NCBI GenBank assembly: GCA_004154925.1
Contig: QJNS01000022.1
Location: 248,001-312,000, forward strand
Direction of reading: 5' to 3'
Source of the DNA: Monosporascus cannonballus
Lineage: Eukaryota > Ascomycota > Sordariomycetes > Xylariales
DNA: 64,000 nt
Below, one piece after another: positions 1 to 64,000 of the stretch. Position 1 is the stretch's first letter. Each line of letters starts with the position of its first letter. The notes beneath the pieces are model-generated. The model was not told the DNA's origin. It worked only from the letters and a program-made list of their open reading frames with translations, and ran no database searches. Both the position numbers and the translations under genes were made by a program.

Positions 1-3000
1 CGGCTCGGACTGATCTTAAACCAAACCGCAGGAAAATAAATTAATCTAGGTTTAATAAGTTAAGTAAGGCTACGAATATTAAGGTTCTAAGTACGTCAAA
101 ATTTAAGAAAATATTGAAAAAGCTATACGGCGATATTGTATCTTATATTCCCATATTCCGTCCTAGTTGAAAAGTTAACTTTGATTGATTAATACTTATT
201 GCCTTACATAATTAAGAAAAAAGTTACCCTTAAAATGATTTTAAAATATTACCAGATTTCAAAAATAATCCGGACCTATGGCATAATACCGTAATTGCAT
301 TATTTTTAAAGATTATTATACTTATCGCCGACGAAAAATACCTCCGATCCAAAAAAAATTATTATACTAATATATGCATTTTCGCGTAGGGCCATAAAAA
401 ATTAACTGGTATGTATTTTCGAAGCCAGTTATTTGATTACGTCAGGATGTTATACGGCATTAAATGAAAAAATAAAAGTTGATATCCGTATTTCGAATTT
501 TAATTATGTTTGGACGATAACTTACAATATTATTCGTATTAATAAAACTAAGAGATATGGGCATTAGGTTAGCCTTTTATATATCCGATCAAAACGTATT
601 TTTATAGTTTTCGACAGTACCTCTTTAAATAATCGAATTAAAAAGATGCTAAGATTATACCGGTAAAAATAAAAATAAGCTAGCTTTAATAATTTACCTG
701 TACGTATTAGCAAAGTTAAAATTTTTAAATAACATTTTGGCTGGACATATAGTATTCAAGTAGCTTATTTATTTTATGTTATTATACGGAAACCTGGTTT
801 ATAAGCAACTAAAAAGCCGATTTTAAATAAGAAATAATAACTGGTCGAAAATATAGAAAAGGAATTAAGGCGTACCTGGGTTTATATAACAGAAATTAAA
901 ATAAAAACGTACTTAAAGGATTTTGGCCTAGTAAACATCTGTTATTTATTTTTAAAAACTTTTCGGATTTTTTTTTATTTTCCGATTAGGATATTTGTAT
1001 ACCTTGTCAATCACGAAGCGGTCCAGAATTAATGCGTAAATTATATAGTAATATCAAAGCTGAATATATATTTCGCTCGTTTATTAATAATTAGCGTACT
1101 CAAGTTATATTAGCAGGAACTTATAAAACCCCGTATCAATAGGTAGAAGATATATATCAGATTACTAGGAAACGATCAGAACCTTATTTTATGCTACGAT
1201 GGCCGGTCTGAAAAAAGTATAAGGCGTCGATTAACGATTAACAATCGAAAATAAAGTATAAAAGGACAAGGGAAAAGCTTGTGAATTAAAAGATAAGATT
1301 GGAATTTTGAATTAAAAATGTTAGAAGATGTATTACGTCGAAAGAAAAAGGATTAATTAGTAGGGATATAAGTATAATATGCTTATTATAGCTTTAGGTT
1401 ATCGTTATTTTTTACGATAAAACGAGGACGTTTTCTATCATAAAAAAGAAGGTTTGAAGTAAGGCGGGATATTACGCCTATAATTCGGTTTGGCTTATTA
1501 GAAAGCCCTAGTTTCGTATATATATTAAGGAGTTCTTTTTTGCCATAGGTTTAACTCCTAGGTATTACCTACGACTATCATTATTTAATATATTTTCTGC
1601 TATTTCAGTTTTCGTGATTTGATACTATCAATACCATCGGATTAAATTCTTTATTTTGATAACCCCTTTCCGTATAGTGATATAGCTTGTTTATCCGCAT
1701 TGATTAAGACCAATTCTCCCCCTTACCCCTATTTAGTATATAAGAGTTTTATAAATTTAATTTAATTTTGGTTAATTAATTACCAATATTTCGTAAGAAA
1801 CTAGTACATTAACATTTATAGCTATATTTCTATCATACTTGTTAATTATTCTAAGCATAATATAATTACATTTATTCAACAAATAAATACTTGTTTTTTA
1901 TTATTTTATTACTATTTTTTTAGGAATTATCGGAATAATATTACATTATATACAACGTTATTATAATATGTTATATGGTATAAACGTAGCCCTTTTATAC
2001 AGTTAAAGCTTTAAAGCAATATATTTATTTTTAAAGAACCTTAAATTAGAACGCAAATATTATTTATGTAGATTCCGTCATTATGAATGGTAAATGTATA
2101 GTTAAAATATCTATGAATTAAAATAAACATATATAGTTTATTTTTTAATTTTAAAGCAAGACAAATTCTTAGAAATAACAGAAAACACTTTTTATATCAA
2201 ATAAGTATTTAATTAAAAAGTTCATCAATATTTCATTTATAGGCTTCAAGAATTATTTCTTTTTTAGTTAATTCAGCCTTTTTTATTCTTTTCAATAATT
2301 AATGTATTTTTATATAAACGATTGTAACTGTGTTAAAACGAAACGTTTTAAAGTTTTACTAAAAGATATATAATAATATTACAATAATCAGTAATACAGA
2401 TATATATAAGTTTTATAACAGTTAGGTTAAATATTTAATTCGTTACGTTGTTTTTTATTATTATTCCGGTTTATAAATTCATGTTTTCTATTACTTTCAT
2501 TCAACTTTCGCTTTAAAATATCTTTCTCTTAGCATTGGTTATTAAATTAAGCTTTTCTTCTAATTAGAATTGTTTAAATTAATAAAATTTACAAAACTCT
2601 CGTAAAAGATAGAAAATGTAACTTTAAAACATTTTAGCAGTTATTAATAAATTATATAGTAATAATATAGAAAATTAACAATTATCCATTAATAATCAAT
2701 TAACTCGTTATTTATTCTATTTTCTTTACGATTTAGAAAATAATTATCAAATCCTTTATAATAATACTTCATACTATATATAAACCTTTAATTTATACAG
2801 TCGTTATTTTAAGATTAAAATCTTTTATTGTTTTACGATATATTCGGTTAATTATTTTGTTAATTCCAAAATTCATTTTAATTATATACAATATTTTCAT
2901 TTCGTTTTAGCTAATAACTTTTTATTATATGTCTTGCGTAATTTAATAAATTTAACGTATTCAATTCGTTAGTTTTTCCTTTAAAAAGCCAATATTTTTG

Positions 3001-3639
3001 ATTACTAGAAATATCGATTTTAAGACTTATTGCGTAGAATTATTATCTTCTTTGCTGAACCTTTTTATACTTATAAAATTTATAAATATTCGTCGTAAAA
3101 TTCTAAATATGAACTTATTTGCGTTTTGTAATTATTTTCGAGATCTTAATCGATTCGCTTATCTCATTAACATCTTCAAATTATAAAATGTTTTCGATTA
3201 ATAATATGTTATTACGTATTTAATATTAAAGTTGCTTTTCGGATATGAAGTTATACTGAGTTGTATTAATTTAATAAGTTATGAAAACAATTAATTAATG
3301 TCGATATAATTCCATCTATTAAAGGTATATACTTTATCTTAAGTTCGCCTTTAGAACAGTTTTATTTTTTAAGTTCTTTATAAATAAGACTAAATGTTAA
3401 CGATATGCTTCTTATTACGAATTTCTTAAAAATATATCGTTGTTGTTAATATATAACTTATATCTTTTTAATAATAATTCATTAATTCATATATAAATAC
3501 TTAAAGTTTTTAATGGTTAAATATAGAACATATTAATTACGTTATTATATTCTGTTAATTACGTATTGTTTCGTAAAGGCATAACGTTTATTTACTCTAG
3601 CAACGATGTATATATATACTTCGATTAAATGGTAGTCTT
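1..3639. other. AT-rich RIP-like block, unclassified
   Basis: Very AT-rich sequence with no credible intact gene. On the + strand around 540-1200 there are stretches that read as degraded coding sequence interrupted by in-frame TAA codons, as expected for a RIP-mutated repeat, but I could not match them to a transposon family. No LTR of the types seen elsewhere in the window was found here. Confidence 0.6.
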
Positions 3640-3870
3640 TCCCTATGTGGTGTGCTAAAGCACATCTGGCTAGGTGATAATTTCCGTTATATTTAGTAAA
3701 CCTTTTTTCTTTTTAATTTTTATTACGTATCTATTACGAGAACAGGGGTCCTCGTTTCTAAGAGACTCTCTTTAAAGCCTAGCGGTGATACGCAACGGCT
3801 AAACCTCGGCCAAGAGCTCTTAGCTCTTCTAAGTGATCTAAATAATGTAGATAAGCTGATCAGATCATAT
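3640..3870. other. Less-mutated patch in AT-rich block
   Basis: A patch clearly richer in G and C than its surroundings. It contains a short motif with an internal palindrome (TGTGCTAAAGCACA) followed by TCTGGCTAGG. A closely similar string occurs near 5,873-5,900. It may be the end of a short repeat or a scrap of original host DNA. No coding potential is visible. Confidence 0.35.
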
Positions 3871-5780
3871 AAATAACATAAATCAACAACACTTTTACGT
3901 AGAAAAAAGAGAATATATAATAAATAAATTTTTCATATAAATAGTACCTATATAGTTGCACTCCATAGTTATTAATCTAAGGCTTTAATCAGGGACATCA
4001 TTTTTTTAATTAAGAGAAAAGTCCGTAGATCTCTTAAACGAACAAACCCATAAATTCTTTCTCGTTTTATAGTTATGTGCAAAACAAGACCCTTTTCGGA
4101 TACTGCCTATATTTCGAGGTAGGTGAATAACAAATTCGTTATCGTATCGTACGCGTACAAATCTTCGATTGTTTTCTAAATTTCATTATACGTTTCCGTT
4201 ATATTTTTTAATGTTGAATCTGTAAAAAGCTTTTCAAAAATTATTAATATTAATATATCGATGAACCATTTTTTCGAAAGTAATTCTTTTAGAGCCATTC
4301 CATTTCGCCGCATTTTAAGCATCATTTTTCTGTTTATTATCAACACTCGCTCTAACAAGTTATAGTCACCGCGCTGATTTCTATACTTTTCTTTTTAATA
4401 ATATCGTCTATGAATCAAAATTAATAAAGCTCGAATCTACTAAAGCAAAAGCGGTTAAAATAAAGGTTTAAAACGACGAAAGAATTATGAAACCTGAATT
4501 TAAATATTAAGGTATTTTTTTCGCAATCTTGCTACTTTGTTTATTTTAATATTACAGCTCGAAATTAATAGAATCATTTTAGCATTCTTCGGAGTTTTGA
4601 TTTTTTATTCAGTAAAAAATATTTTCGAAATAGAAATATATAGGGACACGGTTTAGATATTATATTAACATAATCTAATCAAAGGTTGATCAGTGTTTTT
4701 ATTTTGCTATTCGCTGTTTTATAGTAACAGCGATATAATTTTAAAAATTTCGGCGTATATATTTTATTCAAAGTGTTACATATGTAATAAAGATCTTAAT
4801 TTTTAATCAAAAAAATAAACCACGTTCTAAATATAAAATAGCTTTGCACAATCATTGTCGATTACTTTGCGGTTAACTGATAATTTCATTTTCATTTTAA
4901 ACGTTTAAGCGCTGCGAATTTTGCGGCTTTGTAACTTAATAACTTTTTGTCAAATTGAACAATACGAATTTTCGATTTTTATAGTAAATTGATCATGTAA
5001 AAATAACGAAGATATAATACCGGGGTATTTGTTACGACATCAAACCGTTTATATCGCTTTTTTCTTGATATAAAAAGGGGTGCATATATTAAAATTAAAA
5101 ATACGGGTCATAATATACTTATTAAGAAACTTTAAAAAATAGCTAAAAAGATGCGCAGGAATAGTAACTTATATATACAGTAGTAACGAGCTTAGCTTTA
5201 CGCTAATTTGACTATTATAGTCTTTAGCTCGTAATATCCAGCTATAAAAACGGAATAAAATTAAATTCGAAGCAATAGTTAGTTAATTGTTTACAGTTTA
5301 ACGGACAACAGCGTGAATAATAAAATAATAAAAGTTTTCGCAATTGAATAAAATATTTAATACAATCATATTATAAAATTAAAATTTCAATAAAACCCAG
5401 CAAAATTCCGATTTTATACACTTGATATATTGAAGCAAAATATCGAAAAATATTAATTACGAATGCACTAAATAAATTAGTTCTAAGAAACGTAGTCAAA
5501 TATACACTTATATATTCCGTTTTTATAATACAGCAACTATTCCCTTATTTATTATAATAATAACATTTATAATACATAATTTTTTGAAAAGCTCTAATAA
5601 TAGTTCTTTATAGAATAACCGAAGTATTAATATTGGCGATATTTATAAATATTTCTTTGCAAAATATATAATCATTGTTCATATACTATATATAGTATAT
5701 TAAAAAATTACAGTTTTAATATATTAAAAATTAAAAGGTCATTTTCTTTATAAATAATATTTATTATCATTTTTAATTAA
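3871..5780. other. AT-rich block, unclassified
   Basis: AT-rich sequence with no intact reading frame, LTR or terminal inverted repeat that I can recognise. Open frames here are short and look like chance. Confidence 0.5.
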
Positions 5781-6132
5781 TTTAATTATATTCCCTTCTA
5801 TCACGCCCGCCTCTTTTGGATAACTAATTTATAAAACATATATTTCAATTGAATGATAACGTTTCCGTATTTGATGTGCTATAGCACACCTAGCTAGCCG
5901 ACTGATGTGCCCACTTGGGGGCAGTTCGTAAACTTTCAGCATACTGTGAGACCCTGACATCACACACAGAAGCATATAACTGAAGAAGAAGTGTATTAAA
6001 GGTTGTCTGACCTCTAAAAGATCTTCTATAAAAGGTGAAGGTGGTGAACCCTCCTTAAATACAGATAAAAACAAAGATAGCCAAGGGATAAGAATACCGG
6101 AGTGGCCGAAACTATTTTCACTAGTCGATTAG
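5781..6132. other. Non-repetitive host DNA flanking Gypsy A
   Basis: Composition is near normal, so this is probably host DNA or a short unmutated insertion. It carries the second copy of the palindromic motif seen at 3,656-3,675. It ends at 6,132 with ATTAG directly against the LTR of Gypsy A. Read in the element's direction this is CTAAT, the presumed target-site duplication whose partner CTAAC lies at 25,519-25,523. Confidence 0.45.
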
Positions 6133-6554
6133 TATGACGGCTAAACAGTTTAACCAACTATTAAACCAAAGTTGTACGGGTTTATATTGGCAGGAATATC
6201 GTGGGAGTCTGAGCAATAAATACTGTAACGTATTACGTCTAGTAATACCAAGGACGTCTTAAGTAACGAAGTTATATTGCAAATGAATATTATCTAAATT
6301 ATGGAAATAATAAGCGTATATATCTTTTTCTGGATCCCGTTAAATCTTTTAAATTATTTCGAATCAATATCGGATAATTATATAAATTCTGTTAGTTCTT
6401 TAAAATTATTTCGAATCTATATCGGATCACTCGATAGATCTCGTTAAATCTTTTAGATTACTTCGGATCTATGTTACGTAATTTTGACCCACTTAGCTCC
6501 TATTTTTGTTATTTCGCGACCGTTTTCGAGACCCCTCTTAGTTAGATTATAATA
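6133..6554 (-). repeat. 3' LTR of Gypsy element A
   Basis: A 422-bp LTR. Its inner end retains repeated GATCTCGTTAGATCC-like units and a recognisable terminus around TTATAATA (from an original ending in TAACA on this strand). It aligns along its length, in opposite orientation, with the LTR at 25,524-25,946, which is 423 bp. C/T and G/A differences dominate. The element's coding direction is the - strand. Confidence 0.85.
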
Positions 6555-9490
6555 GGATCTCTCTTTTCCCTAAATGTTGCTTTTAAGATTTTTTCCAGTA
6601 AATTCTTTTTTATCTGCTAATATATCCCGGCGAATTATTAAAAATCGCAAACGTATTAATTAAAAAGAAAAACGTAAAACCTTAGTTTATTTTGTTTTTA
6701 ACTCTGGTTTTGAAATTATACTTTATATATTTTATTTCCGTACTAGGAAGTTATGCATTATATGGGAAATTTTGACGCGTTATTAATAATATATCTTCAA
6801 AAAACGATATTTCGGTAATTCCAGTATTTCTTTTTTCGCCTTAAATAATATTAATAAAAAAATACAACATTTAAAAACAGAAAGGTTTTCCGTTCGTTAA
6901 TACCTACCTAATATTCGTTAGAAATTATTAAAAGTATTTCGTCGTTTAAATCAGATATTATTTCGTTTAAATCGTTTTTATAGTTGACAGAATTTTCTTT
7001 GCAAAAAAGGTATAAAAATCATTAATCGAGATTTTCAGTTTTTAGGTAAACTAAAAAAAACAAAAAAGGCCGATTATTTAAAGGCGGAACGTAACCGTTT
7101 GGAAACTGAGTTTCGTACCGTTTTTTCCGAATGATTTTATTTTTCGGACCTTATTATAAACTTAAATTAGGACGCGATTATTTTTGGCGATTTCGTCGTT
7201 ATTAGTAAAAGTTATTTAATAAACGATAGGCGCTAATAAGACTTTTGGCGGGTTTCTAGGTATTTTTGAAATCCGGGACTTTTTCCATTTTATCAAGTAT
7301 TAGGTGAATCTATTTTTTTCGTATATCGAATATTTCTTTTACTTCGTAACTTGTTTTGTTTTTTACCTTTATATTATTTTATGGTATATTCATTTTAATC
7401 GTATTTATTATTAATTCGACTAATAAACTCAAAAGAATAAAATAGAACTTAAATTTTAAGAAGTATTTTAATTAATAATTGTTTTCTGAAATTTCTTAAC
7501 GATTTTGTACGGACAGATATATTTGAAATATTGTTTTTTGCTGGATTATTTTGTCTGAATATTCTTTATAGCGAGGTAATTTTTTTCGAAACTTGATGTT
7601 TTAAATCGTTTTTAATTATAATATTTATTTATCTGACCTCATAAAAACTTTACTTGTATTTTTATCTATTAATATAACTGTTTTAATTAATTTAGTTTAA
7701 AGATAGCCTTATCGTTAATTAAACCGTCGTCGCGTACTTTTCTGTAAGCTTCTATAATAAAATTAGAATTTACATATACTGGAGTTATCTTAATCCTTTC
7801 GTAACTGCTAGTATTATAGGCCAATTACGCAATTTATAATTTTTTAACTCAGTTATTTTAATTATAATTAATGTAATATCGTAAGTATGTTTCTACCCTT
7901 TAATTTGTTCGTTTTATTTATTGATTGATTCTAATTTGAAAGCGATAAATAACTTATAATTTATAGTAATTTATGCTATAAATATTTGCAAAAATTTAAA
8001 TGCGAATATTAATTTTCTGTTCAAAATAGTTTCTATTAATTATCCTGATATGCCAAAGATATATCTAAAGAAAATATATGCTATTTGTTCGCCATTTATG
8101 ACCTTATAATATTGTAGGTAATAGGAAAGTTTTGTAATTCGATCGGCGATTCCGAAAATGCTGTCATAATGTACTTCTGTAACGTAATCTTTTAAGATAG
8201 AAAGTTTGGTAATAAAGTTGAATATAACTTAGTACCATAGTTGTTTTGCAATTGGTATCGGTTGTAATTTTTCGTATAGCTTATATCGTCGAGCGTTTAT
8301 TTTAGTACAAATATTATATTATTATATGATTTTCTATACTTCTTATTTCATTTTAGAAAATTAATAAATCCGTTATAATCTTTTTAACGTTTTGTAAATC
8401 TCTGGATGTCTATATAGTTAATATTCGTATATTTCTCGTGCTAGGTCATCCTTGTATTCTTTTAAAACTTATAATATGCCTATTTTTTAGTTTTTTAGAA
8501 AACTATTGTTATACTGTTTGATTTTCTGATATATATCAAAAAGCATTGCCCGAATTATCGCAATTTATCGTAAACCTAAATATCTTTTTATAATAGTATC
8601 AAAGATTATATGGCTAACTTTAACCAATTTTCTTTAAGGTTTGGTCACTTACTTAAAATATCGACTTTACCATTTTCTGAACTTATTCTGTAAATAATAA
8701 CGAAATCGAAATTCGGCAACTCTTTCATGTATCTTAATTATCGTCTTGTAACTTTTCTGGTCGTAATAAAAGGGATAAAATATTGATAGTCCGTATAAAC
8801 CTTGATCTAATATAAGTTTCCTTTTGAAAATATCTAAACTTTCGAAAAGCAGTAATAATAATATAAATTGTTTATTTGAAATATCATAGTTAAACTCGGC
8901 TCGTTTTAATTTGTAGGAAAAAAATATAATAGGGTATAATTTGCCTTAATTATTTCCTTATCTAATTATTGCGCTTAACCTATAATACGAAATATCGGTT
9001 TTTATCTTAACGAAATAAATTAAAATATATATAATTAACGTTTACTCGTTAATAATTGTATTTTTGACTCTTTAAAAAGCCTTTTTTTTATTTAAAACGT
9101 CCATTTAAACTGTTTTCCTATTTTTCGTAAGATTAATTAAAGACATAATTATTTTGTTAAAGTTTCGAATAAACTACCTGTAATAATTAATCTATTCGAA
9201 AAATGACTGAATCTTTTTGACCGTCGGTAACATTTGCTATTCGAGTTAATTGCAGCGATTTTCTTTAGATTTAATCTGATATATTGTAGTACAATAATAT
9301 ATTCCAGATGTCCTATTTTTGAAGTTTAAAATTAAGTTTTTTTAATGTTAACTAGTAATCTTACATTCTATAAAAGTTAAAAATCTTATAAATGTATCTT
9401 ATATATGCTTTTTTCGTTTTCGAAAAAAATAAAAATGTCGTTAAGATAGCATATAACAAAAACGTCGAAATATTTTCGAAACATATACTT
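6555..9490 (-). mobile_element. Gypsy element A, 3' half (RT to chromodomain)
   Basis: Degraded pol of a chromodomain-type Gypsy (chromovirus-like) retrotransposon read on the - strand. From 9,490 downwards it holds the second half of the reverse transcriptase, with the YxDD box as YLND at about 9,436-9,460, then RNase H near 8.7-9.0 kb, integrase near 7.6-8.4 kb and a chromodomain remnant near 7.3 kb. The order is the same as in elements B and D. The RT starts abruptly at 9,490, directly behind a truncated pogo transposase. The missing first half is on the opposite strand at 33,797-35,672. Stops are mainly TAA, typical of RIP. Confidence 0.8.
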
Positions 9491-10560
9491 TACCATATTA
9501 TCGGTTGTTATAATAGCTTTAAACGCGTTGCAGAAACAGGCGATAAAATCTTTTTTAGCGATATAAGTAACGTACTGCTATATAAGATTTTCGATATTCA
9601 GCGACTAAGCGCGTTTTAATACGGAAAAATAAGATATGTCAAAAGGTTAAAATCGATAAATAGAATAAGTAAATATACAAAGCGTAATAATACCGTTATT
9701 CGCGTAATAATTTTCAAATTTGATCGAATAATAATTTTTGTAAGCCTCAAAAATAAAAAAACTGTTCGAACTTCTCCTATATATTTTAAGCTATTTGCCA
9801 AAATATTTAATTTATTTTAAACTTAATTTATTTCTTACCCAGCCGTTTTCACTTATATCAAATCTTTAGTCTGGTGGAAGAAGACTATTAGCGAACCAGC
9901 GAAAAAGGTAGTTTTTTCCAGAAAAGATAATAGATAGAGGTAAAGCCTAACTTTAAGAGTTAACGGATTATATTATTATAAATTATTCCTGATATCCGTA
10001 TTACGCTTATTTCAGTCTTTTACGTTTTTTAACGTTAATAATAACTATGTTTATTGCCATAAGAAATTCTATTAAAAATTTCGTTTCGTCAAAGTTGTAA
10101 ATATCCTTTTTTGCAATATTATATTTTGCGATTATAATCCGTATAAGTTCAAATTATTTCCGAAAACCTTTTAGATTTTGGTATAAAATGTTTTGGTAAT
10201 TTATCGGTCGATTTAAATGCGTTTTAATTTGTTTTGCCGTTTATTAAATTTAAATACTTAATTAACCCTAACGCTCATTGCGACGCGTTACGTAAACAGA
10301 AAATTCGCTATATTTTTAACGTATTGAAACCGGGTAGGAAACATTCGCGTATGTAAGTTAAGAACTTTTTAGATAATCGATTTCTTTTCGATTGGCGTTA
10401 CTTTTTATAATGGAGCAATAATATCGGCTCGGGCGCGTATATCGTTATATCGTGGTTTTAAGATAGAATATAGGATATCATAAATAGAACTAAGTTTCTT
10501 TTAATTAATTTTCGGGTTAATTTCTTAGCTTGAACGGCTAAGTTTATTTTCGATTATTTT
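9491..10560 (-). pseudogene. pogo-like transposase, N-terminal and DDE part
   Basis: Encoded the DDE transposase of a pogo/Fot1-type element; now full of stops. Reading the - strand and allowing TAA for original CAA or TGG, a CENP-B-type helix-turn-helix segment is visible near 10,270-10,345 (FPTRFQYV then NIANFL). The first catalytic Asp lies in YNFDET at about 10,083-10,100. This is followed by a GNREW-like block, FSGKNYL, ENGW, a degraded DGHESH block and the IITLC...LQPLDI-like block, with the third Asp kept in PFDISYFSVLK. The frame runs to ITTDNM near 9,500 and then changes into Gypsy A reverse transcriptase. RIP-type mutation and the inversion breakpoint both inactivate it. Confidence 0.8.
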
Positions 10561-10629
10561 GTAAGCTGTTCTATATCGTAATGGTTGAAAAATAAATAAT
10601 TGAAGTCGGATGATTAAATTGTTAAAAGA

Positions 10630-10674
10630 AAGTGTCCAGTCCATTTATCTATCCAGCTTACTTATGTAATACGT
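10630..10674. repeat. Terminal inverted repeat of pogo element
   Basis: Matches the reverse complement of the end at 36,317-36,361 through the blocks CATAAGT, AGCTGGA and CTGGACACTTT, differing mostly by C/T or G/A changes. A TA dinucleotide follows, the expected Tc1/mariner target duplication. Confidence 0.75.
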
Positions 10675-13600
10675 TAATATTTATTATACATTTTGGAAAA
10701 CAAAACAGAAAAAATAGTTTCGATTATTTACTTAGAAATTTATTGAAAATACGATAAAATAAAAATGTTTAATAAGGCATTATATAATTTACTAAAGGAT
10801 AATATAATTAACAAAATGAGAGCAGCAATATCAATTAAAATATATAAGACAATGTAAAAAATAAATAAAGTTGCAAAAACGATACATATAATAACTTAAC
10901 GTATGATAAAAAAATATATAAGTAAAGTTCGATAAAATTCAAAGAAGATTTTGAAAAAGATTATTTGTAAAAGATTAGGAAATACTGAAACCTAAAAGAA
11001 TTAAAAAGAATTTTCAAAAAGATTTTAAATATAACGATAACAGGTATCAACGATGTTATAATTATAAACATATAAATCGAAATACATTATTATAACAATC
11101 AATTACGTAGTTTTAAATCGAAACTATTTTATGCTTAAATTTATTAATACGTTTACATCATTATAAAAATAAAAATACAAGTGTTATATAATTATAAATA
11201 ATAAAAGGTATCTTTTCATTACAAGAATAAAAGCAATTTAACGCAAATTTAATTCATTTGAAATCTTTAAATGAAAATAATATTAAATAATTAACTTTAA
11301 TATTGTATTACATCAAGTTTACAATATAATGTTAAGAAAATTGTGTATATATTAACATCAATTTAAATCAATAAACAAAACTTAATTTAGTAAAATTTAG
11401 TATAGGTTTTATTAAAAAGATAGATTTTAAAATGTTTACTTTATAATATTCGATATAACATAAAGATTAAAATAAATATGAAAATAGAATTAATTTCTTA
11501 ATATATTTAAGAGCCTAATATTATTAAAGATCTTATATATTAAAAACGGGTAACATATTTTTTCTCTTATTAAACATATTTAAGTGATTTAATAATAATA
11601 TAAATTCATAATATTAAAACTTCAAACACTTAACGAACATACTATTGTAAGATAATAAATGCTATCAAGTTTTTAAAAATGAATTTAATAGAAAATTATT
11701 AAAATATAACGAATAAAATTATAGACTACTATTAAAAAAGGTTTTATAAATTAAATTCTACTTTATTTATTATTTTAATGGATAAAACAAATGCGTTTTA
11801 AAATATATTTGAGCAATGTATTATAATGATAATAAATCAGATTTTCTAACTTATTTATACCAGATTTTAAATCTTTTATATATTGAGAAAATAATAAATT
11901 TCACTTTATAATTAATTAAATATAACTCAGCGTTATTATTAATACGAATCACATATACATTCTTTTATTTATTAATAGAAAAAACCGAATTTACGAAATT
12001 ATATAATTTACAATATGGGATTTCAAAAATATATATAATTATTAAAAGAACTTTAAAAAAAATTAATAAAGAAAATAATACTGGAAACAAGAGAGATATT
12101 TCTTAAAAATTTAATTATAATGATTTAATTTACGAAAGTATTAGTAGTTCAAAAACGGATAATGTATTATATATTACTAATATATTTCGATATTTATATT
12201 ATGTATTATTTCGAGCATATATTTAATTGTTTAAAACTTTAAAAAATATATGTAAAATATGTATATTAATATTTGAACATTTTTAGAACCATATATTAAT
12301 AATACAACACTAACAAATAATGATTTTAATAATGGAAAATAAAATATTTATTATATATAGTAATTATATATATATTAAGATAAATTTTAAACATTGATTA
12401 CAATTATTAAAATAATAAACATTAACAATGAATCAAGCAGCAAATCTATTTTTTCGATTTATTAATTATTAAAAGAAATCCATCCGAAATTTTAGTAAAA
12501 TGATTATATATTTAATTAAATTTAAATCAAAAGCGTATAGAAATATTCTAAGTAAAGAAATACATTAAAGATTAAATGTATAACTATTAACGAGCTAATA
12601 TTTGTTATATAAAGATATATATATTGCATTAGATTAAAAGTCCGTATTTTAAATTATGTTTTATACATAATAATCAAATACTAAAAGAATTAAGACAAAT
12701 TATATTTAATTATATAGTTGCGTATAAAATGGGAAAAAAAGAAGTTAATTATGTTATTTTAAATAAATAATTTAATCTTATTACTATGGTTTTTCTAAGA
12801 TTTCCTTATCTTAAATTAAAGTTCATACAGATTATTAGAATTGCATTTAAATATATTACGATCAAAACGTTTTCGAAACTATAATTACAATATATTTAAA
12901 AATAGAATAATTAGTATTTTAAGTAAATAATTAAAGTCTTAAAAAACGGTTCTAATATTATTTACATTATTTTCGATATTGTATTTTAAAAATATGTACT
13001 TTTGTATTAAATTATAATATATCGGATTATATTATAAGGTATATATTAAACAAATTGAAAATTTAACAATAGTTTATTAAAGACCAAATACTACAATATT
13101 TAGAAATGATAGAATATAGTAAGTAACTTTTTTAATGACTATATATATATAATAAATATATAAATATATGAAATTTTAGAAAACTTTCAAATAATTTGAA
13201 AATATTTATTTACTATTATCCATGATACTATATGGATTTAAAAAAAATATGATAATAATGTACTTATTATAATAAACGGAAATCGTACAAATATAACAAT
13301 TATAGAAAACTATTATCATAATTAATTTTAAAACAATTATGGACTTTAGTAATTAACACATTTACTATTAAATTTCTTTTATGAAAATCATATAACAAAG
13401 ATATATTACGAAAATATTTTCCCAATTATTAATCTATTTTCCTAATTATTATTATATTTACAAAATAGTGTTATTTTGCAATTTAAAAATATTTTATAAA
13501 GATGAAATAGATTATATTTAAATTTTACAAAAACAATTTTGAAATATATAGATTTTTATACGAAACTATTTTCTATAAACAATTACGTCCATTTTTAAAG

Positions 13601-14813
13601 TTTAACAAAACGTTATTGTATAAGTCGACTTAAATTATAAATTATTAAATATTTTTAATTCTTAAAGAAATAAATAACCGAACTAATGAAATTGAAATTG
13701 AAAAACAAATTTAAAATATTAGTTTAAGTAAGAACACAATACTTAGTTTCAAGTATTATTTATTAGAAAACTATTTAAATTATTTTTATAAACCTAAACT
13801 CTATTTCAATTTTTAAAATTTAAAAAAACGTATAACGAATTTCTTATTGTTAAAATAATGTTTACGTCGAAATAGTTTAAATCAATATACGGAGAAATTA
13901 AAAAGCGATAGAATTCGTACGTAATTAAATATATAAATATTATAATTAAAGGAACTATAAGAAAGGAATTTTTCGAAAGAAAAATAAAATAATTTTAATA
14001 TAAAAATATATTTAAATAAAAGGATTTAATAACAAATATTATTAAGATTTATCCTTGACGAAATAATAAAGATTTTCGATATAAAAAAGAAAATAGGTTT
14101 ACTTAATATGTAATTAAATAAAAAGAATATCCAAATTTCAAAAATGCTTAAAAACTTAGAAAAAACCTTGTAAATACCTAATATTTATTAAAAAACCTGT
14201 ATTAATAATATCGAAGGTCTTTTACGAAATAAGAATATTAATCATTAATTAATTAGCAATATTAAGGTTAACCCAATTAATAGAGCTTATAATAAATACC
14301 GAAACAGTTATTTCGGCAATTAATTATTTATGTTTTTATTTTACAGGTTCGAATTCGGTTATTATTTGAGTATTTTTAATATAATAACGACATATGTTTA
14401 TGGCTCGACGATAAAGAATTTTCCGTTATTTTTTAAAAACGATTTAATTTGTTAATAACGATATATAACGCCTTGCGAACTTATTTTTTCTTATATTTTA
14501 AACCGTTCTTTTTGTTAAGAAAAACGTTATATTTCATTTCGAAACGTTCAAAAACGTTATAAACATTACTGTAATAAATATACAGCCTACATTTTTGGGA
14601 ATTCGGAAAAATATTTCAATTTATTTTTTCGATTTTATTAAAAAAGAAAAAAATTAAAATAAAACTTAAACAAACAATTCGTTTTAATAAAAGAAAAGCG
14701 TTATTACATTCATACGAACGACGCTTTTTAAGATAATTTAATATAATAAAATAGAGAACGGGAAAATATTTACAAAGATTTTCAGGAAGTGATTTTTGAA
14801 AAGAAGAAAATGG
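10675..14813 (+). mobile_element. Gypsy element G, gag-middle to 3' end
   Basis: Heavily mutated Gypsy retrotransposon read on the + strand. A gag region matching the one near 29.4 kb in element B lies at about 10,980-11,100, pol follows, and a chromodomain remnant is at about 14,080-14,230. It begins inside gag at the pogo terminal repeat. The missing 5' part (gag start and 5' LTR) is on the opposite strand at 36,362-38,500. Combined internal length, without the MITE, is about 5.66 kb against 5.86 kb in element B. Confidence 0.7.
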
Positions 14814-15206
14814 TATTATAATCCGATATGTCTAATAAATTTAAAAAACAGTTTGAATAAAAATAAAACTAAACTCGATACAAAATGAATTACTTAACGA
14901 GCTTAAGGCTTTTAATAACTTTAATAACTTAATTTTATAAAGTTATATAAAAAGATTAAAAAGCTTAAAAGACGTAAAAAGATACACTTCTTAGGCACCC
15001 TAAGTATATAATAAAATTTATACATTTATTATTTCTACACTTAAATAATATTAATTCGTAATAAAATATCTTTATTTAAAATATTTCTGGTACTACGAAA
15101 TATAACCAATTTACTGTATTCGTTACTTAAAGTCTTATAATACTTCTCTTAACATAAACTCGTAAAACGAATATTTAATAGTTGGTTAAACCGTCTAGCG
15201 GTCACA
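14814..15206 (+). repeat. 3' LTR of Gypsy element G
   Basis: A 393-bp LTR beginning TATTATAATCC and ending in GGTCACA. It belongs to the same LTR family as element C and has exactly the same length as the LTR at 38,108-38,500, its presumed partner. Confidence 0.75.
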
Positions 15207-16322
15207 TATATGTCATTAATTAAATTAATATGATACCGAAAAACGATGAAAACTATAAACCTTCGATAAAGAAAAAAGTTTACCTCATTATTAAAAACGC
15301 TTAAATAACACGACGTAACAAAAATTTCGATTTTAAATATATCGACCTATATAAAATGTCTTAAGATATTTTAAAAATATAAATACTAAATAAAACATTT
15401 ATTAAAAGTTAAGTTTTATTTAATGCTTTATTTATTTACTGAAATAACCAGCAAATACTTTTAAAATCCAGACGAAATAAACCATATATAAAAAGATTAT
15501 AATATTGCTTATCAAATAAAAATATCTTTTTATACAGAAGAAAACAGACTTATTTAATACCTAATTAAATAAAGAAAGTATCCAAATTTCGAAAATATTT
15601 AAAAACTTCTAGACCTCTTATAAATACTTAATACTTATTAAAAGGTTTGTTAACGGTGACGAAAATATTTATAATAATATTCGAATTCACATTTTTAATA
15701 ACAACAGAAAAGAATTAATGGACCTATACGGCTGATTAATTAACCGCTAGATTGGAGGACGTAACCGCGGCCTTCGGTCGTTTTTTCACTCTTAGCTGGT
15801 TTAAATTCTTAATTTTGTAGCAAATTATTTCGGATATTTCTTTTATTTGAAAAAAACCTGTTTTTGAATATTTTAAACGTTTCAAACGAACTAAGACCCA
15901 TAAAAAAGAAAACTCGAGCTTTTTTTTAAAAAGGTTTATTTTTTTTTGCAATACGCGCGCTATTAAGATCGTAAGCAAGAAACGGCGACAAGAGAAAATA
16001 GACGTACTGGTTTGAATATACACCCTATTAAAATCATAATACGCGTATTTTTATCAATGTAAAAATTACAACGCACTTCATTTTTCGTAATAATGCAACT
16101 ATAAAAATTCAAGTAAAAATATACAAAATAACGAAATATGCTTATATTAAATTTATTAATAAAGGAAATTAGGCTATTAAGTATCTGAAATTAAGATTTT
16201 AATTTTAGCGTTTTTTAAAAACATAATCCGATATGATAAGCAATAATAAACACATTATTTATTATATATCATCGGTAGAATATTAATCTTTAATAAAAGA
16301 AATCTCGACAAAAGTAAAACCA
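15207..16322 (+). mobile_element. Gypsy element F, integrase end and chromodomain
   Basis: The 3' end of pol of another Gypsy element on the + strand. The integrase C-terminal segment is at about 15,290-15,370 and the chromodomain at about 15,540-15,640, both aligning with 32.4-32.75 kb of element B. The upstream remainder is found at 38,501 onward on the opposite strand. Aligned with element B, the two pieces join at the position where element G interrupts them. Confidence 0.65.
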
Positions 16323-16717
16323 TATTATGGCCTAATGCCTCATAACTCTAAGAAAACGGTCGAGATAAAATATTACATATTTTCGACCTTAGCGGAAACC
16401 TACGTACGATAAATTTGTCGAATAAAGTCGGGTGGATTATATTCGATGAATGGTAGACTAAAATCGATTCCCTTATAATTAACAAGTAATAAAATACATA
16501 TTATATAATTATTAGGATAAATTAAAACAAAAATACAGTTATTTCCATTTATACGATATAATGAATATTATTTTAAATACGATTTTCTTATTTAGAATAT
16601 TTACCATATTATAAAATGTAATTAAAATATTTATTATTTAAATTTTTTAGGAGTTTTATAAAATATATATTCGTATAACTGAAGCTTTTATAATTACTTA
16701 AAAGTTCAACCGTTATA
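16323..16717 (+). repeat. 3' LTR of Gypsy element F
   Basis: About 395 bp, beginning TATTATGGCC and ending CCGTTATA, in the same orientation as the pol fragment before it. It most resembles the element A LTR family (a GACCC...GGTCG...-type start) but is strongly degraded. Confidence 0.6.
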
Positions 16718-17237
16718 ATATTAAACAAATTCATACATATTGATTTCGTATTATAAGTGTAAAAGGCTTTACCTAGGCGGTCTACAATCAGTTGCCAATG
16801 AGAGTTTTTTTTCTAGGTAAAGAGAAAAGAAAGGGAAGATGAAAATACAGTTGTGTGTGTTCGCATATAAGGCGCTGCGCTAGTGCTGCTTGGTACCGGC
16901 GTTTGTCCGGTGCTCCATAATAGGGCTTCATACAGCCCCATCACAATAAGCTCCTTAATATAGCTAGATAATGGAAAATAACGTTTTGTTAGTATTTTAA
17001 TTAAAAAGTAGTATTTTACACCTTAAAACCATATTAACTTTCGAACATAAGCTCGTTATTTAGCTTAATTTTGGTCAACCTTTTAATGTATTTACAATAA
17101 TTCCGTGAATAATTTCTCAGTAACGCTTAGAGAAAAACGATAGTGGATTAAGTAAAGAACCGAAGTTGGCAAAGGTAATTTTTGAAAACTGCAACAAAAC
17201 AATAATACATGCTTGGAATTTGACAATTCAACTAATA
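16718..17237. other. Spacer between Gypsy F and Gypsy C
   Basis: Mixed composition. A GC-richer patch at about 16,770-16,960 includes a short inverted repeat (CTTTACCTAG / CTAGGTAAAG, about 40 bp apart) and a run of GGCGCTGCGC-type sequence. No reading frame is worth calling. It may be host DNA or a small unmutated insertion. TAATA at 17,233-17,237 is the left target duplication of element C. Confidence 0.4.
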
Positions 17238-17630
17238 TATAACAGTTAAGCGGTTTAACCAATTATGAAAACTAAGTCGTACGAGTTTATAGTAGCAAAT
17301 GCATTATAGGATTATAAGTACCAAGTAAAATAATATATTCCGTTTCATAGTATTAAAAAGCTTTTAAATAAGGAATTATTATCATAGGCTTGTATTACCT
17401 AAGTCATAGAAATAATAAATATATAAATTTTATTTTTAATTTAAGGTGTTTAAATGATTTAATCTTTTAAACTTTTTAAATATCCTAATTTCTTTATATA
17501 GTTTAATAGGTTTAAAAAGTTAAGAGCTTTAAAAACTTTAACATTATTACCAAATTTCCTTTGTATTAGATTTAATGTTAATTTTACTTTAACCGTTTCA
17601 TGGCTTCGCTAAACTTATTTGATTATAATA
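17238..17630 (-). repeat. 3' LTR of Gypsy element C
   Basis: 393 bp, starting TATAACAGTTAAG and ending GATTATAATA. Same family and length as the element G LTRs. Confidence 0.75.
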
Positions 17631-20600
17631 CAATTTTTTCTTTTTTAAAACTTTTGTTCCGAAACTTTTATAAAATTCTCCAGTTTTTATTATAGCAGAT
17701 TTAATTATATTAAGAACTTTCGTTCGCGGTAATATATTAACATTCTTTCTATTAAAATGCATTGTTTAGTGATGTTTTATTATGTGTTTTTATTTTTGTT
17801 TTTAAAAAAAGCAATTATTAGATTTTTCGCAATTCCGAAAAATATATACGATATATTTATTATAGTAATACTTATAATGTGTTTCGGCCAATTAAAATTA
17901 AATATAAAAAGAGTTTTAATAAAAATTCGTTTAAAAGCTGAATAAAAGCAGGTTGAAAAAATGTTGTATATTATTATTATAAAATTAAATAATTTATGTA
18001 TATAACGACAAATTCTTTATTATAAAGATATGGAAATATTTTGTCGTATTATTAAAGGCGCTGAAAGAATGGAAATATTCCAATATTTTAGGCGAAAAGA
18101 GAACAATTAATAATTGAAGTAACCGTTTTAAAATTTATTGTAATTTCGATTAATGAAACTAATGTAAATATTATCGATAAATTAATTATTAATTTAACTC
18201 TTCTACAAAATAGTCTCGGCGTTATTAAAAGAAATTCCGTAATAAATATTAAGTATTTATGAGGCCTTTCGTTAGTTTTTAAATATTTTCGATATTCGAA
18301 AGTGTTTTTATATAATTAAAGAACAAGTAAATGTATTTTTTATATTAAATAACTTTTTTATTTTATATGGAATATAATTTTTATATTTTGATATTATTCC
18401 TTTTCGTATAAACCGTAATAAAATTTAATATTCATATAAGGAAAAAAATATCTAGAATTCTTTTAATTTTAATTGTAGATCACAGCTTTAATTAATAATT
18501 ATTTTTTAACATTTCTTTGATTGTCTTATACCGATCCATACATTTAAAAGTGAAATCTTTATTAATTCGGTATATTTAATTTTTTTATAACGAAATAAAT
18601 TAATTTCTTTTAAAAAATTAGGTTTTTTAACTTGTAGTGAAAATAATATTTATTAATTTAATTATTTGTGAATTTTTAATTTAATTTTACTTTTTTAATA
18701 TCAATATTTAAATAATTCCCATATAAGTATTATGTCACAGTTTATATATTTGTTGCATATAGATTAACAAATATTATATATAATATCGAAATTTATATAA
18801 ATTTAAACTATTTTAATAGTTTTGTAATATTTAACGGTACAAAATATTTAACCAAAATGACCTCTTTAATTTAATTGATTTATAAGAAATCTATATAATA
18901 ATTTAAATATATGTTTAGTATTAAATTTAACCGGTTTATCCATATATTTACTTAAAATTTAAATACGATATATATTTTACATTATACAGCAATTTATATT
19001 ATAAATTTCTATTAAAACTTAACGATAATTATAAATGTTTGTTAAAAAGTGCTTTAATGTTATAATTTATATTATTTACTAAGTAGAAATATTTTGTGTA
19101 GAGTAGAAAATAGAGAATTTCGTAAATGTATTAATAATAATAAAATATTAACGTAACATACTTTTATTGATTAGAGTTTCGAATAAACAAATTAATAATA
19201 CAATTTATAATAATTAAAGTTTATAACTGGCTAAAAATAGGTAATGCTTATAATTTTATAATTTTCTTCAAACGCTTAATAATTATAATCTTTCGTAAGA
19301 TTTGCGTCGTTTTATCTTCACTTTATTATAAAACTTATATTATTATCATGTTTTTAAATAATAATAAATAGGCTAGAGATTTTTTAAAACTTTATATATA
19401 TTACAGGTTAAATATATCTTCTGACTTTCTATTAAGTTCTTATTATAGATTTTTAAATTCTTTTAATATAAACGTAAATATTGTGTTAAAATAATATTAA
19501 AAAATATACCAGAAATTTTTATTGATTTTCTAAGTATTGTTATAATTAATAACGAAATCAAGATATATTACTATTTTTATATATCGTAATTATAAGTCTG
19601 CAAAGGGTTTAATCATAATAAAGTATTTAAGATTTTTGTAATCTATATAAATCATAATTTATTAAAATTTTCCTTCGAAAAAAAAAACGCAAAATGTCGA
19701 AAACTTATAAAAATAATTGAAGGTTTTGAATTTCAAAAAATATAATTAAAACCAATTTGATTTAATTTATACGAAAGAAATAGTATGATTTTAATCTACT
19801 TTAGTATTTACGTTATTCGATTATTATATTTAACGCGCAATGTGAAGTATTGGTACTTAATATAATACAACCTATTGAATCGTGTATAATTAATATTACT
19901 TCATGAATAATTATATCTTTACAGTTTTAGACTATTTTTATTTTTTATAATGTTTATTTAAATCTTTTTTTAGTGAAGTGAATAAACCGTATAAGAATTT
20001 TATTATAATTTGCACAAACCTTTTATACTAATCAATAAATCCGAAAGATATTTATTATTTTCAAATTGTTGATAAATTATATTATTTTATAATCATTATA
20101 ATTCTATTTATATTTATATCAAGATGGTTGAAAATCATAATATATTTTCAATATTGTATTATCATTTATAACACTGACATTCTCTACGCTAAATTAGAAC
20201 TTTATAAAATATGAAATAGAAAAATATATATATATTATATATATTTTTCACTGTTCGAACAAATATTATTAAAATACTATATACTAAACATATCTAACTA
20301 GTTTTATTATATATAATTTATAACTTGTTAAATTATTATTAATACGTTTGTAGATCTCACTTACGTAATTAAATATTCTAACAATTTATATTTTAGTGTT
20401 GAAAAATATTTTTATATGTATACTTTTTAATTTAATAATGTGATATTTACTTTTAAAAGTAAATATTACAATTTATTTAATATCGTAAAAACAGCTTTTT
20501 ATTTTAATAATAATAGAAAATAATAATCAACTTCTATTAATAACAGCATTTGATGCTTTATAATTATATCTAAGTTCTAATTTATTATTTTAATTAAGTA

Positions 20601-23142
20601 TCATTAAATACAATATTATGAAAATATTTTCGAAAACCGCATTTAAATTTTATAACCGATTTTCTAAATATTTTTCACAAGACATACAATTCGTTTTTGT
20701 TAAAATTATAAATTAGGTACAATTTCCCATATAAATGTTTTTTTTAAATTACTTTATATTTTTATCTTAAATTATTATATTAAAATCTATTTCATCGCTA
20801 AGCTTATAATAATATATTATATAAAGGGTCCGTTTTTTAAATTATTCTTTCAATTATTACTGTGTTTTTAAGCTTTATTTTAATAATTATAATGCTCCGT
20901 TTTATTTGTTTATAAAATTTATTTTTCTTTATTTTAATATTTGAAATACTAAAGTATGTATCGTAACTCTATATTTATATGTATTATTATTTCCGGTCCT
21001 TTGTTAAAATTGCATATTCTTTACTTAAGACTTATTAATGCAATATAAAACAAAATTTATTTCGGTAATCCTTTTGTTAATTAAAAACTTAGATGAAATA
21101 CTTATAGTTTTTTAAAAGTTATATGATAATCTTTAAATAAAACTGATGTGTACTATTTAACACTATTTTTAGGAAGAATTTGAAAAATAATTATTTTAAT
21201 ATCACATTATTTTATAGTTCAAAATAAAATTTAATTTTTATTTTTATAACCACTTCAATGCCACAAGAATATATAATATAACATAAATCTTATTTAAAAT
21301 ATCGTATTTTATTATTATAAAATTTTTATATAATTTAAATTATATTTTGAACATCGTAACACTTTGAACGGTTTTTATCGTCGTATTTAAAACCTTTTTT
21401 TCACAATATTTTTAACTTTATGAAATTTTATTATTTTATAACTCTTTTATACATAATGTTATCTTTCATTCTTTTTTCAAAACACTAAATTTTATCTATA
21501 TATTTTCGTATAATTTATTACATTATTATACTTATTGTTTTTATTAATATATTTAATTTAAAATTATATCAATGGTTGAACGCATTTACAACCTTTTAAG
21601 TTTATTATGCAAATTATTATTCCGTATAATATGTAATATCTTATTGAGTTTTGTATAATTTATCGTCCTCTTTCTAAATATTGTAAATGCATTATCGAAT
21701 ATGTTTTCAAAATGTTTTTAGGGTTTATAATAAATATCAATTCCATGAGAAAATTAATAATAATTTTTTAAATAATATTTGCTTACAATATATGAAGAAT
21801 TGTCTTCTGCAAATCAATAATTATATATGTTATAGAAGAATTTATATTATAAATAATGTTTTAATTAATTCTATTAAGCTATTTGTTTGTCGATGTTATT
21901 TTATCAAATTATAATTTGATAGAATTTGTATTATTATGTATTTCTTTTCTTATTTTCGGTTTAATTAAAATAAATAAATTTGTTTTTATATTATGATGAA
22001 CTTTTAATAAATAAATTCTTCTTAAGTATTATATATATCATTATTATTATTTATAATGTATTATGTATATGTTAATCATTTTATTGGACAATTTAACAAC
22101 AGTATTCGTTATTTAGTTTTAATATTTCTTTAATTATTCTTTAAAAGGTATTATTGTTTTCCGCATATTTTTTAAATTAAGATTTTACTTTTTTATATTC
22201 TGTATTAAACATTTTATCGTAATAACCTTTTCTTATATTGTATTTATAATATATTATTAGTTTTTTATCCGTTTTTAATTTACTATTAAAGTATTTGATT
22301 CTAGAAACACGTAATTGTTTTATTACAGATTTTTAATCTTTTTGTAAATATTTTAAAAATATTTAGTTTTACCGCAATGATAATGTTTTATTTAGTTTTT
22401 ATTATTATAATAAACTATTTTGAATTTTATATGTTCCGGCGTTATAATATAACATAATAATAATATATTGCCTTTTTTTTATTTAACCGATTAATCTTAA
22501 TATTTTAAAATATATTAAGGTTTTATACGTTATTTGTATAATTTATTATTAATTTCTTTAATTTGTATAATATATTAATTTCATAATATTTTTAAGTTTC
22601 ACCTATCATATTTAATAAAATACATTAATATAAATATTTTCGTTGTCGTTACTTTATTCTATTTTAAGTCTAAGATTTTTAAATAATATTATATGTTTCC
22701 AAATTAATATGAATTTTGAGCAATTAATATAATTTAAAGTAATTTTCAGAAAAACATGTCTCAATTTAGTTTTATTTATTCCAAATAACTCTTTTATAAT
22801 AAATTTAAATTAATTCAAAATATTTCTTCTTAGGGAAGCCGTAACGGTAAAAGATTTGTTTACTGGTTTTTCAAATTTTAGAAATTTAAAATATATTTTT
22901 ACTTTTGTATAGAAATTTTGTATATTACCTTTTTATTATTAAATTAAAATCTTGACCTTTAAATTGTAATATATTTATTCGGGTTAAATATAATTAAATT
23001 ATTATACTTCAACTTTTAAGTTTTAGAATTTATATTAAAAATAAAATTCTATTAACAAATCGGTGTCTTATTCATTAATTAATATAATATTTAAAATTAT
23101 TATTTAAAATTTATAGATATTATTAAATAAAAGTCAACAATA

Positions 23143-23485
23143 TTTAATGGTCAAATAATTTAATTAATTATTAATTTTACCTTGTAGGGATTTATATTAA
23201 AACAAATATTAGAACAGTTTAAATAATAAATTATTACTATAAATTAATATTACTTAAGTTATGTATATATTAAGTATATATATTTCATTTTTAATTTAAA
23301 ATAAGTCAAGTGTTTAAGTTTTTAAGTTTTTTAAGTTCCGTGGTCCTTTTATATAGCTTAATTGGCTTAAGGTGCCAAAGTTCTTAAAAGCCTTAAGTCT
23401 GTTACGTAATTTTCACTGTGTCGGGTTTAGTCTTATTTTTGTCCCGACCGTTTCTTGAGCCCGCCAAGCCCATCGGGTTATAACA
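23143..23485 (-). repeat. 5' LTR of Gypsy element C
   Basis: Ends at 23,485 in GGGTTATAACA, directly before the TAATA duplication. The start is uncertain by about 10 bp. At about 343 bp it is roughly 50 bp shorter than its partner, so it probably has an internal deletion. The outer end is much less mutated than the inner end. Confidence 0.7.
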
Positions 23486-24277
23486 TAATACGTGCTATAC
23501 AAAGAGGTTTCCCTCTCCCACCTTAGTTACGTAATGTGTATAAAACTAAGAAGCTTTACCTACTTATAGCGATCGAGTGAATTAAGCCCCCCAGGTGTTC
23601 AACCATAGACACATATTTTAGGAGTCTTCCCACCTCTACGTCTTTGAAAACGATGTTAATATGCATGCCATTGGCGGTTTTCTAACATTCTCGAGCCAAG
23701 CCTCAATTAGCCGGTGGAAGAATCCGACGTCGGATGCAAAGCACAAGCCCTATTGGATGCCCCGTCCCCGGTCTGTCAATTTCAGAGTGCATAAATGGGG
23801 GGATGACAATCTAAACCATCCAATAGCTCAATAACCTCGGAGTCGTCTATCGACTATTTAATTTACCTTAGGCGTGGCAAGCTACCTTCGTCTTTCCACG
23901 AGTAAGTTTAGGGCCCTTCGGGCGGCTACTATTCGAGGAGGTCCTTATTTGCCGAGAGCATTTCACGCGTGATCGCCAGGCATTCGCAATGGAACTGTCA
24001 TGGAAAAGGGCACCCCTAGCTGGGGTCTTCGGGTGATTGTTGTTCCTTCAGAAGCCCTATATCAGTGGATCACCCACGCCAAGTGGGATCACCACTTCCT
24101 AGCTTCTTACAAGTCAATATACCCTCAAGAGCTGTGTATCTGCTCCTTAGTAAGTGTGACAGGAACCTAGTCTTGGCGCCAATCCGGCCGACGACTTCAA
24201 GAAGGCCAATATCCTGAGGAATTGGTCGCCGGACAGGCAGGCAGGGATTGCGCGATAACGGGAGACTCACTGCAATT
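23486..24277. other. Intergenic DNA upstream of the GH11 gene
   Basis: GC-balanced host sequence between the end of element C and the xylanase-type gene. I saw no second gene, no tRNA and no clear TATA box. It should contain the promoter of the gene at 24,278. Confidence 0.5.
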
Positions 24278-25195
24278 ATGAGGGTGTCTCTAAGCTCCCT
24301 GTTTCTGGTGATAACGACAGCAGCGATGGTCATCGCTGGGCCGACTGGTAGCCCTTTCGATAAACGGCAGTTTATAAGTGCCCCTAATGGTACACACGAT
24401 GGATATTTCTACGTATTGTGGACCGATGGGGGCAGCCAACTTACATATACCAATGAAGCGGGCGGGCAATACAGTGTAGTATGGGGTCGAGGCGATGGCG
24501 GTGGGAACTTCTTTGGTGGGAAAGGATGGAAAATGGGAGGCAACAGGTACGGCAGTAAAGAGTTCCCCCCGTTCGTTTATAAACTAACATGGCGCAAAGG
24601 ACTATAGAGTACTCTGGGACTTACCAGCCAGATGGCAACAGCGTAGGTGTATTCCCAAGGTTTGATCAGGCTCTAACGGTATCGGACACCAAGGACCCCT
24701 AACCCTTCTTAACGTTAGCAAGGAGCTCACTGATCCTGTATTAGTACCTTGCCGTCTATGGCTGGACACGGGACCCGTTGGTCGATTACTACGTGATCGA
24801 GAACTTCGGCAGCTACGACCCAAGCTCTCAGGGTAAGAAGATGGGTTCCGTCAGCTGCGACGGAGGACAATACGACCTCTATCAGAACCAGCGTGTCATC
24901 TGGCCTGGTGGGGTGGCACGCCAGTATTTGTCTATCGTGAGTTCTCGCTGACGTTAAGCTTTGAAGTCGTTCTCAGTCTCACAGCTACTGTGTGAGTGCT
25001 GTATGTACATAGGTGGTCGTTAACGGCACACAGCGCACAGAAAAACGAACGGGTGGCACTGTCACTACTGGCTGTCATTTCACCACCTGGGAACAGAATG
25101 GGATGGGATTAGGATCACATGACTTCATGATTGTTGCCGTTGAAGGTTATTGGAGCAGCGGACAGGCTACCATTCGTGTCGACTCGCCACCGTAA
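24278..25195 (+). CDS. GH11 endo-1,4-beta-xylanase family protein, probably impaired
   Basis: Glycoside hydrolase family 11 proteins are secreted enzymes that cut the xylan backbone. Four exons (24278-24546, 24600-24642, 24745-24936, 25034-25195) with GT...AG introns give 221 codons with no stop, a normal GH11 length. A signal peptide covers residues 1 to about 20 and a Lys-Arg processing site is at 29-30. The beta-jelly-roll blocks WTDGG, GGKGW, YSGTY, YLAVYGW, YDLY and VTTGCHF are present. The acid/base Glu lies in [10 protein letters not shown] (E205). The nucleophile motif reads [10 protein letters not shown], so the essential Glu is Asp (residue 118). The thumb segment normally containing QPSI and GTATF is replaced by WPGGVAR and is about four residues short. 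It is single copy inside a RIPped repeat field. The inference is a decaying or non-catalytic GH11 protein. Confidence 0.85.
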
Positions 25196-25523
25196 GGGGC
25201 GGTTCGGGAACTTTCAGCAAAGGCGGCTGATTCTGATGATAGCCAGGTTTTTCTAGCAATGTATTTTAGGGCTTATACCCCCAGGTGCGTTTCTCTTTTG
25301 CTGGTGGATACTATTTCCTTTTTCGGCGTTGCACCTAATTGAAATTAATGATTTTTTAGTTATTACTATAAGTACGGTTTTAAGTTTCAGTAACGAAATC
25401 GGTACTGAAAGAGTTGCAGGGCGACAACTGATCTGTTTTAATTCGTGGAATGTTGCGACCTTCATACAGAATGGTCAAACAGCAAGGTATTTGTTGAACC
25501 TAGCAACGGCTTAGTTAGCTAAC
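25196..25523. other. 3' flank of GH11 gene
   Basis: Normal to slightly AT-rich host DNA downstream of the stop codon. Only short chance frames are present. It ends with CTAAC at 25,519-25,523, the target duplication beside the 5' LTR of element A. Confidence 0.5.
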
Positions 25524-25946
25524 TGTTATGACCCAACCAGGGGGGGTCTCGGAAACGGTCGCGAAATGACCAAAACAGGACGCAAGTGGGTCAAGACCAC
25601 GTGACATGGATCCGAAGTGATCCAAGGGATCTAACGAGATCCATGCAGTTATCCGATATAGATTCGAAGTAATATAAAGGATCTAATGAGATCCAAGCAA
25701 TTATCCAATAGAAATTCGAAAAAGATCTAAAGGATTTAACGATATTCAGAAAAAATATATATACGTTTATTATTTCCATAATTTAGATAGCATTAATTTG
25801 TAATATAATTTTGTTATCTAAAACGTTTTTAATATTATTAAATATAATACGTTAAAATATTTATTACTTGAATTTCTACGATAATCCTGCTAATATAAAC
25901 TTGTACGATTTAGGTTTAATAATTAGTAAACCGTTTAACCGTTATA
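25524..25946 (+). repeat. 5' LTR of Gypsy element A
   Basis: 423 bp beginning TGTTATGACCC. Its outer 150 bp are nearly unmutated. It contains three or four GATCTAACGAGATCC-like short repeats and ends CCGTTATA. It pairs with the LTR at 6,133-6,554 in inverted orientation. The preceding CTAAC equals the CTAAT beside the partner after one C-to-T change. Confidence 0.85.
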
Positions 25947-27150
25947 CGTTACAAATTTTTGTTCAATAATATCGTTAGACTTTGAGCAATATCGCCGATA
26001 CTATATATACCAACAAGCAACCCGAAGAGTCTACGTACCAGGTCCTTAATAACTCGGACATTAAAATAAAATCTAAGGAACAAAAGAAGTAACCTTACCT
26101 TTCTCGAGAAAAAGTTTTTCGACGCCTAGATATTACAAACGAATGTATTATTTAGCTTGAAAAAACCAAGAATAATCTTAGAATGTTTTTTAAACTATTT
26201 ATAAAACGTTTAAAAAAAGTTTTCGCAATTAAGAAACCTCTTTAAACGAACTAAAAAATTTAGCTAAATTTTTTGAACTACAATTTTTTAACGAACTTTT
26301 AATTAAATTATAATTATTTTTATTTTAATATCGAACTTATATTAGGTATTCTTTTATTTCATTTATTATGCTTATTATACGAATCGAATATGCGGTTATT
26401 TAATTTGAATTTAATATACAGAAATATATTATTTTATTAATAAAACCCGAAAGCAATACGATTTTATAAGGATGATAAATAATATAAATAAATATTAATA
26501 AAGGGTTTGAGAATAATAAACGAAAAATCCCAAATCGAAATATATATCTAATAATTACGACAAAATAGATTAGCATCTAATTATGGTAACGTGTTTATCC
26601 AGTTAATATCCAAGTTAAACTAGAGATAAAAAATGTTAATAATTAAATTTTTCGAAAATATAAAAAAAGAAAATACAGGAAAAGATGTTTACGGTTAATC
26701 GACCCGAATATTTATCGGATTATATTGTTATAACTGTTAAAATTGATGACTGACAATATACTTAACATACTAAAGATACCAGAAGAAAAATAATAACAAA
26801 TCTCGACATACGGCTAATACCGACTGTCTTCGACGTAATAACACTTTTAATAATATAAAGCCAAATGCTATGGAATTCAAAATAAGGGGAAAAAAGATTA
26901 AAGCCAGATTAAATCCTTTATTTACAAGAAAATAAGACATAAGATAACGTAATATAAGGCACTTAAAAAACCCCGATAGGATAACTGGAAACCCGTACTC
27001 GAAAGATAATCAAAAAAAAAACAGCGATAACAAGACTATTAACATGATTCGGGTTAAGTACGTACTAGCCCTATTATAGCGAAAAGTTTAATAAAGAATA
27101 CAAAAAGCCAAAAGATTTATCCGAAAAGAGTCCAAAAAATAATAAAATAC
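25947..27150 (+). mobile_element. Gypsy element A, 5' gag region
   Basis: A degraded gag-type region on the + strand following the 5' LTR, with the same spacing as in element B. It is interrupted at 27,150 by element B. The duplicated 5-bp site AATAC (27,146-27,150 and 33,797-33,801) marks the insertion, and gag resumes at 33,797. Confidence 0.75.
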
Positions 27151-27545
27151 TGTTATAACCTAACGGTCTTGGCTTCTTCCCGGACGGTTAGGACCATAAG
27201 AGGAACGGGTCCCACCTTAGCCAAGACGTTATGTAATTAGCTCAAAGGTTTCAAAGCGCCAAGCACCTTAAGCCCCTTAAGCCAGCAAAAGGGCTTAAAG
27301 GACTTAAAGGTCTTAAGGGTTTAAGCTGTTTAAATATCTTAAGCTAAGATAAAAATATATACGTTTATTATTTTCATAATTTAAATAATTTTAATTTGCA
27401 ATATAATATCGTTATCCAAAATATTTTTAATATTACGAAACGTAATACGTTATTATATTTATTATTTAAATTCTTACGATATTTTTGTTAATATAAACCT
27501 GTCGATTTAAAGTTTAATAATTAGTTAAATTATTTAGCCGTTATA
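27151..27545 (+). repeat. 5' LTR of Gypsy element B
   Basis: 395 bp, TGTTATAACC to CCGTTATA. It contains a run of short CTTAAG-spaced repeats (GGGCTTAAAGGACTTAAAGG type). Its outer half is less mutated than its inner half. Confidence 0.88.
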
Positions 27546-30289
27546 CGTTATAAATTTTTGTTTAATAATACTGTTAAACTTTAAGTAATATTTAATATTA
27601 TTAAAATATCGACCAATATTTAAAAAACCCTTATTTAACAGCTTTAAGTTCGAATTCGGGAGCTGAAAAAAAAAATTCGATAATTTAAGGCTATATTTAC
27701 TTAACCTTTTTTCGTTCGTATAAAACCGAAAAAACCAGAACTTTACGATAAAAAAATAATTTTTAAACTTTTTTAACTTAGGCATAAGTTTATTTTCGTT
27801 TTTTAAATTTTAATAACCCAGCGGATATAATCCTAATAATAAAAGTATATTTGATAAAAAATACGGCTAATTAATTTAAACTTATTATAAAAAAATTTTT
27901 AAAAATAAAAAAAGCAAATAAGGAAAATTTTATTAATAAAATCTTTTTAACTTATACCAATTTCGAAAATAAAATACGCAATAATTTCGGTAATCCGGAT
28001 AAAAACCGATTAACGGTTTAATAATTTTTATAATTCCGATAAAAAGAATCTGTATCCAAATACGCCGTAACCTTTAAAAGTTTTGTAATTAAGGCAGGAT
28101 AAAAAAATAACAAAACCGATATTTTTATTAATATATTTTACAAAAAATTAAAAAATAATATAAAGAATAAAATTATTCGGATCGAACGATTAATTACTTT
28201 AAATCGGTATATTACAAAAGTAATTAAAATTAACAATTAATAATTTAAAAAACGATAGGAAAAAAAAGATAATATACCTTATATTCGGAATATAAATTCA
28301 ATTAAGGGAAAAAAAAATATACCCCTTATTTCTTACGGAACGGCGTTAGGACTTATGGAATTCGGCAATACTTACAGATAAAATTAAAATCAGATTAAAT
28401 GCTTTAATTACGGCAAAATAGGACATAAAACCTATAAATATAAGAAACCCAAAAAATTACAACAAAATAATTAAATCCTTATACCGGAAAAATAACCCAG
28501 GAATAATTAAGGAAATAATAACAAAATTATTAATATAATTTAAACCAAATACGTATTAAGCTTTAAATAAAAGGTCTAACTAGGCCTATTTTAATAAGAA
28601 ATTTGACGAAAAATACGAAAAGCTAAAAAGCTAATTTGATAAGTATTACGAACATAACAAAAGGCATTATAAAATAATTATATAAATACCGAAATTAAAT
28701 AAAAAAGCTTTATCCCGGAATACTTAATTAATACGGCAAAATATATATTGTATATTGTCGACAACGAAAATATCCTAATTACGAAAAATAAAAATAATAT
28801 ATTTACGTACGAATTACCCGTATATATTATAAAAGATTCGATTTTTTAAATCGAACCGGGTATAACAAAAACGACAAATAATAATATTAACAATTTCGAA
28901 CCAAAGCTCTAGGAAATATCTAACAATTGGCCGAAGTAAAAAGCTGGCCCGAAAAAAAGCAGTACCCGCAAAAAAACCCCTTTTATTATTATGGATAATA
29001 TAATTACTAAACGGAAAAAGGTTAATCCAGCGTACGGTAAAAAAGCATTATCAGAAAATTATTATGGACCTTTATTTTCAATTAGCATTTATTATAAATC
29101 CTTACGAAAAAAAAGGTTATTAAGGAAAAAATATATTAATTTATAGAAAATCTTTAAAACGACAGCCAAAATAACGCATAAAAGGATATAATTACAAACA
29201 TAAAAAAACAATTTATTTAATAAGAAAAGAAAGTACAAAAAAATCAGGAATAATTAATACAGTTCGAAGAAACAATACGCCAATAACAACAATAAATACA
29301 GCAGCTTAATACGTTAAACAAAAAAATACAAATAAGGTTCGACCGATTCGAACAAAAATTTAAAAAAAAAGTTACTTATAAAAAAGCTGCAAAATAACGA
29401 AACCCAGAAAAATTAAAAGGAATTTCCAAAAAAGGCTTTAAATGCGACGATAAGAAACGTTAATAACCTTATTACTTTGGACATACGAATCGGAACGTAT
29501 TAATATACCGTAATAATGGATTACGGAATTCTAAACGGAAATAATATTATACCAAATATATTTAATAAATTTAAATTATTATAAAAACACAAATTAAAAC
29601 CTTATATAACGACAAATGCCGAAAATTAAGAATTCGTTTACGATAACGGAAAAATTATACGCGAAATTAATTACCTTAGGAATTTTATCTAAAAATGATA
29701 TTAAACGGTTAATTTCGATATCGTTTTATTTAGGAATTACGACATAATTTTAAAATTATTTTAAATATGCCAGTACGGAATTTTAATTAACGGCGGAACT
29801 AATTAAATAAAATTCGTTTTATTTCCTGTTAATAAATAAAAAACAAAAAAATTAAAATCTTAACATTCGATCGATAATGGCGACGAATACAGGTATAAGG
29901 ATATAATAAATACCTTATTACCTAATAGAATAAAATATAAAAAAAAATAAGCATCAAAAAAAATACGACGTATTATTGTTATTATCAAAGCGAAATTAAG
30001 ATAATTGAATAACGATTTAAAATAACAAAAATAATAGCTTAAGGGATTAAAATTTTTAATTAATGTATTATTACAATATCATAAATACGAATATCTTTTC
30101 AAAAAAAAAGCTCGACATAAAGTTATCGGAACATAGTAAATAAGATTACGAAATAATTTTTAAAAAAGGATTTTCGCCGAAGTTTTACCTTATTTACAAC
30201 TTTAGCGGAAATAAGTTACGTATTCTTAAAAAATACTTAAAAAATCGTTTACAAAAAAAAAAGATTTAACTCTCGAAATTACTAGTAGA

Positions 30290-30900
30290 ACACCTTATAT
30301 TCTTTGTACCTAAGAAAAATGGGAAATTGCGATTTGTGGTTAACTATCGACAACTAAACGACATCATTGTCAAGGATCGAACATTATTACCCTTAATTAC
30401 GGAAATAAAAAACCGATTTTACGGAGCCAAATAATTCACAGCATTCGATCTCAGAAATGGATATAACCTTATCAGGATCAAGAAAGGATACGGATAGTAA
30501 ACTACGTACTACAAGAATACCTCGATGTTTTCGTCGTTTGCTATCTCGACGACATTCTTATCTTTTCAAAAACGGAAAAAGCATACGTAAGATACGTTCA
30601 CAAAGTTTTTCAAGCTTTACAAAACGCAAAATTGCTTATTAACGCAAAAAAAAGTTAATTCCATATATAGAAAATGGAATATCTGGGACATATTATTACC
30701 CCAGAACATATTAAGATGGACCCTAAGAAAATCGCTGCAATCATAGAATGGCAAACGCCAAACATAGTTAAGGAGGTATAGGTATTTTTTGGATTCGCCA
30801 ATTATTACAAAAAGTTTATTCAAAATTTTAACAAAATAACCATACCCTTAATAAATCTTACGAAAAAAAAAGAATTTAAATAAATTCCAAATACGGAAAA
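30290..30900 (+). pseudogene. Reverse transcriptase remnant of Gypsy B
   Basis: The reverse transcriptase core is readable: GKLRFVVNYRQLND at about 30,321-30,360, then ITEIKNRFYGAK and FDLRNGYNLIRIKK, and the active-site box CYLDDILIF at about 30,540. About 45 codons are missing between IKKGY and the Y-L-Q-E-Y-L segment, removing the conserved NAPATFQ region found in related elements. Downstream, the connection segment GHIITPE and FFGFANYY is still legible. This stretch keeps noticeably more G and C than the rest of element B. Confidence 0.8.
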
Positions 30901-33401
30901 AATATTTCAGGATATTAAGAATATAATTATTAGCAAATTAGTATTAATTATGTACGATTTAAATTATTTTATTAAATTAAAAACTAATATTTCGGATTAC
31001 TTATTAAGCGTAATAATCAAATAACGAAATAATTAAGAGAAAATATATCTTATAATATTTTTTTCGTACAAATTAAAAAAACCGAATTTAATTACGATAT
31101 TCCAAATAAGGAATTTATGGTTATTATTATGGCATTTTAGAAATTTGGGTATTTTTTAAAGGGAAACTTATACCAAATTAAGGTTTATACGGATTATCAA
31201 AATTTTACCCGATTTACCATAACCAGGGAGTTTATAAAACGATAATTTTGTTACGCGGAAAAATTGGCGAACTTTGACTTCGTTATTATTTACAAAAAAA
31301 TCAGAAAACGGCAAAGTAAATGCCTTAAGCAAATAATTAAACCTTAAAAAGAAATTAGTTAAGGTTAATTATATAATTTTTAATATTATTACAAAAAGAT
31401 ATTTACGCTTATAACAAATTATGACGATTCAGGCAATATCTTTCGATATATATTAAAGAATTTAACAATATAACGATAATTTTTCAAAAAACAAAAAAAC
31501 GAATAAAATATAAATTCCAAAAAAAATACCACAAAGATCTAGTACGAAAAATATACGAATATCAATTACATAAATATCCAGGGATTTACAAAACCTTAGA
31601 AAAACTTTAACATATATATTTTTTTCTCAAAATAAAATTAATAATATAAAAAATTATACGGCAATGCAATATTTGTGCCAAAATAAAGGCTCGACGACAT
31701 AAGCCATACGGAAAATTACAAATATTATTAATTATAAACTAATTATAATATTTAATCATATTCGACTTTATTATTAAACTTTTTATATTAAAAAATCTAA
31801 TTATAGAAATATATTACGATAGCATTTTCGTAATCGTTAATCGATTTACGAAATTTTCATATTTTTTACCATATTATAAGGACATAAACGCCGAATAAAT
31901 AACATATATTTTTTAAACATATTTTTAATAAATACGGATTATTAATAGAAATTATTTCGGATAAAAGATCGATATTTGTATTTAAATTTTAGTAAAACTT
32001 TATTGCATTAATTAACTTAAATCATAAATTATTTAACGTTTTTAAACCTTGAACGGATAAATAAACAAAATAAACAAATTAAATTTTAAAAGTTTATTTA
32101 CGATATTATATTAATTACGAATAAAATAATTAAATTAAAAAGTTATTTATTACCTCATTAATTTATAACATTAATTATTACGAAAATATCAAAATAATAT
32201 TTGCAAATATAAATTTTGGTTTTATTTCAAAAATTTATAAAAAAAATACGCGATAATGGCCTCATTAATATCAAAGTAATTTTCGTATCGGAATAATTAC
32301 GGTAATTATATCAAAAAATAAAAACAAAATTAAAATTCGTACGAAATTAAATAAGCAAATATTATAATTAAAAAAAGTTAAAAAAATTAACTTTTGAAAA
32401 AAATGGTTTACTTAATTACCAAAAACATTTAAACAAAATAACTTAACAAAAAATTTGATTTTAAATATATCGGTTTATACAAAATCGCGAAGAAAATCGC
32501 AAAAAATATTTATTAATTGGAATTTTTACCAAAGGTTAAACTTTATCTAATTTTTTATGTTTCCTTATTCGAATTAATAACAAATACGATTAAGGTATAT
32601 ACGGTATAAAATAATATAAAAATAAAAAATAAATAGGTATACGAAATGGAAAAAATCCTCGATATACGAAAATAAAACGGATTTATTTAGTACCTAATTA
32701 AATGGAAAAAACACCCAAATTCCGAAAATACCTAGAAACCTGCTAAAAACCTTATTAATATTTAAGGCCTGTTAAAAAGTTTTTATTAATAACGATAAAC
32801 GCGTTTAAATCAATAATTAATTAATTAATAATTGGAATATCGAGCCAGTTAGCCGCGGCTTATGTTAACGAAACGGCCGTAATGGCGGCCTCCAATTATT
32901 ATTATTTTTTTTCCAAATACTTAAATTCTTTTATCGCTTTTATATTTTAAATACTTTAACGAAATATTTCCATACCGCAATAACGAAATAACCGCCCTTA
33001 TTTCTACAGGCGATCTAATTTGTTGGCAGCGGCCCGTAACGTTTTACGAACCTGCTTTTTTTCACATTTTAAACGATCTTTTTCGTTAAATAATTTGTAA
33101 TACTTAATTTCCCAAAGCCTAAAAACGTTATAAGGGCTACCATAATAAATATATCGCGTACATTTTAAAAATTTTCGAACGACCTTATATTTTATATTTT
33201 CCTTTTTGTAACAAAAACAAAAAAGTATTTTGAAACCAAAACGTTTAATACGTTTTGAAAAAATTAAAACGTTAATACCTTTACGAAAACGAGATTTTTC
33301 AATACGACCCGATATAATAAATATAAAAAAAGGAAAGTTACTTATTAAAAGTAATAAATAACTAATTTGATTTTTAAGGATAAAGATCTTAAAAAAAATC
33401 G

Positions 33402-33796
33402 TATTATAACCTAACGGTTTTGGCTTTTTCCCGGACAGATAAAACCACAAGAAAAACGGGTCCTACTTTAGCTAAAACGTTACGTAACTAACTTAAAGGT
33501 TTTAAAGCGCCAAGCACCTTAAACCCTTTAAACCAGCAAAAGGGCTTAAAGGACTTAAAGGTTTTAAGGGTTTAAGCTACTTAAACATTTTGAGCTAAGA
33601 TAAAAATATATACGTTCGTTATTTCCATAGTTTAGATAACTTTAGCTTACAATATAACATCGTTACCCAAAATGCCCTTGGAATTACGAGACGTAATACG
33701 TTACTATATCTATTGCTCAGATTCCCACGATACTCCTGCCAACATAAACCCATCGACTTAAGGTTTAATGGTTGGTTAAACCGCCTAGCCGTCACA
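33402..33796 (+). repeat. 3' LTR of Gypsy element B
   Basis: 395 bp, TATTATAACC to CGTCACA, followed by AATAC. Same length as the 5' LTR. An A-rich tract directly before it is the likely former polypurine tract. Confidence 0.88.
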
Positions 33797-35672
33797 AATA
33801 CCTTAAGAGAATAGCTAAAAAAAATTAGAAATAGACGAAGGGCATATATCTTCGAACACCTGATTAATACGGCAAAAAGTATGCTATATACTGCCGAAGA
33901 CGAAAATTCTCTTATTATAAAAGTCGAAACGGCAAATTTTAAGAGAAGTTAACTGTATATATTATAAAAGACTGGATTTTCCGAACCGAACTGGAAATAA
34001 TAAAAACAAATAATAATAGTATCGGTATTTCCAATCTATAGCCGTAGGAAACGATATTTACTAATTAATCGAAATAAAAAGCTGGCTCGAAAAAGAAATG
34101 CCCGTAAGAAAACCTTTTTTTGTTATTACGAATGATATAATTATTAGACGAGAAAGGAGTTAATCTGGTATACAGTAAAAAAATACTGCTAAAGAACTAT
34201 TATAGATTGTTATTTTTAATTAATATTTACAATAAACTTTAAAAATAGTTATTAAAAATTCGACTGTTTATAAATAAATTATAGAATAATACTTAGTACG
34301 ACGCGTAATGAAATGCGGTTAAATATATGGAAAAATAATTTACCTAATAAGGGAAAACGTTATAATAAAATTAAAAATATTTAATATGACTTAAAAGAAT
34401 ATTAGGCCGACAATAAGGAGAGATATAGTAACTTGACGCGCTGTATATAAAGATATAAATAAGGTTTGATAAATTCGAAAAAGAAATTTAAAAAAAGTTA
34501 CCACTAAAAAGCGGCAGGATAACGAAATTTAGAGAAATTAAGAAAAACTTCTAAGAAAGCCTTTAAACGTAACGATAAAAGCTATTAATAACCTTATTAT
34601 CTTGGATATACAAATTGAAATATACTAATATATCGTAATAATAAATTACAAAATTTTGGTCGGAAATTAAATTATACGGATGTGGTTAAAGAATATAAGT
34701 TATTACAGAGATATAAGTTAAAACCTTATAAAGCAACGAATGCCGAAAATCAGAAAGGCGTTTACTATAACAGAAAAATTATATGCGAAATTAATTATTT
34801 CGAGACTTTTGTCTAAGGACGATATTAGATAATAGATTTCGATATCGTTTTTTGTAAGAATTACGATCTGACCTCAAGATTACTATAAATGGCTAATATA
34901 GAATTTTGATCAAGGAGAGAATTGGCTAGGTAAAGTTTATTTTATTTTCTGTTAATAAATTAAAAAGTATAAGATTTTAATATTAGATCGAAATTAACGA
35001 CTAATATAGATATAAGAATATAACTAAAACCTTATTACTTAAAGGAATAAAATATAGAAAAAAGAATAGGTATTAAAAAAATACGACGTATTATTATGAT
35101 TATTAAAACAAAATTAAGGTGACTAAATAACGATCTTAAATAGCAGCACCAAAAATCAAAAAATCTAACCAATATACTATTATAATACTATAGATATAAA
35201 TAGCTGTTCAGGAAGGAACTCGATACGAAATTATTAGAATATATCAAATGGAATTATAAAATAATCTTTAAAAAAGGTTTTTTAACACAGTTTTATTTTA
35301 TTTATAATTTCAGCAAAAATATGTTGCGTACTTTTGGAGAATATCTGAAAAATCGGTTACAAAAGGGATAGATTTAATCTTCGACATTACTAGCAGAATA
35401 CTTTATGTTCTTGGTATTAAAAAAACGAAAAATTACGTTTTATGGTTATGTATCGATAACTAAACGATATTATTATTCTTAATCATAGAAAAAAGGATCA
35501 ACTTTACAGAACTAAATGACTTATAATATTCGACCTTAAAGACGGATATAACCTTATTAGGATTAAAAACAAATAATTAAAAAATAACTTTTAGGACGAA
35601 ATACGAATTGTTCAAATATTTCGTTACGTTAATGGGATTTACAAACGTGCCACCAATTTTCTAGCAAATTAA
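33797..35672 (+). mobile_element. Gypsy element A, gag to first half of RT
   Basis: Continuation of element A on the + strand after the nested element B. It holds gag and protease remnants (a knuckle-type region near 34.56-34.66 kb aligned with 29.45 kb of B) and the first half of the reverse transcriptase, ending GFTNVPPIFQQI (expected GxTNAPATFQ) at about 35,670. There it switches in one step into pogo transposase. The second half of the same RT is at 9,490 on the opposite strand. Confidence 0.8.
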
Positions 35673-36361
35673 ATCCGGATTCGCGAAAGCGGAATTTATT
35701 TTATTCGATTTTAATCGCGTTTTTTCTTATCTAAAAGTTTTAATTATACTTATATCAACCATTTCGCCGCTTACCTTTATTAATTCCGTCATTTTTCTAT
35801 TGACAAAATCCCCTAGAAATTTTACTAAAACGATTCGACGAGGACATTATTTACAAAGAACAATTAAAAATTAATAAAGTGATTCGTTAACACAAATAAT
35901 TAAATCAGTTAATTTTTTTAACAAAAACTAACTTAATACTTTTATACGAAATCGCTTTTTTTTAGAAAAAAAAATAATTACTTTCGCGAAATAAATTACG
36001 TTGTTAGTAAATGTCGGAAAAGCAAAAATATGCGTTTTCAAAAAAAAGAAATAATTACTATAAGGAAGGCATAAGCTTTTATAGTTACAAAAAGAGGTAA
36101 TAGTAAATAATCGCAGATAATAGCGGCTAAAGATAATGGTTGCAAAAGGGCTTAGGTAAAGAAACGAGAGTATAGCGTTTACGGCAAGCCCGGATATAAT
36201 ACACGTATTTATAAAGAAGCTATAAATACGTTTAGCGATAAGAAATCCGATTAAATTTGAATTAATTTACTGGGTTATAGTTATTTTATTTGAATTTGTT
36301 AACGCGAAATGTCAAAAAGTGTCCAGCATATTTGTGTGTCCAGCTCACTTATGCAAAACGG
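35673..36361 (+). mobile_element. pogo/Fot1-like transposon, 3' half
   Basis: Holds the C-terminal part of the transposase and the second terminal inverted repeat. Residues start KSGFAKAEF, which continues the ITTDNM frame left at 9,500. Near 36,180-36,210 a degraded C-terminal motif GKPGYNTRIY is visible, which in fungal pogo transposases usually reads C-G-x-x-G-H-N-x-R-T-C. The element ends at 36,361 with a TA beside it. Confidence 0.8.
36317..36361. repeat. Terminal inverted repeat of pogo element
   Basis: Partner of the repeat at 10,630-10,674, with two GTGTCCAGC-type units inside. It is less mutated than its partner. Confidence 0.75.
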
Positions 36362-38107
36362 TAATTAAACATAAAAGCTTGTAATAGCTTTTTCATAATA
36401 ATCTTCTATTTCGTATTAAATTAAATTTTTAACATATTAACAATAACAATATTATTAAAATAAAAAAAATGTTTTTTACGTATGTCATTTTGTTAATTAA
36501 TTTCATAAAATCTTTCGTTTATTAATATTACTCTATAAAATAACAATTCAAAAACATTAATATTATTACTTATTTATTTTAATATTTTAGCTAAAAAAGT
36601 TAATAACCTTTTTCATATATATTGAATTGGGGATAGGGCTAATCTAGGTGTATGGGATACAGAACATCTTCATTAGAGCTTGGGAGTGAAAATTGTCTGG
36701 CGTCGGCTTGCTATAGAAAACTGCATACAAAAGTTAACAGGTCAGTATTTTATAAACCGCCACCGACCCACTTAGAAATGCTAGAATCTTCGACAACAAA
36801 TATCGTCGATACATAACAGCTAGTTATCACCTTGCAGCCTAGCAACCCAACACCAACCCCACTTCAATATATAATATGTTAAGAAATAATTCTTTATTGA
36901 TAATATATTAAATATCTAAGGTATTTAAAATATACACCATAGATTTTATCATATCAATTCCGAATTTCTCGATAAACACTTTTTCTTTATTTTTAATATG
37001 TCTGTTATTATTTTTCAAAATATATTAGTATTTTCTAAACTCTTTATACGTTGACTCTCGAGTTTTTCGTATTTTACAGTAAAGTTTTTACTATTAAAAC
37101 CTTATTTCATATTTATCATAAATTATGTTAATAATTTTATTGTTATTTTCTAATTTATCTTTAAAATACCCCTTAATATAAATATTTGATCCTTTTATTT
37201 TAAAGTTTTAAAATTACTTTTAGTATTTTAATAATCTTATATTTTACCGTAAGTATAAATTTTACTTTGGTTATTTTAAAATACATTATTGTGAATTTCA
37301 TTATTTTTAATATTACATTATGAAATATAAATAATATATCGCGTTTTCTAATTAGCCTATTAATATTTATATTTTAAAATAATTTAGTATTTTGCTATAT
37401 AGTTTTTATTTAAATAATTATTAATTTTACTAAATGCGGTAATATATTAATATAAAGTTTTAAATTTTAAAATCTTGAAAGCTTTATTTTTAACGCTATT
37501 TGTTAATTTCTTAAAAAATAAATTAATATAAATGTTTTTGTCGTTGTCGGTTTATTTTACTTTAATTAGAAATGTTTTATGTATTATTATATTTTGGAAA
37601 AATATCTTTTTTTCCGTAAATTATGGATTTATTACGTAATAAATCATTTTTCGTCGGGATTTTCAAAAGTATTTTCTATTTTATTTTCGAAGTTAGTATA
37701 ATCTTTAAAAACATTTTTCAGAAATATTTTTAAAAAACTATTATACTTTCCAAATAATATTTTATCGTAAATTTAAATTAATTAAAATATTTCTTATAAA
37801 TTAGACCACAGCGGCAGAACTTTTGTTAATTAATTTTCTAAATTCTTAAAACTTAAGATATATTTTTGTTTAAGAAACTTTATGCAATATTTTTGTTATT
37901 TTAAAGTTAAAGTTTTTTAACTTTACATTTTAGTATAATTATTTGTATGTAACCTATTTAAATTACTCCATTCAAAATTTTAGTTTTTGGATATTATGTC
38001 CAATTTAAGCAGTTTATTAAAAAGGTATTTCTTTTCTCGCTGATTACTATTATAATTAAAAATATTATTCAGAATTTAACGGTATTATAATATAAAAACC
38101 TATAATG
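36362..38107 (-). mobile_element. Gypsy element G, 5' gag region
   Basis: AT-rich sequence between the pogo terminus and a family-C LTR. About 37.5-38.1 kb aligns in the same orientation with the gag-proximal part of element C (22.6-23.1 kb), so it is the start of gag of a - strand Gypsy element. It completes element G (10,675-15,206) when the inversion is undone. A 246-bp MITE is inserted in it. Confidence 0.65.
36622..36867. mobile_element. Short MITE-like insertion, 246 bp
   Basis: GC-balanced 246-bp block with imperfect terminal inverted repeats (TTGAATTGGGG at the left, CCCCACTTCAA at the right) inside RIPped element G. Flanks read TATATA on both sides, compatible with TA duplication. 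No coding capacity. It either arrived after the mutation phase or is too short to be recognised by RIP. Confidence 0.6.
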
Positions 38108-38500
38108 TATAATAATTAAAGGCTTTAATTAATTATTAAACTTTAATCGTACGGGGATATAATAAAACTAATAATATAAATTCTAAGTAATAAATTTACT
38201 AAATTTATTTCGTTTCGTAATATTAAATATATTTTAAATAAGCATATTTCATTGCAAATTTATATTATTTAACTTAGAAAAATAATAACCGTATATATTT
38301 TGTTCATAACTTGAGACATTTAAACGGCTTAATATTTTAAATGCTTTAACTTTTTTAATATTTTAATATGACTTCATAGATTTAAGGTACTAAGACCTCT
38401 GAAAGCTTTAAGCCCATTACATAATTCATCCTATGTAGAATTTGGTCTTATTCTTGTCCCGACCGTGTTTTAGATGCGCTAGGCCTATCGGGTTATAATA
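38108..38500 (-). repeat. 5' LTR of Gypsy element G
   Basis: 393 bp, TATAATAATTAAAGG to GGGTTATAATA, family-C type, with the CCCGACCG...ATCGGG end well preserved. It matches the LTR at 14,814-15,206 in length and family, in opposite orientation as expected after inversion. The 5-bp duplication is ambiguous in this AT context: TATAT lies beside one LTR, while the other flank only contains it overlapping the LTR tip. Confidence 0.7.
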
Positions 38501-41090
38501 ATATAAATTTAAGTTTGAGTTTTATTTTCTTATATAATTGCTTTAAGTATTTCTACGTAAATATTGTTATAATATTAATAAATCCGTTATATAAATATTA
38601 TTATAAATATCGGATATAAGGTTAAAATTAAAAAAAATTAAAATATTTCTATATTCTCGTGTCTATGACCTATATATATGAATTACACAATAAGTAACAC
38701 TCCGACATATTTATTTTATGTATAATTAAAATAAAGTAGAAATTAAGGTTTTACTATTGAATTTAATCGTTTCCTTTAATGATGAGTTTAAGTTGTAACC
38801 GTATTAACTAATTTATAATTTAAATTAATTTGTATTATGAGCGTTTCTTATAACTTTTAACTGAATATAAATTTTGTGTCGAAAATAAATTACTATAAAA
38901 TTCGAATATATTTGAAATATTATTAAAAAAGCTTTATATTATTCTCTTAACGATTTTGCACTTTATTACAGTACCTAGTAAGTATATTTCGTTATAATAT
39001 ATTAATATTTTTAGACCTTTGAATAAGATACTTTGTAAAAAAAAATATAAAATAAATCAATTTTGAAATTTCTATAGAAATTTATTATCATTGTAATTTG
39101 TATAAGCGTTGTATAACTACCATTCAGTTTTGATATAAAATTATATTAGCGTTATAAATTTTAAACTATTTATCTTGTGTTAAAACTTTATAAATCTTTG
39201 AATATTGACGTGCTTGATATATATATATATAGCGTATTACGTTTATTTAAAACTTTTGAAAAATCTGTCGTTTATTAAATATTAATTTTCCAGTAGAATA
39301 TTAGCGTTTTAGAATTTTTAGTATATATCCGACATAATAACCCTTATAGTTATATTTTAGCGCCAAGAGAAATATTGTTTTAAAATGATATCAAAATTTA
39401 CGTATTTCATTTGATATAACTTTTTAACATTTGTTCGTTTGTGTAAGGCGTTAGTCTCATGGTTTTTTCAGTTCTTTTGTAAATAATAATAAAATCGAAC
39501 TTTGTTATTTCTATAATGTGCTGCAGTTATCGTTATATAATTTGTTGAGTTATCGTAAAGCAGATAAAATTTAAAAAATGCGTATAAATCTTAATTTAAT
39601 CTAATATTGCTGTCACGAAATACTGAAACCTTTGAAAAATTATAACAATAGTTATAGTCGTTTTGTTCAAAGTAAGGTAATTATATTTACTTTTCTTTAT
39701 TTTATATAAAAAGTATGTACTAAATAGAAATAGATTTTAATTAACAAGCTATCTAATTATTGCTGTTTACTAATAATTCGAAATATGTGTTGTTATATCG
39801 ACGAGATATATTAAAACGTGTACATTTAATACTGGTTTGCTAATAGCCGTAGTTTTAATTTCTTAATATACTTTTACTATTTAAAGCGTTCATTTAATTT
39901 TATTAATAAAATTACTACAGGATATTACGATATTAAAAAAACTTTGGCTATATTTTTTCATATTATTTTACAAATTCTAGAAATACTTATACTTTGTTGC
40001 CTCTTATTAAGGTTTAATATTTTAGAATATAATCTTTATTTTTAAGACGCATATTATTATATCCGAATATATTAATATAATATCTGTTTTTTAAAGTTTA
40101 AGCATAACATTATCGCTCTTTTGAGTTCATTAATAATTTAACCTCATGAAAATCTCAATGAGTCTTATAAATGTACTTTAACTATTTCTTTTTAAGTATT
40201 TCAAGTATTATAGAAATAATATATAATAAAAACGTTAAAATATTTTGGTAATATATAAGGAATTATCGGTTAAACTATTTCTAATGTTTAAACAAATCAT
40301 ATTAATATAGCTAAATGTTTACAATATCTTGATTTTTGTTTTTAAAATTATTTTATATTTTCTTGTTTTAAATTGTACTAAGATAATATTTATTTTCTAA
40401 ATCGAATTTCGTAAATTCATTATCTTTATACACTTGCTTTTTTGTTTTAATAATTAAGAATAATAATATATTATTTCTAATTCTAAGTATTATGCGGCAT
40501 ATAATTAAAAGTTAAATAATTATAATATTAAAAATATTACCATTTTGTAATTAGAAATAATTCATTATAATTATTAACGACAAAAACCTACAATTTATAT
40601 CTGTTCTATAAAACGAATGTTTCGAGGTTTTAAAAAATCAAGCTATATTTTTTACCCTATATTATTTAAAAAGTGACCGTTTATCGAAAAGAAAATTAAA
40701 TTTTAAATGTAGTTCTACTTTTTTATACGACTACCGATTTTAAGATTTTTATAAATTAATATAATACTTACTTTACACTTTTATGAAAATAATTTCCTAT
40801 CGATTATAATAAATAAGTTACTAAATGAGTAAATATTTTATTTTTAATTAACACTAACGATAAATATTTTAAGCTAAGAAAAGTGTGATGATAAATAATA
40901 TAATCAATATCGTAAAAATATTTACGTTCGAAAAAAGACTTAATTATTTAATATTGTTAATAAATTCGGGAAAAAAGATAAAATAATTGACATATATTCA
41001 AAATTTGAAAAAGTAAAATTATATATTGCACGTTATCTTGATAATATTATTTAATAGGTTAACATAAGTAGACATTGTTTTGTAGCTAGT
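38501..41090 (-). mobile_element. Gypsy element F, RT to integrase part
   Basis: Degraded pol on the - strand. 39.49-39.9 kb aligns with the RNase H region of element A (8.69-9.05 kb), and the RT-like region follows near 40.2-40.6 kb. Only about 1 kb separates the LTR of G from this point instead of the usual 2.1 kb, because the integrase end and chromodomain are missing here. They are present at 15,207-16,322 on the other strand. The right boundary is approximate. Confidence 0.6.
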
Positions 41091-41260
41091 TAAAATTATG
41101 TCAAAATTAAGAAACGAAATTGTGAGATAAGCGCGAGTGCGACGCTAACCACAAGATCAAAATATTAACAATTCTAAACCCTAATTGAGATTTGGGCACT
41201 CAAATTCACCTTATAGGAACGCATATAACAAGCTTCCAGCTACATTACAGAAATTTATAA
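41091..41260. other. GC-balanced patch in AT-rich block
   Basis: About 150 bp of normal composition between two AT-rich stretches. No reading frame and no clear terminal repeats. Possibly a short late insertion or a fragment of host DNA. Confidence 0.35.
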
Positions 41261-43105
41261 ATTGTATTTGTTTTATATCTAAAACCGTTATTTTAGGATT
41301 TCGATAATAGAAAATATGTAAATCAAAATGTAAAAAAAAGGATCTATTTAATAAAGAAACGCTAAAATTTAATATCATAGTTATTAATCGTAATGAATAA
41401 ATATGAGAGATTAACGATATTATTAAGTTAAAAAATTGTAAATCTAAAAAGAATTTATTCGTTAGGTACTTAGTTAAGTAAATAGATTATACGGTTAAAA
41501 ATAACAAAAAACTCTTTAAAGAAAGGGTTTTTGTTACAGTTAATAACATTATTATTAAATACGAAATAAAATGTTTAATTAACTAGCTCGTCTAATATTA
41601 AAAAATTCATTTACTTTATCTTAATACAATTAAAGTATCGGTCGATAAAAACGGAATTACATTTTATTCATTTTGAAATAAAAGAAAATGAAATAAAGAA
41701 TTTCGATTTATTAAAGGTTTTTTACTTAATAATATATATATAACTTTATTTGCTTAATGCATTTTAATTCCAAAAGTTTTATAAAAATTACGTAATAAAT
41801 TATAATAATAATTAGCTTATATTGTTTTTAAGAAATTTTACGTTATTCGAAATGTACGCTAATTAACGTCAAAAAAACCATATATTTAAATGTAATTTCT
41901 TATTATGAAATTTTCATGCTTTTAATTTTTGTTATGTTTTATTTTAAATAGTAATTGGCTGTTTTTTAATTATATTAGTCGTTATATGTAACAAAAACTG
42001 GTTTTATTATTTAAATCTTTCTGCCTAAAGAGCTTTCTGTATTACTTTGTAAAAATGTTATTCGAAATATTTTTTCGATATTTATTTATTACTTACTGAC
42101 GAAATTTAAATAAAGGAATTAATTTAACGGATTTGCGAATATACGAAATAAATTTGATGTGAACAAAACAAAAACCGACTATTTTCGTTAAAATAATAAA
42201 AGTTTTATTAATTTCGATAATTTAATTATACGTATTGAAAAAGTATTTCTAATAAAAACTTTTATAATATCGTTATTTATATAAACGATAATAATATTAC
42301 AGATTAACCTTATACTTTAATTTTTTATTTAAATAATTAATAGATTTGCAGTTATAGTTATAACAACTAGGCTTTCGTTTATAAATTATTAAAAGGGTTC
42401 TTAAAGATTTAAGTAAATAAATATCAAAACATTTTATATTTATTTAAGTTTCTATATCTTACCATTTTTTAATTATAATATATTAAGATTTGCTATTGTA
42501 TTTACATCATTTTATTTGCTATTTCGTTATCTATTATTAATTTTATGCAATTTCTAATAAAAATGCTTTTACAATTGCAATCGTATAATTACTAGTTGTA
42601 TTATTATATATCGGACTTTTCTAATATTATTATATAAAATAGTTTGTTTAATAACTGTTTTAATAATGCGAAATAATACTATTATAATAGAGCTACAGAA
42701 GTTTAAATCAAAAACATCCATAATATATATAGTTGTAATATAAAAAATTATAATCCGAACAAATAAAACAGTATTTAAAAGACATATTGTTATATTTACT
42801 TTTAAATAATTTATATAATATATGATATGCTTTTATTTTAAATTTTTAATTGTCAAGATTATATAATTCAAAAGTATACATATATTAATTTTATATAATT
42901 TTCATATATTTTTATCAAATTATATTCTATTTTTTAATTACATTTATCGTTACAAAGCTTTTTTTAATTATATATAACTAGGTTTTCTAAATTTTATTAT
43001 ATATTATTAATATTATTATATAACCGAATTTTAAAGGAAAATTTCGAAAATATATACAAAAGCGTACAAAACGCGGTCAAAAAATTATTACTCAAAAATT
43101 AGACC
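41261..43105. other. AT-rich block, unclassified
   Basis: RIP-like sequence. Element F would be expected to continue here with gag and a 5' LTR of - orientation, but I could not recognise either, and no LTR is visible before the GC island starts. Either F is truncated or another repeat fills this space. Confidence 0.45.
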
Positions 43106-43884
43106 TTATTTTGAAGGTTTAGGTGTCTTGTGCGTCCGCCTAGACGATATACCTAGAGATACAAGCCCTAGCCCCAGCTGCGCCGCAGGCGCAGCCACAA
43201 TCGCCAAAATAGGGCCTGATTTTAGTGCAGCAAGCATGATGCTGCTCATGATGTGGGCGATGGACATATGTACATGTATGTATGTCCCAGCCTGGAACGC
43301 TAGCAGGGTCCCAGGGGGTAGCACGTACAAGTACTGTATTTCACTTGTATTTATGTCCACGGGGTAGAGCGGAGTCCGCGGCCAGGCCCGATACGCCGTC
43401 CGCATCCCGAATGCGATGACGGGGAATAGATCCTTGGAGTCTTAGACCGAAAAGGTAGGTGTTACTCATGACGAAAATGATGACTGAGATGATCGAAAAG
43501 ATGAAAGCGATTCGGTAGCTGCTGGAGCAGTGCAGTGGGAGGCCTAAATAGCCCCAGGCATGGCCCCAACCCTTGAAGAGGCATGTTGGGGTCGGAGTAA
43601 CCCCGTTCGGGGCTTCAGTCACACCCGAGGGGACTGGACCCGTGAACCCATTTGTTTGTTTACCTCGTTAGGTTTGATTTGATTTCGCGTCGCACGCGAA
43701 TTTGTAATATCCGTGGACGGAGAACGACGATAATCACATCCAACATAGATAACGAGAGAATCAGAACCACGCTCAAAGTTGGGAGATGGACGATCTTCGT
43801 CACCGCCGACTTCAATTCGTGAGAAAATACAGCCGGGTCAAGCAGAAGGGGCAGAAGGGGCAGCAGAGACAACCATGATCGCAT
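43106..43884 (-). pseudogene. Candidate membrane protein gene, apparently frameshifted
   Basis: I do not recognise the family. On the - strand an ATG at 43,884 opens a frame with a hydrophobic start (MRSWLSLLPLLPLLL) and a strong membrane segment (LSVVLILSLSMLDVIIVVL). A likely intron 43,519-43,663 (GTAAAC...CAGCAG) joins it in frame to a second membrane segment (IAFIFSIISVIIFVM). Near 43,440 the frame must shift to reach a long open stretch (LFPVIAFGMRTAYRAW ... MSSIMLAALK ... GLGLVSLGISS) ending at 43,106. Removing the 25 bp at 43,441-43,465, which starts GTAAC and ends AAG, would restore the frame, but that is shorter than normal introns. So it is either a pseudogene, an unusual intron, or two unrelated frames. 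Coding nature is moderately supported by the aligned hydrophobic segments. Confidence 0.4.
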
Positions 43885-44101
43885 CGAAGAAGGGAAGTCC
43901 AGACCCCGAGAAAGCTGTGCACACGGACGACGACTTCCAAGGGGAAATTTCAGGGACGACCGCTTCGAGAACCGCTCCGGACTTACCAGTGATCGCTGCA
44001 AATCCTACCTCGAGGGATGGCTTCGGGTTGCTTGCTGGTAAACATAGCGTCGGCGATATTGTTCAAAGTTTAATAGTACTGCTAAATAAAAGTTTATAAC
44101 G
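43885..44101. other. Host DNA between candidate gene and solo LTR
   Basis: GC-balanced sequence that would hold the promoter of the - strand candidate. Overlapping frames on both strands extend through it, but none has features I can support as a separate gene. Confidence 0.35.
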
Positions 44102-44549
44102 TATAACGGTTAAGCGGTTTAACTAACTATTAAACCATAATCGTACGGGTTTATATTAATAGGAATATCGTAAGAATCTAAGCAATAAATATAATAATCG
44201 TATTACGTTTCGTAATACAAAAAGTATCTTAAGTAACGATATTATATTATAAGCTGAAAGTTTCTAAATTATGGAAATAATAAGCGTATATATCTTATTC
44301 CGGCTTAAAGTATTTTGGATTACTTTTAAGATGTTTAGTTAATTAAGTCTCTTTAAGTCCTTTTAAGCCCTTCGTAGTTTAACTGGCTTAATGTCCTTAA
44401 GCTAATAATAGCGTTTAAGCCCATCGAACCGGTTACGTAACCTCTTGGCGTAAGTCGGAGCTGGTTTTCCCCAAGAGCCCTTGCTTCATCGTGATCAGGA
44501 CCCCATTTCGGAGGTTGTGGCTGCGCCTGCGGCGCAGCAGTCGTAACCA
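44102..44549 (-). repeat. Solo Gypsy LTR
   Basis: Begins TATAACGGTTAAGCGG like the other LTRs, has the shared GGAAATAATAAGCG block and the CTTTAAG-type short repeats, and ends near TCGTAACCA. No adjoining internal sequence was recognised on either side, so it looks like a solo LTR left by LTR-LTR recombination. The inner half is RIPped and the outer 150 bp almost normal. No clear target duplication. It contains a 24-bp string also present in the neighbouring candidate gene. Confidence 0.65.
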
Positions 44550-44854
44550 CAGCTGTAGCTTTTGATTAAGAAGTATCTGTCAGAGGTCCAATATATCAGT
44601 TAAAGTCCTTTAAAAATAATACCTATAAAAATAACAAAACCTCCAAAATAAGGCCTAATGGCAAATTATGATTTTTTCGTTCCGTTTGATAGGTTCCTAT
44701 ATAAATTTGCACAAATTATTATTACTAATTTTGGTAATACATATTAATTACGAAATTCCCAGTATTTTAAACTATGTAATTTAACGCAAAATCAAAATCT
44801 TTTTTTTGATATAATAATAATCCTAATTAATACGAAATAAAGATTGCTATAATA
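44550..44854. other. AT-rich DNA after solo LTR
   Basis: Short, moderately to strongly AT-rich stretch. Nothing recognisable. Confidence 0.4.
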
Positions 44855-45003
44855 ATGTTATGGCTGCACCATGCCATTACGCCACCAGGGCGAAAGATCA
44901 GTGGAATGATCGCAATTGTGGCAATCATCCTGGTGCTTACAGCTGTATATATGTACTCGTACATGTTGGAAGACATTACGGGTGACCAGGCCGTAACAAA
45001 TAA
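44855..45003. other. Unmutated 149-bp block with inverted ends
   Basis: GC-balanced block in RIPped surroundings. Its ends form a short inverted repeat (GTTATGGC at the left, GCCGTAAC at the right). It is open on the + strand with one hydrophobic stretch, but too short and isolated to call a gene. Best described as a possible MITE-like insertion. Confidence 0.35.
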
Positions 45004-47029
45004 AAAAAATCCAAAATCCCGATTAATATATATTATAACCTTTTATTTCTTTCATGTTAATACAATAATAATATAATCTTATAAGCCAAAATAATAATAT
45101 ATAAAGTTTAAGATCCTCGGTAATAAACCCCGAAATATATATTTTTTTGGATTTGCTAAATACGCATAATATATTCTAAAGTTTAGGATAAATCCTTTAA
45201 ATTGTCGAATACGTAACTTTTTAAAATGAAACGTTTATATTTATCCGATATTTTTACCGGGTTTTTGCCGATATAAACGTAATTAACCTATATGCCAATA
45301 TTATATATACGGCTGATAATCTTACGGAAATCCTGCGCCGTTAATTTGTTCGCCTTATATTAAGTATTATGCTTAGCGGGTAAAGCGGTATTCTACGGAA
45401 GAAATAAGTTAATACGGTATATAATTTGGTTTTCGAAAAGCTTAAAAAAATTTTCGTTATTAAAATAAGTTTCGGAAAGTTCTTAATTATTTAAGCCTTT
45501 TTTTTAATAACCGATTTAATTATTATCCAGATTAAATTATTAATTAAGCTGGCAGAAAAATATCGAATTTCTGTATTAATGATTTTATATTTTGCTTTTA
45601 TTTTAATATTTGTAAATACGAAAAAGCTTAATTTAAAGATATTTAACCGTATCACTGCCGGACGGTATAACTATATTATTTTTAATCCTGAATAAACATG
45701 GAATAATTTATTTCAAATTATTATGCTGAATTTTGTTTTCGAACGACGATATAGTTTAATTATAATTAGCGAAATATATTTATTATTCGAATAAAAAAAT
45801 ATTCCGGATTAAATATTTTAATATTCGTAACTTGCGTTTTATTCTTTTTGCCTATATATATTAATTTATATATATATATCAATTGCCAGTAATACCATAA
45901 AAAAGAAAATTGCGAAGTATGGCGGCTTTCGTCAAATCGGCGGTCTAACTGAATATAGCTATAAGGCGAAGGTCCGGCGTTTCAGTATTGATCGTCCCGA
46001 AATCGACATTATTGTTTTCCCCATACCCAGATGTTAACGTTCGAATTGGGGATACTTAGATTTCCTAATAGCTAATTTTAGGAATTCGGAATTTTAACTC
46101 CGGAAAAGTAAGTCTATCCCTATTCGAGGTAGCGAAGATGGCAAAAGAATTCGTAAGACTTCTAAAGTCTTCCAAAGTTTTCCAAAAGCTTTCCATTTGA
46201 TTAATAATGGAAAATATTGATTAATAATAGAATGATAAAGCTTAATAAGCCATTTTTCACATATATATATAGCCCTGAATTTCTCCAGCTGTTGTTGGGC
46301 TTCTATAACAAAAATATAGTTAATTTTATCTTTTGCGACATACCTTGAGTTTTCCCTAAACGTTTTCCCATACAAATCTTTGCAGGTAGCCTTACTTTCT
46401 GTCTTAACTCTAAAATTAATGCATCCGTGCCATTAAGTAATATCCCTCTAGTCCAGCTTAACAGCTTGCGCTCTATTATTAAAACTATTGTTTATGTTAA
46501 TAGCAGGGCGAAAACCATGGACATCCGCAACCACCTGGTTTAAGAGCTTGAACCAGTTAGGGGCAAGCGTTTTTATAGAACGTTAACCTTCGTCTAAAAT
46601 GGTATAGATCACGTTAACTTCGAGTAATAACTTTTTCGGCGGGCGGCGGAATCTAGACTTTTTTGCAAAAGCTATAAGCTCCCCGTATAATATATCATGG
46701 TATTTATATATGACGGGGTCCTAATTAGTAGGAACTAGAAATTCCTGCCAACTTTCGCATGTTAACAACCGTTCGCGTACTCTTTTTTTTTAAATATGTT
46801 AATTAATCGGTTAATCCGAACGGTCGAGCTAGTAACTCGGCCTAAATCGTCGCAAAGAACTTAATTACGAATAAAATTTTTAAACATTATATTAATTTTT
46901 TTATAGTAATGTCAGAAATTTAAGGTACGTATACGTATGTTTTGTTTTAAAGGCGTAGCCAAGTAGAACTGAAAAATTTCGGATTTATCGTATTTTAAAA
47001 AAGAAAATAATAACGTAATAGGTTCGGGC
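45004..47029 (-). mobile_element. Degraded repeat, possibly a LINE relic
   Basis: AT-rich with scattered better-preserved patches (45.9-46.7 kb). On the - strand near 45.6-45.7 kb a segment reads SDTVKYL followed by a degraded region. This resembles the post-RT stretch of fungal Tad-like non-LTR retrotransposons (typically S-x-x-V-R-Y-L-G). The evidence is thin and no RT active site or endonuclease was found. A 93-codon open frame at 46,094-46,375 has no recognisable motif. Confidence 0.3.
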
Positions 47030-47408
47030 TGTAACTGTTATACGCGTTAAGGTTTAAAACTGGCAAATAAGTCCTAATTAAAACCAGAATAATATTGATA
47101 ATAAGCTATAATAGAAATAATGATATATATATATATTTATAAAAAAACGTCTTATTATTATATTATTCCGGATTTTAGTTTTTTTGAAATAGCAAATATA
47201 CCAAACGAAACCGTTTTTACGCAATTATAACTTAGACCTCGCTGGCTCATTACGGGGATTTAGGATTTGATTGGTTAATATTTAGCGTTGTGGAACGATA
47301 CTTAAGTGACTTTAAAGAAATTAGGAAAACGAGCCAGGGAGGCCTGAGCTAGCTAAGGTAAAAGGGCCCGACCGTTCGTAAAGAGCCAAGGCCTGTTAGA
47401 TCATAACA
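47030..47408 (-). repeat. LTR-like fragment of another Gypsy family
   Basis: The right end (CCCGACCGTTCG ... GTTAGATCATAACA) resembles the termini of the other LTRs here. The start (TGTAACTG) is only weakly similar and the middle diverges. No target duplication. It directly abuts the middle of element E gag and may mark a deletion or recombination that removed the 5' part of E. Confidence 0.4.
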
Positions 47409-48731
47409 AAAAGGAATTCTTAAAAAAGGCTTTAAACGCAATAATAAGAGTCGTTAATAACCTTATTACTTTAGATATACAAATCGGAACGTATTGGTAT
47501 ACCGTAATAATAAATTGCCGAATTTTAAATAAAAATTATATTATACCGGATATGGTTAATAAGTTGAAATTAATGTAAAAATATAACTTAAAACCTTATA
47601 CAGCGACAAATACCCAAAATTAAGAATTCGCTTACAATAACGGGAAAGTGATACGCGAAATTAATTACTTCAAGATTTATATCCAAAAACGATACTAAAT
47701 AATTGATTTCGATATCGTCCTATTTGGAAGATACGATATAATCTTAGGAAAACCATAGATATACTAATATAACGTTTTAGTTAATAAAAGGACTAGCCAG
47801 GTAAAGTTCGCCTTATATCATGTTAACAGATAAAAAAAATTAAGATCTTAATATTCGATCGAGAATAACGACGAATATAAGCATAAGGACATAATAAAAA
47901 CCTTATTACCTAAAAGAAAAAACATCAAAAAATGGATATTAAAAAAACATACGACGTATTATTATTATTATTAAAACGAAATTAAAGCAACTAAATAACA
48001 ACTTAAAATAATAGCTTTAAAAGTCAAAAAATCTAACCAATATATTACTATAATACTACTGATACGAACAGCTTTTTAGAAAAAAAACTTAATACTAAAT
48101 TACTAGAACATTGCAAATAAAACTATAAAATAATTGTTAAAAAAGAATTTTCGACAAACTTTTATCCCATTTATAATTTTAACGGAAACTAATTACGAAC
48201 TTTTAAATAATACCAGGAAAATCGGTTACAAAAAAATAAATTCGACTTTCCAAATTACCAATCAATTACCTAATGTTTTTCGTATCAAAAAAACGGAAAA
48301 TTACGATTTATTGTTAATTTTCGACAATTAAACGGTATTATTAGTAAAAATCGAAGATTATTATCTTTAATTACGGAAACACCAAACAGATTTTACGAAG
48401 CCAAATAATTTGTAATATTTGATTTTAAAAACAGATATAATTTTATTACGATTAAGAAAAAATACGACTAGAAAATAAGCTTTAGAACGAAATACGGCTT
48501 ATTTAAGTACTTGGTTATATTAATAGCATTCAAGAATATATTCAAAGTTTTTTAACGGATAATATATTAAATGTTACGAAAATACCTTAATATTTCCGTC
48601 GTTTGCTATTTCGACGATATTTGTATCTTTTTAAAAACGGAGAAAATATATATAAAATACGTTTATAAGGTTTTTCAAATTTTACAAGACGCAAAGCTAT
48701 TTATCAATAAAGAAAAAAGTTAGTTCTATAA
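47409..48731 (+). mobile_element. Gypsy element E, gag to RT (left part)
   Basis: Begins inside gag (aligning with 29.41 kb of element B), so about 2.2 kb of 5' sequence is missing. It continues through protease and RT, with the active-site box as CYFDD near 48,606-48,622. It is cut at 48,731 within the RT/RNase H junction by element D. The flanks of D read TATAA (48,727-48,731) and CATAA (55,448-55,452), and the coding sequence continues exactly at 55,448. Confidence 0.8.
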
Positions 48732-49100
48732 TATGACGGCTAGGCTAATTAACTAACTATTAAACCTAAGTCGACGGGTTTATGTTGGCAGAAGTATCGT
48801 GGGAATCTGAGCAATAAATATAATAACTTGTTACGTCTCGTAATATTAAGGGTGTTTTGGGTAACGAATTATAATTGTAAACTAAAGTTATCTAAATTAT
48901 GGAAATAATAAGCGTATATATTTTCATAAGTTAATTAAATCGTTATTAAATCTTGATGTTGTTAAAGATCCAATGCTATTAAATTCGGTTGGTTCTGTAT
49001 GGATTTATTTAGATCTTGATGCCAAGAGAGATTTAAATTACGTAATTCCTTTTTGTAAGTCCGACCGTTTTTGTAGCCGATCTTGGGTTAGGTCGTAATA
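48732..49100 (-). repeat. 3' LTR of Gypsy element D
   Basis: 369 bp, TATGACGGCTAGG to GGTCGTAATA. It carries GATCTTGATGCC-type short repeats and aligns end to end with 55,079-55,447. Confidence 0.88.
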
Positions 49101-52100
49101 CGATTTCTTTTTTCTTAAGATTTTTGCTCTTAAAGATTTTCCTTCTTAGTAAGTTATTTTCCTTTACTATGGCAGGTCGTATTATTAACCGCAAGTTTTG
49201 TAATTGTCCTAATTAAAAAAAAAACCTAGATTCCCTGGTTGCTTATATTATTAAATTTGGTTTTGAAATTATGCCGTATACGCCTTATTTCGAAAATGGT
49301 TCAAAATATTAAATAATTAAGGAAATTCGTCGTTATAACGAATGTATTAAGAATTATCGTTATTGCAATAATTCTGGCGTCCTAATTAATTTTTTACGTC
49401 GTATTTGAGAAGGAAAAAAATCGTTTAAATCGCAAAAAAGTTATTATTAAAAAGACGTTTTTATGCTTTCAGCAGAAATTAAAAAAGGATTTGGTACGTA
49501 AATAACGTAATATCGATAAAACTATTAATCGCTTTTTTCGTTTTCGTCGTCAAAAAAAGTTTTTTACATTAAGGAAGTTAAAATTATTAATCGCGGATTT
49601 TAGTTAATGGATAAGTTGGATAAACAAAAACGTACAAAAGCCGAGGTTCCGCTTCCCGTACCATCCCTTGTTTCCCTTTATTAATTTATTCCCAATAACC
49701 TTAATTAGGGGGCTTTCCTTAATGATTCCGTTATCGTTAATGAAAGTTTTTTAATAGGCGCTAAATACCAATAAGGTTTTTAACGGGTTCCCAGGTATTT
49801 TTAAAATCTGGATACTTTTTTTATTTGATTAAATACTAAGTAAATCCGTTTTGTTTCCGTATATCGAATATCTTTTCCATTTCGTATATTCGTTTGTTTT
49901 CCACTTCCATTTTATTCTATACCGTATATACTTTAATGGTATTTGTTATTAACTTAAATAAAAAAATATAACAAATTGGATGGAATTTAACTTTTAGTAA
50001 AAATTCCAATTAATAATTATTTTCTGAGATTTTTTTAATGATTTTATATAAACCGATATATTTAAAATCGAATTTTTTGCTAAATCGTTTTATCTAAATA
50101 TTTTTTGTAACGAGGAAAATTATTTTTCCCTTTTCGAAAATTAATTTTTTTAACTTTTTTTAGTTATAATATTTATTTATTTGATTTCGTACGAATTCTA
50201 ATTTTATCTTTATTTCCTAGTATAATTATCATAATTATTCCGACGTAAGGATTATTTTAATATTAATTAAACCTTTATTGCGTATTTCCTTATAAACCTT
50301 TAAAATAAAACCAAAATTTACGTTCGCAAATATTATTTTATATACTTTCGTAATAATTAATATTATAAATTAATTAAATAATCGATAACTTTTAAACCTA
50401 ATTATTGTGTTCGTAATTAATATAATGTCGAAAGTAAGTTTTTAAAATTTAATTTATTCGTTTTATTTATTTATTTGTTTATAATCTAAATATATTGGAT
50501 AACTTATAATTTAGGCCGATTTATGCTATTAGGCTTTGCCAAAATTTAAATACGAATATTAATCCTTTATTTAGTATAATTTTTATTAGTAATCCATATA
50601 AGCTGAAAATATATTTAAAGAAAATATATACTAATTATTCGGCATTTATGTCCTTATAATATAATAAAAAATAGGGAAGTTTCGTAAATCGATCGATAAT
50701 TACGAAAATACTATCGTAATATATTTTCGTAACTAAATATTTTAATATAAAAAGCTTAATAATAAAGTTAAATATAACTAAATATTATAATCGCTTTATA
50801 AGTAATAATGGCTGTAATTTTCCGTATAGCTTATGTCGTCGAGTTTTTGCTTTGACGCAAATATTACATTACCGTATGATTTTTTGTACCGTTAATTTTA
50901 TTTTAAAAAAAATATATACGTTAAAATCGCTTTAGGGTTTTATGGATCCCTGGATATCCATATAATTAATATTCGTATATTTCTCGTACTAAATCCGTTT
51001 AATATTTTTTTGGAATTTGTATTTTGTTCATTTTTTGATTTTTTGGAAAACTATCGTTATATTATTAAATTTTTTAATACATATCGAAAGATACTGCCCG
51101 AATCGTCGCAATCTATCGTAAGTGTAAATATCTTTCTGTAATAATATTAAAAATTGTATAACTAATTTTAATTAATTTTTTTAAGGTTTAATCGCCTGTT
51201 TAAAACGTTTACTTTACCGTTTTTTAATTCTTTCTTATACATAATAACGAAATAAAAGTTCGTTAATTCCTTTACGTAACGGAATTATCGTTTTATAAAT
51301 TTCTTAATCGTAATAAATCGGGTAAGATTTTAATAATCCGTATAAACCTTAACCTAATATAAACTTCCTTTTAGAAAATACCTGAATTTTCGAAATACTA
51401 TAACAATAGCCATAAATTCCTTATTTGGAATGCCGTAATTAAGTTCGGCTCTTTTTAATTTATACGAAAAAAATATAATAAGGTGTAATTTGCCTTAATT
51501 ATCTTATTATCCGATTATTACGCCTAATACGTAATTCGAAATATCGGTTCCTAGTTTAACGAAATAGTTTAAGTTATATATAATTAATATTAACTTATTG
51601 GTAATTATATTCTTGATATCCTAAAATGCTTTTTTCGTATTTGGCGTCTATTTAAATTCTTTTTTTTTCGTAAAGTTTATTAAGAATATAATTATTCTGC
51701 TAAAGTTTTAAATAAACTTCCTATAATAGTTGGCAAATCCAAGGAATACCTGTACCTCCTTAACCGTAGTTGGCATTTGTTATTCTGTAATTACAGCAAT
51801 TTTCTTAGGATTTATTTTAATATGACTTAAGATAATAATATATCCCAGATATTCCATTTTTTATATATAAAACTAATTTTGTTTTACGTTAATAAGCAAT
51901 TTTACGTCCTATAAAGCTTAAGAACTTTATGAACGTATTTTGCGTATATTTTTTTTTTATTTTCAAGAAAATAAGAATGTCGTCGAGATAGCAAACGACG
52001 AAAACATGAAGGTATTTTCGTAATACGTAATTAATTATTTGTTAAAAGGTTACTGGTACGTTCGTAAATTTCATTAATTTAACAAAATACTTAAATAATT

Positions 52101-55078
52101 TATATTTTATTTTAAAAGCTATTTTTTATTCGTATTTTTCCTTAATCTTAATAAGGTTATATTTATCTTTAAAATCAAATATTATAAACTATTTAATTCC
52201 GTAAAGTCGGTTTTTTATTTCCGTAATTAAAACTAATAATATTCAATCTTTAATAATAACGTCGTTTAGTTATTAATAATTAACCATAAATTGCAATTTT
52301 CCGTATCTTTTGGGTATGAAAAATATAAGGTATTTTGCTAATAATTTCGAAGGCCGAATCCATCTTTTTTATAACCGATTTTTTAAGTATTCTTTAAAAA
52401 TGCGTAATTCGTTTTCGTTAAAGTTATAAATAAGGTAAAACTTCGTCGAAAGTCATTTTTTAAAAACTATTTCGTAATCCTATTCGCTATATTCCGGTAA
52501 TTTTATATTAAACTCTTTTATAAAAACCTATTCGTATTTATAATATTATAATAATATATTAAATAAATTTTCTAACCCCTTAGGTTATTATTTTTATTAT
52601 TCTCAATCGTTATTTAATTACTTTAATTTCGCCTTAATAATAACAATAATACGTTATATTTTTTTTAATACCCGTTTTTTTTGTATTTTATTTTTTTAAG
52701 TAATAAGATATCTATCGTATCTTTATGCTTATATTCGTTACTATTAATAATTAAATATTAAAATCATAATTTTTTCGTTTTTTATTTATTAATAAAAAAT
52801 AAAACGAACTTTATCTAGCTAATTCCGCCGTTAATCAAAATTCCGTATTAACGTATTTATAATAATTTTAAGATCATATCGTAATTCCCGAATAAAATAA
52901 TATCAAAATTAACCGTCTGGCATCGTCCTTAAACAAAAATCTTAAAATAATTAATTTCGCATATAACTTTTCCGTTATCCCAAGCAAATTCCTAACTTTT
53001 GGTATTTATCGTTATATAAAGTTTTAACTTATATTTCTATAATAATTTAAACTTATTAACCATATCCGGTATAATATAATTCCCGCCCAAAGCTCCGTAA
53101 TTTATTATTACGGTATACCAATACGTTCCGATTCGTATATCCAAAGTAATAAAGTTATTAACGCTTTTTATTATCGTTTTTGAAGCCTTTTTTGGGAATT
53201 CCTTTTAATTTTTTTAAGTTTTATTATTTTGCCACTTTTTTATAGATAACCTTTTTTTTAACTCTTATTCGAATTAATCGAACTTTGTTTATATTTTTTT
53301 TATTTAACGCGTTAAGCTATTATATTTATCGTTATTATCAGCATATTATTCCTTCGAGCCGTATTAATTATTCTTAATTTTCTTATAATTTCTCTCCTTA
53401 TTAAATAAATTATTTTCTTATATTTGTAATTATATCCCATTATACGTTATTATGGTTATCGTTTTAAAAATCATTTATAAATTAACGTATTTTTTCCTTA
53501 ATAACCTTTTTTTCGTAAGGGTTTATAATAAATATTAATTAAAAATAAAGGTCCATAATAATTTTCTGATAATGCTTTTTTACTGTACGCTAGATTAATT
53601 CTTTTTCCGTTTAATAATTATACTATTTATAATAACAAAAAGGGTTTTTCTGCAAATATTACTTTCTTTCGGGCCAATTTTTTATTTCGGCCAATTACTG
53701 GATATCTCCTGGGGTTATAATTCGAAATTATTAATATTATTATTCGTCGTTTTTATTATGCCCAATTCGATTTGGAAAATCGAATCCCTTATAATACATA
53801 CGGGTAATTCGTACGTAAATATATTATTTCTATTTTTCGTAATCGGGGTATTTTCGTCGTTAACAGTATATAACGTACATTTTGCCATATCGATCGGATA
53901 TTCCGGAACAAACTTCTTTTATTTAACTTTGGTATTTACGTAATTATCCTTATAATACCTCTTATTATATTCGCATTATTTATTAAGCCAACTTTTTGGC
54001 TTTTCGTATTTTTCGTTAAATTTCTTATCGTAATAATCCTTATTAAACCTTTTACTTAAGGCCTAATACGTACTTAATTTAAATTATATTAATAACTTTA
54101 TTATCGTTTCCTTAATTATTCCTGGATTATCCTTCCGGTATAAAGGTTTATTATCTTATCGTAATTTCTTAGGTTTTTTGCATTTATAGGCCTTATACCC
54201 TATTTTATCATAATTAAAACACTTAATTTAGCTTTAATCTTGTTTATAGGTAATATCAAATTCCATAAATCCTGGGGCCGTTCCATAAGAAATAAAGGAT
54301 ACGTTTCGTTTTTTCCCCTAATTAAACTTATATCCCGAATATAAGGCATATTATCCTTTTTTTCCTATTATCTTTTAAACTGTTAATTATTAATCTTAAT
54401 TACCTTTATAATATACCGGTCCAAAATAATTAATCGTTCGATCCGAATAATCTTATTCTTTATATTATCTTTTAATTCTTTGTAAAATATATCGATAAAG
54501 GTATCGGCTTTATTATCTTCCCATCCTACCTTAACCGCAAAACTTTTGAAAATTACGGCGTATTTGGACGTAAATACTTTTTGTCGGAATTATAAGAATT
54601 ATTAAGCCGCTAATCGTTTTTCATCCGGATTGCCGAAATTATCGCGCATTTTGTTTTCGAAATTAATATAAATCGAAAAGATTTCGTTAATAAAATCCTC
54701 CTTATTTGCTTTTCTTATTTCCAAAAAGTTTTTCATAATAGGTTTAAACTAATTAACCGCATTTCCTATTAGGCATACTTTTACTACTAGGAACATATCC
54801 GCTAAGTCGCTAAGGTTTAAAAAGCGAAAGTAAATTCGTACCTAAGTTAAAAAAGTTTGAAAATTACCTTTTCTATCGTAAGGTTCTGGTTTCTTCGGCT
54901 TTATACGAACGAAAAAGAATTAGGTAGGCGTAGCCCTAAATTATCGAACTTTTTTCTCCAGCTCCCGAATTCGAACCTAAAGCTGCTAAATAAAGGTTTC
55001 CTAAATGCTGGTCGACATTTTAACAGTATTAAATATTATTCAAAATTTAACGGTACTATTAAACAAAAACTTGCAACG

Positions 55079-55447
55079 TATAACGGCTAAACTAATTAAC
55101 CAACTATTAAACCTAAGTAGACGGGTTTATATTAACAGGAATATCGTAGCAATCTGAACAATAAATATAATAACTTATTACGTTTCGTAATACCAAAGAT
55201 ATCTTAAATAACGAATTATAATTACAAACTAAAATTATCTAAACTATGGAAATAATAAACATATATATTTTTATAAATTAATTAAATCGTTATTAGATCT
55301 TAACGCTATTAAAGATCTAATGCCATTAAATTCGGTTGGTTCTATATGGATTCATTTGGATCTTAATGCCAAGAAAGATCCAAATCACGTAACTCCTTTT
55401 TATGGGTCCGACCGTTTTCGTGGCCGATCTTGGGTTGGGTCGTAACA
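55079..55447 (-). repeat. 5' LTR of Gypsy element D
   Basis: 369 bp, TATAACGGCTAAAC to GGGTCGTAACA. The outer portion is the least mutated part. Confidence 0.88.
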
Positions 55448-58334
55448 CATAAACAAATAGAAAAATATCTGGGACATATTATTTGTCAGGTATTGTTGGG
55501 AGGTCAGAGTGGCAAGGTAACCCATTTATTGAGAACAGTCTGAAACCTGACCTTTCTTTCCATATCTGGGGAGAAACCACTCATATATATAGCCGACCCC
55601 TGCATCGAGCTCGTAAAGGTGACGTAGCCCTGACGCGTACACCCCTTAGCACCTGACATTATTACCCTTGGATATATTAGGATAAACTGTAAGAAAATTG
55701 CTGCATTTACGGAATAACAAACACTTATTACGATTAAAAAGATATAAGCATTCTTTGGATTCGCCAATTATTACAGAAAATTTATTCGAAACTTTAACAA
55801 AATAACTATACCCCTAACAAATTTTAAGAAAAAAAAGTTTAAATAAACTTCCGAAATAGAAAAGGCGTTTTAAAATACTAAGAATACGATTACCAGCGAG
55901 CCAGTATTAATTATATATAATCCAAGCCGCTTTATTAAATTAAAAACGGATATTTTGGATTATCCGTTAAACGTAATAATCGGATAACGAAATAATTAAG
56001 GTAAATTGCACCTTATTTTATTCTTTTTATACAAATTAAAAAATCGAATTTAATTACGGTATTCCAAATAAGGAATTTATGGCCATTATTATGGCATTCC
56101 AGAAGTTTAGGCACTTTTTAAAAGGAAACTTGTATTAGGTCAAAATTTATATAAATTATCAAATTTTACCCGATTTATTACGACTAGAAAATTTACAGAA
56201 CGAGAATTTCGTTACGTAGAAAAATTGGCGAATTTCGACTTCGTTATTATTTACAAAAAAAGCTTAAAATTAAGAAAGTAAATGTTTTAAGTAAGCGACC
56301 AAACCTCGAAAACAAATTGATCAAAATTAGCTATATAATTTTTGATATTATTATAAAAAGATATTTATAGTTACGATAAATTACAACAATTCGGGTAATA
56401 CTTTTTAATATATATTAAATGATTTAATAATACAACGATAGTTTTTTAGAAACTTAAAAGATAAATAATAAACAGATTTTAAAAGAATAACAGAAAAGTC
56501 TAAAACGAAAATTTGCGAATATTAATTATATGGATAATCAGAGATTTATCAAACTTTAAAACGATTTCGACGTATATATTCTTTTCGTAAAATAAAATTA
56601 ATAGTATAAAAAATTATATAATACTGTAATATTTGCGTTAAAACAAACGCTCGACGATAAAAACCTTACGGCAAATTACAGCTATTACTAATCGTAAAAC
56701 GTATATAATATTTAATTATATTCGTTTATATTATTAAGTATTTTACATTACAAGATCCCATTATATAAATATATTACGATAGTATTGTCGTAATTATCGA
56801 TCGATTTACGAAGTTTTCTTATTTTTTACTAAATTACGAAAATACGGACGCCAAACAAATAACATTTATTTTTGTTAAATACATTTTTAATACATATGGA
56901 TTATTAATGGATGTTATTTAAAATAAAGAATTAACATTTATATTTAAATTTTGGCAAAGTTTTATAACGTAAATCGGCTTAAATTATAAATTATTTAACG
57001 TTTTTAACTCTTAAACGAATAAATAAACATAACCAACGAACCAAATTTTAATAACTTTTTTACGATATTATATTAAATATAAATAACATAAGTGGGTTAA
57101 AAGATTATTAATTGCATAATTGGCATATAATACTAATTATTATAAAAGTATTAAAATAATATTAACGAACGTAAATTTTGGTTTTATTTCAGAAATTTAT
57201 AAAAATATATGGGATAACGTTTTAATTAATGTCAACATAATTTTTATATTACAATAATTCCGATAATTACATCAAAAAATAAAAACGGAACTAAAATTTA
57301 AACAAAATCATATAAATAAATATTATAATTAAAAAGGTTAAAAAATTTAATTTTCGAAAAAAAGGAAATAGTTTTTTTCGTTATCAAAAACATTAAAATA
57401 AAACGACCCTGTAAAAGATTCCATTTCAAATATATCGGTTTATATAAAATTACCCTAAAAAATCTTAGAAAATAATTATTAATTAAACCTTCTACCAAAA
57501 ATCAAATTTTTTCAATTTTTAATATTTCTTTATTCGAATTAATAATAAATACAATCAAAATATATACGGCATAAAACGACGTAAAAGTAAAAGATAAATA
57601 AATTTATAAAGTGGAAAAGTTTTTAATATAAAAAAAACTAAACTTATTTAATATTTAATTAAATAAATATTGTATCCGGATTTCGAATATATCTAAGAAC
57701 TCGCCAAAAATCTTATTAGCGCCTAACGCCTGCTAAAAATATTTTACTAATAATAACAGTCGCGTTCTAATTAACAGCCGACTAATTAATAGCTAGGATA
57801 TTGGGCTAATCGGCCGCGGCCTGCACTAACGTAACAGCCGTAATAGCAGCTTCTAATTATTTCTACTCCTTTTTAAAACGTTCAAACTTTTCCATAATTT
57901 CCGTACCTTTAATATCTCGACGAAATAGCCGCCTTTGTTTTTGCAAATAATCTAGCTTATTAACAGCTGTTGTAATATTTTACAAATTTGCTTTTTTTTA
58001 CGTCTTAAATAATTCTTTTTATTTAAAAGTTTTTAATATTTAATTTTTAAAAGACCAAAAACATTATAGGAATTGCCGTAATGGATATAACGCGCATATT
58101 TTAAAAAACCTTGAATAATTTATATTTTATACTGTCCTTTTTATAACGAAAATAAAAAGGCATTTTAAAACTAAAACGTTTAATACGTTTTGAAAAAATA
58201 AAAATATTAACGCGTTTACAAAAACGAAATTTTTTAACATAACCCGATATAATAAATATAAAAAAATACGTATTTAAATTAACAAATAAATAATTTGATC
58301 TTTAAAGACAAAGATTTTAAAAGAGGGGAAATCA
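55448..58334 (+). mobile_element. Gypsy element E, right part (RT end to chromodomain)
   Basis: Resumes the coding sequence interrupted at 48,731 (ATCTGGGACATATT, the L-G-H-I block of the RT connection). It continues through RNase H (about 56.0-56.3 kb), integrase (about 56.6-57.4 kb) and chromodomain (about 57.6-57.73 kb), in the same order and spacing as element B. A 175-bp MITE sits at 55,484-55,658. A purine-rich AAAGAGGGGAAAT tract before the 3' LTR is the likely polypurine tract. Confidence 0.82.
55484..55658. mobile_element. MITE, 175 bp, unmutated, in Gypsy E
   Basis: GC-balanced insertion with perfect 8-bp terminal inverted repeats (TGTCAGGT ... ACCTGACA), flanked by the direct duplication TTATT. 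Removing the insert and one duplication leaves GACATATTATTACCC, identical to the uninterrupted site in element B near 30,690. It cannot encode a transposase, so it is non-autonomous. It lacks RIP-type mutation although E is heavily mutated. Confidence 0.8.
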
Positions 58335-58729
58335 TATTATAACTTAACGGTCTTGGTTTCTTTACGTACGGTCGGGCTTACGAAAAAGATAAAACCCGAC
58401 CCCGCCAAAAATGTCACGTAATCAGTTTAAAGATCTTAAGGTACCAAACACCTTAAACCTCTTAAGTCGGCGAAAAAGCTTAAAGAGCTTAACGGGCTTA
58501 AGGGTTTAAGCCGCTTAAATACCTTACGCCAGAATAAGGATATAAACGTTTATTATTTCCATAATTTAGATAGCTTTAGCTTATAATAATAATTCGTTAC
58601 CCAAAGTACTTTTAATATTACGAAACGTGATACGTTACTATATCTATTACTCAGTTTCCCACGATACTCCTGCCAACATAAACCCGTACGACTTAGGTTT
58701 AATAGTTGGTTAAACCCCTAGCCGTTACA
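58335..58729 (+). repeat. 3' LTR of Gypsy element E
   Basis: 395 bp, TATTATAACTT to CCGTTACA, same family as the element B LTRs (same length, CTTAAG repeats). The following AGAAG would be the duplication, but the 5' end of E is lost so it cannot be checked. It forms the boundary between AT-rich repeats and gene space. Confidence 0.82.
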
Positions 58730-59003
58730 AGAAGTCCCAGATATTTATGAGAATTAAAAGGAGGCACGTTATTGTCAAAATTTCCACCCTATCGCATCAT
58801 TCAAGATTCTGAAAGGTCTGGTAAGAAAATCCCCTCCTTATAGCTAGCTGGTGAGAGCTTCCTGAGAAACCTGGAACTTATATACAACTTGAAAATAACG
58901 AGTGTGGCATCCTCCATCCTTCTTAGTCTACTATCAACCGTCTAGAACGCTTCTCCCAAGACAGGAGGCATAGGCACATCGCCGTGCTAGCAAAGCTCGA
59001 CGT
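58730..59003. other. 3' flank of the RlpA-like gene
   Basis: Normal-composition DNA between the 3' LTR of element E and the stop codon of the secreted protein gene. Nothing further recognised. Confidence 0.5.
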
Positions 59004-59435
59004 TTACTGGAACTCCCAGGTGACCTGCACGCGGCCAACGTCCAGGGACGCAATGTCGTCGAAGATGACGGGGGAGACGTCGATGGAACCGCTGGCGCAT
59101 GAGGGGCACTTGTCAACGACCTGGGCCGCGGTGGTGCGGCCGTTACGACGGATGGTGATCCACCTGCCGCATACGGGGGAGTTGTTGGGGTTGGGGGCAT
59201 TGCCGTACTGGGCCGGGGAGAGCGCGACGACGGGGTCAGACGCGCTGTTGACGCGGCCGCAAGCTCCGAGACCCTTTTCGACGAGGGTTGTTAGTGGTTA
59301 GACGAAAGAGAAGCGAGATGATCTTTGGTTCCGTGTGTGACTTACGGGGGTATAAAAGGTCATGTCGCCAGTGAACGCGACGGCGGTGCTGGCGGAAACC
59401 GCAACAGTGACGAGGAACTTGGTGAGAGCAGACAT
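59004..59435 (-). CDS. Small secreted RlpA-like double-psi beta-barrel protein
   Basis: A 119-residue protein of the RlpA-like/expansin-like DPBB group, common among fungal small secreted proteins; cell-wall or carbohydrate interaction is typical but enzymatic activity is not established. Two exons, 59346-59435 and 59004-59273, joined across a 72-bp GTAAGT...AAG intron containing CTAAC. The signal peptide is about residues 1-19 (MSALTKFLVTVAVSASTAVA). The mature part begins FTGDMTFYTPGLGACG. Family motifs seen are GLGACG, VALSPAQY, SPVCG, the VVDKCPSC block and GSIDVSP with the conserved Asp. Four Cys are visible, likely two disulfides. ATG at 59,435 is supported by the signal peptide. It lies about 275 bp from the repeat boundary, a typical setting for fast-evolving secreted proteins. 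Confidence 0.88.
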
Positions 59436-59557
59436 GTTGATGGTGATGTGATTGTTTGTTCTGAGTGGAAGTCCGGAGCTATAGATGTTCAAGGCTTGCC
59501 GTAGAGTGCCGACGGGTCGATTTAGAAAACATCCTCACACGCAGGATCATGTCTGAC

Positions 59558-59564
59558 TTTTATA
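59558..59564 (-). promoter_or_regulatory. TATA box of the RlpA-like gene
   Basis: TATAAAA on the - strand about 123 bp upstream of the ATG at 59,435, a plausible core promoter position for a filamentous fungus with a leader of roughly 80-90 bases. Not tested. Confidence 0.4.
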
Positions 59565-61505
59565 TTCGACCTCAGCCTGGACAAAGGCACCCCTCGCCAC
59601 AGAATATTCTGCATTTGTTGACGACCGCATGATTACAGGGCTACTCGAAACAACATGCCTCTATTGGGTATGTTGCTGACGCTATGGTAATCAAGAGAGA
59701 CAGGCGCCTACCTTACCCATCATGAGGTCTAAACTAAATGCCTCATTCAAGCGCAAACTTCTCAGGCCCGCCGGCTGTTGAGAACTCCGCGTGCCTTTAC
59801 CACATCGACATGTAAAAAGTGCAGCCGAGGGTGAGAGGTTGCGACAGGACCTGTCCTAAAGCCCGAATCGTCCTAAATCGCACCATCACCCCCTATACCC
59901 GTGAGCGATTGTTGGCCAATCAGGTGGGGAGCAATCTTACGTAGGTCCTACCTACCGAAATAGGCTGGCTGCTGACACAGAATAGGCATAGTTGCTCGGT
60001 CTGCTCACCAAAGCCACAATATCGAAATGTATTCGGAAATGCAGGTTTTGGATGCCTACATCCCGGACGTTAAGGTCCCGACAAGAGCCTCAAAGACCGC
60101 CCTGATTACTGAGGACACTAGCACCGAGTCCACCAGGGTCGCTTGTGCAACATCATGCATATAACATTACCGGTTTTAATCAACAGTGTACATCACTATC
60201 TCAGTTTGTAAAGGCGATGGTTAATGAAATGACAGAAATGGCTAGCTACAGGCTCAGTGAACCACGGCGATCCGGTAAGCAGCCGAATACCGCAAAGTTT
60301 TATGATGCCGCAAGGCTAAGCCTGGCCAGGGAGCTCCTCCCAATCAAATGAATCGCCTCGAACACTCAACCTTAGATGACGCCATCTCACCATGGTGAAA
60401 GAGCCGAGCCGCCTTGTAGCGGTGAATGATAACATCCCGCTTTTGGGTTTCACGGTCTGAACATCTCGCATCTAGTTTCCCCGTAGTTCTGACTTCGCGT
60501 TCTCCATTCGCAGGGTATAGAGTAAGCTTCTAGAGTGACATAGACCCAATTGCATGCAAGGGGTCTGTGATTGGCGCAAGGAACAAATTTCCCCTTGCAG
60601 CTCTGTGGATTCAGCAGCAAGGGACAATCCACTTAAAATGAGTAAGCGGCAACGCCCTCCACCATTTCCTCAAGAGGAATGCGTCTACTCCCATCCTATT
60701 TCCGCTATAGTTGCTCTGTGATTGGGGTGGCCCGGACGCCCTCTCATATATCTAACCTTATCTAGCAGGTTGTGTGCCCGCTTACTGACTACGAATGATT
60801 CGACTCGACGTCGTTCTAGGCCACCCCTAATAGCATCGCTAATACCATAATGAGGCCAACTGACGGCGGCTCTTCGATCGGAGAAGAGGGGGCGTAGGGG
60901 CGTTGAGAGAATTAAGGACTGGTAAGCGGCTTATTTTTCGGTACCAAGGATTCGCCTCTATGAGCAAGAAGCGTGCGAGAGAGAGACTACTCCGCCCAGG
61001 CCAAGTCTCGCTTAAAGGTACAAGCGGAAGGTAGTCATGTTCCTCGCTTGATTCTCTTCTCTTCAGGTGACTGCTGAATAGAGGTTAGGAAAGGGGGATG
61101 TCGCGTATGAGTGCATTCGGACTTTGGCTAACAAGCCCTCGATGAACGCATGCAACGTATTATAACGACCTATGATTTCTTGCTTATTATTGTCGAATGG
61201 CCCTGGTTACCCTGACCCCTCGTCGTCCGCTCCCTCATTGATTATGATTTCGGAAACCCCGACTTAAGTGCGTAGGGGTAGGCTATGATTAGCTATCTCG
61301 TTTCTGCAATGGCTTGTGACCTAGTTATATTGTTAATCCTCCGAGATGCAGCCAAAGACAGGATATCTAGGCTGCTTCCGCTCTCGCGGAATATCCATTC
61401 CTGCAAGTTCCGCTGCTCGCCCGAAATGGGCCGACGTAACGTAAATTCGCGCAAAGCTTCAACTGAAACTGGTTTCCTGTGAGGAACGCCACGCATAGGA
61501 CTAAT
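59565..61505. other. Intergenic DNA, no gene supported
   Basis: About 1.9 kb of normal-composition DNA. The largest frame, 68 codons at 60,145-60,351, has no motif, splice support or signal peptide, and I do not call it. No tRNA or repeat recognised. It contains the upstream region of the secreted protein gene and the 3' flank of the ankyrin gene. Confidence 0.5.
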
Positions 61506-63188
61506 TCAGGCGCTCTTACTAGCCTCCTCCCGCGGCCAGATAGGACCAGTCATTTTCCGTTCCACCTCCCACTGTCTTAGCTGCTCTCGATGCGAATCAG
61601 GGAGCACCGCCTCCCTATCAGCTCCACGGAGCAGCAAGGCTCTCGCTGCTTCACTGTTGTTCATTGCCACGGCGTCACTCAAGAAAGCATGGCTATACTC
61701 GTCACGTTCTTCGATATCCACCCAGCCTGAGTCTAGGAGGTACTCAAACCCCGCTAGATTGAAAATATCTTCGCAAAGACAAAGTTGATGGTACCTGGAA
61801 AATGGCATGGCCTCCCGGACGAGGGCCATGTCGCGCTCTGATTGTTGTGACTGTGGGGCCCTTAAGTGTAGCTCCTGGCGTAAGGTTCTCAATTCCTTCT
61901 TCTCCAGGGCACGCCTCTCTTGCAACTCCGAAATTCGTGTTCTAAAGCTTTCTGATGCGCTCCCAGCGATTGTATAAGCTTTTATGAGCGCTCTAAAGAC
62001 ATCCTCCGTCTCAAATAATGGGATGAGTCTTTTGGTAACAGAAAGAGCAGAATCCTTCCGTGAGGCGTAGTCCAGGACATTTTCGAGCTCACTGTCTTCT
62101 GCAACAGGGTCCGAGCCAGCCGATAAAAGGGGGTCGCAATTTGGGGGATCCCCGTACTGGACGGCATAATGCAACGGAATCTCAAAACTCCCATCGAGAA
62201 TGTCTAAACGTGCCCCTCGGTCGATCAGAAGTTGAATTACGCCTGCGTTGTCAGGGCTCGCGGCAGCGAGGTGGAGTGGAGACACGGATAGATCTACTCG
62301 TACTTGATAGTTCGGGTCGCATCCATCTTTTAAAAGCACCTCGGCAATGGACTTAGACTTAGCGAATGCAGCAGCGTGTAAAGGTCTGACTTTAGCAGTT
62401 CCGCATTCATGACCGAGGCTTGTGTTCCGGATCGACCAAAGCGCCAGGTCCTCATGTCCGTGCAGGATTGCAAGACTGAGGCAGTTGCCGGAAGGGGATG
62501 TGTCGTAGTAGATAATCCAGTGCAGCTTGTCACTTCCTGGAAATTTGTAGTGGATGCTAGATAAGCGTACCTTTGCCGAAACGAAGCTGCCCGCTTCTAC
62601 CAATACCCGTACTATATCGGTGTTGCCCCTCATTGCTGCCAGATGTAGCGGGGGATATCCTCCCTCGTCTGGCAGATCCAAGTGGTCTAGCCAATATACC
62701 ATTGCGTGCTTAATATATTGGAGGGAATCCTCAGTCTTCCCTTGGCTTATCAACTGGTGTACCACAGACTGGCGTCTAGGGAGTGCACGGCGGAAGGAAA
62801 TGATGGTTTCACGGGCGTCATCGGCCAGCTGTCTTGTATCACCAGTGAGAAGGCAGTCGCGATACTTGGAAAGTTGTGCATCGCCGCTGCCGTCCCGTCG
62901 CCGTTTATCCATGTCTTCTTCTCGTAGCTGCTGTTCCTTCGTGAAGAGGGTGTCGGTAATTAGCAGTTCAGGCTGAAGGACTTTCCCTATGTCTCGGATA
63001 GTAAGGGCAAGAGCGAGAACGTCGCGAGGCCGGTGGAGGAAGTGCTTCGCCACTTGCCATAGCACCTCATTGGGCAGCTTCTGGGCACCTGTGTAACTTG
63101 TTAGAACCTTCAACTCCGTACCGTCACTTGTATGGCCCGTAAAGTGTAACTCCACTAACTTGGAGACAATCCAGGTTTTTCCATATTC
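61506..63188 (-). CDS. F-box and ankyrin-repeat protein, 5' end unresolved
   Basis: Probable ubiquitin-ligase adaptor or protein-interaction protein. Counting from the GTG at 63,155, it is open for 549 codons to the stop at 61,506. An F-box-like segment (KLPNEVLWQVAKHFL) is at about residues 26-65. Ankyrin repeats follow at about 164-190 (PPLHLAAMRGNTDIVRVLVEAG), 257-282, 292-320 and 326-350, with a weaker one at 222-247. A charged coiled-coil-like stretch is at about 405-430 and a last ankyrin-like unit at about 468-515. There is no in-frame ATG before residue 82. The frame is open upstream to a TAG at 63,189-63,191 whose AG could be a splice acceptor (CGCAATAG), so a 5' exon with the real start is likely. 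Downstream partners are unknown. Confidence 0.8.
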   Translation of the reverse strand, partial: EYGKTWIVSKLVELHFTGHTSDGTELKVLTSYTGAQKLPNEVLWQVAKHFLHRPRDVLALALTIRDIGKVLQPELLITDTLFTKEQQLREEDMDKRRRDGSGDAQLSKYRDCLLTGDTRQLADDARETIISFRRALPRRQSVVHQLISQGKTEDSLQYIKHAMVYWLDHLDLPDEGGYPPLHLAAMRGNTDIVRVLVEAGSFVSAKVRLSSIHYKFPGSDKLHWIIYYDTSPSGNCLSLAILHGHEDLALWSIRNTSLGHECGTAKVRPLHAAAFAKSKSIAEVLLKDGCDPNYQVRVDLSVSPLHLAAASPDNAGVIQLLIDRGARLDILDGSFEIPLHYAVQYGDPPNCDPLLSAGSDPVAEDSELENVLDYASRKDSALSVTKRLIPLFETEDVFRALIKAYTIAGSASESFRTRISELQERRALEKKELRTLRQELHLRAPQSQQSERDMALVREAMPFSRYHQLCLCEDIFNLAGFEYLLDSGWVDIEERDEYSHAFLSDAVAMNNSEAARALLLRGADREAVLPDSHREQLRQWEVERKMTGPIWPREEASKSA

Positions 63189-63245
63189 CTATTGCGATAA
63201 ACCCCTCGCACCCCTTCCTTGCCTCCACCACCTTATCCGGCTCTG

Positions 63246-63877
63246 TTAGCAGAGTTCCATCTTCTCGAAATCCTCCTGGATCGGGTCCTCCATGGCCTGG
63301 TTCGCCTCCTGGTCCCTCTTGATCCTCTCGATCTCCTCGCCCACCTCCTTCATCTCCATATCCTCTACGACAGCAATCTTCTCCTTCTTGTCCTCGTCTT
63401 CGTCGCCCTCTTGAGCTATCTCGTAAATGTTAAGCTCGGCCTGCATCCACCAGAAACCTCCCACGGCCGCCAGGAACGCGTCCGCCTGGACTGCGACAGG
63501 CGAGTGCATGAAGGTCTCGAAAGGGTACTTGCGGTCCTCGTTCCAGTTGTTGCGCGCCTCAATGAGCCGGTGGAACAGCTCGAACAAGGTCGTGCCGCTG
63601 AGGCGCGCAGCGAAGCTGGAGGGGTGTCGTTCCTGGACTTTTTCGAGCACTTTCCAGAGGTTCGTTTCGGTCTCCGAGCTCCGGCGGAGCTCCTCCAGCT
63701 CCATGCGGGCCGACTCGACCCAGGCAGCGAGCTCGTGGTCTACGTTCCGCGTGTTCAGAACAACCCCGGCCTTCTTCAGCTCTTCTAAGACAATTTTATT
63801 ACGAGTAGAGCTGGCGGAAACACGTAACTTGCTGATATAGCGCGTGCCGGCGGATGAGAGCAGAGCCCGAGCGCCTT
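63246..63877 (-). CDS. Unknown acidic protein, partial 5' end
   Basis: I do not recognise the family. The frame on the - strand ends at 63,246. The first ATG is at 63,704 (MELEELRR, 152 residues), but the frame stays open upstream to a stop at about 63,877 with coding-like sequence (IVLEELKKAGVVLNTRNVDH), so earlier exons probably exist. The protein is mostly helical and ends in a very acidic, Lys/Glu-rich tail (EGDEDEDKKEK). A second frame from an ATG near 63,916 (MSAAPSKWPLITIRRSG) looks like a basic N-terminal leader and may be its first exon, but I could not find a convincing splice. Only about 60 bp separate its stop from the 5' part of the ankyrin gene, so a shared transcript or one larger gene is possible. 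Confidence 0.5.
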
Positions 63878-64000
63878 ATTGTGATAAGTGGCCATTTTGA
63901 AGGCGCTGCTGACATGTTACAATATTCAATACTGGCATAATGGGGAAAATTGGATAAGGGAGACCATCCAACTAACTCGACTTCCGTAGCTACGCTTGTC

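Follow-up and report, generated by a model that had tools for sequence, protein, structure and literature searches.

A probable balanced inversion of about 26.17 kb through a Gypsy element and a pogo-like transposon in Monosporascus cannonballus

The window analysed here, a stretch of 64,000 nucleotides from Monosporascus cannonballus (positions 248,001-312,000 of contig QJNS01000022.1, assembly GCA_004154925.1), contains no N letters and has a GC content of mostly about 16-33%, the exceptions being an island at 24-26 kb and the right end. An ankyrin-repeat protein encoded at 61,506-63,188 matches one from Monosporascus sp. MC13-8B, with a stated identity of 100% over 94% of the query and at least one differing residue in a letter-by-letter comparison; PMC7407469 lists MC13-8B as M. 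cannonballus. The island holds a GH11 xylanase-like gene (24,278-25,000, plus strand; ends approximate) whose exon-1 piece matches PF00457 (E 1e-9). No second GH11 place was found in the genome searched (88.8 Mb in 618 contigs), and the DNA of the gene matches itself alone. It is the one clear gene of a segment at 9,495-35,669 that appears to lie in inverted orientation and measures 26,171-26,175 bp, depending on how two shared bases are assigned at each end. An earlier note, made from the sequence alone, had stated that this segment carries the GH11 gene and one complete Gypsy element; both are indeed present. Also inside are the tail of S1, which is a short repeat, and the 3' portion of a further, older Gypsy element (Gypsy C).

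Each end of the segment lies within two unrelated transposable elements. The second half of Gypsy A is located outside the segment at 6,133-9,494 (minus strand; 3' LTR 6,133-6,554), and its first half is found inside on the plus strand in two pieces, namely the 5' LTR (25,524 to about 25,945) with the leader at 25,524-27,150 and the rest at 33,797-35,667. Between these pieces sits the complete element of the segment, Gypsy E1 (27,151-33,796, plus strand; LTRs 27,151 to about 27,544 and 33,402-33,796), nested in Gypsy A and flanked by a perfect target duplication AATAC/AATAC (5/5) with copies at 27,146-27,150 and 33,797-33,801. The stretch 33,402-33,796 was also considered as the 5' LTR of Gypsy A and rejected, because the AATAC flanks assign this LTR to E1. 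The first half of Gypsy A had initially been taken as 33,797-35,672 alone, which has to be extended by its own 5' LTR and leader beyond E1. After the 5' LTR comes a leader of about 1.2 kb with matches in the 5' regions of other members of the family; these members go on from there into the sequence after E1, with 12 bases between the two matches in one copy (L040). Moreover, genome matches to the LTR start begin within 25,523-25,526 at 29 of the 39 other places listed, and within the window the first 217 bases of the 5' LTR match only the 3' LTR of Gypsy A. Coding evidence consists of a weak Integrase_H2C2 match in the second half (23.8 bits, cut-off 25.5), while short reverse-transcriptase and RNase H pieces gave no Pfam match; the reverse transcriptase presumably lies upstream of the integrase, an order read by eye from the translations. 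LTRs with 5-bp target duplications place the elements in Ty3/Gypsy (E1 and C 5/5; A and a further element, B, 4/5).

The other element is pogo/Fot1-like, with its N half inside the segment at 9,497-10,674 (minus strand; terminal inverted repeat at 10,674, TA at 10,675-10,676) and its C half outside at 35,670-36,361 (plus strand; terminal inverted repeat end at 36,361, TA at 36,362-36,363). Its terminal inverted repeats, each bordered on the outside by TA as read by eye, fit pogo/Fot1 (Tc1-mariner), and a stop-masked piece of the N half gave a weak DDE_1 match (17.2 bits against a cut-off of 22, E 0.0039). Its host is Gypsy C, of which the 3' part lies inside the segment at 10,677-15,206 (plus strand; 3' LTR 14,814-15,206, flank TATAT 15,207-15,211) and the 5' part outside at 36,364-38,500 (minus strand; 5' LTR beginning at 38,500, flank TATAT 38,501-38,505).

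On the left, the N half of pogo is followed directly by the second half of Gypsy A at 9,495-9,496, reading CGATAAT-AT-GGTAAAG on the minus strand, with the shared AT at 9,496-9,495. On the right, the first half of Gypsy A runs into the C half of pogo at 35,668-35,669, reading CTAGCAA-AT-TAAATCC on the plus strand. The two joins are reciprocal, as had been proposed, and intact copies that read through each cut confirm this. The positions given previously (9,490 and 35,672) were accurate to within 6 bases, and the shared dinucleotide, reported as AA, is AT at both joins. Every copy printed from this genome (pogo 24/24, Gypsy 23/23) reads on across the position of the cut. Most of the pogo copies read AAT-AT-YAAATCC or near variants at the cut, and the Gypsy copy L015 reads CTAGCAA-AT-GGTAAAC. 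At 18 of the 19 places listed for both pogo halves, the two have an overlap of exactly 2 bases; at the other one, a 2-base gap lies between them. Both Gypsy halves occur in one orientation at 21 of 22 loci, where 0-43 bases between the halves are left unaligned, and at the remaining locus (L038) the first half alone was detected. Zero bases are lost and zero duplicated at either join, so that turning the segment back restores both elements with no base missing relative to intact copies, in agreement with the original proposal. Its further statement that both proteins are rejoined in frame stands locally, as the reading frames agree at both joins, but both elements hold many stops.

The same chimeric joins were also sought elsewhere in the genome, and each was seen only here among the best 40 places scored per query. 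With a 201-base query across the left join, the window alone spans the whole query and 39 of 39 other scored places match one side (best 40 of 851 candidates scored); likewise, for the right join 39 of 39 other scored places match a single side and the window alone covers both (best 40 of 976 candidates scored).

Further evidence comes from scars of insertion away from the breakpoints. Gypsy A is inserted in S1, a short un-RIPped repeat of 220 bp whose front 188 bases lie outside the segment at 5,945-6,132 (plus strand), ending with the Gypsy A target duplication at 6,128-6,132, and whose 32-base tail lies inside at 25,492-25,523 (minus strand), including the other copy of that duplication at 25,519-25,523. 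Across the flip the duplication reads CTAAC/CTAAT (4/5, a C/T difference); as controls, that of nested E1 agrees at 5/5 and that of element B reads TTATG/TTATA. The S1 front matches 39 other scored places at 90-94% identity (best 40 of 659 candidates scored), and all eight copies fetched from these are uninterrupted at the insertion point of Gypsy A, 220 or 221 bases long and flanked by 5-base duplications of their own, six perfect and two with 4/5 agreement. The two parts in the window give the expected 188 + 32 - 5 = 215 bases, with 5 bases of the repeat absent, and their outer flanks CATAC/AATAC agree at 4/5. Because the S1 parts fit, both ends of Gypsy A stem from one insertion and are now separated and turned against each other. 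As read from the sequence, the S1 scar is proof of the flip that is independent of the breakpoint sequences. On the right side, Gypsy C aligns to E1 with its 5' part best at 34-1659 and its 3' part at 1975-6646, so that turning the segment back puts the parts into their proper order, and its target duplication across the flip is TATAT/TATAT (5/5), which is a low-complexity match. About 500 bases of Gypsy C beside pogo (36,364 to about 36,875) did not align to E1, and no exact empty site of pogo emerged from this alignment. Thus, independent markers are colinear when the segment is turned back, namely S1 with the Gypsy A duplication and, more weakly, the order of Gypsy C and TATAT.

The relative ages of the elements can be ordered to some extent. 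Transversions between LTR pairs number 38-42 of about 380-390 positions in Gypsy C, 19 of about 420 in Gypsy A and 2 of about 395 in E1, in line with Gypsy A being older than E1. The two young elements show a strong excess of transitions over transversions (73:2 in E1, 53:2 in B), as repeat-induced point mutation (RIP) is expected to produce. By transversion distance, the two LTRs of Gypsy A resemble each other no more than they resemble unrelated LTRs within the family (0.045 against a median of 0.049), and the 5' and the 3' LTR are each closer to 2 of the 20 other LTRs compared, which were taken from 39 listed places. We read this distance as an old insertion of Gypsy A and count it as no support for pairing. 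As LTR distance fails to pair them, it is S1, the target duplication and the structure of the element that show them to be a pair. In copies elsewhere, the two halves have correlated RIP polarity (0.77 for 22 copies of pogo, 0.73 for 21 of Gypsy); at the inversion locus it is near zero, consistent with halves that were mutated together and not decisive, and AT-skew profiles across both joins have no clear step. Judged by the elements it cuts, the inversion is younger than Gypsy A and pogo.

The observations are very probably explained by a balanced inversion of about 26.17 kb through Gypsy A and pogo, with end joining as the likeliest route, and the joins and scars support the earlier reading of an inversion. 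A single event of this kind accounts for both joins, and S1 with Gypsy A on the left and Gypsy C with pogo on the right are colinear only if the segment is turned back. In the proposed course of events, Gypsy A would have inserted into S1 and the pogo/Fot1-like element into the older Gypsy C. Later, one double-strand break may have occurred in the reverse-transcriptase region of Gypsy A and another in the transposase region of pogo, and the DNA between them would have been rejoined in reverse without loss, most likely by end joining. We infer the breaks, the end joining and the correctness of the assembly. End joining is favoured because the cuts fall in unrelated families and no homology spanning them was found when the two 1-kb breakpoint neighbourhoods were compared. 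Their strongest match, 40 bases at 75% in inverted orientation, lies about 390 bases away from either cut (E 0.003) and is taken as AT-rich noise, and neither cut carries an inverted duplication of breakpoint sequence as in staggered-break inversions. The two shared bases had been used to argue for this route; when pieces of these elements are cut at random, at least two bases are shared with a probability of 0.24, so the AT is no evidence for microhomology-driven repair or for any other route. End joining therefore holds as the best inference from the lack of homology at the cuts, and the argument from the shared dinucleotide falls. Sharing at chance level without loss is what was found, and a single case is no proof of the route.

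It is very unlikely that the assembly is in error, with the segment turned round by the assembler or connected via chimeric reads. The inversion was read from the letters of the assembly, and published Monosporascus assemblies are short-read ones (Illumina and SPAdes, according to the part of PMC7407469 considered), which would apply here if this assembly is among them. However, assembler flips need common sequence at both ends, where only 2 bases and no N are found, and chimeric reads would have to hit the identical two bases in both orientations. Copies of both families are about 70-80% identical over long matches and hence distinguishable in an assembly.

Replication-based template switching, through fork stalling or break-induced replication, might also have produced the inverted order, and short or absent sharing at joins is likewise expected of it. 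Template switching usually yields copied or unbalanced products, however, and two exactly reciprocal, loss-free joins without duplicated sequence render it improbable to a similar degree. Recombination between inverted repeats whose traces were erased later appears even less probable. Inverted Gypsy copies with 72-83% identity do exist in the window, but the cuts fall in unrelated families with two shared bases and no homology across them, and zero bases were lost. Transposase-driven rearrangement, e.g. aberrant transposition by the pogo-like element, might be suggested by one cut falling in a DNA transposon, yet it can practically be dismissed, as this cut is internal, neither join has a terminal repeat or TA (the exchanged bases are AT) and the pogo ends with their TA are located away from the joins. 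Broken elements are densely nested in this region, but two unrelated insertions or truncations that became reciprocal by coincidence are hardly conceivable given that no element end lies at either join, the halves of both elements fit together base for base, and S1 and the target duplications are independently in agreement with this, a very unlikely joint coincidence.

A balanced inversion through transposons is an ordinary, known kind of event, seen unusually clearly here. In Verticillium dahliae, passages of PMC4971763 describe inversions and translocations of which 15 of 19 breakpoints colocalise with a repeat, and breaks with faulty repair are invoked. Breakpoints in transposons are common to both cases, whereas the cases reconstructed there follow sequence similarity and are read as homology-based repair; here the elements are unrelated and without homology, and the ancestral state is readable from one genome. 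Inversions of similar size, a significant share of which overlaps repeats, were found in Fusarium graminearum (PMC11152077) by comparison of isolates, a base-level reconstruction being absent from the passages considered. Neurospora tetrasperma (PMC5658415) and Sphaerulina musiva (PMC12778737) likewise offer chromosomal inversions in ascomycetes, in the latter with RIP and transposons treated too; these were detected between strains, and loss-free cuts in two transposons are absent from the passages considered. Inversions involving transposons are also known from Drosophila (Galileo, PMC2775673) and maize (alternative transposition, PMC8225341), where they are reported to be driven by ectopic recombination or by a transposase that acts on element ends, while the present joins have neither ends nor homology. 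A literature search yielded no paper that we recognised as describing this locus, and the main text of the Monosporascus genome paper (PMC7407469) never uses the word 'repeat'.

The locus illustrates concretely how DNA can be rearranged through transposons at cuts that share no repeat homology. The orientation of the xylanase-like gene would have been reversed by the inversion, and no effect on the gene is claimed. It is plausible that RIP leaves copies too different to recombine, which may be why this case differs from those in Verticillium dahliae. More tentatively, in fungi with strong RIP, copies might generally be too diverged for homologous recombination, so that inversions in AT-rich blocks would mostly be products of end joining across the transposon bulk, and nested, RIP-broken insertions would keep a base-level record of them, a generalisation that we regard as possible and rather doubtful at present. 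The ancestral state, polarity and relative age of this reciprocal inversion are legible in one genome, since both cuts hit elements with intact relatives and insertion scars elsewhere in that genome. This suggests a genome-wide search for split elements with reciprocal partners on one contig. If the generalisation is true, one genome would suffice, with no related one, to detect inversions, polarise them and place them in relative order.

The long terminal repeats (LTRs) of the interrupted Gypsy element A and of E1, the complete Gypsy element nested within it, have their last ~200 bases in common but not their 5' parts (25,524-25,740, 27,151-27,345 and 6,340-6,555). This may be set beside the LTR variation of the Podospora element crapaud, which is described as lying in the 5' half (PMC10787394). 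Along the 5' LTR of A, GC content drops from 0.52 to 0.17 (25,500-25,949), and the outer part, adjoining the GH11 island, looks untouched by repeat-induced point mutation (RIP) while the remainder looks RIPped. Downstream of the GH11 gene lies a repeat (25,185-25,487) that matches 32 other genomic places, most of them at ~70-74% identity.

Next to the pogo element, ~500 bases of its host, the older Gypsy element C (36,364-36,875), show no alignment to E1, where ~300 would be expected. Between the product of the minus-strand ankyrin-repeat gene (61,506-63,188) and a protein of Monosporascus sp. MC13-8B there is a difference of one residue or more.

The short repeat S1, into which A inserted, is present in the window as two pieces (5,945-6,132 and 25,492-25,523) and at further loci elsewhere in the genome (L086-L093). 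It is 220 bp long with TG...CA termini and 5-bp flanking duplications, and is solo-LTR- or TRIM-like. Among the best 40 scored of 659 candidates, 39 other genomic places match it at 90-94% identity. On another contig (G000:C465:690-1441), S1 pieces are clustered in both orientations. The copies retain normal GC although the genome is RIP-saturated, probably because S1 is shorter than the length on which RIP acts.
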